A stretch of DNA of 64,000 nt from positions 33,065-97,064 of the forward strand of contig VCJN01002598.1 in NCBI GenBank assembly GCA_006384855.1, written 5' to 3'. Positions 1 through 64,000 of this stretch are shown here, in pieces. Numbering within the stretch: the stretch's first letter is position 1; every line of letters begins with the position of its first letter. The position numbers and the translations under genes are program-made. The stretch is from Tetraselmis striata (lineage: Eukaryota; Chlorophyta; Chlorodendrophyceae; Chlorodendrales; Chlorodendraceae). A model generated the notes under the pieces. That model was not told the DNA's origin and did not search any database. It saw only the letters and a list, made by a program, of their open reading frames with translations.

Positions 1-914
1 TGGAGCACGCTGGCTGCGCGTACTGTAAATATAGCTAGGCTCGCAAAACGCCCGGGCCGAGCCGTGAAGAGCGCGCGGGTTAATAATAAAACTCCGCGGC
101 CGTGGCTCTGGACCTGATGCGGTTGGCACGGAATGGCGCTGCGGGTACGTATGTCTGTGGCAGGACCAGTCGCACAGGGGGTGGCTGAGTGGGCTGAGCA
201 GGGCGAGCGCCACCGCGTGCCCGGCTGAGCGGCCGTGAAACGGCACCAGGCAGCAGGCGGGGACGCCCGGCCGGGGCTGGGACTTCCGCAGTTACTCTAT
301 GCACCTACCGTAAGAATATACCGGAACTTGTTCGCCTCAAAGTACAGGCGGTGCAACGACTGTTCGAATGCAACGCTTTTTCCCGATCATTTTAAAGCTG
401 CAGCCAGCATGTGTTACCGTTGTTGGATATTTGGCGTTACGCGCGAGTTGCCGTTATGTTGCCGGTGCGAGGCGTCCGACATGTCTCCCCTCGCCCACCC
501 ACTCGTGACCTCCAATGGACCACTCAGCGTGCTGGAGCTTTCTGCTCCAGGGCCCATAAGAATTCAGCCTCTCCGTTCCTGCTCAATGCTGCTGATGGGG
601 GCTCGGTCGCGACTCAGTGCTATTGCTAGCTTTCGCAATGCGGCTTGGGTGAAACTCGCGGGAACCCCGTACGGTATATATTTCAGGGGGCAGTACTTTA
701 CAACATGCTGACATCATCAGCACATCATCAGCAAATTATTACATACATGTATAGTCATACACAGGTATATACCAGTACCTGTAATACAATTGTGCATACG
801 GTTTGCGGATAGTTGCTGTACGCCGCGTTCGGCAGCAACGGCTGGCGAGAACAGCCCATGGATCACGGTACTGGGTCACTGACAGCGTTGTGATAACGCC
901 TGTCACGCTCGTAG
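1..914. other. upstream region of the MYB gene
   Basis: No exon can be placed here with confidence. The MYB gene must have an upstream exon carrying the start codon and the first part of repeat R2, ending in phase 0. It may lie here or before the window. No RNA gene or clear repeat was seen. Confidence 0.4.
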
Positions 915-3380
915 GAGGATGCAAAGCTGGTGCAGCTGGTGCAGACTTACGGGCCGTGCAACTGGTCGCTCATCGCGCAGGTGAGGACCGCCCGCCCAGT
1001 TAAAATGAGATGCGCCGATTTTTTTTTCAAATCAACGATCTGTACGGGTAGTTGTATTATATTGCACTGTATATTTAGCCCATGTGATCTTCCCAACGAA
1101 CGCCCTGTCCGCTGCAATAACCTCTGCCTGGCATAAAGGTTAGTCGTTGCGTATTTTTTACTTGAATTTGGCTAACACTGATGTTGCACAGCAACCCTGC
1201 TGGCTCCACTCACTGATGCTGCAACGCTACCCACGGACAAAATTGCTGCCCGCTGACACGTATCTTATTGTGCTGCTGTAGTCCCTGGGCAGCAACCCGC
1301 ACCGCAATGGCAAGAGCTGCCGCCTCCGGTGAGTGTCCTTGCGTTGGGCTCGTTGCTGTGATGTGCCATGTGGACTCATTGAGGCAATGGCTTTCATGCT
1401 CACCACACAGCGGTGATGCCATGTGTCATGACACCGCTGTGACGGCGCCGACCCGGCTACCCCCAGGTGGTTCAACCAGCTCAATCCCGAACTCAGCAAG
1501 GACCCATTCAGCGAGGTGGAGGAAAAGATGATCTTTCAGAAACACCTGGAGATTGGCAACAAATGGGCGGCCATCGCCAAGTTTCTTCCCGGACGGACCG
1601 ACAACGCCATTAAGAATTACTGGTGGGTGGCCTCTCGGTTTCAATCAGCCGGCCTGCTTGCCCAGGCAGGCAGTGTAGCTGCATTGTGTGACCCCTCCCC
1701 TCACCCCCCCCACTCTGCTCTTGGGTGAGTCAACACTGATCCGGACGCGGTACCCCGTTGCCTGTAGGAACGGCCATCTTAAGCGGAAGATGTACGGCAA
1801 GGAGCCCAAGCAGAGGGACACCGCAGCCAAGCGCACCAGATCTGAGCACTCTACAGGTACAGTGCACCATTTCTGCCCAGAGTTTCGCATTATGTGTTTC
1901 GCATTATGCAACATTCAGGATGCCGTCTGATTCATCGCCCACGATGCTAAATTACATATACTTTGACGCGATGTGCTTGGGGCATCTCTCCTGTCGACAG
2001 CATACACGGGTCCGTTTGCCACAAAGTTAATGGGAAAAATGCCTGGTGAATGTTTTGGGGCCTTGCATGAATCAACGCCTGCCACCTTGGATATCAAAGA
2101 CATCAACCCTCTGCAACCCAATTGCCCTCTTTTCTCATAATTGGACACCCGCCTCTGACATTGATAATATGCTTTGTATACAATACACTAGCTCCTCCAT
2201 GCAATGAGATGGAGTCACCATCCGCCGCACGTGGCGCCATCTTGGGACCTCTCCCTCGCGCCCCCTCTGCCCTCAACCCCACCACCACCCTAAAGGATCT
2301 GTCTGTGCGCACAGTATGTGCTATTTGTAGGTTTGAATATATGCGCCTGCCCCAGTGTTAGCATCAGGGCTGTGTCAGCACTGACCAAGCTGCCCGCCAT
2401 CTAGCATGTTACCGTCTGGGCTGACCACATGCTGTGCTGCAGACGGCGCCAGCTGCGGTCCCGCCAAGTCGTCCGAGCCCACGGCTGCGCGGCTGACCAA
2501 GTCGCCCAAGCAGCTCCACGCCGGCGCCTCCCCCACACCGCCCCCGCCCCCGCAAGTGACGCCGCAGCAGGAGCGGACCTCGACCACATCTGAGGAGAGC
2601 GACACCTCGTCCGCCACTCGGGGCCCCAGCGCGGCGCCCGTGCCTCCGCTCCCTGCCAGTGGCGAGGAGCAGCAGCAGCAGCAGGCCATCCAGGTCGCCC
2701 TCATGCAGCAAGCGGCGCTGCAGAAGCTCCTGCAGAGCGTCCAGGAGGGGCAGAAGCTGGATGCGCCCACCGCCAGCTCCCAAGCATTGCCGGCCTCAGA
2801 CCCGACCCCGGCTCCCGCTCCTACGCCGGCCCCCAATGCCATCCAGCAGCTGGTCTCCGGCCTCGTGGGCGCCGCGGCGCCAGCGCCGGCACTGACAGCC
2901 TCGCTGGTGGACAGCCCCATCGTGAAGATGTGCCTGCAGCTGCAGCAGCTCGCCTCGCTGGGCATCCACCTTGACCAAGGGGTGGTTGCCAATGCGCTGG
3001 CGGCCGCACTTGTCCCGGGACAGAGCGACAACGCCGTCGCCACCAAGCCGCCGCCTCTGCAGCTGCCGGCCAATGGCACCGCCTCGGCGCTGGCCTCCCC
3101 GTCTCCTGTCACCACCCCGTGGAACGCCAGCCATTCCTCCCTCTACCGGCATGCCCCCACCTCGACGACCCCCAAGCGGCTGGATCTTCACCGGCTCCCC
3201 TCCCGATTGGACTCGTGCTCCAGCGACTCGGAACAAATCACGTTTTCGCCTAGAGCGCTGAGCACCACCAGCGCGGGTGCCTTTGCATCGTGGGCGGGCG
3301 CAAAGCACCTCCGGGACGTTCCCAGCCCCATTGTGCTCCCGGGCATCGCGCCAGCGCCATCCCCCCTCGGCCTGCCCTGA
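915..3380 (+). CDS. R2R3-type MYB transcription factor (5' end unresolved)
   Basis: Sequence-specific DNA-binding regulator, expected in the nucleus. Exons 915-980, 1282-1328, 1467-1622, 1768-1856 and 2443-3380 join in phase and give 431 residues without the missing start. The first exons encode most of repeat R2 ([20 protein letters not shown], then GKSCRLRW). Exon 3 encodes repeat R3 with the spaced tryptophans and [11 protein letters not shown], followed by a basic NGHLKRK. The spacing resembles plant subgroup MYBs with GKSCRLRWxNQL. The remaining 320 or so residues are Pro/Ala/Ser-rich and probably disordered, with a five-Gln run near 2670, a short Q/L-rich helix and a second hydrophobic helix coded near 2905-3030. 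Known of the family: two MYB repeats bind DNA and the C-terminus regulates. Target genes cannot be inferred. A TGTAA pentamer lies 200 nt after the stop. It is convergent with the next gene. Confidence 0.92.
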
Positions 3381-3581
3381 GCCTTCTCCCTTTCGGCCAG
3401 CCGGCTACCCGGATGATCCATCCAAGCCTCTCCTGTCGCCGCAGCGGTGATCTAGAGCCTGGGGCTTTCAGGCCTTCTGGTCCAGTCAACCCCCCCCCCC
3501 CCCCCCCCCCACCCCCTTCCCCCTCCCCTGGGGAGCATTCATGATGCCCAACGCCCGAACCCGTAACGCGCAGATGTGCGA

Positions 3582-3586
3582 TGTAA
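3582..3586 (+). terminator. TGTAA poly(A) signal candidate for MYB
   Basis: A TGTAA pentamer 202 nt after the MYB stop, on the sense strand. TGTAA is the usual poly(A) signal of chlorophyte green algae. Confidence 0.5.
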
Positions 3587-4388
3587 CAATATCAACCGTA
3601 TTCTTCTCCCCCCCCCCCCCCCCCCCCCACCACCACCTCTTTTATCAAAAAACGGGACTCCACCTTTCCATTTCTCGTGATGCTGCACTGCAATCATGCT
3701 TACTTCCTCCCGGGCGCTGTATAAGTACACCAGGCCCACGTACGCTGGGCCAAGAATATGTGCCGCAAGCTTGCTTGCTACTCTTCACCGCCAACGATGC
3801 AAATCACCCATCGTTGAAAGGACTACAAGCCCCTTTTCCTCCTACTGCTGGGTCCCAGTAGCCATAGACATCAGCATCATGCTGGGCCAATCACATGCAT
3901 GGGCTGCCACAGCCAATGATGGCATCACACGAAGGAAATGTACCAGCCCACAACTGAGAGATGTGAGATGTTGCATCGCGCTGCGTGATGACGCTGTATC
4001 GGCAAAGAATGAGATCTGTCGAGAGGAAAAGAGGGGCAACAACTCTGCGTTGTCACCTGCCTTGCTTACAGAGAGTAATGAAGGTAGACATACTGCAAAT
4101 AGGGCAGGAATTGGGGAGAGAAGAAAGGGTTGTGCATGGCCACAGTATGCGACGAACATAATAGGCAGCGGTATATTCCTGGCTGTCCCGAGGATGAATA
4201 AACAAAAAACACCGCCACCTGTTTCGGTTGCCAGAATGCTGACGACAGGAAATGTGTGAGCAGCACACACCTGCTGCAACCTGCTGGTGAAACAGGGGTT
4301 TTTCAATGGCTGAGAGGTAGGAGCATGGCTCAGAACGTTTGCAGAGTGACGGACTAACAGACTATCTCGATGCTAAACATTGGTTATA

Positions 4389-4391
<3 letters not shown>

Positions 4392-4437
<46 letters not shown>

Positions 4438-4441
4438 GAGA
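4392..4441. repeat. (GA)n microsatellite
   Basis: About 50 bp of near-perfect GA dinucleotide repeat with one GG interruption, in the convergent intergenic region. Confidence 0.95.
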
Positions 4442-5222
4442 AACCCTTCATGGAACTGTAGGTGGTTTAAGGGCACCAGAGGATCCCAATTGGTAAACTG
4501 CTAAGACCACCAGGTTGCACATAAAATACAATGCGAATATATCAAGGTCGTCTAGGAGGGTGCTTGCCATTTTGCCAGTGACGCAACTTGTTCATCTCCT
4601 GCAGACAGCCATCTCAGTGACAGGTTTAGCTTGCAGTTTTTCTGCCCCCGAGACTGGACTGGCAACTGCGAAACCCTTGCAATTGGAGGGCCACGGTAGC
4701 TGTGGCTTGCAGATGGCAGCACGTCATCATCGAGGTGTTGCTCAATTTCGCCATGAGTACGGGCCATGCAGCTTCGCGCAGGCCTGTTTCTTGAAAAACC
4801 CTGTGTCACCTCTGGCATTAAATCCAGCAGAGTGGCGAGATGGTCTCATTGGCGTTGTGGCTTTGTACATGTACATATTGCCGAAGTTCCTGTTGTCGGC
4901 TGGCATTAAAGACTTTGATCGCAAGAACGGAAATCGCGGCTCCTCGGACACGGATCGCCACCTCTTTTCCATCCATTATCATTGTACGAGTAAAGCATCC
5001 AGCTGGTGGGATGCTGTCCGGGGAGCAGCATAACGTGGATGGGCGGCACTGCTGTTGAGTATTGCAGCAAATGCGCCCAGGTGGCTGTATTTTGATGTAT
5101 GCCAGCTTATGATACTGATAACAATATGCTAATGACAACTCATGGAGCCTGCAAGTCATTGGAGATCCTGTAGAGAACAAGCCCAAAGGGAGGGCAACGA
5201 CAACTTTGCTCGGTGCGCAGTG

Positions 5223-7003
5223 TCACGAGACCTTGGCCAGTTCTTTGGCGATGGCAGCCGCGTACTGCGCGGGGGCACGCACTTTGCCGCCGTCCAGCCA
5301 GGCGAGCGCGTCGTCCATGGCGCACACCAGCTGCACGTCCTGGCTGCTGCAAGCCACGAAGCCGGAGCGCGCCACGTGATGGCGAAAGTAGTCGAGTGTG
5401 GCCAACCTGAAATGCAGCCCTAGGTGCTCCCGGGTGTACATGGCGCCCCGGAAGCCCAGCACCTCGCTCAGCGCGTCGTGATAAAAATCGAGCAGCGCCT
5501 TCTCGCTGCCCAGGAAGCAGGAGCGCGCGTCTGGGAAGAGTAAGTACGCCAGGTCCATCGCGCCAAACCCCTCCCCAGCGTACTGGAAGTCGCAGACAGC
5601 TGCCTCGATGCTGCCGCCGGCCTCGGCGGGCCCCTCGGACGTAAAAAACATGTTGGCCGCTTTGGCGTCGCCGTGGATAATCGTCCGGAAGCGGCGCTGC
5701 TCCTTGTTTCGCTGCGGTGGTGCCGCACCGTCCGCCTCGGGACGGTCACCCCGCAGGCAGGTATCGAGCGGAACGGCAGCCGCCTGCAGGCGCGTGCCGA
5801 GAGCGAGCAGCGAGGGCCGTTCTGCGAGCTTGGGCTCCTTCCGCTTGAGGTACTTCACGCTGTCCCCCCAGCGGGGGCCGATGTCCAGCAGGCTCGCCTG
5901 TCCGTCTTTGTCGAGCGTCCAGTGCGCGCCGGCCTCCCATAGCCCGCGCACAACGCCGGCCTCCAGGCCCCAGAAAGTGGCGTGCAGGCGCGCCAGCCAG
6001 CGCAAGGCGGCGTGCACGCTGGCCAGCGACAGCTCCTGCGGGTGCGCGGGGAAGGGGTGGCTCAGGTCCGACATGACGAGCGTAAAGACGTTGCCTCCGT
6101 GGGGCGGCATCTCGGACGCGTACAGTCGCGGAATGGCCGCGCGAGCGGACGCCAGGAACGTGGACGTCGCCTGGTAGAAGAGCGCCTCCACGCGGTACGA
6201 CCTGCGCCGTGGGGGTAGCGACCACGCGGTACGGCCCTGATCAGCCGATCCGCCAACGAGCAATCATGGAGGCATGGAGGCCGCCGTATGTACCGTATAA
6301 CGATTATTTACCTCTCTCAAAAATATACCGCTACGGCCGCTGCGGGCTGAGTACTTTCAGCAGGGCGCACCTGCATTTCATCGCCTGCCGCTCCTCCGTC
6401 TTCTCGTTCACAATGACCACCTTGGCCACCAAATGGAGCTCCCGGTCGCGCATGATGCAGCGCAGCTTGAAGACAGGGCAGGAGGCGCCGCCGGTGTACT
6501 GCTCGCCGTGCGTCCTGCTGATCTCCACCCCCAACACCTGCGCAATATTGAGCGGGTGTCGGCGCGCCTGAGCCAAGGCGCCCCCCTTGCTCACCCCTTA
6601 CGAGTAAAGCATACCAGCAGCGAAAAGTTTGCACAGGATGAGGGCGTTTTGAGCGTGCCACCAGACATGGCAAACCAGGGTGTGTACTCCGCGGCGCCTC
6701 TGTTTCGCTTGAGCGAGCACCCTCACTGGCCTGCCTGGAATCTAAAGAACTTTTTGACTTGGCCGGTGGTGCTGTTTATTATCTTTGGGGGCGGAGCTCT
6801 GCGCCCACCTGCTCCAGGCCTGACGCCGCCAGCAACTCCTGCACCCGCTCGCTCTCTTGCCGTGAGATGGCTGCCGCTAATGGAGACACTGTGCCGTCGA
6901 TCTCAGCCGCGTTGTTGGTGCGCTTGATCCAGCCCACAGGGCCGCCCTTGGCGTTGGCCTTGAATTTGGCCTTCGCCCTGGCGACCGCGAGCACGCCCTG
7001 CAT
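5223..7003 (-). CDS. CHK/APH-like small-molecule kinase
   Basis: Predicted ATP-dependent phosphotransferase of the aminoglycoside-phosphotransferase fold, closest to the CHK/ecdysteroid-kinase-like group. The substrate is unknown. Exons on the minus strand: 7003-6809, 6537-6371 and 6201-5223, phases matching, 446 residues. The N-lobe has LHLVAKVV with the likely ATP-binding lysine, coded in exon 2 and continued as RSYRVEALFYQ across the second splice. The C-lobe has the Brenner motif IIHGDAKAANMFF (His about 297, Asp 299, Asn 304) and the metal-binding DFQ (Asp about 325), both typical of this group. No signal peptide is obvious, so it is probably cytosolic. The start chosen is the first ATG of exon 1, and an upstream exon cannot be excluded. 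It is divergent from the LF4 gene and convergent with MYB. Choline/ethanolamine kinase is less likely given the DFQ motif. Confidence 0.85.
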
Positions 7004-9230
7004 CCTGGCCACCAAGAGGGGCGTCCGCGAGCCGATGCAATGTATCTCGAGATGCTCACCACTTGCAGTTGGGATGAAGGGTCCGTCAACTTTATAGTCA
7101 ACAACAGCAGTGGCGGTTACTATGCGGTGCGACCAGTTGATTGCCCGGCTATCTGTGTGGAGGGGCAATCAACTGGGGCGGCGGCCGGCATGCCGCCCCG
7201 CGCCGGGCGGGTACAGGGCGGTACCTGTACCAGGTACCCTGTAGCGGCGGCTACTTTTTTTCTATTTTTGTTAGCGGCGGCTCGTAGTAGCGACTGCCCC
7301 GCCATCAAAAATGCCCCGTAAGCCGTAATCCTTACAGGTAGCGAGCGGATCAGCGCCCGAGCAGCGGATCCTACTGCGGCATTAATTAAAAGTAAAAGTA
7401 AGAGTTAAAGTAAAAGTAAGTGTTAAGAGTTAGTCGCCAGGTCGGTACTGAAAGGTTGCGAGCAGCAGTAGTTTTCATAGTGGCTAGATGAAGTCGCTAG
7501 GTACGCTGGACCCAGGATAGAAAACCTTGGATGAAGTTTGTCCCGCGGATCGATAAAATCATGACCCGTGATCCTACTAAATTAAGGATTCCGACCTGCG
7601 CGACCCGGTGCTGAATATCTTTGATTGAGGGACCTGATAATAGAATGAAACAACTAAAAAACAACTACCGTACCGGTACCGGTACGGTACCGGTGGCGGA
7701 AGCGGAATATATATGGCGGATCGGTTTTATTTCGGTTCTGGGTATTAGGTCCCGGTAGGACCAGGAACCAGGACCAGGACCAGAATTTTAATCCGCAGAT
7801 CCCGGTACAAGCAATGAAATGGTACACCTCTATGTATTTGCTGTAAACATCCACATACACATTATCCTTATAGGGCATTAGTAATCCGGTTGTCCTTGCC
7901 CGTGTCAGCAACCCACCCGTCATTAGGGGTAGCGGATAGCGACACACAGCAGCAAATAGAACTATACAGGGCTTTACCGTGCTTAAAGATACGGGGCCAT
8001 ACATACAGCGCCTTCTAATTCTAACATGCATATTTTAGCCGAAATAAATTCGGCTGATCCGAAAATAAATAGGTTCATGATATGTTCAGCAATAAATACT
8101 GTACATACGTGATTACATGCTGGTAGCGTTCTGTATGTGCTACCAGTATCATCAGCCTGTGTGTACCTTTTCGCGCAGGCGGCGGCGTTTGCATTCGTTA
8201 TCGTCGTTGTCTACTTGCTTACGAACCTTTGCGCCCGCCCGGCGCTGGGCGTCGTTCAGCCTGCACACTGCTGCAAGCACGGCGGCCTCTGCCCTCCCAC
8301 GATTGTCACAGCCTACGTGTGCCGACCACGTTCGTACTATATCGCAGCGGCTCCCCAGCCGCATGCTGCGCTGACCAGCGAGCACAACCCATTTTCATAG
8401 GGGTGCCCTATCGGAGCTCCCGCAGGGTTTCCGGTGGGCTTCCGCTGTCGGTCGGCTGCGAGTGTTCCCGCACTCGTTGGTGGTGTTCACCCTGCTGGCG
8501 GTATGGCGGCGAGTAATCAAGCCGGCTATTAGCCGGGATCAGCAGCACCTTGCTTGAGAGTCGCGGCGTAGTGATAGCGGGCGGAGAGCAGCGCGGAGGC
8601 GCCAGCAGGCCGGTGCGGCGGCCGTCGGACAGTCCGACATGCACAGTACGCCTCCCGGCTGGTTGCGCCGCTCATCAGCCCTGTTGCAACCTCACACCTA
8701 GCACCTCCGACCCCTCACTCCCCTGGTGCATCACCTAGAGGTCACGCCTGCCCTGCTGAGCACGCGCGCTCACCGGATAGCCGCGTTGACAGCCACGGCG
8801 GCGAATGCGCCGTCGCCGCATGCGGCGAATATTGATACGGGCACGAATATTCACACTACATGCGGCTAAACTACTGAAGCGCAGCCTCAGTCCCGCGCTC
8901 GCCCTTCGCGCTGCCCTGCTTCCTGCAAACACGTCCGGCTGCCGGCCCGCATCTTGCCTATGCCCTCTGTCGTTGCCTCGACCACGGACATCGATACCCG
9001 TGCTTAGACCGCGGGTCCGGCAGCAGGACAGGCCGCAGGTTGCAGGACATGGCGGCAGCCCCGAGAGTTCGCGACGTCAAATGGCGAATTTCAAAAAAAC
9101 TATATAAAAAATGTCTAATATCAAATTCTGATCCGGCAAACGATAAGATACAGCCTCGCCTTGCCTGCCAGCGGTAGCTGCGTCTGACGACGCTGTCGCC
9201 CTCCCTGCCCGCTGCCCCTACCCGGCGCAG
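7004..9230. other. divergent intergenic/5' region between CHK kinase and LF4
   Basis: Holds the promoters of both neighbours and the unresolved first exon of LF4. A candidate is 7488-7500, an ATG followed by ten bases and a gtacgc donor, which fits the phase of the next exon and would give M-K-S-L-E before YRLVAKK. This is unverified. A 22-bp perfect palindrome built of CGGTAC units lies at 7667-7688. AAGTAA-like short repeats occur at 7385-7430. No other gene was seen. Confidence 0.4.
7667..7688. repeat. 22-bp perfect palindrome
   Basis: ACCGTACCGGTA and its exact reverse complement meet without a spacer, and CGGTAC/GGTACC units continue to about 7694. It lies in the divergent promoter region upstream of LF4. 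Function unknown. Confidence 0.85.
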
Positions 9231-12200
9231 AGTACCGCCTGGTGGCCAAGAAGGGCGAGGGCACCTTCTCGGAGGTGCTGAAGGCCCAGTGCGTGAAGAA
9301 CGGCAAGTATGTGGCCATCAAGTGCATGAAGAACCACTTCGACAGCCTGGACCAGGTGCGCCCTGCGGCCCGGCCTGACCCCCCTCTCCCTCGTCCCCAC
9401 CCATCCGACACAGACCCGCCGTGTCATGCCCTGACCCCCCCCCCCCCCCCCCCCCATCCTCCCCCCGACACCACCACCGCCAGGTGAACAACCTGCGGGA
9501 GATCCAGGCGCTGCGCCGCCTGTCGCCGCACCCCAACATCATCAAGCTGCTGGAGGTCCTCTAGTGGGTGCCCCGCCGCCCCCCACCCACCCACCTGCCC
9601 CCCTGGCCCCTGATGGTCGCAAGCCGGAGCCGGGTGGGCAGGAGCGGGAAGGGCTAGCCGCCGACAGCCCGAGATATACCCCTACGCGGCCACGCAGGCA
9701 TGCACGCCTTCCCTAAAGTACACGGCTTGCAAGCCCCGCCTTTAGTGAGGGGCGGCACCGAGCGCGTGGCGCTGTGTTAGATGTGCATGCGGGACCGTCC
9801 GGGAGGCAATGCGCTTTGCTTACCTGCCGGTAAGTGAGGGCGCACTGAGATGAGAACAGACCCCGTCGCTTCGCTATTGCAAGTGGACGATTAGCCCCTT
9901 TTGCGGAGCTGTGCAAGGTGGGTGCCATCCCCCGACCCGCGACAGCGGTCATCGGGACGGCCTGATGCCACATATAGGCGCGCAGGAGGTAGACCCCCCC
10001 GGCGCGCCAAAAAAGGCGCCACGGTGGCATGGCACGCTGTGTGTGGCCGCGCTCCTCGACGGGATACGGTTTATCGCCAAACCCCACCGGCGGGTCAGTT
10101 GGTGGGCGCTTCCAGTACTGTAGCGAAGGGCATCATGTGGCTCGATGACAGCCGGGGCGGATGTTTGTTTCGTCGTATTTGTGTCCAATCCTGCCGGCAG
10201 CGCGCGCGCCCCGCTTGGGGCCCAACTGCGCGACCGAGCGACTGACCGGGCGGCGGCCGCGCACCTTGGTGCCCCGCCCCGCAGTGACCAGCCCACCGGC
10301 CGGCTGGCGCTGGTGTTTGAGCTGATGGACATGAACATCTACGAGCTCATCCGCGGGCGGCGCCACTACGTCGCGGAGGACCGCGTGAAGAGCTACATGT
10401 ACCACCTAATAAAGTCCATGGACCACATGCACCGCAACGGCATCTTCCACCGAGACATCAAGCCCGAGAACATCTTGATCATGGACGACGTGCTCAAGCT
10501 CGCCGACTTTGGCAGCTGCCGTGGCATCTACTCCAAGCAGGTACGCTGGGCCGCTCCGCACGGGGCAGGAAGCAGGGCCCCGTGGGGGGAGAGGGGGGAT
10601 TAGGCTTGTTGGTGTTTTGAGACTACATCGCTGCAGATGGAAGCAACCAGCTCAGCCTGACACAGGAGCACACGGATGCGCATGCGCTGAACGGGTGCCG
10701 CTTCCGGCTGGCGTTCTACTAGCCTGGCTGTACCCGAGGTTTGGCTTAGGAAAGGGGGTTCCTGCCGGGTACGCGGGGTCTGGACAAAGCCTTAGAAGCT
10801 CGAAGCGCTGCGGACCGGCGTGTCGGGTCCTACACCCCTGCAGCGTCCGGAGTAGCCCCTGGTACCTCGGATCGGTATTGAGGGAGCGGGCCGGCCCGCA
10901 GACGGATGCGCCCCTGCGCCCCTGCCGCCTCCGTCCCATGCACCATCGTGCGCCAGGATGGGGTGGCCGCGCAATGTCGCAGTTATGGTTACAGGCGCCA
11001 GTGTTACCCAGATGGGACACTGACCGCAACTGCGACATTGCGCGATCAGAAACCAATCCATGCACGTTTCTAAACTGATACCCTACATCGACATGGGTGT
11101 GCTGCTGTCTGTGATACGCGCACCGGTGCCGCATGGTATTCCAAGGTATTATTCTCATCCAGCCTGGCTGACCCCCCCCCCCCCCCCCCCCCCCCCTCCC
11201 TCCTCTCCCGCCCCCCCCTCCAGCCCTACACGGAGTACATATCCACGCGCTGGTACCGCGCCCCGGAGTGCCTCCTCACGGACGGCTACTACAACTACAA
11301 GATGGACATGTGGGGCGTGGGCTGCGTGTTTTTTGAGATCGTGTCCCTGTTCCCGCTGTTCCCGGGCACCAACGAGCTGGACCAGATCCAGAAGATCCAC
11401 AACGTGGTGGGCACGCCGCCGCCGGACCTGCTGGCCAAGATGAAGCGCCGCAGCCAGCACATGGACTTCAACTTCCCGCCCAAGGTAGCGGCCCGCGCTG
11501 TGCACGCTATCATCGCCACAACCATCATGACCATTATCACCATCACCATCACCATTATCACCATCATCACCACCATCATTATCATCGCCATTATCATCAT
11601 TACCACCATCACCATCACCGTCATCATTGCCATCATTACCATCACCGCCACCGTCATCATCATCACCATCACCATCATCACCATTATCATCATCACCACC
11701 ACCATCAATACCATCATAATCACCACCATTATCATCATCACCACCGTCATCATTGCCATCATTACCATCACCATCATCATTGTCTTCATCACCATCCTCA
11801 TCCTCATCATCTTTTTATCATCATCACCATCACCACAACCACCATCAACACCATCATCACCATCGCCATCATCACCATCGCCATCATTGACACACACCTA
11901 ACCTGGCATGTCCGGCCGCCAAGCCAGAACAACTCGAACCACGGGCCGCTCTACCGCGCCGTGCGATTGGGTCCCAAAAACAATGAATTCCCATCCAGCA
12001 ATGATAGTCCCCCTCTCCGTGCGGGTTTAGCCCCTCAGGTAATCCAGCGAAGCGTCGATTTTTCGGCGGTGAGCTTTATTGTCGTACGGGTACCCGTATA
12101 GTGCAGCGGATCGGGCCCATAGGTGCATGACTAAAGCGCTTATCTACTGGCATGTACTACTAAGTACTATAATCCACCCACCCACCCGCCCGCCCGCCCA

Positions 12201-13569
12201 CAGTCCTTAATTACACAGCCGTCCGATTACGATCTCACGGTTGGTAGGTACTGGTACTGGTACTCGCTACTCGCTGCTGGTAATGGAAAAAAAACTCTGG
12301 TACCGACCACTTCAAAGCGCTGGCAATGCGAACGCTCGCTGCTGGTACTGCTGGTGCTGGCGTGAATTACAAAAAGGGCAGTTCCCCAGAACTGCTGGTA
12401 CTGGTACTGGTACTCGCTACTCGCCGCTGGTGATGGAAAAAAACTCTGGTACTTCAAAGCGCTGGCAATGCAATTCATGGAACTGTAGGCCAGTGATATA
12501 GAACCCGTTCTTTTAAAATTTTCTGAAAAATCGACGCATCGCTGATTCAACTGTCAAGTTGCTTCATAGAGCTCCACCAACAGGACTGGTGACGCTGGTA
12601 GAGAAAGCACGAGCATGAGGTCTCAAACCATACACCTGAGCCATCAGCCCTATTCTACCCTATGTACAGCTAGGGCTTGGGCTCGGGGAGACATTAATAA
12701 GCTCGGCTGAGCCGACCGTGAGCATAAAAACGCTTAGATTCCGTTCTCTCCCCCCTCTTGCGCCGCAGGAGGGCACCGGGATCGAGAAGCTCATCCCGCA
12801 CGTAAAGCCCGAGTGCATCGAGCTCATCACCAAGCTGCTGGCCTACAACCCCGACGAGCGCCTGTCGGCGCGCCAGGCGCTGCGCCACCCCTACTTCAAG
12901 GAGCTGCGCGACCAGGTGCGCTCCACGCGCCCCGCCTGGCCCCCGCGCTGCATGTACACTCTCACTTTGGACCCGGGCTGTGAGCTGACGTTTGTAATTC
13001 TACCCATGCGAATCTAAACCCTAAACCCTAACTTGTAAATCTCCGCGCCCTCGGGGGTTGTGGCTGAGCGTTGGTGTTGGCGTGTTTTTTTTTGGTCGCA
13101 GGAGAAGCGCGCGGCCGCCATGATGTCGCCCGACCTGAACGCGTCCAGCGGGGCGCTGAACATCCCGCCGCCCACGGCCGCCTCCACCGCCTCCTCCGAC
13201 CAGGGCAAGCGCAGCGGCCAAGTGCGCAGCTCCAAGGAGGGCCACCTGCCCACGATCGGCGGCGCCAAGACCGGGCGCTCCAAGGCGGCGGCGCACCACG
13301 ACACCAGCGACGACGAGCACGGCTCGTCGCTGCCGCACATTGGCGGCGGCGGCGGCGGCCAGAGCGACGGCAGCGACGCGGAGCACAACCTGCCGCCCAT
13401 CACCGTGAACCGCGTCGGCCGGCAGCAGCGCGGCACCGGCTACAGCGGCCACGCGAGCGGCCACTCCAACTACAGCTACGCCAGCGGGAAGAGCAAGCAG
13501 CGCAGCTCGGTGGCCAACAAGCCGCGCGGCGGCGCGATGAGCAAGTACAAGAAATACTCCAACTACTAG
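9231..13569 (+). CDS. LF4: MOK-family flagellar-length kinase (LF4-like), start exon unresolved
   Basis: Ser/Thr kinase of the MOK/MAK/ICK group. In Chlamydomonas the homologue LF4 restrains flagellar length. Exons 9231-9355, 9484-9563, 10285-10540, 11224-11484, 12769-12915 and 13102-13569 join in phase, starting with the last two bases of a codon, so a short first exon is missing. In order: glycine loop KKGEGTFSEV, catalytic lysine YVAIK, NNLREIQALRRLSPHPNI, catalytic loop HRDIKPEN, DFG, and the activation loop TEY followed by STRWYRAPECLL, the T-x-Y signature of this group. The domain ends with DERLSARQALRHPYF. The roughly 155-residue tail is Ser/Gly-rich and repeats an LPxI motif three times, then ends in lysine/tyrosine. 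Human MOK also ends with an LPTI motif. The gene suggests the organism builds cilia. The intron 11485-12768 holds a long trinucleotide repeat. Confidence 0.93.
11521..11889 (+). repeat. imperfect ATC/ACC trinucleotide repeat in LF4 intron
   Basis: About 370 bp made almost wholly of ATC, ACC and ATT triplets, starting 36 nt after the donor at 11485. Read in the exon frame it stays open to 11901 and would encode an Ile/Thr-rich tail if the intron were retained. Confidence 0.95.
12247..12473 (+). repeat. two-copy direct repeat in LF4 intron
   Basis: Copies at about 12247-12330 and 12397-12473. Each begins with three CTGGTA units followed by CTCGCTACTCGC, an A-run and TCAAAGCGCTGGCAATGC. They are nearly identical over about 75 bp apart from a small insertion. 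Confidence 0.85.
13014..13032 (+). repeat. interstitial telomere-like motif
   Basis: Almost three tandem copies of CTAAACC in the LF4 intron 12916-13101. This matches the plant-type TTTAGGG telomere unit rather than the Chlamydomonas TTTTAGGG unit. Confidence 0.8.
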
Positions 13570-14389
13570 GCGGTGCCCCCCCCCCCCCCACGGAGCCACA
13601 CCCCCCGCCGCTCACCCGCCCCCACGTCCACCGCTATGATGCCATGCCATGATCTGTCACAGGCTCTGCACGGCATGGCGGTGGCCGCGTCGGGAACAGT
13701 CCGTACCCATATCAACCACTGATTCCGGAGGGAGGGGGGTCTATTTGGTGCTGGCTGATCCGCAGTGCAAGCCACTCTCGTAGCTACCGCCAAGGATGCC
13801 CGCAGCGAACACGACTATATGTGCCCAGGCAAGCAACCAAGCGAATGTAATGGCATTTGCCCGTGTTGCGGCGAATCCTCTAGCGCCGGCTGTGCAGCGC
13901 GTATGGTAATATTAATGGTGCAGTGTATTGACGGTGAAAACAGCAGCGCGCGCGCGCGGCCCGACCGTGGCCGTGGCTCGCGCGGCGCGGCGACGACGAG
14001 ACGTACCGGCGATGTACCTGTAGCGGTGCTCCGCCTGTTCCAGGCGCCAACAGATACCAACAGACACCAACAGGCGCCAACAGACACCGGCCGCTGCCCG
14101 CCCACCAGGCCGTGCTGCAGGTACACAGCGAGTCGGCGTTGCATATATCAAGAAGCAGCCAACACAGCTAGCCCCTTTATTACCCCTTATGCGATGGCAC
14201 TTGACGACGCACCGGCTACGAGATGGCGCGTTTTTCATCCGCCCGTTGGTTTGTTTCCCGCCGCCCACGAGTATTCATGGCTAGTCGCTTGAAAACATTT
14301 CAGTCCTCAACGGATTAACGACTTATTTTCATGCAGCAGGTCCGGCACTTTTAATAGAAGTAAATATAACAGCGCAGACATGAGAATTG

Positions 14390-14625
14390 CAATTATCTTT
14401 ATTACAATTTGACCTTTTCTTGAAAGAAAATTGACAGGTGGTACATCTTTGTCGTATTGCAAATCAGTTTTAGATAGCACAAAGTACGTTATTTCAATTA
14501 ATAGCATCGCCTATGTGTTCAGAAAAAAATAAAATTTCACGTGCATTGTTTCAAATTTGATAGCGGTTCCAAAATGCGCGCAGATGCACAACGATAAGAT
14601 TTCGTTCATCGTACTGACAAAAATT
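14390..14625 (+). repeat. dispersed AT-rich repeat, copy A
   Basis: Aligns by eye with 18150-18430 (same strand) and 49320-49606 (opposite strand). Shared blocks include CTTTTCTTGAAAGAAAA, TGACAG followed by TACAT, GTATTGCAAATC, GCATTGTTT and AATGCG...GATGCACA.CGATAAG. It is far more AT-rich than the flanks. No coding potential was seen, and the class is unknown. Confidence 0.7.
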
Positions 14626-14955
14626 AATCCTTACTGCGCTTACTTTACGACGTATCATAAATAATCCTTATATGTGTCCTCCGGAGTCAGAAATTATGAT
14701 GCTGACACAGAGTATTCGATTATTGATAATACTACAGCAAGCGAATATCGTATAATTGCAAATAACGCTGCAACGTACCACCAATAACTACTCCAGTAAT
14801 ATCTGCAGGTGCTGCCGCACGCCGTCGTAGACATGAATGAACACCTAATCCTTGGTAATGTGTTCAACAGTTCGTTACGATGGAACCTGCGCGATAGCAA
14901 CAAAAGGAGAATATACTACATTATAGCAGTAGAACACAATTGGAAAACGCTAGAA

Positions 14956-15006
14956 GGGTGGCAAAACACGGCCAGGCACCACCGTTCACCAAGTGTTTTG
15001 CCACCC
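14956..15006 (+). repeat. 14-bp perfect hairpin with conserved loop
   Basis: GGGTGGCAAAACAC pairs exactly with GTGTTTTGCCACCC around a 23-nt loop beginning GGCCAGGCACC. A related hairpin with nearly the same loop occurs at 18549-18602, downstream of repeat copy B, so it is probably part of the same element. Confidence 0.8.
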
Positions 15007-15762
15007 ACGTGCTGGTAATGTATACTCGTACAAATACTGTAGGCGCGTGCATGCGTAAACTCTTCATATTTCGCGGTTGATGGCTATCGTCATTAGTTAG
15101 CAGTCGCGCTGGACGAGAGTACTGTTAAGTACGGCGGGTGTCAAAACGATGCAAATACTGCTGGTACCAATCTTTTCTGACCCATGACGGTAAGGGGGGA
15201 TTACTATGTTGGCCTGTGATAGTTTAACAAATCCCTTCTACAACAAGTAAATGAATTAAACAATGAAAAACCGGGCTGCATTAGCAATGTGTCTCAGGCG
15301 GGTGTATCCAGGCGGACATGACATTGCATTGTAGTAGAATTCGATCTTCAAATCACCATCTGCGTGATGCACGTGCATCGTCTCTCATCCATCACGTATT
15401 GTGCCGTTCAGAAAGATCACCTCACATTGACATAAAGACGAAAAAACGTGATGCTGGGAAATGATCCTGTGTGAGATGAAAAAGCAACAGGTGCGTTACT
15501 GCATACGCAGTGACCAAGACGGCAAACCCACTTGGGGAGCAATGAGCAGTCGAGTAGTGGGGAGCTGTAGTGAGCAGCGGTTGGCACCCGTTGTGCATTA
15601 TGATGGTCCGTGCCGAGCAGGCGGTGACCATGGCACTTCCTCCGCGTCAAGTTGGCGATCACCGCACCACGGGGGTTCGTGCCACATGCCGCTGAGGCCG
15701 GCTACTTGATGGTTTGTGGCGGGCGATGTCCTGAGAGGACACTCAGGTCGGCACGTCCCCGC

Positions 15763-15767
15763 TTACA
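15763..15767 (-). terminator. TGTAA poly(A) signal candidate for MIC60
   Basis: TGTAA on the minus strand, 43 nt after the MIC60 stop codon. The spacing is typical of chlorophyte 3' ends. Confidence 0.6.
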
Positions 15768-15809
15768 ACCTCCGCCAGGGCGGCGCTGGGCGCCGCAACG
15801 GCGCTGCCC

Positions 15810-17502
15810 TCAGCCGCTGAGGCTGGCGGCCACGGTGGCGGTGTGCGCCTGGATCATGGCCAGCGCCTGGTCGGCGACGCTGCGGTCGCGCGCGCCCTTG
15901 GCCCAGTCCGCCACCAGCGGCGCGGCCGCCGAGCCGGCCGTGGCGGCCTCCAGCTCGCGGGCCGCGCCCAGCAGCTGGCCGCCCGACAGCGCGGCGCGCG
16001 CGCGGGCGGTGGCGGCGGCGACGCCCCCGCCGCGCAGCCCCACCCGCTCCGCCTCCGTCTCGCTCACTCGCAGCTTGGCTGCGGGCGCAAAATCATGAGA
16101 GGACACCAACAATGGGCCACAGCCACAGGGACGGGGGGGGTTCAGCCATCAGGTCCCTCTAGCCAATGTGCAAGGATGAGAAGCATTCCCAGGTTCGGGG
16201 TACCAAGAGCAGCCCACCACGTTACATCAATCGTAAATAATAAATTGCAAATATATTGCATAAACACCTGGGTGCTGTATACTACACCACAAAAACAGCG
16301 TTAATGGTATTGCCATGTCAGGGTAAACAACATAGCGCTCGACTAAGGGCATTGGCTCCGGTGTACAGGGGGAAATGCCAGCCTTACCACCCGCTGGATG
16401 CGACCCCGGGGCACGCTCAAGCAGTACTTTGATAATACTTAGGCATGCAGCCTCCCCCCCCGGGAGTGAAACCCTACACACAGCCGGGAGCAAAGGCATC
16501 CGCCAACTCGACTTTTTTGCTATGTTCACAGTTCACTCCCCTCTCACTCTTTGCTCGATTGACAAGGGGCATGGGGCGTGGCGGTGCGCCGCGGCGACTG
16601 CCTTGCACTGCGGGGGCTCTGCACCGGGGTTTAGTAGGGTCTACCCTACATATACGAGGAATAACACGACTCGTCGTGAGACTTGCGTGCGCTCGGTGGA
16701 TCAGCTGCTGATGCGGAGCCAGAGACAGCATGTAGGTGGCGCCATAGGGAAAGGGGGGGGGGGGGGGGGGGGGGGGGGGGGTCCCGCACCTGCCAGCTGG
16801 GACAGCAGCGTGGGCAGCATGCCGCCGCCGCCCTCCGGCAGCAGCACCAGCTCCGTCGCCACGGAGGACACCTTGTCGAAGCGGTGCATCAGCTGCAGGC
16901 GCGTGGGGATGCCGGCGCCCGCGGCGGCGGTGGCGGCGGCGAGCGAGCTCGTGACCGCCTCCAGCAGCGGGTCGTCCGGCGAGGCGGCCTGTGCGGGCGG
17001 CGGCGCCACGGGGTCAGCAGAGGCCTCGGCAGCAGAGGAAAGCGCATCGCGCCGCAGGGCGGACATGGCTTCGGGTCCGCCCAAACAAATGCCGTCAACC
17101 GGAATCAACGCGAAACACGATTGGGAACACGTCGCTCGAACATCGCAAGCGGTACCCTTAAACCCTAAACCCTACATCAGCAACACCGGGACCTGGCAGT
17201 GGCGCTGAATAAGTCCGTGTAACATGGCCACAGTGGTGCCTTTCTTGGTCAACACCGGAAGCGCAAACACCCTATCAGCATGTCAGGGTATCTTGTATTC
17301 TTTACAAAAACCCTCCGGTGAAGAAACCCTACACCCTACACCCAATCGAAAGACCTTTATTTGTATCATGAAATCCCGCCGCGCGTAGGCCTGATACAAT
17401 GCAGGAGAGCCGCCCTTGTGGCGTGTGCAAGCGTTTACACCCTATGTGACCTCGAGAACAGCCCAATGCCCTTCCCTACCCTAGTACTGCACCCTCGGCT
17501 TG

Positions 17503-17535
<33 letters not shown>

Positions 17536-20500
17536 GCGAGCGCACCCGCAGGTCCGCGACCTCCTTCTGGAAGGGGCGCCCCTCCTCGAGGGCGCGCTGC
17601 AGCGCAAAGGTGGCGAGCGCGAGCTTGTGGGTGGCGCAGCCGGCCGCGGTGGCCGCCTGCTTCTGCCGCAGCGCGTCCGACATCACGTTGAAGCGGCGGC
17701 GCAGCTCGTCCAGCACCTGCCCCCCCGGGGTCGGGGTCACCGGCGCACTGGGTCAGTACCCTACAAAAACCCTAATCATGATTAAACCCTAAGTATGAGT
17801 AAATAGTAACGTTACGGCAAATGGGGATGTCTCGACGAGTATATTCCTGGTCTGAAACAGTTGCCAGGACATCCATAGACCTGATTAAACCCCAGGAAGG
17901 TTTAGCAGGGCATGTGCTGTGCTCCACCCGGTGTGCGCCAAGGCGTTTCTACGAGGGCTATTGGGCGTTTTCGTGTTGATGGACGGATGCCGGCGCATCC
18001 ATGAGAACCGCTACATTTCAAGCCTTCCATGGGGCTAGCTGGCGACCAACAGGCTCATTCGCCCTAGTTGCCGCTCTGGATGGACGGGTGCCGGAGGGGT
18101 CAGAAGAGCACTGGGAATGAGAGCGCAGCCCCGCCTACCAAGAGGTCAAACGACTCGCCAGTCTATTAGGATAAGTGCGGCAATTTGAACAGAATGAAAA
18201 TATAATAGAACAGAAAGCGTCTTGAACATTTTGCTTTTCTTGAGAGAAATCTGACAGATACATTTTAGTCGTAATGCGAATCATCTTTGAATAGTATTAA
18301 GTGCATTATTCGAGTTAGTACTGCCTGTTTATTCAGGAAAAAGTTGACGTACATTGTTTAAAAATAGATAATAATGTACAGGAATGCGGACCGATGTAGG
18401 GCGATGAGCTTACGTTAACGATTCCTACATATGCGTGATTGGTAGGATGAGTGCAGCGCACGTATAGTATGTCGTCCTGGAAGTAACCGCACCCGAGTGA
18501 TCGGGTCGATTGCCAGCGAATATGCATTGCACGGTTTCTGTGCTGGAAGGGCGGCAAATTGTAACACGGCCAGGCACCGCCGTTTCAGAGTTAATTGCCA
18601 CCTGCGCGCTGGTAGACGAAACTATAGCGGAAGTGTGGCCAATGGTCTGCTACGCTGCATGCGATCCCAATCATTCAAGGCGTATCATGAGGGTTCCTGT
18701 AGGTACTTGCATCATGCAGGGTAGTCAGACTAGTGGTGTGAAGCCTGCGTTTCCAAACCTTCAGACTCGGGAATGAGCACCGCTACCGCAGCGCCTCCGT
18801 TCTGCCTGTTTACGTTTGTGGTTTCCATGGCTCAGGGATGCAGGACACCCGTGATCAGGCATGCCTATTAGTTGAGCCAGCGAGGCGTGCTGCCGGTACG
18901 TACACTTCAACCCCAACGACCCGCCGTGCATAGGATGGACCCACCCAGCTTTCCTCCCACAGGACAGGATAGGGCTTGGGGGGGGGGGGGGGGATTGAGG
19001 AGGTGAACAGTGAGGCCGGCAGTCGACGGATAGCGAGTTGCCAAGCGCCGCCATGAGCCCTCTCCCCCCCCCCCCCCCCCCCCCACCCCGCCCAAAGCGT
19101 AGAGGCAACTCGGCATGACGAAGCTCAATGACAATTTCCACGAGGTACAGGAAGAAGCTGCACTGACTTCAGTCTCAGCGCCCCGCATCACAGCAAAGGG
19201 AAGGGGGGGGCATCACCTCCAGGCGCTCCGCTCGCTCCTTGGCCAGCGCGAGCGCGCCCGCCGTCGCCGCGTCCTCCTTGGCCGCCGCCACCTCCGCCTC
19301 CTTCTCCGCCAGCAGCGCCCGCTCTGCCGACGCCGCCGACTCCTGCGCCGCCGCCGCCGCCGCCGCGGCCGCCTCCGCCTTGCGGCACTCCGCCTCGATG
19401 AGCCGCTCCAGGCGGGCCTCCACCTCCTGCAGCGTCCGGCGGAACACCGCCGCGTCGCCGGCCGCCTGCCGGTGCGCCGCCTGGAAGGACTGCGGGTGCG
19501 GGCGCCCGCGCACACGGTCAGCCACGGGGCCGGCGGATTATGCCGCTCAGCTGCCATCACCCGCCGCAAACTCGACCAATGTGAGCTGCCGCTGCCTAAG
19601 AATAAGAATGAGTAACTGTGATAGCGCAGGAGCGAGCGAGCGAAAGCGGGAGAGGGAGAGAGGGAGGCAGAGAGAGGGAGAGCGAGAGAGGGACAGCCGT
19701 GAAGCTTAGGGTTTTAGGGTCTCGTATTCAGGTCTTTGATTCAGGGTCTTGAACCCTAACACCCCGAAATGCTGCTGTCAGCACCCCGCTTGGCAAAGGA
19801 TACCGATTCGCATGCATGTGTTTGACCGTGTGGGCCGTAGCCTGAGGCCATACAAATAAAATCCCAATATTAAGCAACCCGTGATGCAGCCTCAGACGGG
19901 GCTGGCATGCGGTCCATGGGAACGTTGGTTGCGGCTCCGCTCTCGACTCGCCTACATGTGACCTCTGGCAGGCGAGGCTGCGCTCTCACTGTTCGGCGAC
20001 CTCCCACTGCCGCGCCGGCACCCACACAAGCGCATGCTAACCTCTCCCTCTGTCATGTGCCAGGCTTGGTGTGAGCACGTGTACGGCTGCTGAGGAAGGA
20101 AGGGAAGGGGGGGGGGGGGGGGGGGGAGGGGGGGGGCTACCTTGCTGTCCGATGCGCCGTAGCCCGCAGATATGGCGGCGGCCACCAGGCCGGGCGCGTC
20201 CAGCTCGCTGCTGTCCAGGCCCAGCTTCACAAAGACGTCCTCCGCCGACATCGAGGACGCCGCCCCGCCGCCGCCGCCGCCGCCGCCCTCCCCCTCCCCC
20301 TCCCCGTCGCCGCCCGTCAGCGCGTCGCTGATGAAGCTCATCACCATCTCGGCGTCCTTCCGCGCCGCCTCCGTCAACTCCGCCTCCGCCTCCTCCGTCA
20401 TCTCCGCCGCCGCCGCCGCCACGCCCTCACCCGCCGCTTTCGCCTTCCCCACCTCGGCCGCCACATTTGCCGCCGCCTTCACCTCCGGCGCCGCCTCCTC

Positions 20501-22654
20501 CTGCCCCTTCTCCTCCTCCTCCCCCTTCTCTTCCTCCTCCGTTTGGGGCGGGGGCGCCGCCGTTTCAGCCGGGGGCTCCGGCTCGCCACCCTCCGCCGCC
20601 GAGTCCGCGGCGTCTTTGCCCTCCTCGCCCGCCTCCGCCTCCGGCGCGGCTGCCTCCTGCACGGGCGGCGCCTCGTACTGCCGCTCCTCGTCCAGGGACA
20701 CCTCCACCTGGTGGCAGGCGCGCGGGCAGACAGGCGGACGCTCAGGGCCCTCCTAGGGCAGCCGGGACGGAATCCAGAGGATGCCCACAGAATCCAGGGC
20801 GGTTTCCTCCGCGCATCCCCTGGATTCCGACTGAATCCAGGGCGGATACAAGCCATGAATTCATCTGAGCGGAATGGCATTGACTGGCGACTTTGGGGTG
20901 CGGCGGTCCGGGTGCCCCCCCCCCCCCCTCTCTCTTCCCCTTTCAGTCAAGACCCCGGAAGGATGGAACTGAATGCCATACCCGCATTGAGCCCGTCCTT
21001 AGTATGCCTGGACGTTTGAAAGCTGCAGAGCTTACGGGCGAGATCGAGGGATTCTCAAGTGGCATAATAGAGCAGAATTCCACAAGGAACGAATTCAGTG
21101 AATTTCGCAAAATTGACGGTGAATTCGGTGAATTCTGGCAACTTCCCTGAGATTCATTAGAAATGCGGTCCCCTTGTCTTGCGGTACTGCCCAGGCGGGG
21201 TGGGGGTGGCGGGCGGGGCGCACCGTGGGCGGCGGCGCGGGCGGCGCGATGGGCTCGCCGGCGTAGTAGTAGTACGCGCCACCGGCGGCCGCGAGCACGC
21301 CGGCGCCCAGCAGCAGCGGGCCGGCGGAGCCGCTCGCGCCGGCGGGCGGCCCCTTCAGGGGCGGCCCGCCCGTGGCGGCCACTGAGGCGGCAGCGGGGCC
21401 CGCGCCGGCGGCGGCCGCGGGGGACGGCGCCGCGGCAGCTGGCGGCGCCTTCTTCTTCAGCCGGAACGGGTTGGCGGGTTTGTGCGCGCCGTGGTGCCCG
21501 CCCGCCTGCACAGCCAGCAGGGCAGCACACCGCCTCAGCGCAAGGAAGGGCGGGGGGGGGGGGGGGAGGAGTTGGGGGGGGGGAAGGGGGTGGCCGCCCA
21601 TGCGTAATCCCCCCCCCCCCCCCTTTCCTGCTTGCTGAATGCCCCCACCCTCCAGCGTGTCATAACCTCCAACTCTACTTCTACAGTTGCATCGCTGGGA
21701 TGGGTGGGTGGGTGGTTGGGGAGAAGGGGGGGGGGGGGAGGAATGGGGGGGGGACGGGGACTGTGGAAGAGGGCGCAGGTTGTCGTATGCTGGGGGAGCA
21801 GAATCGCGGTGGCTATGGGCAATGCTTGCGTAGATGGGATAGGGGGCGAGTCTTTTAGGGTTTAAAGGGGAGGAGGGTCTGGGCATCAAGTAGAGGGGGG
21901 GGGGGGGGGGGGGAGGATGGGGGTGGGGAGATGGAGGAGCGGTGGGGTGAGATGGGGCGGAGGTGGGGGGTTGGCTGGAGTGGGCGCCATCTCACGCGTG
22001 TTGAGTGGGAGAGCGGGATGGGCGCATGAGAAAGGGTATCTATCCCCCCTCCCTCCCCCTTCCCAGCTCAAATGAATGTAAGGGGCGAAGATCCTGCCAC
22101 CACCAGCCACACCCTACGAGGGGGGCGTATAGGCAGCCGATGAAAGGTCTGCGAGGGGGTAAAGGGTTAAGGGTTCGCTTCGCCACATCAAATCGAGGGT
22201 TGTTGGGGGGATGGAGAGAGAGGGGCAGGGGGGGGGGGGGGGGGGGGGGTTAAGGGCATCGCACGCCTATTGCTTCGGAGAGAGGGCACATGCTAATGCA
22301 CGCGTACCGAACCCCCCCCCCCCCCCCCCCCCCCCCCCCGCAATCCATCACCAACGGCCTCAAATGAAAAGAACTCGGGGGCGCAATCTGCCGTGCCCTG
22401 GGAAGGCGGCGGACTCGTGGCGACATAGCGCGCGCCTGGGAAGCTGAGCAGAAGGGACGTGCGCGCGAGGGTAAGGGGAAGGAAGAGCAGGTCGGGAAGG
22501 AAGTGGGAGAGGGTAAGGGGTGGTGCCCGAAGCGCACCTCCGACGCCGCCCCCCGCCCGCCCGCCACCTCGCCCGCCCTGCAAGCACCTGCACCGGGTGT
22601 CGCCTGCGCCGCCCGCCGGACGATGCCGCGCAGCGCCGCGGCGGAGCGCGCCAT
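15810..22654 (-). CDS. MIC60: MICOS complex subunit MIC60 (mitofilin)
   Basis: Inner-membrane protein that shapes crista junctions as the core MICOS subunit. Minus-strand exons 22654-22568, 21505-21224, 20707-20141, 19489-19217, 17716-17546, 16988-16790 and 16078-15810 join in phase to 615 residues. The N-terminus (MARSAAALRGIVRRAAQATP) is Ala/Arg-rich without acids, like a mitochondrial presequence. A single membrane span lies at about residues 91-110 (GPLLLGAGVLAAAGGA then YYYY). Residues 124-312 are acidic and Glu/Ala-rich, and 313-403 form an Ala/Glu coiled coil. The C-terminal third matches the mitofilin domain: LALATFALQRALEEGRPF, then a helix with FDKVSSVATELVLLPEGGGG, then the terminal helices. 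Identification rests on this layout and the C-terminal pattern. The first donor (GAG/gtggcg at 22568) was chosen because it alone keeps phase. Intron homopolymers are very long. Confidence 0.87.
16753..16781 (-). repeat. 29-nt C homopolymer (sense strand) just after a 5' splice site
   Basis: Starts 9 nt after the MIC60 donor at 16790. It reads as G on the plus strand. Confidence 0.9.
17156..17176 (+). repeat. interstitial telomere-like motif
   Basis: TTAAACCCTAAACCCTAC in a MIC60 intron. Related CCCTACA/CCCTAA fragments follow at 17320-17345 and 17755-17792. Confidence 0.7.
17505..17533 (-). repeat. 29-nt C homopolymer (sense strand) just after a 5' splice site
   Basis: Starts 13 nt after the MIC60 donor at 17546. 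Confidence 0.9.
18150..18430 (+). repeat. dispersed AT-rich repeat, copy B
   Basis: Inside a MIC60 intron, antisense to the gene. It shares ordered blocks with copies A and C, among them AGTCTATTAG and GGCAATT with copy C at its left end, and TTTTGCTTTTCTTGAGAG with both. A hairpin related to that of copy A follows at 18549-18602. Confidence 0.72.
18549..18602 (+). repeat. imperfect hairpin related to 14956-15006
   Basis: Loop GGCCAGGCACCGCCGTT is almost the same as in copy A, while the arms differ in sequence but still largely pair (GGCAA.TT.AAC with GTTAATTGCC). Confidence 0.6.
22312..22339 (+). repeat. 28-nt C homopolymer
   Basis: In the first MIC60 intron. On the MIC60 sense strand it is a G run, an exception to the C-on-sense trend. 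Confidence 0.9.
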
Positions 22655-24449
22655 CGCGGGGGCCCGAATGCCGGCTCCGGGGGACGGGAGCGGGCGCTAT
22701 GCGGGGCGCTTGTACGCGCAGAAGCTCAGGAGATAACCTCGATGACGATGCGGTGTAGTCGGCTCTTGCTGTGCTGGAGTGTGTGACCCTGTGACTCGCT
22801 GCTCACGCGGCTGTTAATGTGCCGGCCGATCCTGCATCGCTCCGCGCCCACACCATTCCCACACCCTTGGAATAGGCTTTTCCTCCCCCAGTACCGGTAC
22901 CGTACTTTCCGTGCTTATTCTCTGGACGCTGTATATAGTGATTATAAAGGGGATTTAGGGACTACAGGGTACTAGCGACTGTGGTCCACTTTGGGGTAGG
23001 TTTGAAAAACCGCTCGATGTGCCATCGTCGTCGCGTGTAGACGACGCGCGTGCGCTCGTGGCCTGCTTGCTGCGCGTGCGCGCTGCAAATGATGATATGC
23101 CGGATCCGATATGCATGATGAATATCCGGGCGATATGATGAATAGCCGCTAAGGATTGCTGGATCGTGCGACGATAAGAGCTCGTTATTATCTAGGCATT
23201 TTTCAGGACGATTGCTATGTAATCCTTATACGCGCTGATGCATCAGGATGACGACGATGATTTTTCATGACGATAATTTGCGAATACAGCAGTTCCAAAA
23301 TGACGATCATAGCAGGGCGGATATAAAGCCCCCTGATGCGCGATAATCAGCGATGAATACTCGTACACGCGCGCTAATAATGATGTGTGTCGATAGGTTC
23401 TCGTAACCCTCCCGTACTGGCACTCCGGCCCGCGCGCACTCGCGCTCGTCAACCTGTTTAAAAGTCAATATCATTATTGATTTTTGTGCCCCCCCCCCCC
23501 CCCTTCCCCCCGACAGGACTAGCTACACCTTACATGATATTGATGTTCAAATCGCTAATAAACTCACGGATCAATTCAGGCGCGCTATGACTGGCGCAGT
23601 ATTCACCAAAGGATTAAACACAATTCACGCCAGCCACATTATAACACACATGACTTCATGACATCGAAACGAAGTAGCTGCCATGGGGCGGGGGACACTT
23701 GCTGTAAGACGCGGAGTGGTGCCATCACACCTATTGAAATGCCACCGCTGCCATCAATGCCCAGGCAGCTTCAACCCTCGGTTGCAGCAAATGTTGCAGT
23801 GTTGTTCCGGCAGCCCGGCATGCCGCTCCCAACATCAGGCCAAAAAGGCACACCGTACGCACAACTGCATCGCCACTGATGATGGGTGTGGAGCACTGGA
23901 TGGAGCGTAACAGAGCGCCATGGCAATGAAAAGTCCTGAAATCCGTTCGCCTTTAGAAGGATCATTACACGCACTAGACAGCAACGGCGCTATCGCCCGC
24001 ACGGCTATGCACCGAGCGGGTGCTCAGAAACAGGCGCTCGCGCTCGGATGAGGCCGACCGCATCCATTGCTTGCCAGCCAATGAGCCATCTAGCAGCGGT
24101 CCGCCGCCGAGACTACGGACCGCCGACTACAGACCGACTACAGTGCTGCTGGCACTACCTACTAATGCGCACTGGCATGCAACAACGGCCAGGTTTCCGT
24201 GTTACTGGCCCAGCGCACAGGTCTTCAGGAGATGAAGGGTAAGGGGGAGGGGGGGGGGGGGGGGGGGCGCAGCCAAACGAGTGGGATTCACTTTCCGCCC
24301 GGAGACTATCACCCATCATGCCCGCAGGCTTTCCCTATGGGGCGCCGCGCCTTAGCATGAGTACACGATCGCGGAGTACACAAACTGAGCCTTGCCGGCG
24401 AGCGAGACAGGGAGAGGGAGCATTGGCGGGCGGGATGGGGCCCCGCCGC
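22655..24449. other. intergenic region upstream of MIC60
   Basis: Holds the MIC60 promoter and the 3' flank of the SLC35F6 gene. A GATGA/GATAT-rich patch lies at 23080-23300, with short C and G runs near 23488-23505 and 24250-24267. No gene or RNA was recognised. Confidence 0.5.
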
Positions 24450-27400
24450 TCAGGACTCCGGTTGCTGTGCCTCTGCCTCTTGCGGCGGAGGCGCGGAGCC
24501 CTGCTGCGGCGCCAGCCGCATGGTCAGGCTGGACTGGGGCACATCCAGGCCGCCGGTCCCGGTGCGGCTGATGCTGGCGGTGCCGTCGGTCTGGGGGCCA
24601 AAGGGGACTTCGTAGCCGATCTGGGGGCGCACGGTGGGCGCAAGGTCCTGGGAGGGGCGGCCCACGGCCATGGTGGTGCCCCCCATCATCGGCGACTCCT
24701 CAAACGTGCCCTGCAGGCGTGAAAAATCGTAGCTGCCGATCGAGTGAGGGGACAACACCTCTGCCAGCCGCCAGCAAAAAGGGGGGGAAGGGGGTGGGCT
24801 GTCAGTCCCCGGCATGGTAGCGGCAACCGCGTCAGACAGCCTTGTAGGATAGACTCGATTGGGAGAGGGTGGAAGAGAGAGGGGGGGGGGGGGGGGGGGG
24901 GGGACCTGGATTGACGGTGATGGAGCGAGCCATGTGCATCAAGCTCTCTCTGCCGAACGAGTTGGGGTGCAGCGGTGGCCGGCCGGACGGAGACCGCTGT
25001 GCGCAGGACAGGCCAACCCCCCCCCGCGAGTCAGGCGCTGAGATAAATCACCCATCCTCATTCCGTCATGTGGTCATGGCACTGCAGCAGAGCAAGGGGG
25101 CGCCACGAGGTTGGCGGATGGGTGGCGCGTACAGGGGTGCCAGCGGAGGGGATGCCCCGCGCGCCATGGGAGGGGCTTCGCGGCGGGCTGCTGGCGTCGC
25201 CCAGCAGCGGGTCCTGCAAAGGCCAAAGCAGCCGCATCTCAGCAGGGCCTCAGCAAGCGCCCCGCAGCAGGGCCGTCGCAACATGTGCCACCTGAGATGC
25301 CAGGCCAGGGGCTGCGCCGCACCTGCAGCGCGGAGACGCGCCCTGGGGGGCGCACTCCGCGGCCAGAGCCGTTGGATCTGCAGCACGCCGGAGCGGAACA
25401 GCATGTCAGGGCTAGAGTCTGTGGATACTTTATTAATCAACATGGGTGCGCGTGGGTGGCGGTTACGTATGCCGGCACGAGGCAGGCGGGTGCGCTGGTG
25501 GGGGAAATGGGCGGGGGGAGGGGGGGGCTTACGCCTGTGGAGCGTAGACAGAGCGCGAGGAGCCGATGGGCAGCTCGTCGTCCGCGGTGGTGTGCCGCAG
25601 GCAGCCGCGCATGAGCTCATTGTACAGTGACATCCCGGCCACCAGCACCCCAAAGCCAATGACCTGGGAATTGATTAGGAGCGGAGACAGGTGCAGGTAG
25701 GGGGGGGGGGGGGGGGTCGCGGAGGGTTAGCATGGCTGGCAGAACTCAGGGCTAGGAAGGCACGCTCGAAGGGCAACTCTGGCGAGATGTAGTCACTGAC
25801 TTGTTGTGTGCCGTTGGACAGACAGGTGTGTTGGGAGAGGTGTTGGGTGGGGGGAAGCGGAAGGTGGGTGGGCCGCACGGCACCTGCAGCCCGTGGAAGT
25901 ACTCCCACTCGAACCAGTACACCGAGACGGACCAGATGATGATCGTGCGGGAGGTGTCGATGGTGGCACGCCAGGCGGAGCTCAGGTCGGAGGTCACCAC
26001 GAGCGCCAGGAAGTTGAAGACCGCGATGCAGATCATGTTGAGGCCAAAGGAGATCTGCAGGCGCGGGATGCGCATGATGTCCTGCGGCCACCAATCACAG
26101 AGCCGTATAGCCTCAGCACACCACACCCGCTGTAGCTGGAGAGGCGCTGCTGCTTGTAGGCTGTGACCCCTCCGCGCTCAACTCGGGTCAATGTCACTGA
26201 CCAACTGACCAACTGACTAGCTGCCTGCTTGGATGCCACCTCCACTGGCATTCAAAATATTGTGTCCAAGTTAGCAGGCCTCACCTCAAAGGCCTGGGGC
26301 ACATCGTCCAGTGGGAGGCCGTCGGTGGCGCTGACGACCGACAGGATGGGCAGCACCACGAAGCACAGGATGAGCCCCCAGAAGCCCTCCAGCCCCACGG
26401 CCAGGAGCGCGGGCACGTGGTACTTGGCCAAGTAGCGCTCCTCTACCACAAACTGGCCGGCCGCCGCCCAGGGGCAGGGAGCACACACGGCATGAGTGAA
26501 AGCCACCCCATTGCCCCCTTCAGCTGCACCCGGACTGGGATGGGGCAGTTTACACGGCATCAAGCAGGGGGTGGGGTGTAGCGGACATGCACATTCTCAA
26601 GAGGGCAAAGCTGACTTTGCAAACCGCCAGGCACCCCAGCAACAGGCCGCACCTGGATGGCACTGAGCAGCTGGCCGGTGATGACCAGGCCGGCGCCCAG
26701 GAGCGGGTACTCCGCTGCGTCAGACTCCCCATCGGAGGAGGTCTCCTCGGTGGGGTCGCCGTTGAGTACGGAGGAGGCGCCCACGAGGAGGCTGCCGGCG
26801 GCGATCATGCAGATGCCGATCCAGTGGTGGATGTGCAGCTTGCGGCGGAGGCAGAAGATGGTGAGCAGGCCGCACCAGAGCACCATCGTGGCGCGCAGCA
26901 TCTGGAAGGTGGAGGCGTACGTAAACATGAGGCCGGTGTAGAGCATGATGGTGGCGGCAGCATCGCAGACGGCCGGGATGAAAAACGCCAGCACTTTGCG
27001 CATGGTCTTGTAGGAGGGGCAGAAGGGGAAGCAGCGTGTGTTGGCGGCCGCCTGCGAATGCGGCACAGATAGGATGGGGGTGTCAGCAACGGCGAGGGGG
27101 CAGGTCAGGGCAGATATCAGCGCCAATAAGAGAATGGGTGGGGGGGAAAGGGGGGGGGGGGGGGGGGGGGGGGGAGTGGACTCACATTGGGATGCGGCTG
27201 CACCCGACCCGCCAGCATATCCAGCTCGGACGGGCTGGTGACCATCCGGGAGATGCGGGTGCGGTCCGTTGCGTCGCCGCCCTGCCGCTTGCGCTTTAGG
27301 ACCCACTTCCAGGCGAAGTAGGGCACGAGGCAGAGAAACTCCCCGAAAAACATGAAGCCGCACTGCACGGACGGGTGCTGGAAGTACACCTCCTGACCGT

Positions 27401-27521
27401 CCTCGGTGTGGCCAACGACTGTCATATCCTGCCAGCGGGGCGCGCGCAGTTTGCGCACAGCCGCACAGGTGAGACAACGCGAGACCGGGGAGGACGAATT
27501 TATCGCCTGTATTTTGGGCCG

Positions 27522-27557
<36 letters not shown>

Positions 27558-27666
27558 GGGGTTGTCCGGGGGCGGTGATGGCCCGCACCTGGTACTTGCT
27601 GATCAGCGTGTTCACGGAGCCGAGCAGCAGGAGCAGCAGCCCCAGGAAGCTGGTCCGCGGGGGCAT
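24450..27666 (-). CDS. SLC35F6-like drug/metabolite superfamily transporter
   Basis: Multi-pass membrane transporter of the DMT/EamA fold, closest to SLC35F6. Substrate unproven. Minus-strand exons 27666-27589, 27428-27186, 27051-26653, 26452-26285, 26081-25884, 25663-25533 and 24732-24450 join in phase to 499 residues. Matches to SLC35F6 in order: FLGLLLLLLGSVNTLISKY at the N-terminus, FQHPSVQCGFMFFGEF, FFIPAVCDAAATIMLYTGL, STFQMLRATMVLWCGLLTIF, FVVEERYLAKYHVPALLAVG followed by LEGFWG, ISFGLNMICIAVFNFLALV, and GFGVLVAGMSLYNEL. About ten hydrophobic segments are visible. The last exon adds a 94-residue polar tail (YDFSRLQGTFEESPMMGG onward). Without the last splice the protein would stop at once with TAA, giving 406 residues. 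The start is the ATG directly before the first membrane helix. A longer start at 27708 is possible. Divergent from the NTH gene. Confidence 0.9.
27523..27554 (-). repeat. 32-nt C homopolymer (sense strand)
   Basis: In the first SLC35F6 intron, about 35 nt after its donor. Confidence 0.9.
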
Positions 27667-28441
27667 GGTGGCGGACGCGGGCGCAAGGCAGGCAGGGTCT
27701 GGATCCAACGCCTCCCGCGGAGGCAGCGGCGAGGCGTGCCGGCGATGATTGAGCGCGAGGACGACGCTCCCTGCCTGAGCCTTCTTTCCGCCGGACGAAG
27801 CTGGGATAGATTAGATATCCGAAGTCGCGAGGGCCGGCGGGTTGTCGATCAGTCCGAGCTGGCAGCGCGTGCTCACCGCGCGCCTGGGGCCGCTGAGTAC
27901 ACCTTCAGCGCGAGGAGCCAGGCAGTGCCAGGCCGCGCTAGCCGTCGCGGGTGCGACTCCGGAATCACTTTATGGTGGTGGCGAGGCAGCAGCACACTGG
28001 CTAAGGGTCGGCACTTCTCTGTGGGGCAAGTGACACTGATGATGGGTCTGCTGGTTACATCACGGGACGAGTCGCGAGGAAACGTGACGTGTGCCGCGAT
28101 CGCTACCGTAATGTCGTGATGACGGCGTGTTCGCGACCGCGGCGGCTGATGCTGATGCTTGGTGCAAGAATTGAACCCGGAGTCTTATATGTACATATTT
28201 ATCACGTTATTAGTGCTTTTAGCCCGAGTCTTAAATTGCGCGCACTAAGGATTCCATGTGAAAGTGCCGTAAGGGACTGCTTTACGCCTATGATAGGATG
28301 CAACTTATAATACGGTAAAGACTTATTATACGGTTGTGAAGACTTATACGAGGTACATCCGCTATATGGCGACTAAATCCTTGCGATAGTGGTACCGACA
28401 GCATCAAGGGCCCTAATCCTTACTACTTTCTACAAAAAATA

Positions 28442-28473
<32 letters not shown>

Positions 28474-28864
28474 ACTGGCAGCACTACATACCCGGGTAGA
28501 TGTTTCAGAATACGTAAAATTCAACCCCCTTCCCGTCGCATGCGCAGATTCGCTTATTGCTGCAGCGAGGAGAAACCTCCTGCTGCTGCTGGGCTATAGT
28601 CCCTAGCTATAGCTACGCGCTGGTGACGAGCTTCCTGCGGCGTCGTCGCCTTTAACACACCAGCTTCTTGCCCCCCGGGCGCCCGAATGGATTATTCGCC
28701 AGAGCGTAGGCCCTAATCCAAAACATCGGCACCATTTTTAGCAGCGTAATATTTTAGGCATACAAATGCAGACTCTGCAACGGCAGCTGTCACTGCCACT
28801 TATCGGGGCTTGAACTGGGGAATCCGTTCGCTCGCACTCATAGGGAGCAACATTCCTGGTGCCC
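27667..28864. other. divergent promoter region, SLC35F6/NTH
   Basis: 1.2 kb between two start codons facing away from each other. It holds a (GTA)n repeat at 28443-28473 and a short two-copy AAGACTTAT motif at about 28315-28345. No gene was seen. Confidence 0.5.
28443..28473 (+). repeat. (AGT)n microsatellite
   Basis: About ten AGT triplets in the divergent SLC35F6/NTH intergenic region. Confidence 0.95.
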
Positions 28865-29962
28865 ATGCTCCGGCGCGTCTTCTCCCACCGAGGAACACCG
28901 GCGCTGTTTGGGAACGCCATGCCGCCGAGGACGAGAAAGTCTGCCGTGATCGCGGAGGTGGTGGCGGTGATGCCAACTAGCCCTCGCGCCGCCCGTTCTG
29001 TAAGGGCTGCGGCATCTATCCCAGCCGCCACGCCGCCCCCCGCTGGCAGAGACAGTGCTGTCCAAAAAGCGAAGGCCGCCAAGCTGGCCAAGCAGCTTAA
29101 TAGCCTGTACCCGAGCCCGCCGATACCGCTAAACCACGAGTCCACCTTCCAGCTCCTCGTAGCGGTGATACTCTCGGCGCAAACCACAGTAAGCCCCACC
29201 ATGTGCAAAGGCATGTCAACTCTTTCGCTGCCGTTCTAGGTACACTGACTTGCAGGGAATGCACTGTGCTGCCAGGACAAAAAGGTAAATCAGGTCACGC
29301 CCAGGCTATTCAGAGTGGCACCGGATGCGGCATCCATGGCAAAGCTGCACCCCACGGCAATCCAGGAGATCATCAAGGAAATTGGGCTCGCCAAGACAAA
29401 GGCGGCCAACCTGGCTAAAACCGCAAACATGCTGATGGAGAAGCACCAAGGGCAGGTTCCGGGATCGTTTGAGGAGCTGGAGGTGCTGGCTGGCGTGGGG
29501 CACAAGACCGCCAGTGTTGTCATGGCGCAGGCGTTTGGACACCCCTCCTTCCCAGTGGACACCCACATCCACCGGCTCGCGCAGCGCTGGGGACTGACGG
29601 ACGGCAAGAACGTGGTCCAGACAGAGAATGACCTCAAGGCTGCGTTTCCTGAATCCATATGGAACGATCTCTCCCTGCAGATCATTTTCTTCGGCCGCGA
29701 GCACTGCGCTGCGCAGCGGCATGACCCGGTCGCCTGCCCCATCTGCTCCTGGGCAGCCGTGCCCCCCTACGATCAGATCGGGTTCTCCCCTTTGAAGCCG
29801 GGGCAGTCCCCCACAGCAGCAGCCAAGCAGAAGGCCAAATCCCCGCGAGCAAAGGGCAAGGAGATATCGCCCAGCAAGAAGCGCGCAGTGACCAGCAAGT
29901 TCTTCCAGGAGGACTCTGGCCAGGCTGCAAAGCCAGGGAAACAGCGGAAGCCCATGGCATGA
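28865..29962 (+). CDS. NTH1: endonuclease III-type DNA glycosylase/AP lyase
   Basis: Bifunctional base-excision repair enzyme that removes oxidised pyrimidines and nicks the abasic site. Two exons, 28865-29188 and 29276-29962, give 336 residues. The N-terminus (MLRRVFSHRGTPALFGNA) is basic and may be an organelle presequence. Core: STFQLLVAVILSAQTT, helix-hairpin-helix LAGVGHKTASVV with catalytic Lys about 185, and FPVDTHIHRL with catalytic Asp about 203. The 18-residue spacing matches E. coli Nth Lys120/Asp138. The cluster loop has Cys 252, 262 and 265 (C-x9-C-x2-C) but no fourth cysteine, unlike the bacterial C-x6-C-x2-C-x5-C. The C-terminal 65 residues are Lys-rich and could carry a nuclear signal. 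The start is the ATG at 28865, since the frame opens upstream only with non-ATG codons. Divergent from SLC35F6, convergent with the next gene. Confidence 0.94.
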
Positions 29963-30289
29963 GCGAGGTGTCATTATCAGCTGATGTGCAGCAGTGGTAG
30001 CCATGGCCAAGGTTTTGGGATATCAGGGTTGTCATGCGCACGAGTGCAATCGGGCAGGATCAGGCGGCAAGGCAGATGGCAGCTGCCCTTTGACGTTATT
30101 GGGTGAAGGCGTCGTCAGTGTCTGTGCATGTCGGGGCTTACGTCGAGGGCTGATTATATTACAAGATACAATGCTGCCCTCTGGATGATGTTCTAGGATG
30201 AGATGGAGCTTTGAAATGCAACTGCGGCCAGTCTACCAAGGGCCCCTTGCTTGTATGCCGATCACGCTTCAGGGGCACATGCACAGGTT
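29963..30289. other. short convergent intergenic region
   Basis: 3' flanks of NTH (+) and the 576-residue gene (-). The latter has a minus-strand TGTAA at 30159-30163. None is seen for NTH. Confidence 0.6.
30159..30163 (-). terminator. TGTAA poly(A) signal candidate
   Basis: 127 nt after the stop of the 576-residue minus-strand gene. Confidence 0.5.
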
Positions 30290-31698
30290 CTAAAACACCG
30301 TCTGCGCACTGGGCGCATAGCGCGCATGTGTCTTGTCAGCAGACTTGAGCGGTGCAGGGGAGCGGGGGCTTGGAAGGTTGGCAGCGTCCTCCACCGCCGT
30401 GCGGAAAGAGAAACCCCCGGAGCTGAGGGCCAGCGACTCGGCAGAGACAGCCCTCGGGAGCCCCGCAATCACGTCCACAGGCTGGCCTGGCACCTGGGTA
30501 CCATTGACAGGCCCCTGACCCATACCCTGTTCGCCCACCAACGGCAAGCGGGCAGGCAACGAGCTGCAGGAGTCAGAGTGCGCGACCCCCTGGGCGCAGG
30601 TTTGCTGCCACTCGCGAAAGCTGGTGGTCCGCGCCGTGAGGAAGTCTGCCTTGATGCGATTCGCCGCGGGGAGGGCGGCGAAGGAGAAGGCATCCGGGCT
30701 TTGGGCCGTGGGCGAGGCGGGCGGCGGGGATCCACCCTCCGCGCAACCGTCCTGTCCGCATGCAGTGAGGTCGCCCTCGGAGGAGGAGGGCCTCAGGCCC
30801 GGGGACTGGGACTGGGGGTCCTGCTCCACAAACGTGCGGAAGGAGAAGCCGTGGCGCAGACCGCCATCCTCGGAGCGACACTCCCGCTGTGAAGAGTTGA
30901 AGGCAGGTGGCGGCGGTGGCGGCTGCCGATTTTGGTACAGCCCGCTGAAGGCCGAGGGGTCCAAGGAGTGCCGCTGGCGCGGGGGCAGCATGGGCATGCG
31001 GTTGGCGCTTGTCATCCCATACAGCGCCGCTTTGGCCGGACTCCCGCTGCCCACTGCCAGGCCAGGCGGTGCTGAGAGCGGAGGCATGGACACTTTCTCT
31101 GCGGCTGGCTTCCCTCGCCTGCCGAACCAGCGCCACGGGCGCAGCCACCCCCATCCCTTTCCGCGGCCCACGCCCGAGTTGTACCCAAACACGTCGCTGC
31201 TCCCCGCGTCTGACGCCGCGCTGGACCCCACCTCACTGGAGGAGGCATGTTGGCCCGGGGCCAGCCCTGTCAGCAGCTGCTTGGCGGTGTCCACCGCGAG
31301 GTGTTGCCTCGACTCGGCCATGCTGATGAGCTCCGCCAGGTGGCAGCACCACAGGACGTGCCACCAGTGCTTGATGGCGCCGGCAGCCTGCAGCACCCGG
31401 GTCCCCAGCCGCAGCTTGCGGGCGCTGATGGCCATGGACGCCACCACAAAGGCAACCAGGATCTTGACCGGCACCCCTTCTGCCGCACCGCCACGACGGC
31501 GTCCGGCGGCGTGCTGCTGGTCCTGGCCGCTGCCGGTTGCCTCCCGTACGAGCGAACCCCCCGCCCAATCCCGCTGCCCTGCAGTGAGGGCAACACCGCA
31601 GCCCGGCTCAACGGTAGGTAGAAGATTCGCTAGCCTGCCCCACAATGCTGAAACGGCATAAAAACGCTGCGGCGGATGTCGAGACCCAGGAGCAAAGG

Positions 31699-31731
<33 letters not shown>

Positions 31732-32358
31732 CTCTCACCCGCCTCGACAGCCCTAAGCAGGGTTTCTAGGGTGAAGCGGTCGTCCTGGTCCGCCCGCTCA
31801 AGCACCTCTCGCAGCGCGCGCTTCAGCTCGTCCTGCGCTTCCCGCTCCCTGCGGACAGCAAAGTCCGCGGCACTTAGCGACGATTATTCTGCGAGACAAC
31901 CGCGGCCGGGGCAGCGCGATGGTCTCTGCCGGTTCGCCGAAATTGAGTCTGCGAGCGTCTGTATGTATGGCTATACGTACCAGCCGGTACGTTTATTCCT
32001 CGCACCGGTATGCTGCCAGGGCTCACCTGTGCTGCCGCGACGGTTCCCCAGGCGACATGCTGCTTCGGACCTCGTCCTGCTGTCGCGCAAGCTCCTGCCG
32101 GTCCAAGTCCCTCAGCTTCTGCAGCGGCTGCTGCAGGAACTCGGTAGCGCTGCGGCTCAGCTCGAGGCCAGCGGGCACATCGTCCGGACGGGGTGCCGCG
32201 GGGGTCATTCTGTCACCCGAGCGTGCCGTGTTGATTTCGGACCCTATTCCGCTTTCCGCCTGGAGGCAGCCACGGCCCACGCACGATGCGCCCGAGTCGG
32301 CCAGCTGAGACCCTCCCGTCGCGGAGGCCGGTAGAATCGGGGCGTTCTGATCTGCCAT
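30290..32358 (-). CDS. unrecognised 576-residue protein with one likely membrane segment
   Basis: I do not recognise this family. Minus-strand exons 32358-32027, 31848-31739 and 31578-30290 join in phase. The start is the ATG at 32358 (MADQNAP). The frame is open further upstream to 32544. Residues about 75-147 are charged and helical (LQKLRDLDRQELARQQDE, then EAQDELKRALREVLERADQ), a possible coiled coil. A hydrophobic stretch KILVAFVVASMAI lies at about 186-198, followed by positive residues and an amphipathic Trp/Cys/His-rich stretch (HWWHVLWCCHLAELI). The rest is Ser/Pro-rich and probably disordered. It contains the motif GFSFRT-x-VE twice (HGFSFRTFVEQ and GGFSFRTAVED) and a weaker FSFAALP. 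This suggests a short binding motif, but the partner is unknown. A C-homopolymer follows the second donor. Confidence 0.75.
31701..31729 (-). repeat. 29-nt C homopolymer (sense strand) just after a 5' splice site
   Basis: Starts 10 nt after the donor at 31739 of the 576-residue gene. Confidence 0.9.
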
Positions 32359-35300
32359 CCAGCGCTTGCCTGCAATGCCTGCCCGCGAAGAAAACCGTGG
32401 GCCAGAAAGTAGAGCGGTCAGTGCGACAGCATGCTCGGTGAGTCGGTGGTGCTGTGGCCTACTCGGTGTGTCTACTACTACGACGTGGGTATGGCGGGCA
32501 AGGAACAGCATAAGTAATTCGGGGCCCATTCGGAGGGGGAACAAGACTCAGGATTAATACAGCGACTATGTACATTACTGGCACATATCGTTTCAAACAC
32601 GTGATGCCGGCTCGGCCGTGATTACGACTACAAATCCAGTACAGTATATACGGATCCCGCTTCGCGATTCTGTCCCTTTCGCGCTGATTAGGTGTCGTCA
32701 TACTCGTACCAGTAGGCAGTAGCTGTCAACCACAACAATAGCGCAGTACTATGCGGGGCGATTCTAACGGTATGACGCGCGAAACTGGGCGACCGTTGTT
32801 GCCGCCCCGAGCCTGGCAGCACCCCAGGCCAGGCGGCCAAGCCAGCCGGGCGCAAACTTGTCCATCACCGGGTTCGGAATCGGCACATGCACCTCCGGAA
32901 AACGAACATCCAGCAGGAAGAAGTGGCCGCAGTCACGGCTACGAGTGTGTAGATTTGCCGCGCATCGCACCGGTTGAAGTCGACAGTGCGGTGCGAAGTA
33001 CGACTTATTGTTACTGGCGCACAGGGAAGGACTGTAGGTTTGTGTCACAGCAAGTTACCCTCCTCGTGCTCGTTCGGTCGCTCCAGTCGTCCAGTGCTAC
33101 GGCTAGCTCGCCGCGGAGCCGCAGCTCACGGTCGGATTCTCAGCTCGGTATGCTGTGCCGAAAATGATTACCGGTATGTCGAGCAGAAGACAAGTCAGAC
33201 GTTGGCACCTGCGCGAGGCTGCGAGTCGGGCGATATGGGGCGGGAAGTGCTAATAGCATCGAGCCGTTGAGCCCTAGAGGGATACCCGTAGCGGCAGTCC
33301 GGTACAGTAGCGACAGGTGCATGCTCCCGTTCCAGTCGCTACCTGCATATCTAAATATTAAGGATGTATACATGATACAAATCTATTTGAAATGTAGATT
33401 TTTGTCGCCACAGATAAAGGGTTAGCACGTAGAGTTTTCACGGAAAGTAGTATGGCCATCACAATTGGATTTGTCGCTTTAGGTGCCTAACAAGTCCAGG
33501 AAAAAGGGGGAGAATAAAGTTTCTGCCCGATTAAAAACCCTGCTTCCCTGCTTCCCTGCTTAACAGTACTTTATGCAGTTTTTGAGCATAATAACAACCG
33601 CGCATCGTCAGCGCGCGGCGCCTGTGGGTACTGTGGCGGCTGCGAGTAAGGCGGCAGCGCGTCGGATGCGGCGGCACAGAGCCGCGTAGAACACCGCGTA
33701 GCCCGCCAAACCGTTTTGGCGTCACAGAGGCGAAAGCCTTGCTCTCCGTTACCATGCCGGTATCGGTACTAGGCGGCGATGTTCTTGTATGCTTAAGCGC
33801 CAGCCTCGTTGGCGTGCGCGTGCTGGTGCCTACGTGGAAGAAAGTGTCAGGGTTTGGTTTTTGAGGCGGCATGCGCAACCATTGTGGAGTTACTACTGCA
33901 GTCTGCTTCCCCCGGTTGCCTACCTCTGCCGGAGTCTGCGACTGGGAAAATGCACGTACCGAAGCAGGCTCCACGAATGCTCAAAATTTGACGGGATGCA
34001 TATATGATCGCATGCACGACGTCGTGAGGACGATTGGCACGTCGCATCTCCACTTCATCGTTACACGTCCAGCAGAGGCCCGCCCCGCCCCGGCTAACCC
34101 TTTCGTAGCTATGATGGTGACTGCTACGACTGGTGACCTTCACCTGCCTAGCTGCCACGTACTGGGTATCCATGAGGAAGGGTAGCTGCCAAATAATGAA
34201 AAACACTACAACACAATAATAGACTGGCTATCGGGCTCACAACGGGTAGGGTGGACAGCCATCGCAGCAAACGCCTCGGGCAGGAGCTTCGTGCAGCATC
34301 TGCACGTAGGGTTGTTCCCGCGTATCGACTTCGGCCCGCCGTCGGTATGGGGGCAGCTTCAAAAGCCCCCTGCTCCTCCAGATGAGTGCTTGAAGCAGTT
34401 CCTTGGGAAGGCGGTTCGCGGACATCACGCGGACGATGCGCACGGTGGCAAACAATGCGCACCGAGCGGGCTGCTGATGCGGAGCGCACCGCTCAGCAAC
34501 CCACACAAGTTGTTGATGTTGTTCAGCAAGGATGCAACAATCCATGTATAATTGCTACTACTACCAGGACGAATGTGAGGGACTATGTGAGGGGAGTGAG
34601 AGACAGTTTGAAGATAGAACTGCATGTTTCTACCATATATATATGTATTATTTTTATATATCTACATACTACATATATATACATATAATTATATGTCTAA
34701 TTTTTATATCGACATATATACATATATATATTACATATATATGTTATATGTTATATGTTATATGTTATATGTATGATTATATGTATTAGTTATATACTTT
34801 TATATCTACATATTACATATGTGTCTTTGCATATATATGTGTATATGCTACACATGTATTACATGTAATTTTATCTATACGTGTATTATATGTATACATG
34901 TATATATATATGTATGCTAGCATGTAATGCTGCGGTATTGCTCTGACATATGTTTGCCGATGTTGCATAACGAGTATGGGATGCATGCTGGTTCATTTAA
35001 ACACATTGCCAGGCCCCTAACAGTAGTTTAGACTGTCCTGTCGGCGTAGGCTTAAAAAGGGGGGGGCCTCAGAAAAGGAGGGGCATCTAAAACGACAAAT
35101 AAAATTGTGATGGCCTAATGTTGCTGAGGAAGAAAAATGCCTATCTCCATGTTTAAATTGATCCAGTCGGCAGTGCTGGCCTGAAGTGGGCCGGGTTTGT
35201 GCCGTGCTGCCTTTCGCACGCTCAATTAGCCCCTCAGCACGCCTCAGCGCACGGCAGGATAAAATGCACAGTCATCGCGCCCCCGTCCTCACTCGCGGGG

Positions 35301-35937
35301 TCGTCAGAATCAAGTTCGAGTCAGGATAAAACGCGCCGCGATTATTCGCCCAAATACTTCTTCATAAAGTATGGCTCGTATGGGGCCGGGAATCCGCGAT
35401 ATTTTCCTGGATGGCTACCAATCCTTTATTTACGGGTACAGAGACTCAAAGTCGCGATCCTCGTACGAGCAATAGTGTGAATACACAAAAGGCCAGCAGT
35501 TACCTGTACGGGTAGGGGGCGCGGCGACCGTTTTCCTACAGTCGGGTAATCCGGAATAATCGTCCGTGCGATTTCTACATTGTAGGCGTTTCATTGACGA
35601 AGCGTACATCAGGTGGGTGCGGATGCGCGGGAGGCCATGTGATGGGCCCGGTACAACGCAGCTTTCAGTCGGGAGCTGGCTGCGAGACGGCGTAGTCGCT
35701 AAAAAAGTAAAATTAAATGAGCATGCGGGTGGCGCTGCAGCTTTCGGCGGGCGTGGTACCACTGGCGGGAAACGGCCTCACGGAATGCCTTCAGTGAGGG
35801 ACAGGTATCCCGGGGCGGGGTACGATACTTTACGGCTTGTTTTCAGCACCCGCGTCTACATGGCCTGATCCCTTTTTCCCGGATGTTGTCCGATCGCCCG
35901 AGAGCGACTGTAGGATTGCTACGCGCCGGATGATCCC
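32359..35937. other. gene-poor AT-richer region
   Basis: Contains the promoter of the 576-residue gene, an AT-rich block at 34639-34920 and no supported gene. Open frames here lack family signatures. Confidence 0.5.
34639..34920. repeat. AT-rich TATA/TATATG low-complexity block
   Basis: About 280 bp of TATATA, ACATAT and TTATATG units, with about four perfect tandem TTATATG copies at 34743-34772. Strong contrast with the GC-rich surroundings. Confidence 0.85.
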
Positions 35938-36950
35938 GGCACATTACGCGCCACCCTACGGTCTCGTACGGGTGTGCGCCAGGGTGATGTATTGGCCCCG
36001 CTATATTTCTGCCTCGCTATCGCGGGCCCGGTGCAAGCGGTTGTGGCTCATATCGCCGCTGATATCCCATACTTTCTGCCAATTTCGTGGATGATTGCGG
36101 CGCGGCTACTGCCGCGGCTCAAGTTCCGCGTGTTTTTGACGAGTATTGTACGGAGCTTTTTTTCAAAGTCGGAGTGGTGGTACGGGACGGTAAGACGCGG
36201 TACGTTCGTCACCCCGGTGACAGCGAGGCCGAGTTGCGGACAGTGCGGGCGAAGTTGGCCCGAGGAGGGTTTCGTACCCCGGCCGACGACCCTGTCCAGA
36301 ATGGCGCCGTGTACCTTGGTGCTCCTATTAGCCATTACCCCGGTTTCGTCGTGGATCATCTGCCCATATGCCCCGTCGCGAACTACAAGCACCGCATGCA
36401 TACCGCTTTGAAGAATTTGTGGGCATCTGTGACAATTGATGCGGGGGCGGTGCTTGACCGGGACCGTTCGGGAGCCGGCGACTTGACCCTTGAGACGAGT
36501 GGGCTGCGCCCATCGAACCGCTCGCGGCCGTCGGACTTGACGCTGGCGGGGTGGGGGGGGGGGGGGGGGGGGGGGGGGCAACGTGCGATTACATGATCGA
36601 TTTCGCGTGCGTGTCCTCCACGACGACGACCCCCACTTGGGGCAACGACCCCTGGTGGTGCAGCACCCCGGGCGGGGATCGCGGCGACCGAGGCGGAGCA
36701 CAACAAGCTAGCAATGGACCGGGCGTCTTCCGTCCCGGTGCAGGGTGTTCACCGGTACTACCCTTTTGTGGTTGAGGACCGTGGCCGCCTCGGAAAATCC
36801 GCTTTAACGGTGGTCTACATCGCGGTGTTACTTGCTGTGCGCAACCTCCCTGGCAGTCCTTCCGCCCCGAGTTCATGCTTCCTTTGTGGTCAGTCCGTCC
36901 ATGCTCCTCGGAACTTTGTTGCCGGCCAACCCTGTGAGTTCCGCCATCAC
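35938..36950 (+). pseudogene. decayed reverse transcriptase of a retroelement
   Basis: Remnant of a retrotransposon polymerase. One frame reads LRSRTGVRQGDVLAPLYF about 35953-36010, the RT motif before the active site. After a one-base shift near 36055-36080 another frame reads YPILSANFVDDCGAATAAAQ, with FVDD as the catalytic Asp pair. It continues with thumb-like GAVYLGAPISHYPGF up to a 27-nt G run at 36553. A further block in yet another frame (FVVEDRGRLGKSALTVVYI, about 36763-36820) resembles the C-terminal part of the same protein. Non-LTR (LINE-like) origin is most likely. Ends, target duplications and an endonuclease domain were not found. At least two frame breaks make it inactive. Confidence 0.72.
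36553..36579 (+). repeat. 27-nt G homopolymer
   Basis: Interrupts the reverse-transcriptase remnant downstream of the thumb region. Confidence 0.9.
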
Positions 36951-38473
36951 TAGTCGCGCAAGCGGCGGGGGTTGTTGCAACGAGTCTCTGCTTGCATGCA
37001 TGGTACATTATTGGGCGGCATTCTCCTTGCCGGAGTGCAGACGGCCAAGTCTGATGCGTCTGCCCATGCTCATTCCGCACCCTCTAATGGTGCTGCTTCC
37101 ACCGCGCAATTGCTGTAGTGGACGTTTTTAATTGCCTTTTTGGGTGGTTTCATGATCGCCTTTTGCAGCTAGCTCATGTAACTGTAATGATAACTTCTGC
37201 CATACTTTAGGGAGAGGGGGCGTGCGCGGTGTGCAACCGCATGCGGGGGTCGGGCACACGCTCCACCAATGGTTACTTTTGGACGGCCAAAAAGCGCTTG
37301 AACGCCGAACCCCTCGGCGGCGATGAAGGGGCACAACTTCGCGGCCTTTGGGCATATTGCTGCGTCTCACAACCCGCTAAGCCGCGAGACAATATATAGC
37401 GCACGGAGTAAGGTTGGGTGGACGTGCTGAGGTCGGCCCGTGCGGTTGAGAGTGATACTTTGGTCCGCGCGGCTTAGTGCCCCACGGCCGCGACCCCGCC
37501 ACGGGTCCGTCTGGCTGTCAGCATAGGCGGCAAGATGCTCACCGACATGGCTAGGTTTAGAGCTCTCGGGTCTATTAGACTGTGATGGGATACCAATCAT
37601 GCAGCAAGAAGGTTCGGAGATAGAGCGGGCGCAGAGATGGGAGTAGTGGGCTCGAGTGGGCACCAGCGGGTCGCGGCTGAGACGCGCGTGCGCGTCTCGC
37701 ACTACTTTGAGCAATCCTTCGTAATCGCGCGAACGAGGCCACCTTACCGCTGTCCCGCCATGAGCATGTCTACCTAGCAGCACGGGCGGCATGATACCCA
37801 TCGAAAGGGTTGATGTTTGAGTTCTCGGATCAAGGTTGTGCTGCTGTGACACCACTCCGTTCACTGAGCTACCTCAGGGAGGGGCGCAGGGACGGAATAT
37901 GTAGGCTCGCGGGTGGGCATCATCTGGTCGCCCAAAGACACGCGAGAGCCCCGCAATATTTTCAGCAATGCTCTCGTAATTTCGCGCACACCGTATGTGC
38001 AATAAGTGTTTTTTTTGGTAACGATCCGACCCATTATTTTCAACCCCACAATAACCTGTCGACTGGCCCGCGGGTGAATACTGCCGGGACCACCACCACA
38101 CCGAAATTGTGGCCCAAATGCGCCCCTCACCATAAACGGGTGTCGCGTCGACTGTGCAGGCCCCTCAAGCTGCTGCTTCATGGTCGCTAGGTGCTGGATC
38201 GTTTTAAAGTAGCCCGCGTATGTTTACTAATTTTACCTGGTAATCGTTCGGCGCGGCGCGATCAGCTGCAGCACTGCGTTACGCTCCTGCTGCGGCATGT
38301 CGAACCAAATCAACCGATGGCTGTCTTCTGTGTCGCGTGGTGTAACTACCCGTACCGGGGCAGCGGCACAGTCCCGCAGGGTGAGAGGCCGTCATAGTGC
38401 CGCACGGTGGGAGGCCGCCACCAGCCTGAGCAGAGACAGCGCACGCCATATTCCTAGCATCGACCTAGCACGT
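36951..38473. other. intergenic region upstream of the 175-residue gene
   Basis: May include the 3' part of the retroelement. No coding region, RNA gene or clear repeat was recognised. Confidence 0.5.
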
Positions 38474-39471
38474 ATGGCCCACGGCCTCCGGCGCCAGGGC
38501 GCCCCCACGCTCCTTCTGGAGCCCGAGGGCGAGGAGGACGAGCAGGTGCGGCGGGCGGGCTGAGCGCGGCATCTCCTTGTTGTCCCCGGTGCTGGGAGCC
38601 GAACGCCGTTTGATCGCTTGCGCTCGCCTCTCTACAGGCGCCTCCCGCCGGCAACGCGCTGTCTTCGCCCTCTGCGCGGGCACAGAAAGCCGGCGCCAAG
38701 CTGAACCACTCATTGGAACGGTAAGCCCGCTGCACCCGCTTGGACCGGCATGGCCGGCGGCGAAATAGCCGTCGAGTTGTTCCCAAAACACGCGCACACA
38801 TGCTCTGCTGTCAGCGGCCCCACCCCCTTCTCCCGCTTCTTGTACTTCCCTGCACCTACGATCAGGTTACCGTTCCATACAGTACCAGGTATGTGGTGGT
38901 GGAGATGCCGGCCGCGGCTGGTCCCTCCCTCCCCACCTCATCTCCCCACTGGATTTCCCTCTGAGCTGGGCGGCGCTCCCGCAGGTACGGCTCCCAGAAG
39001 CAAGGCGTCTCCACCGAGGAGTTCAACAACCTGCGAATCAGCTACAACAACGGCGATGGCGCGGACGAAAGCTCTGACGACGACAGCATCGGGTACGACT
39101 CCGCGGACGAGGCGGACGACAACTACATGGTGCCAGGCCGATTCACGCTGAAGCACCAGTCCGAGGCGTTTATGGAGGTGCGCCACAGGGCAGGCAGGCT
39201 ACACGCACAGGCTTTGGCATTTGGAGGCTTGCTGGCATGTGCGCCATCCGCCCCTTTGCGGCTGCTTATGCACCCAACCCCGCATGCGCAGGTGGCCAGG
39301 GCGGAGAAGCGCTCGCCCGCCCCATCGCGGGGAAGCCCCTCCAACCAGCTGAGAGGCGGCAGGGGGTCGTCGCCCCAGCAACCACGCGGCGCGCTGCCGG
39401 GCCGGGGGACGCCCCCTCGGCTGCCATCGTCCAGCAAGCCCAGGGAGCCCGCGAGCCGCCCCTGGCAGTGA
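38474..39471 (+). CDS. unrecognised acidic 175-residue protein
   Basis: No family recognised. Four exons, 38474-38545, 38638-38720, 38985-39177 and 39292-39471, have matching phases and gt-ag borders and end at TGA. The start is the ATG at 38474 (MAHGLRRQGAP). An additional upstream exon is possible. The N-terminal 50 residues are mixed, followed by LNHSLERYGSQKQGVSTEEF and a strongly acidic Asp/Ser-rich stretch (DESSDDDSIGYDSADEADDN). Then comes GRFTLKHQSEAFMEVARAEK and a basic, Pro/Ser/Gly-rich disordered tail. No signal peptide or membrane span. The acidic-then-basic layout suggests a regulatory or scaffold protein, but this is inference only. It is convergent with DBR1, and its TGTAA lies at 39682-39686. 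Confidence 0.65.
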
Positions 39472-39819
39472 CGGGGCCTCTCGCCGTGACACAAGGAGCC
39501 GGGCACCCTGGGCGGTGGCGCCACTTGCAGGCCAAGCCGCCCCCTCCCTGCACTCCACACACAGATTGTGACCAAATAAACGCTGGCGGAGCCTTGCTCG
39601 CAACGACAGAGTCCGCATGCTGCTTACATGCCACGCTGCCGCAGTCGTGCATGCAGGCGCACCACCGCCCGGTTCCGCAGTTGTAAAACCCGCGTACCCA
39701 ACCTTCCCCGTAACTGCCGTCCCTATGCGATTAAAGCACGGCGCACGGCGGGTCGCGAGCGCCCCACGGCGGCCAGCAAGGCTCCAGTGCGCACCTCGCA
39801 CCGGCTTGCGGGCGGCGGA
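39472..39819. other. convergent 3' flanks
   Basis: Carries TGTAA on the plus strand at 39682-39686 (211 nt after the 175-residue gene) and on the minus strand at 39624-39628 (192 nt after DBR1), so the two 3' ends may overlap. Confidence 0.55.
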
Positions 39820-42800
39820 TCAGAGGTCGTGCCTGTCCGCTATCGAGGACCCATGGATCTCCACCGCCTCAAAGAGGCTCCGGCCCCCCGCCGCCCCCTC
39901 CTCCCCCTCCTCCTCCTCCTCCTCCTCCTCGCCGATGTCGATCTCCTCCGGGTTGCCCACAGCAGCTTGGCCGCCCGGTTCGTCATCGCTGCTGACGACG
40001 TCATCGTCGCCAAGCTCGATCTCCTCTGGGTTGGCGCTCATCACTGCAATCGGGTGCAGGAAACAGCCGCGCCATCAGAGCAGGTTCCAGGCATATCTAC
40101 TGCCACTTCCACTACACGGCGGGCCGGGGGGGGGGGGGGGGGGGGGGGCATGCCGGCAGCGCACCGGCTGCGGAGGGCGGCGGGGGCAGGGGTCCGCCGG
40201 GCGCCTGGCTGTGCACCGACAGGTTGAAGCGCAGCCCCAGCATGGACAGAAACTGCACCGACTGTGGGTTGACCAGCTCCTGTGTGGGATTGCGCCCGCG
40301 GCGCACGGCGCCGCCTGCATGCAAAGACGAGCGTGAAAGAAGGGGGCCGGGGGCGGAAGAAGGGGGGGCATCCTACCCATGGACGCAAAGCCGGTGGCTA
40401 GATAATAACCCATTTTCCCCACAGACATGAAAGGATATAAAACATGCTGCCATCACCCGGATCGCACATCAGTAGGTATGTTTCTGCCAGGTGCATTGGC
40501 GTTTGTGGGGACGATTGGGAAATGCAAATAGGCCGCGGGGAGAAGGGGGGGGGGGGGGGGGGGGGGGGGCGCGCACCAGACTGCGCGGCGGGCGCGGTGG
40601 GCGCAAAGTTTTCCTGCGGAGTGGAACAAAGGCGCCGGGGGGGGGGGGGGGGGGTTCATGGCAGGGGTTTGGCAGGTGAGCCGGGATGGCATGGACAACG
40701 CCGCGGTGAATCCAGCAGCACTGGCGGCACTGCTCTCGAGGCACTGCGCGGAGGGGACTGGTCGCAACAGGCTGCGGGGAGCCGGGCGAGGGCGGCAGCG
40801 CACCGGGATCGCCTCGCCGCGCTCATCCAGTAGCTGCTGCGCCGCGTCGATCTCCGCCTGCGTGGGTGCTGGGGAGCAGGGAGACACGTGGGCGGATGAT
40901 CACAAGAGACTCTCACTGAGTGGCAGTCGCGCGCATCCGCAGGGGGAGTGCGGAGGGGCGAGGAGGGGGGGGCTACCCCGCATGCTGTTCAGCGGCTTGG
41001 CGCGGTGCGTCGTGGACAGCATGTCGTGCGTGCTCCTGAGGATGGCGAGCCACTCGGCGTCGTAGCGCAGCACGGGCTGCTTCCCTTGCTTGGCGCCGGG
41101 GAACGTCACCATCTGCCGCGCCGGGGCATTCCACGCCGCTTACATCGTAGGTGCACCGAATCACGAGTAACACTGTTCAAAATATGGCAGCTATTAAGAC
41201 AGCTAATAATCCCGAGAAGCTAACAATGATACCAAGCAAATAGTACTGAAGCCAATGCTGTGCTGCGAGGTCTCTTGCCCGCAAGTGCAAGTAGCATCTC
41301 CCGCCCCTCCCTTCCCTTTCCCAGCCCTCTCTCCCGGGTCAAGCGCGCACCTGCAGGAAGTCCCGGCCCGGGAGGCACTTGTCCAGCGCCAAGAACTTGG
41401 TCACGTTACCCACCTGCCCCCCCGGCGCTACGAGGCAACGGAGGAGAGCAAGCGGTCAGGGGGAACGGGGGTGGGTGAGGGGCGCCGGACAGGAGGTGTG
41501 TGTGTCGGGGGGTGAGGGGTTGGAGGGCACCTGGCGGGTGCTGCACCAGCGCGGCGTGCTTGACGTGCAGGTGCGCCGCGAACCAGTAGGCCGGCTGCAG
41601 CCGGCTCATCAGCCCCTCCACCACCGCGCTGCCCAGCTCGTTCTGCTCCACCTGGCGGCCACGTAGATGCACGCCAGGGTGCCGTCAGGGCGCCGCCAAA
41701 GAGACACGGCCGTTTGCGGGGACTCACTGTCTCACTTCAAAGTATAACAACTCCCACCAGAAGACACACTTCCCGGACAGTTCAAGTGTGCATGTCCGCA
41801 ACTGCGCTAGACGTACATGTGTTGTCCGGAAACGCATTGCCGATGTGAGGATAAAATGGTGAGAAAAATGCTCACATTTGGGCGTCCCCGTTGTGGGCGC
41901 CGGCGCGCGTACCTCCCGCCGGAAGAACGGCTTCTTGCGGAGCAGCTCGGCCTTGTTGCCAAAGTTGTACACCCCGCGAGGCCACTCGTGCGACAGGAAG
42001 ACGTCCAGCGGGCGCCGCAGCTGCGGCCAGAGGCGGGCGGGCGCAGCCGTCAGCCGCAGCGGAGCCGGCGCCGAGCGCGGGGAGACTCAATCGCACGCGA
42101 CTCGCACACCATGGCTCAGAATCCCGCACTGCTTCATGTGTTGTGTCGGATCGGGTGCCGACGCGGTGATCAGAACGCTGCGAATGAGCGCACGGCCCTG
42201 CCTGCCAGAGGTCAAATGCAGACAGACGTGTAGCGGAACTATAGCCAATGTTCTCATAGGCTGCCTCTTGGACCGATTTGAGGCTTCTAAGGAGGGTGTC
42301 CTTGGGTTATTATAGGTTCTTAGGTGCGTCGGCACCGGTCCATCCATTGTCATCCCCCCCCCCCCCCCCCCCCCCGGTTCTCAGCGATGCCCATTGCTGT
42401 GGACACTGCTGGATGGCCCGTTTTCCGAGTTTGACCCAACCCATGGCGGATCCCCGCCGCTGTCATCAAACGCCTCATGCGCGTGTTGTTCCCATCGGCA
42501 TCTCATCCACCGTGGGTGGCCGCAGTCGCGCGTGTCCGGCGATGCCGTTGCTGGGGGCCGCTGGCGGAGGGCGCCCGCGCACCTGCTGCAGGCGGAGCAC
42601 CTCCAGCTCGCGGATGTGGTACGCGCTCTTGACCGTCTTGGGGTTGTACGGAGGCGCCTCGAAGTGGCCCTGATAGCACCGGGATCACCGGCGCGGCCGA
42701 TCAGCGACGGTGCAGCCGACGCCTTTGGCGCTGCTTGCGCGGGCTGCCACCGTGGCAGCTTGGCAGGGCCAGGAAGGAGAAGACAGGGAAGGGGGCAAAG

Positions 42801-43811
42801 GGGGGGGAGGGGGGGGGGGGGGGGGATACCAGGCGGTAGTGGTGGTCGTTGGAGATGCCGGAGATGCCGCCGATGCGGAGGCCGCCGAAGTTCACGACAC
42901 CAGCGTAGCCGAGAAAGTAGATGTTGGGCGCCACCCAGCCGCCGTGGTACCTGCGGGCACGTGCACGAGAGGGGTGAGCGCAAGGGGAGGGGCGGGGGGG
43001 GGGGGGGGGGAAGGCATGTGGCTGCCTGGTCGATGATCGCAGAGGGCAGCCGCTGGACGCTATAATTCAGGGCGGTAAAGGGGATGGGTCCCCGGCAGGG
43101 TGTGGGGGGGGGGGGGGGGGCGGGGGGTCCATACAGCTCCCACATGTAGTTGGCCACCTCGTGGTTGCCGCCAACTAGGGGGCAAGGACACACACGCGCG
43201 TGAGCGGGTGATAAAGGAGGCCGATGTCGGCATGCGGCGGGTGCAGGCAAGGCTGCGAGTGCCCAGGGGGGGGGGGGGGGGGCATGCCAAAGAGTGTGAG
43301 ATAGGGCGCCACCGCCTCGCCGGTGTAGTACTTGTAAAAGGTGCCCAGCTGGCGGTACTTGGGCGGGCAGGACATCGTCTCGAGGTCGTCATAGTTTCGG
43401 ACCGCCTGTGAGGACAGCGTGGGGAGGGCGCCACGAAGGGGGGGGGGGGGGGGGGGGGAGGGGAGGGGGGCATCAGGCTGGGCCAGCGGGTGGAAACATT
43501 TTGCCCCAATACCTTGACACAGAGCACTCGGATAGGGAGACAAGCAGAGCCCAGGAATGGTATAAAGGCTGGGGCAGGTATGCAGGCCCAGTTATAACGA
43601 TACAGGGCAGGGGTATGGTACTGGTGACGGTAGTGGCGGCGGCGGTGGTGGTTGTCTGGGGTGGGGTGGGGGGGGGGGGGGGGCGATGTCTCGCCTGGAA
43701 GTCCCCACAGCAGATGAGCATGTCGATCTTGATGCCCTGCGCCGCCTCCATCTCCGCCATCGTGGCGTAGATCTTGTCCAGCTCCCCATGGCAGCAGCCC
43801 TCTACCACCAC
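39820..43811 (-). CDS. DBR1: RNA lariat debranching enzyme (first exon unresolved)
   Basis: Metallophosphoesterase that hydrolyses the 2'-5' branch of excised intron lariats, in the nucleus. Minus-strand exons 43811-43695, 43405-43288, 43174-43135, 42950-42830, 42669-42583, 42020-41913, 41651-41531, 41427-41351, 41112-40977, 40868-40804, 40613-40577, 40314-40165 and 40043-39820 join in phase to 466 residues plus a tiny first exon. Motifs in order: [87 protein letters not shown] and [16 protein letters not shown]. Together these define DBR1. The C-terminal domain ends with two acidic NPEEI repeats. Exons of 40 and 37 nt are present. Two introns must start with GC (after 43695 and 43288). The missing first exon should encode about two residues ending in phase 0. 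An ATGAGA at 43930 is a weak candidate, also needing a GC donor. Confidence 0.95.
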
Positions 43812-43845
43812 CTGCGCCCACAGGCCGGATACTGGTACATCAGCC

Positions 43846-43847
<2 letters not shown>

Positions 43848-43877
<30 letters not shown>
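43848..43877 (+). repeat. 30-nt C homopolymer
   Basis: In the first DBR1 intron about 35 nt before the acceptor. On the sense strand of DBR1 it is a G run. Confidence 0.9.
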
Positions 43878-43878
<1 letters not shown>

Positions 43879-44309
43879 CCCCCCCGGCTCTCCTCACACA
43901 CTGTCCCGCACCGGGCGGCCGCTCTCATGCTAGGTGATGCTGACCGCACCCGAATGTCGTCCGATGAGGCAGCCATTTGACCCATGGATGGGGCCCGGCG
44001 GCTTCTGTCCTTGATTGGCTCCTGCCGCAGGAGTATGTGCGGCTGCTGGTGTCTGAAAGGGAAGGGGGCGACCTTTTCCTGCCAGCAATACTCGCTCGGC
44101 TGGCTATGCTCGGAAAGGCTGGTGTGTGTACGAAGTGCTGTATGCTGTCCTCGTTGCTAGCTCGCCGTGCCGCGCACGTCGGTCTGGAAAGAGGTGCCGC
44201 GCGCGTCGGGAGAGATGCCGTGATGCCGCTTCTCGGGGAGGAGACTACAGGTACCGCCGCGCCGAAGCAGCATCGGACGACGACCGCCGACGCGAGTGAT
44301 ATTGACAGG

Positions 44310-44586
44310 CGGGGTCGGCACTCGCGAAACTCGTTCGCGAACCGTTCGTGGATTCCAATTCGCAAACAGTGACTTATTATTCGCGGTATGAATTATGTGG
44401 GGGCGGAGGGTGCTGATATATCGCGATAATCTCCACGAAACTTCGCACGACAGTCGTTGTGGCGACTGTATGAGCTCGCGTAAAACTCGCGAGCGGTTCG
44501 TCGCGAACAATTATCGCGAGCGGATTCGCGGGGGGTTCGTCCGCGAACAGTTCGCGAATTCCCATCGAGAGTGGTTCGCGAGCACA
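44310..44586. repeat. cluster of TTCGCGAA-type palindromes
   Basis: At least nine TCGCGA or near-identical hexamers (TTCGCGAA, CTCGCGAG, ATCGCGAT, TTCGTCGCGAA) within 280 bp, in both orientations. Several form local inverted repeats. No coding frame. Confidence 0.7.
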
Positions 44587-45847
44587 TCCGTACTATTATT
44601 ATCCTGCACATGATGCGTCTAGCTCATGTAATCACATGATGCGGGCGGTAGTGTATGTAGTTATTTACTACGACTTTACGGGTACCCGTAAGAGTAGTCA
44701 TGCAAAGCCGCTCCTTGCTTTGAGCCAGCTGTGGCGGCACAGGCGGCAAGCGTCGCCGTATGTAGGCTACTTCATGTGCTCCAAGCGGCAATAACACGGA
44801 CACCACTAAGTGGGATGTGGTATCTTGGCAGACATTGACGAGCACCAGGTCCATCCCACAGCTGGCACCGGCACTGGGCGGAGGTCATTGTTGTTGTGCC
44901 TCCAGAAGATGAACTTAGTGCGAAGTTCAAGGCCACCTACAAGCCGAAAAGGCGAGACATGTGCGCCACCATCGGCTGGCACGAACATGCGCCAAGATCA
45001 AGATATAATAATGGCGCCACCTTGTCATAACCCCCGGATATTATCATGGAGCTGCAAGTTGACATTGATCCCTTATTGTTGTTGGGTTTGAAGTACCAAG
45101 TCGAAAGACTAAGCGTTTTCAATTTGCCGTGGATGCACGTAGCTGTATGCAGCATTGCGAAGTACAACTGGAGACCGGCATAGTTGAAAATGTTGGTTTT
45201 CCGTGCCATCGCCCGCAATAAAGAAGGGGCGGCGACAGCTCTGTTCCGGTCCATTCTCTCGTGTTACAGTGGAGCTTTGATTATTACATGCTCACCTTCG
45301 AGCGATTGATTGAATATGAGCGCCATGCTCGTTTACGCAAGCGCTTGCTTTCGTAGCACTCACCCTTTTCGATCCCACACTGCTGCCGACGCTGGTAGTA
45401 ACGACGATGAGGACGGCCCCTCGCGTTCTTTGTCCCCGTTCGAGAAGCGACTTGCTTGGCTGCAAGACTATCTTTGAGTGCTCTCGCGATATATCAAGAA
45501 TGCGTAGGGATTCCTGCGCTGACTACGGTTGAGTGTTCACGTCTGATGGGACTATGAGTGCTAGGACTCCAAGCACCTGCCAAGTAGGGATTTCCCGGGG
45601 CCCCATATATGATGGCTAAAACGAGAACAACGGTAATACTCACGTTGTCATGATTCCAACAGTATCAATATTTTGCCCTCGTGTTCTATATCGCGTGGCA
45701 GTTATATGATACTATGCTTTAAGCATACCGAGATATGAAGGAGGACGTGCTAGGTGTCCTTTCCCAACACAAAAGATTTGGAACACCAGTTCCGAGTGAT
45801 GGACTCGTTTACCATACATATGCTTTGTCCTACTTACGAAGGAGCGA

Positions 45848-45848
<1 letters not shown>

Positions 45849-45943
<95 letters not shown>
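45849..45943. repeat. (TA)n microsatellite
   Basis: About 47 perfect TA repeats. The apparent Tyr-Ile proteins encoded across it are artefacts of the repeat. Confidence 0.97.
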
Positions 45944-45946
<3 letters not shown>

Positions 45947-47700
45947 ATACCCATCTTAAGTGTATTTTATTTCGAGACTGCCAATAAAGGCCATCGCCGA
46001 GGTGAATACAATTGCGGCTCAAATATGACTCTTTCACGTAAAGACAAGGCTATCAATCTGCCATGTAGGCTTGTATCAAGGCCAAGCAAGCTACTTCAAG
46101 TATCCCCGGTGGTGGCTGTGGTGGTCGTGGTCGCGGCTGTGGCCGTGGTGATGAGGCGGTGGCCGACATGGCGCGGCCGTCACTATAATAACTATTTCGA
46201 ATAAGTTGAAATAGTCCCTGATATGGCTAACAACATGACGCCCTAGCAACATCATCCGCCAAGTTACCAGCTTGTTGGTGACCGAGTCATCGGTCCTCGT
46301 CGTGGCTACAATGCGTTTGATATTCTGCATCACACCTGCCCAAGCGAAATGATATGCCGATGTTTTCTGATATCTTGTTATATATATATCATGTATATAT
46401 ATAGAGCTTTTGGTTGGAGTAGTATTTGCGGGACGAGTGTTGGCATGGAGGTGAGATGTATGATTAGAGGCAGCGTTCAATCGGCATCTTTCATTCCACG
46501 TATTCGACCAACCCTCCGGTTGCACATTATTGAAGCTACATACAAGTGTTTGTCTCAGTATTGCCGCCATGTACGGGCGGGCATGGCTCGGAAAACCCCG
46601 CGACACTGCCATGTTTGCTGCAATATATTGAAACGTACTGATCACGTACCGCGACACCCCTCACGTGCAAAACGAAACCGTTTTTCCGTACTGCTACTGC
46701 TACGGGAGACTGCCTAACTCCGTGAATTACAAGCGGGCCCGGGGGTCATGTGCCGGCACCTTCAGGTATAGCCGGGTCGTAAATAAAGGCGGTGGAATAA
46801 GGCGCAAAATAAAATGAATTAGGGAGCTATTTATTAATTTAATTATTAATAAATATACACGATTCCAATGTGTTCAGGCGGTATACATGTGCACGTGATG
46901 GTGCTAGCTATATATGCTGTCAGTTTTCTTTAGTATTCCAGAAAAGGCAAATGTTAAGGCATTTTCTATTGATTTATATTTGCAATTGCGCCGCGAATGA
47001 CTTGCTTCCTAATACACTGCTTAGTCTAGCGTGGCGCTCGCCACCAGGCAGCGGCCACGAGAAGCGGAGGATCCTTAGTGCGGCATGCCTGGCGGCACCA
47101 CCCCCACTTCCACGCGGTGGGCGCTAACAACCCCTAACACCCTTGCCCGGCTGGGTGCGGTAAGGGGCTGAGCGAGGTGGCCGGTTGCCGCTGATCCTCG
47201 GAACGTGTGCAACGTCCAAGGAGCAGCGCAGCCCCACGGAGGGCTTCTCAAATACAGCAGCCCACAAAATTCTCTGCATGTTTTTGCGGGTATGATTTGG
47301 GTTTGGTCGCTTCTAGGTGGTAAACCCACGCATAGTCTACGCCGTTGCAGCCATTGCGAGGATAACCATGAAGGAGCGTGCACATGATGTGCTAGGGCCA
47401 ATGCGATGGCGCGCGTGGCGCGCGTGGCGCCTGCTATGTGGCAATACCAATGTAACAAGTGATGCTGCACGGCCGGGCTATGAACGGTTTGAGCGCACGG
47501 CACGCCGACGTTTGGACATAAAGTACCGTGTTTTTCTCCCATCGTCGCCGAGAAACATGTGTTGACCATCTACCCCATGCCGCGCGGCGCATGTTTTGGA
47601 GTCTATGGTCAGCCAGCGGGCTGCATGCGACATTCGCAAAATGTATGTTCGCCCTGCAAGAAGCAGGAATTATTATTGTAACCACGTTTTGATTCATAAC

Positions 47701-47806
47701 ATTTCGGCGTTTTATTAGATTGGGGTGAAAATAAGTGCGATGGAAAGCCGTGACCTGCGCTTTCCAACGCATTAATTCACAGCCCAATCCAATAAAACGC
47801 CGAAAT
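47701..47806. mobile_element. 106-bp foldback miniature element
   Basis: Nearly the whole element is an inverted repeat. The left arm starts ATTTCGGCGTTTTATTAGAT and the right arm ends with its complement ATCCAATAAAACGCCGAAAT. Pairing continues with few mismatches almost to the centre (TGGAAAGC with GCTTTCCA). This is the structure of a MITE or foldback element. No target-site duplication can be assigned with confidence (flanks CATAAC and ATTATG), and no transposase is present. Confidence 0.75.
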
Positions 47807-47821
47807 ATTATGGCATGTCAA

Positions 47822-47824
<3 letters not shown>

Positions 47825-47853
<29 letters not shown>
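47825..47853 (+). repeat. 29-nt C homopolymer
   Basis: Directly right of the foldback element. Confidence 0.9.
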
Positions 47854-48642
47854 TTGTTCCGGCATCCAAGCCAGCCCACTCACTGTGGGTGGGGCGCATG
47901 ATGGGGGCATGTAACGTGCCCTTTCACGCAAGCTCCCAGGCGCGAGGATCCCTTGGATAGGTCTCCACGTCGCGCGGACCCCGTCATCATTTTGGCTTTT
48001 TTTCCCTTGGATGATGGGTGACAAGTGTTCCAACATGCGCGCAGCCATGTGTAGCAGTGGCGACATTGTTGTCGAGGGGGCCAGCCCGCGCTTAGCTTAC
48101 GGTGCGGGCGGTGAAAACATGCACCTATGGAATCGAAGGCACTCTATGTGTGCTATTTCTACCCAGCGAGGCGCGGCCAACGGCGCGTATCTTGCAGCTT
48201 GGAAAATTGTGGGATGATTGGCCCCATCACGACGACGGGATTACTGGCACACTCATCGCATGGAAATGCCATGCATTGCATTGGTAGCGTTCATGGATTG
48301 GGCTCAAGCTCGGTCGTCTTACAGCGCATGCATACGTTCACCCACCACCGGCAGCGCGCAGTCATATGCGACGGATGGTAGCTACGCCGCCAACAAGTTG
48401 CCCCCTATTCATCGCCCGTTGTTTCTGTGGTTTAAGCCATGTGCCAAACAGTGCCATTGCCGAAGAACAATTCTAGGGTGCGATAACCGGGAGAAGCGGC
48501 TGCCCCCTTGGCGTAGCAGGCTTGCATACACTGGATTACAAGGCTCCATGGCCCCGTGGCCCCATGGCTTGGGCACCAAGGCGAGGATACGCGCGGATTT
48601 CTATGTGCAAAGACTTATGTGGACTGGTGTAATACTCGTAGT

Positions 48643-48722
48643 CGCACGCACACGCACACGCACACGCACACGCACACGCACACGCACACGCACACGCACA
48701 CGCACACGCACACGCACACACA
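48643..48722. repeat. (CACACG)n repeat
   Basis: About thirteen hexamer units. The Thr-His and Arg-Thr proteins read from it are artefacts. Confidence 0.95.
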
Positions 48723-49319
48723 CTACTCCCTCCCTCCCGCCCGCCACCCAGCACCTGCTCGGCGCCCACGCCCACGCCCACAAATATATATACATATATA
48801 TACATTTCAGCACTTCTTGCAATAGGGCATATGTGTAATATAGCAATAATGTTATTCACTTGATGTAGGCTCGGCAACTGCCGTGTGTTCAATTAATTTT
48901 GTTCCCGTTTGTACTACTTACTGGTCACATACACTGCGTGCCCTGTTATTCCGCATCCCCTCTCGCGTGTGGAATGCAAGCTTTGCGTCGCCCTGCGCGC
49001 AATGTTCCCGACATGTTGGACGCAATAATGCGCGTACATATCACACATATGCAGTTAAAGACTTCAGCACAGCAACACGGGCAGCAAAGCAATGTGCGGC
49101 ACACTGTAATTGGGGGTCTGCGCTACGCGGGTAGTCGCTGCAACTTCGTTTGTCTCCACCGGGACAGAGTCCCGCGCGCACTATATACTAATTATACGCT
49201 GCGATATACTGTACACGCGGTGGTAAGATAAGGATATATTCAAAAGTGAGTAAACTGCTGATACGATATCCGGATTATGGTCTCGTTCCTGATGATAATA
49301 ACGCGTAGTAATCGTAAAC

Positions 49320-49606
49320 GTAATCTTATCGCTGTGCATCGGTACGCATTTCTGTATCGCTGACTAATTCTAAACAATGCAAGTGAACTTTTCCTGAGTA
49401 ATGGGCAAAACAAACTCAAACAACTTTCTAGTGCTATCCGAAATCGATTTGCAATACAAGCAAGATGTATCTGTCACTTTTCTTTCGAGAAAAGCAAAAT
49501 CATCGTTGCATATTCTATTCGATTCTACTGTATTCTAATTCTAGTCTAATCGATTCTATTCTAATTGCCGATCTTCCATTCGAACTAATAGACTGCTTAG
49601 TTATAG
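49320..49606 (-). repeat. dispersed AT-rich repeat, copy C
   Basis: Reverse complement matches copies A (14390) and B (18150) in the same order: AGTCTATTAG, GGCAATT, TTTTGCTTTTCTCGAAAG, GTGACAGATACATCTT, TATTGCAAATCGATTT, GCATTGTTTA, AATGCG.ACCGATGCACA and GCGATAAG. Confidence 0.72.
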
Positions 49607-50636
49607 TTATAGCGGAAGACGCGGAGAGCTGCTGCGTGGAGTGATACTACCTCCGCGTAGTTGCATACATCGACTTCCCCTGACACTAAGAACTACTTCT
49701 TGTTATTGAAATTGGCTCCGGTTGTCTACGTATGGAGTCTTAGTATATGCACACCATAGGTACCGCCGGCAGAGCTGGGAACTCGCGGCTGGTGCTTCTG
49801 TCTGCCAAGAAATTCACATCATGAAAAGTCAACATTAGAACGCAGAAGTACGTGTTGGCAATATTTCAAACCAACCCGCAGCAGGTCAGGAAGTTGTTTG
49901 TGCATCATCGCCTGGCATCCAATTCAGGGCACCATTGGCATGAAGGGACGGCATCGTGACACACCTGCTGCCTCTATTCATTTATGCAATCTTAAAGGAG
50001 ATGGGCCCATTTTTACGCCAGCAAGGCAAAAGAGAAAGGGGAAGGCGGGGGGGGGCAAGCTGTGGCAGAGCGGCATGCAGGGCAGCTCCGAGCGCCCAGT
50101 GCGTGTACGAGTGATAGCGGTGCAACGCCACGCCCGCCATTTCCATTGGCACGGCCAGGCGGCGGACGGTCATGCAGGAGTACAAAAAGCTAGCAGGGAC
50201 AATTTATTCAAGGTTGTGCCGCTGATGGAGACAGCAGGGCCGTTTCCGTTTGGGCAGTAGAAAGGGACATGCAGCGCAGGGGAAGAGAGAGAGAGAAGGG
50301 GGGGGGGGGGGGGGGGGGAGAGATGTGCTTGCCACAGAGCCGGGGGCCCCAGTTCACCGGGTCGCAGGGTCAGGCATGGGTGCAGTGGCAGGCAGCGGCT
50401 CTGCCTCCTGTAGGGCTCTTATTGCAGTGACATCCATGGGGAGGCGAGTGTGGGGATGGTCGGAGCCGCTGACCGTCACACAGTGCCTGCTTGCATCGGC
50501 AACGGGATGGCTCCCTGTGCCGGTGAGCTCTGACCGCAACGCGCGGCGCAGCGGTGAGGAAATGGTGACCTGAACGGCCCGAGGTGGGCATCCCACTTCG
50601 AACACCGACCAGGCGGTGTCTGTGTCTTTGTTGTAG

Positions 50637-50641
50637 TTACA
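50637..50641 (-). terminator. TGTAA poly(A) signal candidate for gamma-CA
   Basis: 63 nt after the stop codon at 50704. Confidence 0.6.
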
Positions 50642-50703
50642 AGCAGCTGTAGAGCGGAGCGGGGAAGCGGGCACGGAAGGGGCGTAGGGGGGGGGGGGGG
50701 GGC

Positions 50704-52791
50704 TCAGCCCAGGCGCGGGTCGCTGCCGTCCACGACGCGCACGCGGCCGTCGGGGCCGGTGGTGGTCTCCACGCCGTGCGGCGGCTGGATGCCCAGGTGG
50801 TCGTAGTAGTCGGGGTCGATGCGCATCTCCTCCCGCGCGTCCTCGTCCGCCAGCACCTCCTCAAAGGTCTTGGCGTTCTCGACCAGGTGCGCCGTGCTCA
50901 GCGCGGCCATGTGCTCCGACGCGCGCGTCAGGAAGGCGGCCTCCTCCGCGCTCACCGCGCGCACAAACTTGGCGGGGCTGCCAGCCCAGATCTGGCCGCT
51001 GGGGACCGTCGTGCCGGGCGTCACCAGCGCGCCCGCGCCCACGATGGCGCCCTTCTCAACCTGCCGGAGCCGAAGGGAGGGAAGGGGGGGGGGGGTGTCA
51101 GCGGCGCACATCCCGAGTAGTTGGCATGGCATGGTGCGGTTTCGGGGGGCATCGATGTTACCGCGGTTGTAACCAACAAACCCAATCAAATGGCACCGCG
51201 GCGGGCATCAGCAGTAGTGTATTAACCCAAGACAAGCCCACAGCAACGAGCAGCCTGATCCCCAGCCACAAACCGCCCAGGCGCACAGCTCCTCCACCAA
51301 GGCCATGGTCAAGATATTCTGCACATTGCTAGATGCGCACAATTAGCCGGTTGACCGTGTGAACAGCGGGTGACAAGGAGCCCAAGACACATCCCACCAC
51401 CGCTGACATCGAGTGATGCGAGCAGGGCTAGGGGGTAGCGCCATACTTTCGAGCCCTGGACGCATGGAGTGGGATTGTTGAGCCGATCGCCCAACATCAA
51501 GTGAGCGGGGTTTCCCTCGGAGGAGGGGATGGGGAGGACGGTGAAGGGGGGAGGGGGGGCAGACGCACGGTGACTCCGTCCATCACCACAGCGCCCATGC
51601 CGATGAGGCTGCCGTCCGCAATCTGGCAGGCATGCAGCGTCGCGTTTTGCCCTGTGTACGAAGCGGGAGAGGGTTGAGGTCGAGGTGGGCGGTGGGGCCG
51701 GAAGGGACATCGCGCCTGGTGGGCGGTCAGGTGGCGCAGAGGGGGGCGGGATGGCGGGGGCATGGAGGCATCATTACGCTTGGATGGGGGGGCGGGGGGG
51801 AGGGGCGCACCGACGATGACGTTGTTGCCCACAATGGTGGGGAGCGACTGGCCCTTCGGGTTGTGCTTCGCGACGTGGATGACCACGTTATCCTGGATGC
51901 TCGTCATGGCGCCAATCTTCACCGAGTTGACATCGCCTGTGGCCGCCGGGAGCGGCGCATCAGCAAGGTAGGCATGCCCACAAAGGGAGCCTCGCCGGGA
52001 GAGGGGGGGGGGGGGGGTGGAGAGGGCGCACCCCGGACGGTGGTGCCGTAAAACACGGAAGAGCTAGCGCCGATGGAGACGTCGCCGATGACGCTCGCGT
52101 TGGGTGCGATGAACACGTCGTCGCCCAGCACAGGTGCTTTGGATGCCAGGGCCACCAGCGGCTTCTGCTTCGTGACTGCCGGCCAGATCAGCAGCGACGG
52201 CGATCAGTGGCGTCACCTCAGGCAAGGAGGTACGCCCTGACAGGTGGCCTGTCTTGCACGTCCTTCAGAATCCTGCCCCCCCCCCCCCAACAAGGCCCCG
52301 ACGTCTTCCCAGCCCCGCAGCCCTAACGCTTTGTCAGCCTGCCGCGGTTCCACAGAGGAACATGCTCCACGGACCGAGATCTCCCAAACAGACCAGGCCC
52401 GGCAACAGCGAGCAGCTGGGCAGGCAGCTGGGCGTGGGGCGCCAGCGCGGTGCCGTTGCCCTAAAAACCCTGCTCCATCGTCCCTGTGCCACCTAAGCCC
52501 GCGGCTGCCATCTCCTCGGAACCGCGCCGGTATCGCCGCTGCACGCTCGTGTGGGTGCTTTGCGGCACGCGGAGATGCGGATGGTCGGCGCGAGGGGGTA
52601 TCAGGTGGAAGCGGAGGGGGGCGGGGGGGGGGGGGGGGGGGGGGGGGGGTGGGCGGGGGGTTGAGCGCGCGGCGCGCACCCGCTTCCCTGTACGCCAGGC
52701 TCCCCTGCAGGCCGCATCCAACGCCCTCCAGGATCCCGCCTAGTCCCCGCGCCACCGCGCCCAGGGCGCGTCCGAGCCCCGCGGAGGCCAT
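50704..52791 (-). CDS. gamma-carbonic anhydrase-like mitochondrial complex I subunit
   Basis: Left-handed beta-helix protein. In plants and algae such proteins form a trimeric domain on the matrix side of respiratory complex I. Minus-strand exons 52791-52680, 52175-52032, 51936-51811, 51651-51569 and 51060-50704 join in phase to 273 residues. The N-terminus MASAGLGRALGAVARGLGGI resembles plant gamma-CAs (GRAIxxxGxxxxG). Hexapeptide-repeat core: VFIAPNASVIGDVSIGASSS, YGTTVRGDVNSVKIG, IQDNVVIHVAKH, IVGNNVIVGQNATLHACQI, LIGMGAVVMDGV, VEKGAIVGAGALVTPG and IWAGSPAKFVR. The first zinc His is present (about His106). The second ligand position is Gln129 in GQNATLH, where active forms have GHSAxxH, and the third, His134, is kept. 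It may therefore be catalytically weak or inactive, as in gamma-CAL subunits. A C run follows every donor. Divergent from CNOT3. Confidence 0.94.
52623..52649 (-). repeat. 27-nt C homopolymer (sense strand)
   Basis: In the first gamma-CA intron. The C-rich stretch begins about 20 nt after the donor. Confidence 0.85.
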
Positions 52792-53820
52792 GCTGACTGG
52801 TGAGTAGCTCGAGCGCTCGCTGGACGGTTTATAGGTGGGAGCGGAGGGGAGATCGGAGGGTGGGGTTCCGCTAGATGGGGACACTGTGCTCGGGCGGGGC
52901 ATCATCTGCGACCGGTTCCGCGGCGTGGGCGGCGGCGGGGCGGGCCTCGTGCACCCTACGATGATATACGCTATGGTACCTGTCGTAGGGCATGGACGAT
53001 CGGTATACCAGTAATTATATCCTGCATGATTTAATATGCACCCATACCCGTATCAAAATAAATTCAATACTGACCGTTGTTGGCTGTTACAGGATAACAG
53101 TAGTTCAGAGTATTTCAGTCATCCGACCACATGGTGCTTGGGCGGAAACGCAAGGTTCACCATGGAATTTCCCGCTAATCAAAAAGTACCCAACCGGGAT
53201 AAATCATTTGATAATGACCACATGTTTTAGAAACTACGGTACGATCTGAGTGTCAAAAATGAATTGTTCTGATCTATCGGTATTTTCACGGCTAGGTTGA
53301 TATGATCATCCAGAATGCCGATGAATATGCTGGACGCGCGGTAATTTAATCGAGCTTTAACCCTATGGCCCTGAATCTCTCCACCCTGGCCGCACTAACC
53401 CTACTGGCCCGCCCCCAGGCGGACGCCACAGCCCACGGGCCTCCGCTGCTCACACTAAATATCTCTTCGGACACAAACCCCGCTTTTCCGTTTCCCCGCA
53501 CGCTTGAGAGGCATAGCCCTGTCCACGCATCTGTCATAGCGGCCGGGTTAGCCAGGGTCCCGCCATCAGCTGGGCCTTGTTGGGCTGCGGGCAACGCACT
53601 TCGCGGGCGGTCTCTCTCGGCTCCTCCGCGGGAAGGGACAGCACACCACTGCCGCGCGCAGCAGCCGCCCGACCAACCGGGACAGGCGGCGCAGCCGCAG
53701 GGCGCAGGGCGCAGGCGCAGCACGCAGCGGCGCACCGGCACGCGCACGGCGGCGAGCTCCACGCAGGGAACTCCGCGGGGCGGCTGCTGAGTCGGGGGGT
53801 AACTCCCCTGGGGCGGCGCC
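52792..53820. other. divergent promoter region, gamma-CA/CNOT3
   Basis: About 1 kb between opposite start codons. The central part (52960-53350) is AT-rich, and the part next to CNOT3 is GC-rich and probably 5' UTR. No separate gene is supported. Confidence 0.5.
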
Positions 53821-56800
53821 ATGGGGTCAGCACGCAAGCTGCAGAGCGAGATCGACCGCACCCTGAAAAAGGTGCAGGAGGGGGTGGACCTCTTCGACCA
53901 GATATGGCAAAAGGTGCGCACTTTCCCCATCGCCCTTCCCCTTGCCCACCTTCCATCGACCGCAGCGGTTCCAGGCGGTGCGTGGGGTGCGTGCGGTTCC
54001 CGCAGGGGGGGGAGGGGCGCTGGGCGGTGTGATGCTGGGGGCGGATGGGGATGAAAAAGAGCGAAGTGGAGTGCTGAGAGATGAGGGGGATGGCCCCGGG
54101 GAGGTGGGGGGGGGGGGGGGGGGGCTCAGGTGCTGCATCAAGAACACTGGCAGGCAGGCGTCAGGCATGTATGCGCCTGTGTCCCCACGCCTGCTGACAG
54201 TCCCGTGCCGTCCCGCGGCCCGGCAGGTGTACGACACGGACAATGTGAATCAGAAGGAGAAGTACGAGGCGGACCTCAAGAAGGAGATCAAAAAGCTGCA
54301 GCGGTACCGCGACCAGATCAAGACATGGTGCGCCCCCGGGCCCACACCCCCCTTTGTCCCCCTGCCGCGCCCTCTGCTGCAGGCGGGCAGGCTGCTGACA
54401 GCGCCTCGCCGCCCCTGCCCGCTGTGCGTCCTGCAGGGCCGCCAGCAACGACATAAAGGACAAGCGGCAGCTGCTGGACGCTCGAAAACAGATCGAGCGA
54501 GAAATGGAGCGCTTCAAGGTTGGCCGCCTGGGGGCCCTCTGCCACCCGTCCTTACAGGGGTGCATGCGCTGAGGGGGAAAGGGAGGGAGAGCAATGGATG
54601 GAGGGTGCAGAGGAAGGGGGGGCGCGCTGAGTTGGTCTGTGCGGGCATGGCTAGGTCTGCGAGAAGGAGACAAAAACCAAAGCTTTTTCCAAAGAGGGGC
54701 TGGGGCAGGCGCTCAAGGTGCCCTCCCTCCCCCTCTACCCACCCACCACTCACGCACTCGCACTCACCCGACGTGCTTGTCCCCCCCCTTGCTGAGCCAA
54801 CGATGCCTTCATGCTGCGGTGGGGGCGCGGAGCTAACGCCGTGTTCCCTTTGCCCCGCCCCCGCCTTTCTGCCCGCAGTTGGACCCCAAGGAGAAGGCCA
54901 AGCAGGACATGCGGGACTGGCTGAACAACACGGTGGAGACGCTGTCCACGCAGGTGCGGCTGCACCCCTCCCCGCGCCCCACCCCCCTCTCCCTACCCCA
55001 GCCGGGCCTGCGCCGAGCTGGCGCGCAGTGCTAGTCAGCCCCCCAACACGGCGTGCAGGTGGACGAGTTTGAGTACGAGATGGACGGCATCACCACCAGC
55101 ATGAAGAAGAAGGACAAGGTGGGGCGCGCCCGCCCGCCTGCCTGCATTGCCGGCCTGGATGCGCACCGCACCCACCAGCGGCCCGCCAGCAGGAGCGGAG
55201 TGCTGGCTCAACCCCCCCCCCCCCCCCCCCCCCCCCCCCTTCCTGCCCATATCGCCCAGGCGCCTCCCCGGCTGACGCACCTGGAGGAGAGCGTGACGCG
55301 ACACAAGGAGCACGTGCGGCGGCTCGAGCAGATGCTGCGCCTGCTGGACAACGAAACCATCACGCCCGAGGTGCCCCCCCCCCCAGCCCAACCAGCCCAG
55401 CCTCCCCTCCTGGCTCCCAGACCCTTGCTGCCTACGCCGCCGCTCCTGCGGTTGCGGCTGCCCACGCTTGTGGCCTCCTCAAGGCGGGGCTCGCTGAGCG
55501 GGGGAGTGGTGCGGCTGACCCGGCAGGACGTCGGCGACGTGCGGGACCTGGTGGACGACTACCTGGACCGCAACCAGGACGACTTTGACGACTTTGCCGT
55601 CCCGGACGACCTGTACGACGAGCTGTTGGAGCAGCTGGAGGGCGCCACCTCGCTCGACCCCGTGATTGCGCCGGTAACCCCCCCCCTCCTTCCCCCCTTC
55701 CCCCTTCAGTCTTTGTGCCCCACCCGCGTTGCTGGTCCTGGCTCATGGTCCCTGCCTCCCTTGCCTCCCCAGACGCCTACGATGGAGACCAAGAAAGAGA
55801 AGTCCGATAAGAAGTCCGATAAGGACAAGGAGCGCGAGAAGGACCGGCAGGCGGCGGAGAAGGAGGCGGAGCGGCAGCGGGAGCGTGATCGCGCGGCGGC
55901 GGCGGCGCTCAAGAGTCAGGCAAGCCTCAAGCCCCCCGCCCGCCCGTCCTTCCATGTCTACATGAATGATGCCCCTCAGCCGCTGGCACTGCCTGTGGCG
56001 GGAAACTCTCTCCCTCCTCTCTCTTGTACACGTACGGGTGGGTGGGTGGGTGTGTACATGGCTGAGGACAGCATTGAGACTTGCGGTTGTGGTCCTGTGG
56101 CGGCCATGCATCGGGGAGAGTCTTCGGGCTGAGGGCGGCTAGTCTGCGGGGCCAACGGGTGTACTGCCTCCCGTTCACCCCAACTCTCCAACCCTTCGCC
56201 CCGGGGCGCATAGTCGGGCAGTCCCGGGCTGGCAGTTACTGCCTCAGCCCCTCCCCTCCCACCCCCCCTCGCCCCATCTCCCCCCCCCCCCCCCCCCCCC
56301 CTCCCACCCCTTAAATACAATAAACACCAGCGCTGACAGAGCCGGCCCTGCCTCCGTGAGGGAGGCGTTCCTTGTGTGCTGTCCGGCCACTGTCAGTGCC
56401 TCGTCTGATGGGACTATCTGCCCTCCTCTTCCCCACCCCACTATCATGTGCTTGGGCCCATGTGTGTTTATGTGATCATCAATAATACATATTTTCTGGG
56501 AGAGGGGAGGGGAGGGGAAGGGGGGGGGGGGGGGAGCTCACATGGGAGCGCCTGGAGAGCAGCATGTACCTTGAGTGGCATTACTGCACCACCTCACACG
56601 GCGGCATGCGGAGCCATGCCACGAGCGCCCGTGCAGTCCCCCTTGCAGGTGGATGAGCGCTAACGGGCGTTGGCCCTGTGCGGGTGTCGGCTCGCAGGTC
56701 CGCGGCGCGCCCCCGCCCGCGCCCACGCCGGTGCCCGTTCAGCGCAGCATCTCCAGCCACTCGGACGACAACTCGGAAGACAAGCGGCGGGGCGCAGCGC

Positions 56801-56892
56801 CCGCGCCGCCCGCGCCGATGATGCCCCGGCCGGAGGGCAGCATGCAGCCCCCCGCGCAGGGCGTGCCCCCCGGCATGCCCGTCCCGCCCCCC

Positions 56893-56939
<47 letters not shown>

Positions 56940-58453
56940 GCGCGCTGCCGCCACCGCCGCCGCCGCCAGCATGGCCCCCATGGCGCCCGGCGGCAGCATG
57001 GCGCAGGCCGGCAGCGGGCCGCCCGGCGACATGATGCCCGGCCGCATGTTTGCGGGGCCGGGCGCGCAGGGCATGGGGCAGGGCCCGCGCCCGCAGTCCA
57101 ACTGGATGGGCTTCCCTGGAGGTGCGGCGACCCCCCCCCTCCCTCCCCTTCCCTCCTGGCTCAACTACTTCGCCCTGCGGTTTTGTTCCGGACGACCCAG
57201 ATGTCACGACCGTGCCCAGTCTTTGACCACCTGGAGTCACGCAGCCCCGGGGCTCAGGGCACAAATCCCATATCATAACACGCATGTTCCGACGCAAGAG
57301 ACCGGAAAACAGTTCCATAATGTCCTAGACCCGCGAACCCAGGGAAACGGTACGGTATACATGGGCATACATAGGTATGTTGATAGGTATATATCGATAT
57401 ATATATGTATATAGAGGTATACATAGGTATGGATATGTATATAGCCTTGCGGTCATCGCTCTATAGATTCCTCCCCCCCCCCCCCCACCCCCCGGCCGCG
57501 GTCCGCCCCGCTACCCATTCACATTCGCTCCCATCAAGAGAGAGGGCTATGTAGAAATCCATAGCCCTCTGTTTGGCGGGGCGAGCCTTGGGGTGTCGGC
57601 GCCATTCTGTTGTATCGGGCGGTTGGAAGGAGGGGGGGCAGGGGGGCATGGCAGGCGGGCGCCGCGTTGGTGGGGCTGACCTGGGCGCATGTCTGTGGGT
57701 GCGCGTGTCTGTGGCAGGCGAGGGCGGCGGCTTCCCGCAGCCGGGCGCGGAGGGCCGGCGCGCCGACCAGCCGACCATCCCGCCAGACCAGAAGAAGCGC
57801 TTCCTGTCGCGGCTGCAGCAGATGCAGGCGGGGATGGCGGACCCCGGCCTGAGCGGCGTCAAGGGGCCCCTGGACGGCGGCGAGGAGGGCGGCCCCAAGA
57901 AGGAGGGCCTCCCCAACGGCATGGAGCCCGGCAAGGACGCGGGCGCGGAGTCGCTGCAGGGCGGCGCGGCGCCCATGATGCCGGGCGGCATGCCGCTCGG
58001 CTTCGGCAACGCCAACGCCAACATGCAGCTGCTGTCCGCGTGCGCGCTGCGCTCCATCCCGCACGCCGCCGACTCGGCGTGGAGCGGCCCCTCCGCGCCG
58101 CGCGTGCGCGCGCCTGTGGGCGTCGCGGTGCCGCCGTCGTACCCCACGGTCAAGATGCCGCTGCTGGAGAACCCCGCGCTGTTTGAGAAGCTGGACAGCG
58201 AGGCGCTCTTCTTCGCGTTCTACCACCAGCCTGGGACCTACCAGCAGTACCTCGCGGCGCGTGAGCTCAAGCGCCAGTCCTGGAGGTAACCCCTCCCCCC
58301 CCCCCCCCCTCCCCTCCACCACCACACCACCTCCCACCACCACCAGCGTCAGTCTCTCTTGCTGGGGTCTCATGAAGGTATCGGAGCCCCTGGGGGCTCC
58401 CACCCGCTCTCGGCCGCCAGCAATTTCGCAATGTCCTCTCCCTGTCTCTCCCT

Positions 58454-58496
<43 letters not shown>

Positions 58497-59271
58497 GGCA
58501 CAACGCCTACTCTCTCCACTCTCTCTCTCTTGTCCCATATCTGAACGGTCTCGCCGGAACACCGCAAACCAGCGTGTAAATTTTCATGTTCTCCAATAGT
58601 GCACACAAGAAAGGCGGCAGGACACCACAGAACTGCTGGCTGCCGAGGGGTGGTGGTGTGTGTGTGTGTGTGTGAAGAGGGGGGGGGGGGGCGGGGGGGC
58701 GTAAACGTGCATGCATGCGTGTGTGATTCATTCGTCCAACTTGTGTATGTCATCTTGCCCTTCCGACCTCGCCAACTTTCGGGCACTCCTCTGCAGCTTC
58801 CACAACATTTTCTGCAATTAATCCGTACCACTTTTGTCATCTTTGACCGCTTCCACATGGAGTTCCTGGGGATACGGGTAAATATGCACCGGAGGTGTAG
58901 ACTCCGTTAGGTTATGCTAATACATACTTCGTATCAGCTCTCGCTCAGCCTTTAGTCGTGACATGGTGGATTTGTATAGGGGGACCGTTGGCTACTGTCG
59001 TGCCGTTTGTCCATCCTTTCCTCCCCCGGTGGCGGTGCCATCTGGTGCTGACCTGCTCGCTGCACCGGCACCCAGGTACCACAAGGTGCACGGCGCGTGG
59101 TTCCAGCGCCACGAGGAGCCGACCGCCATCACGGACGAGTTTGAGCAGGGCACGTACGTGTACTTTGACTACAACATCATGCACGACGACCTGCAGAGCG
59201 GCTGGTGCTACCGGCTCAAGCAGGACTTCACCTTCGAGTACGACGCGCTGGAGGACGAGCTGGTGGTGTGA
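53821..59271 (+). CDS. CNOT3: CCR4-NOT complex subunit 3
   Basis: Scaffold subunit of the CCR4-NOT deadenylase, which shortens mRNA poly(A) tails. Exons 53821-53913, 54227-54327, 54437-54518, 54655-54717, 54879-54953, 55059-55118, 55260-55370, 55527-55673, 55773-55919, 56698-57121, 57718-58285 and 59076-59271 join in phase to 688 residues. The N-terminal Not3 coiled-coil domain covers about residues 1-245: [51 protein letters not shown]-like [16 protein letters not shown], and [19 protein letters not shown] Lys/Glu stretch follows, then a Pro/Gln/Met-rich linker with sixteen Gln codons (56893-56940). The C-terminal NOT box runs from [20 protein letters not shown] through [15 protein letters not shown] to [10 protein letters not shown]. 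The intron after 55919 needs a GC donor (CAG/gcaagc). Retention of the last intron gives TAA directly after Trp-Arg and would remove half of the NOT box. Confidence 0.96.
55212..55239 (+). repeat. 28-nt C homopolymer
   Basis: In the CNOT3 intron before the exon at 55260, 20 nt before the acceptor. It could act as an all-C pyrimidine tract. Confidence 0.9.
58444..58494 (+). repeat. (CT)n microsatellite
   Basis: About 50 bp of CT/CCT units in the last CNOT3 intron. Confidence 0.9.
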
Positions 59272-59399
59272 GGCTGAGTCCAGGCCCACGGGCTCCCCCC
59301 CGTTCCCGCCCCTCGGTCCTCCCCTCCCCGCGCGGCTGTGTGTTAGTGCGCGCTGGTGAGGGCCCGCGCCCTGCGTCCGCCTTCTCCCTCTCTAGGCCA

Positions 59400-59404
59400 T
59401 GTAA
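59400..59404 (+). terminator. TGTAA poly(A) signal candidate for CNOT3
   Basis: 129 nt after the CNOT3 stop. Confidence 0.5.
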
Positions 59405-59600
59405 GGCAACCGGGGTGCCCCCCCCCCCCCCCCTTCTGTCCCCGCTCCACCATCCACTATTTTGCAGCATATGCCCCGGCCACTGCCTTATTCCGGGTTG
59501 CTTCCGTCGAGCCCCACCTGTCGTGTTCAGCAGCACGCACCGCGGTGCCTGAGCGGACTAGATACATCACCATTGCCGGGTATCCCAGCCCGCATTGAAG

Positions 59601-60880
59601 ATGTCAACTGGCGCTGACATGTGTGGAGAAGTGTATGCCGCAGTCTAATGCAGAGCTGTAGTGTGATATATGTGTCACACCCTGGTACGGTCTCTTCGAA
59701 TCCCAATTGGAATGAAGATGTCAACTGGCACTAATATGTGTGGATAAGTGTACGCCGCATTCTAAATCGAGCTGGATGTAGTGTGATATAGGGCTTCATA
59801 CCCTGGTAGGGTCTCCTCGCATCCCACCCCGCCTTCCAAGATGTCAACTGGCGGTGACATGTGTGGAGAAGTGTATGGCGCATTCTAAATCATCGAGCAG
59901 CTGTAGTGTGATATAGGGCTTCATACCCTGGTAGGGTGTCCTTGCATCCCACTCCGCCTTCGAAGATGTCAACTGGCGGTGACATGTGTGGAGAAGTGTA
60001 TGGCGCATTCTAAATCATCGAGCAGCTGAAGTGTGATATAGGGCTTCATACCCTGGTAGGGTGTCCTTGCATCCCACCCCGCCTTCCAAGATGTCAACTG
60101 GCGGTGAGATGTGTGGAGAAGTGTATGGCGCATTCTAAATCATCGAGCAGCTGTAGTGTGATATAGGACTTCATACCCTGGTAGGGTGTCCTTGCATCCC
60201 ACCCCGCCTTCCAAGATGTCAACTGGCGGTGACATGTGTGGAGAAGTGTATGCCGCATTCTAAATCATCGGGCAGCTGTAGTGTGATACAGGGCTTCATA
60301 CCCTGGTAGGGTCTCCTCGCATCCCAACCCGCCTTCGAAGATGTCAACTGGCGGTGAGATGTGTGGAGAAGTGTATGCCGCATTCTAATTCATCGGGCAG
60401 CTGTAGTGTGATATAGGGCTTCATACCCTGGTAGGGTCTCCTCGCATCCCAACCCGCCTTCGAAGATGTCAACTGGCGGTGACATGTGTGGAGAAGTGTA
60501 TGGCGCATTCTAAATCATCGAGCAGCTGTAGTGTGATATAGGGCTTCATACCCTGGTAGGGTGTCCTTGCATCCCACCCCGCCTTCCAAGATGTCAACTG
60601 GCGGTGACATGTGTGGAGAAGTGTATGCCGCATTCTAAATCATCGGGCAGCTGTAGTGTGATATAGGGCTTCATACCCTGGTAGGGTCTCCTCGCATCCC
60701 AACCCGCCTTCGAAGATGTCAACTGGCGGTGATATGTGTGGAGAAGTGTATGGCACATTCTAAATCATCGAGCAGCTGTAGTGTGATATAGGGCTTCATA
60801 CCCTGGTAGGGTCTCCTCTCATCCCACCCCGCCTTCCAAGATGTCAACTGGCGGTGACATGTGTGGAGAAGTGTATGCTG
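59601..60880 (+). repeat. 125-bp tandem satellite, about ten units
   Basis: ATGTCAACTGG recurs at 59601, 59718, 59841, 59966, 60091, 60216, 60341, 60466, 60591, 60716 and 60841. The spacing is 117 and 123 bp for the first two units and then exactly 125 bp. The last copy breaks off near 60880. Each unit holds GTGTGGAGAAGTGTATG, GTAGTGTGATATAGGGCTTC and ATACCCTGGTAGGGT (a short inverted repeat). 125 is not a multiple of three and no frame spans units, so it is non-coding. Confidence 0.97.
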
Positions 60881-61062
60881 CAACATTAATTATCATATAC
60901 GGGGTCGTGCGCGCGGTTGTGTACAGCATGCATACAAGTAATGCCGCACGGCAGTGATACCGCGTCATGGATAGCGCGGCCCACCGCACCGGCTGGTCCA
61001 CCACCCGGCTCGCCCATCCCACACTGGCAGCCGCTCTGAGGCCACAACCGCTCGGCCAGCCT

Positions 61063-61067
61063 TTACA
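61063..61067 (-). terminator. TGTAA poly(A) signal candidate
   Basis: 39 nt after the stop codon at 61106 of the minus-strand gene. Confidence 0.6.
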
Positions 61068-61105
61068 ACCGCGGATGGGCTGCACACAAAGCGCGGTCGC
61101 TGCGC

Positions 61106-61633
61106 TCAGCTGGCGGTCTTGAACACCGCCTGCGCGCGGTCCTCCAGCTCCTTCAGAAACTCGGCCTGCGCATCCGCCGCGGCGACACATTATTAGCAAG
61201 CGGAGATCGGTCCCCAGCAGGACAGCTTCGATCACATGCATCGACACGGCGCAGCAGCGGTACCCCGGTAGGTGGTAGAAGTGGCATACGGGTATTAGAA
61301 TAGTGGTGGTACGAGTGTTGGAATACGACTCCCTAAAGTATGTAGCGTCCAAAAGATTAAAAAAAAAAGATAAAAGTGCCATCACACGACTCCCTAAAGT
61401 ATGAATGCCGCAAAGACAAAATGGCTAGATGGCGCCTATTATATCATTGACACGCTCTTGGCGGGTTCTCCCCTCTTGCCGTGTGCACCGTTGCCGCTGT
61501 CATGCACCAGTCTTGGTGAACACGAAAGCTACTTCTGTTACAAAGGAGTGTGCGGCTCTGTTCTGTCGCGGCGACCGGATGATTGTCACCGGATGATTGC
61601 GCATCCCCCCCCCCCTCCCCCCCCCGGCATCCC

Positions 61634-61666
<33 letters not shown>

Positions 61667-63454
61667 CCTGGCATACGTGACGGCAGTGCCCTTGCATTGG
61701 ATTCGCGGATCTACCGCGATGATTTGTGTCGGAATATCCGTGTGTTATTCGCGCTTTTGTCTGATGTATGGGAGTTGCTCTCTCTTGGGGAGGAAACGAG
61801 GAGGTTCAGAAACGCACCCACATCCGGGTTACAGGCACACCTCTCACACTTATTCCTGTGTGCCCGAATATATGCAGTAACACGGGAAGTTCACTGCGAC
61901 CGGTAATGCGTGGATGGAGGTCGCGGGGGGGGGGGGGGGGGGGGGGGGTGCCTGCACGCGCTGCGCGTAGGAGCCGCTCTTGAGGTTGAGCACCGTCCCC
62001 TCCATCCGCCGCTGCAGCGCCTCGTTGAACGACACCTCGCTGCACTCCCCGCTGGACACCGCGCCGCGCAGCACCGCGTCCCACTCCTCCTCGGGCGCGT
62101 CCAGCAGCTGCACACGCACAACAGCGGAGGGGGCGGGGGGCAAATTAAGGTTTAATACGGGGTTGGGGACAAATTAGGGTTTCCTAGGGTTCACGATTCA
62201 AAGCTGCCGCCGGATGTTACCGGAGACAGCTGCAACTGTGACAACTACGCGCAGAGGCACCCAGCGCCCTCTACGGGTGCCGCCGCACTTTGACGGACAG
62301 TTCCTATAACTATTTATAAGAGAATATGTGTTCATATTATACAAAGTCGTACAGAAGGACATCGGAAACCCAAACCCCCCCCCCCCCCCCCGGGGACATA
62401 GAGACCCATCAACTCTCGGTTTCAGAAGCAATCGAAACGGCGCCGCCCAGGTCCCTGAATCGAGAGGCCAGGCTCCGAAACCAAATGCAACCATCGAGGC
62501 GACATATCCCAACCGGTGCCATCACAACGCCAGGATGCACGAGCCAAGTCGCTAAGAATCCGGAGACAGCTGCAACGGTGACAACTGCGCACACAGGCGG
62601 CCGGCGCCCTCTACGGGTGGCGTCCCCCACATGGAAGAAGCACCGTGCCAATGAGAAGCCGTGGTGTCCCTTTGTCCGGTGCCGCAGCGAATTCATGGCG
62701 AATTCGATGCGTTGAGCAGCTTTAGGGCTTGGTGCTTTAATGTTAGGTTAATAAACCCTAAACCTAAAGTTAACCCTGAACCCTGAACCAGATTAATTCA
62801 ACCCTGAACCTAAAGTTAACCCAAAGGGGGTTTGCATCAAGTGTCCTTTGGGGGGGAAAGCAATATCTTTAGGGTATTTGGGGTTTTAACGTGATGATCT
62901 AAAAACCCTAACTCAAACCCTGAACCTAGCCTACCGTGATACTGGAGGGGGTTCGCATCAAATGTAGCGGGCAGCAGAGGATGGCGTCATTGTCGTCCAA
63001 CCAAGCGGCGTCATTGTTGTGGATGGCGTCGTTGGGCGGGCAGCTCCCCCCATCCCTCCCTTCCCTGGCCTGCCCATCTTGCCACCCGGGTGACCGCGCC
63101 CGCACCTGGTTGAGCACCTTGTCCTCCCGCGCCGCGCCGTCGCTCTTGAGCTGCTTGGCGGCGTACAGCTGCAGCACCTTCTGCAGCAGCAGCACCATGC
63201 CTGCCGGGGTGTGCCCCCGAGGGGGAGGGGGGTGGGTGGGGGGGGGGGGGGGGGTTGCTCAGTGTAGCTCCGACATGCGGCGGTGAGACAAGAGCGCAGG
63301 GCGAACGGTCACTGAGGCAGCCACGACGGCCGGGTTGATGCCGGGGGGTGGGGCGGGGCTCACCGTCCATCTTGTCGTCCGAGGCCTTGCGCATCCACGC
63401 AAAGGCGTTGGAGAGCACCGCCTCGTCCACCTTGCCCAGGTTGGCCTCCACCGC
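61106..63454 (-). CDS. unrecognised helical protein (5' end open)
   Basis: I do not recognise the family. Minus-strand exons 63454-63364, 63200-63106, 62107-61952 (or to 61958) and 61165-61106 join in phase to about 133 residues. Upstream exons are not found and may lie beyond the window. The sequence is soluble and mostly helical: LGKVDEAVLSNAFAWMRKAS, MVLLLQKVLQLYAAKQLKSD, LLDAPEEEWDAVLRGAV, VSFNEALQRRMEGTVLNL, and a C-terminal amphipathic helix AEFLKELEDRAQAVFKTAS. The third donor is ambiguous: GC after CAG at 61952, or GT after CGC at 61958, both in phase and differing by two residues. Clean phases and the C-tracts after donors support a real gene. A large intron (61166-61951) separates the last two exons, and the intron 62108-63105 holds telomere-like and duplicated segments. 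Confidence 0.72.
61645..61669 (+). repeat. (CT)n microsatellite
   Basis: Short CT repeat following C homopolymers in an intron of the 61.1-63.5 kb gene. Confidence 0.85.
62220..62623 (+). repeat. 64-bp direct repeat pair
   Basis: Copies at 62220-62283 and 62560-62623, starting exactly 340 bp apart. Both begin CCGGAGACAGCTGCAAC and end GCGCCCTCTACGGGTG, with about ten differences. They lie in an intron. Confidence 0.85.
62745..62935 (+). repeat. degenerate telomere-like repeats
   Basis: CCCTAAA, CCCTGAA and CCTAAAGTTAACCC units over about 190 bp in an intron. The block AACCTAAAGTTAACCC occurs twice, about 47 bp apart. Confidence 0.7.
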
Positions 63455-64000
63455 CTGGAGGGAGTCGGGGCCCGGTGAGTTGGGCCAGGGGGGGCGGCGT
63501 GGCAAGGGGGGCAAGGGGGGGGGGGGGGGGGCGGATGATGAGGGGAGGCGTGCTTCATGAGGGATGGAAGCATTAGCGGTAGGGGGGGGGGGGGGGGGGG
63601 AGTCCGCGGGCCGGAAACTACGGCAACGGCAAAAGGAGGATTTATTGGCGTCTGACGCAGCAGGCCGGCAGCCGCACCGGGCGCGGGTAGCAGCTGCATG
63701 CCCGGCCTTTCGCCGATCGGGTTCTCGGGCCCCAATCTGTACAACCACAAGTCACATGCAAGCAGCCTCCGGTGCGGGTGCCGGCGCGGCACTAAGAGCA
63801 CGGCGACCAAAACGCTGCCTTGCTTGCCGGATGCTCACGAAACTGCAGCGGGTGCACCCTAGCGGATGTGCTGGTAGGTTGCACGCAGGCGCAGCTTGAG
63901 GCTTGTCGTTATAAGGGCTGTTCTTATTGGTGCGTCGGCATCTGGTGGCTTTATTTGTTATGTATTCTGGTATTTCCAGCTAAGCGTGATTTCTCTCTCT
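63455..64000. other. window edge, upstream of the last gene
   Basis: Contains two G homopolymers (near 63520 and 63590) and probably intron or promoter of the last gene. No further exon was identified. Confidence 0.4.

Follow-up and report, generated by a model that had tools for sequence, protein, structure and literature searches.

A C-rich zone, often with long C-runs, follows splice donors in the green alga Tetraselmis striata and may form an intronic splicing element

A U element downstream of the donor is known from yeast, animals and plants. Kennedy and Berget are said to have found in 1997 that C-rich tracts between the donor and the branch point of the short Drosophila mle intron help splicing. 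In human SMN2 intron 7, poly-C of at least four just downstream of the donor (positions 11-15) is described as a strong enhancer class promoting exon 7 splicing (PMC8789036); the authors of that study assumed, rather than tested, PCBP1/2 as the likely readers, and its strong silencers include GCACC and GCUCC, so that richness in C does not by itself imply enhancement. In Chlamydomonas reinhardtii and Volvox carteri, intronic tandem repeats are reported to concentrate near intron-exon junctions, mononucleotide repeats being given there as extremely rare (0.94%) and GT/AC as dominant in C. reinhardtii (PMC3887541). U12 introns of Acanthamoeba carry a C-rich region right past the donor consensus, whose role is called unknown in that account (PMC2846911). 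None of the open-licence PMC matches listed reported C homopolymers at algal splice donors.

Here we analysed 64,000 nucleotides of T. striata (contig VCJN01002598.1, positions 33,065 to 97,064; hereafter the window), for which the initial annotation had described runs of six or more C starting 4-20 nt past the donors of about twenty introns. All coordinates of the 21 donors that it named were checked and all 21 are splice-like (19 GT and 2 GC, the latter at 43695 and 43288), and a C-run of at least 6 begins at +4 to +17 in 21/21, which bears the description out. The gene finder (HMM), whose emissions ignore C/G runs of at least 6 and are thus blind to C-runs, and which cannot call GC donors, matched 15/21 exactly. 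With splicing at both GC donors, the DBR1 product aligns across the junctions to a solved RNA lariat debranching enzyme, and the gamma-CA junctions and the CNOT3 junction at 58285 are likewise continuous in protein alignments. At 55370 the HMM read through as exon, so this donor rests on a GAG/GTG site and the gene model of the initial annotation. The runs are as follows, the names MIC60 and SLC35F6 and the 576-aa gene being taken from that annotation.

20107..20136, minus strand: C9-T-C20 from +5 of donor 20141 (MIC60); donor reproduced by the HMM
19203..19210, minus strand: C8 from +7 of donor 19217 (MIC60); HMM donor
17505..17533, minus strand: C29 from +13 of donor 17546 (MIC60); HMM donor 10 nt off
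16753..16781, minus strand: C29 from +9 of donor 16790 (MIC60); HMM donor
25513..25527, minus strand: C8-T-C6 from +6 of donor 25533 (SLC35F6); HMM donor
27150..27174, minus strand: C25 from +12 of donor 27186 (SLC35F6); HMM chose a donor 18 nt upstream
31701..31729, minus strand: C29 from +10 of donor 31739 (576-aa gene); HMM donor
43668..43683, minus strand: C16 from +12 of GC donor 43695 (DBR1); spliced protein continuous
43266..43282, minus strand: C17 from +6 of GC donor 43288 (DBR1); spliced protein continuous
43104..43127, minus strand: C6-G-C17 from +8 of donor 43135 (DBR1); protein continuous
42800..42825, minus strand: C17-T-C8 from +5 of donor 42830 (DBR1); HMM donor, protein alignment
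40965..40972, minus strand: C8 from +5 of donor 40977 (DBR1); HMM donor
40545..40569, minus strand: C25 from +8 of donor 40577 (DBR1); HMM donor
40126..40148, minus strand: C23 from +17 of donor 40165 (DBR1); HMM donor
52003..52017, minus strand: C15 from +15 of donor 52032 (gamma-CA); HMM donor, protein continuous
51786..51800, minus strand: C7-G-C7 from +11 of donor 51811 (gamma-CA); HMM donor, protein continuous
51546..51559, minus strand: C7-T-C6 from +10 of donor 51569 (gamma-CA); HMM donor, protein continuous
55374..55384, plus strand: C11 from +4 of donor 55370 (CNOT3); HMM called exon through the site
55678..55686, plus strand: C9 from +5 of donor 55673 (CNOT3); HMM donor
57131..57139, plus strand: C9 from +10 of donor 57121 (CNOT3); HMM donor
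58295..58309, plus strand: C15 from +10 of donor 58285 (CNOT3); HMM donor, protein continuous

No Rfam match in the whole window reached the gathering score, and ARAGORN yielded no hit. In a non-random sample of 304 kb, the gene finder predicted 342 introns with a U2-like donor consensus, CAG/GTGCG; it assigned 78% of all sequence to introns, and the deep counts from the 342-intron set must therefore contain some intergenic DNA. A high-confidence set of 142 introns (exon log-odds >8 on both sides, length at most 1500) excluded 200 of the 342, and some tests used only the 122 introns of at least 90 nt. Runs of at least 6 starting at +4..+20 numbered 34 for C vs 1 for G in the high-confidence set (44 vs 3 in all 342 introns), at a C-run density of ~14/kb vs 1.4/kb at +151..+1500. 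C6 within +4..+26 was found in 30/142 introns, while circular shifts of the same introns gave 10.75 +/- 2.77 and 0/2000 shifts reached 30. Donor C-runs are thereby confirmed as real and beyond chance, and the proposed enrichment at +4 to +20 extends to this larger set of predicted introns. Near donors, the runs also lie on the sense strand whichever chromosome strand the gene occupies, in agreement with the earlier view that they follow transcription and not the chromosome. The window is a rich example: it contributes 19/44 introns with C6 at +4..+26 (null 6.5), and in the independent test on introns outside it the effect is weaker (11/98, null 4.1), the shares elsewhere being 10/69 on contig C4, 0/10 on C2096:1-30000 and 1/19 on six other contigs. 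Donor C6 is absent from 112/142 introns.

Genome-wide, the donor word CAGGTGCG occurs 546 times with C8 close behind, compared with 162 times with C8 120 nt farther and 134 times with G8 near. As a control, a broken-donor pattern is weak: many matches hold another donor in the gap, and its word is rarer than the donor word (20 vs 34 in 304 kb, both strands); after scaling by these small word counts, the donor excess over the broken donor is ~2.8-fold, not 4.7-fold. Forward vs backward-read counts were 546 vs 120 for the donor and 115 vs 13 for the broken donor, and since backward-read controls use words of other frequency, the genome-wide case rests on the same-word controls.

Two layers emerge from these data, namely a C-rich zone from ~+7 to +60 and long, length-variable C:G runs. 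The intron 5' end is C-rich and G-poor on the RNA strand, beginning right after CAG/GTGCG and fading by ~+60 to +90: 24-nt windows with at least 14 C occur in 33/139 introns at +7, 18/128 at +31, 6/106 at +61 and 1/96 at +91. Short clusters at +4..+30 behave in the same way (C3 69 vs G3 23; C5 14 vs G5 0), and the 77 introns without any C6 hold 48 C3-5 runs at +7..+30 against a null of 29.6 (z 4.0). T falls to a fraction of 0.16-0.19 at +7..+25 vs 0.24 mid-intron, and G6 is found in 1/142 introns. The preference is a local one at the donor, favours C alone and neither G nor T, and persists in introns that lack homopolymers.

The long C:G runs form a separate length class of 11-32 nt in the 304 kb, the longest run (34 nt) lying in one duplicate copy. 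C/G runs of at least 11 number 162 vs 0.67 expected by extrapolation, with no A/T runs of at least 11; the non-random 304 kb extrapolates to 120,000 such C:G runs in the genome. Run length differed in 11/11 comparisons of near-identical duplicates (9 sets, 20 copies), to which read noise may contribute. These duplicates came from the first 100 listed matches of each list (1 set from the donor list, 8 from the broken-donor list) and were picked because both copies carried C8, so shared presence proves nothing. In length excess and in length change between copies, the runs conform to hypermutable C:G mononucleotide microsatellites. Most of them are unrelated to donors: a donor-like site (score at least 5) lies within 40 nt upstream of 23/162, against counts of 14 for a control stretch at 60-100 nt upstream and of 5 for the downstream side. 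Dinucleotide repeats (AC, GT, CT, AG; at least 5 units) occurred once in the first 40 nt of the 142 introns. The long C:G runs are a widespread, length-variable class, missed in the initial annotation, for which the donor is a hot place among others.

Our preferred reading, to which we give a probability of roughly 0.46, is a C-rich donor-side intronic splicing element exaggerated by slippage, with a PCBP-like KH protein as a plausible reader. The C zone would be an intronic splicing enhancer marking the donor, and the KH protein would read it and recruit or steady U1. C:G runs longer than ~8 nt would expand by slippage to 11-34 nt, their lengths still shifting, and the conspicuous homopolymers would be slippage-exaggerated forms of short C clusters that selection presumably keeps at donors. 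As in a PCBP-type enhancer, a C cluster on the RNA strand follows the donor within ~30 nt. A candidate PCBP-like KH protein is predicted in the genome, with 18 KH_1 matches, close groups of three on contigs C1064, C4 and C187, and a KH-domain exon on C4 whose best solved match at exon level is PCBP2, followed by NOVA-1. KH proteins of this type are, to our knowledge, general in eukaryotes, so their presence is weak evidence. The C zone was not stronger at weak donors, as C content at +7..+30 correlated neither with donor strength (rho -0.005) nor with U1 match (+0.03; n=122). Its correlation with 3' pyrimidine content was of the opposite sign (+0.26, p 0.004), so the zone was not seen to make up for poor 3' tracts. 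Folding with real, complemented and shuffled zones lent no support to a splicing role, donor accessibility being 0.360 with the real vs 0.385 with the complemented zone (p 0.08), a slight opposite trend. Of the three origins put forward at first, the splicing signal is favoured for its local, C-only character in the presence or absence of homopolymers, while a dependence on donor strength or on the 3' tract found no backing. A stronger version, which we consider rather unlikely, is that a constitutive C element at +7 to ~+60 extends the donor and that a PCBP-like KH protein replaces the U-rich/TIA system; free slippage of C:G runs would then change element length rapidly, and length drift would vary splicing strength heritably.

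The absent link to donor strength and the absent 3' compensation are also what a neutral origin would give, and we hold such an origin to be a real if still doubtful possibility. C runs would then arise wherever a few C's adjoin and counter-selection is lacking, with no role in splicing; the donor consensus continues into C's (+6 to +10), which would seed slippage, and the intron start, where neither the branch point nor the 3' site imposes a constraint, would let runs grow. The location of most long runs away from donors and the differing lengths between duplicates fit this account, as does the share of runs of at least 11 among those of at least 6, which is no higher at donors (12/34 at +4..+20) than deep in introns (27/51 at +151..+1500). 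It fails, however, to explain why the letter is C rather than G or T, why C reaches to ~+60 and why C3-5 runs are in excess at +7..+30 in introns without C6.

The remaining accounts are much less probable. Transcription or repair asymmetry might let the non-template strand gain C, as the initial annotation had suggested, and the sense-strand position of runs near donors on both chromosome strands is compatible with it, as are the 93 C vs 50 G runs of at least 11 on the sense strand of predicted introns, intron labels being rough. The C-G skew nevertheless sits mainly within about 60 nt of the intron start, with a value of 0.03 mid-intron, codon third positions adjoining donors lack a consistent C skew, and the polar flanks of the tracts have the same polarity in sense and antisense tracts, making this mutational origin very unlikely. 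We give slightly less credence still to a sequencing or assembly artefact. Runs stop at 32 nt in the 304 kb, with 34 the longest in a duplicate, for which a technical limit may be responsible, and read noise could account for part of the length differences between duplicates; an artefact would, however, be blind to donors and strand, and the position effect also holds for the short C clusters, a kind of sequence that is read reliably. Least credible is pairing between the C-run and a G-rich stretch in an snRNA or in the neighbouring exon, also raised in the initial annotation, with the strength of C:G pairs in its favour. One U6 gene is ordinary around ACAGAGA and one U1 gene is ordinary at its 5' end, neither offering a suitably placed G-run, there is no G bias in the last 60 exon bases before donors (C 0.338, G 0.330), and donor opening was not altered in the predicted way.

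The C-rich, donor-side splicing element is thus the reading we carry forward, under which the donor C zone may help the cell locate intron starts. If it acts in splicing, a GC-rich green alga would define its donors by a C element instead of a U element, and its many homopolymers would be a natural dose series for testing. Even a neutral origin would represent an unusual microsatellite growth, denser at intron starts and with polar flanks, and it would also bear on sequencing and on gene models for genomes of this kind.

Compared with described systems, the Drosophila mle case also has C-rich sequence close to the donor that helps splicing; in mle this sequence reportedly stands in for an absent 3' tract of a very short intron, whereas here the 3' correlation is positive (rho +0.26) and C6 occurs in 4/27 of the shortest and 13/65 of the longest introns. 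The vertebrate G-triplet enhancer finds no counterpart, as G3 runs at 6.6/kb near donors (+4..+30) vs 9.7/kb deep. The U-rich element read by TIA-1, Nam8 and RBP45d (PMC2766253, PMC9813592) likewise consists of pyrimidines, lies close behind the donor and assists U1, but here the letter is C, not U, and T is lower at +7..+25 than mid-intron. C. reinhardtii and V. carteri share the repeats near junctions (PMC3887541), whereas in T. striata these are sense-strand C homopolymers with few intronic dinucleotide repeats. The Acanthamoeba C-rich region belongs to U12 introns (PMC2846911) and the T. striata zone to U2-like CAG/GTGCG donors; the U12-type donor RTATCCTTT differs from the GTGCG consensus, although single donors, e.g. 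GTATCC at 42830, recall the U12 type. The closest likeness in letter and place is SMN2 with its assumed PCBP readers, where the same C stands at the same position downstream of the donor; the SMN2 work (PMC8789036) describes short motifs at one regulated human exon, and the alga has a genome-wide tendency with homopolymers often 8-30 nt long.

The initial annotation had placed C runs of at least six just inside the introns at 21 listed donors in the window, and such a run was confirmed at all 21, starting between +4 and +17 (intron position after the donor, RNA strand). GT directly follows 19 of these donors; the other two, at window positions 43695 and 43288, are GC donors of GC-AG introns in DBR1, each with a C16-17 run right past the donor. 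Splicing DBR1 at 43695, 43288, 43135 and 42830 gave an alignment to a solved lariat debranching enzyme that is unbroken across the junctions (E about 4e-38), and protein alignments span the gamma-CA junctions at 52032, 51811 and 51569 and the CNOT3 junction at 58285. The tested exon of the gene previously named MIC60 had no Pfam match, and that of the gene named SLC35F6 matched only transporters, all below the curated cut-off.

For a wider view we used 304 kb of DNA: the window, at C2096:33065-97064, plus a further 240 kb spread over eight contigs, among them the one that carries the window; this sample is non-random, with 150 kb from a single contig. Introns were predicted by a self-training HMM in which C or G runs of at least six scored zero and so could neither attract nor repel a donor, with the caveat that its donor matrix, spanning to +6, was trained on the predicted introns themselves. 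The donor consensus in the sampled genome was CAG|GTGCG. The HMM returned 342 introns and placed 15 of the 21 listed donors at the exact base; it disallows GC donors, and because it merges adjacent genes and over-labels intron, analysis was restricted to the 142 introns whose two flanking exons both scored well. Among these, runs of at least six starting at +4 to +20 numbered 34 for C and one for G (44 and three in all 342 introns), and C-run density fell from about 14 per kb at +4 to +20 to 5.6 at +21 to +30, 2.1 at +31 to +40 and 1.4 at +151 to +1500. A C6 run lay within +4 to +26 in 30/142 introns (G6, 1/142), against a null of 10.75 ± 2.77, and 30 was never reached in 2000 circular shifts of intron interiors. 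As the window had prompted the idea, a fair test must use other DNA; beyond the window, 11/98 introns had C6 near the donor versus a null of 4.1, with 0/2000 shifts as high. The distribution was uneven: 19/44 introns in the window, 10/69 on contig C4, 0/10 on a 30-kb stretch of C2096 beyond the window and 1/19 on six other contigs.

The pattern extends to shorter runs, with C exceeding G at +4 to +30 for C3 (69 versus 23), C4 (30 versus 6) and C5 (14 versus 0), and deep intron densities were near equal (C3 11.1, G3 9.7 per kb). Introns with at least 14 C per 24 nt numbered 33/139 at +7, 18/128 at +31 and 6/106 at +61, then 1/96 at +91, 1/85 at +121 and 3/70 at +201. Two layers can be told apart, a C-rich zone at the donor and long C:G runs of a second length mode. 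That mode begins at 11 nt and reaches 32 nt in the 304 kb, where no A/T run exceeds 10 nt; 162 runs of at least 11 nt were seen versus 0.67 expected by extrapolating short runs.

Run length was unequal in 11/11 comparisons of near-identical copies (20 copies in nine sets, 92-100% identity, chosen for having C8, eight of the sets picked elsewhere than at intact donors), the difference being 1 to 12 nt; one of the pairs has 34 C in a row opposite 9 and 17 with A between. These differences may partly be read noise. Donor-like sites scoring at least 5 occurred within 40 nt upstream of 23 of the 162 long runs, at 60-100 nt upstream (control) of 14 and within 40 nt downstream of five (64, 46 and 25 at a score of at least 3). 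Most long runs therefore lie away from donors, which are a hotspot for this run class and not its origin. Tracts of at least nine C (184, either strand) have 5.30 C per 10 nt in the 3′ flank versus 3.84 in the 5′ flank, a polarity seen in 117 tracts versus 46 of 184 (p 8e-9). It holds equally for the 106 sense and the 56 antisense tracts of predicted introns, which makes it a property of the C strand itself, not of transcription, and none of the readings considered predicts it.

Genome-wide (224,097,584 bases, 2903 contigs), CAGGTGCG is followed by a C8 run starting 1-16 nt on at 546 places, compared with 162 with C8 at 121-136 nt and 134 with a G8 run, one repeat family included. The broken donor CAGCTGCG with C8 gave 115, many with another donor in the gap, and because CAGCTGCG is the rarer word (20 versus 34 in 304 kb) the contrast is nearer 2.8-fold; backward-read controls, whose words also differ in frequency, gave 120, 76, 29 and 13. 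As duplicated segments and places counted twice inflate all these counts, same-word contrasts are taken as support, not as rates. The matches listed include over two dozen copies, on many contigs, of an interspersed repeat with GGTGAGTAGCGGGACACTGTGCCCCCCCC (e.g. C71:49118, C225:231502), which begins donor-like with C8 next and may or may not be an introner or transposon, and more than a dozen copies of a second repeated word, CAGGTGCGGGGAGGGGGGGG (e.g. C45:7700, C157:109418).

Other genes were also noted. Chlorophyll a/b-binding matches number 63 genome-wide; five such genes stand in tandem at C1767:222840-280606, four scoring the same as copies on other contigs, which suggests that a single antenna gene has been amplified. 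On the window's contig, two 329-aa ORFs of equal base composition (C2096:10990-11976 and 13671-14657), 2.7 kb apart, are likely a tandem duplicate. One further ORF has flanking predicted genes on the opposite strand:
window 29249-29959, + strand, HhH-GPD (endonuclease III-like) DNA glycosylase ORF

Any account of these data must cover a C-only zone that is confined to the donor's vicinity, exists even without homopolymers and is missing both deep in the intron and at third codon positions in the exon alongside. This absence disfavours transcription-coupled mutation, one of the readings originally offered. A sequencing or assembly artefact is likewise disfavoured, for even the introns without any C6 (n = 77) hold 48 C3-5 runs at +7 to +30 versus a null of 29.6 (z 4.0), and those outside the window (n = 63) hold 34 versus 23.3 (z 2.4). 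Pairing of the C run with an snRNA is disfavoured as well, judged from one U6 gene and the 5′ end of one U1 gene, which look ordinary. A function of the zone drew no support from three tests. C content at +7 to +30 showed no relation to donor strength or U1 match, and in a folding test the C zone did not increase donor openness. Compensation for a weak 3′ pyrimidine tract was not seen, C content rising with 3′ pyrimidine content.

An RNA-level role at the donor would be the most direct account of the C zone. KH matches occur in groups of three on contigs C1064, C4 and C187, and for one C4 exon PCBP2 was the top match among solved structures; KH proteins of this type are common, so these matches speak to possibility only. 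A precedent exists in human SMN2, where poly-C of at least four shortly past the donor forms a strong class of enhancer, although GCACC and GCUCC were strong silencers in that study (PMC8789036). Nearly as likely as an RNA-level role is a neutral origin, with the C-rich end of the donor consensus acting as a seed for slippage where the sequence is under no constraint. Among C runs of at least six, the long share was no higher at donors (12/34) than deep in introns (27/51), so long runs at donors may simply reflect more short C clusters there, which shifts the question to why clusters sit at donors. The best explanation, to which we give a probability of slightly under one half, is a donor-side C-rich element that would act in splicing and would be exaggerated by slippage; it is slightly weakened, and the neutral and artefact readings gain slightly, because the broken-donor control is weak, most long runs lie off donors and the duplicates were C8-selected.

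Among the open-access papers listed in literature searches, none reported C homopolymers at algal donors. Tandem repeats are reported to concentrate near intron-exon junctions in C. reinhardtii and V. carteri, GT/AC being dominant in C. reinhardtii and mononucleotide repeats extremely rare (PMC3887541); the sampled 304 kb differs from both algae in its abundant long C:G homopolymers. Acanthamoeba U12 introns are reported to have a C-rich region past the donor, with no role assigned to it (PMC2846911). Each kind of feature is already known; here a C-rich donor-side element would be coupled with C:G microsatellite growth.
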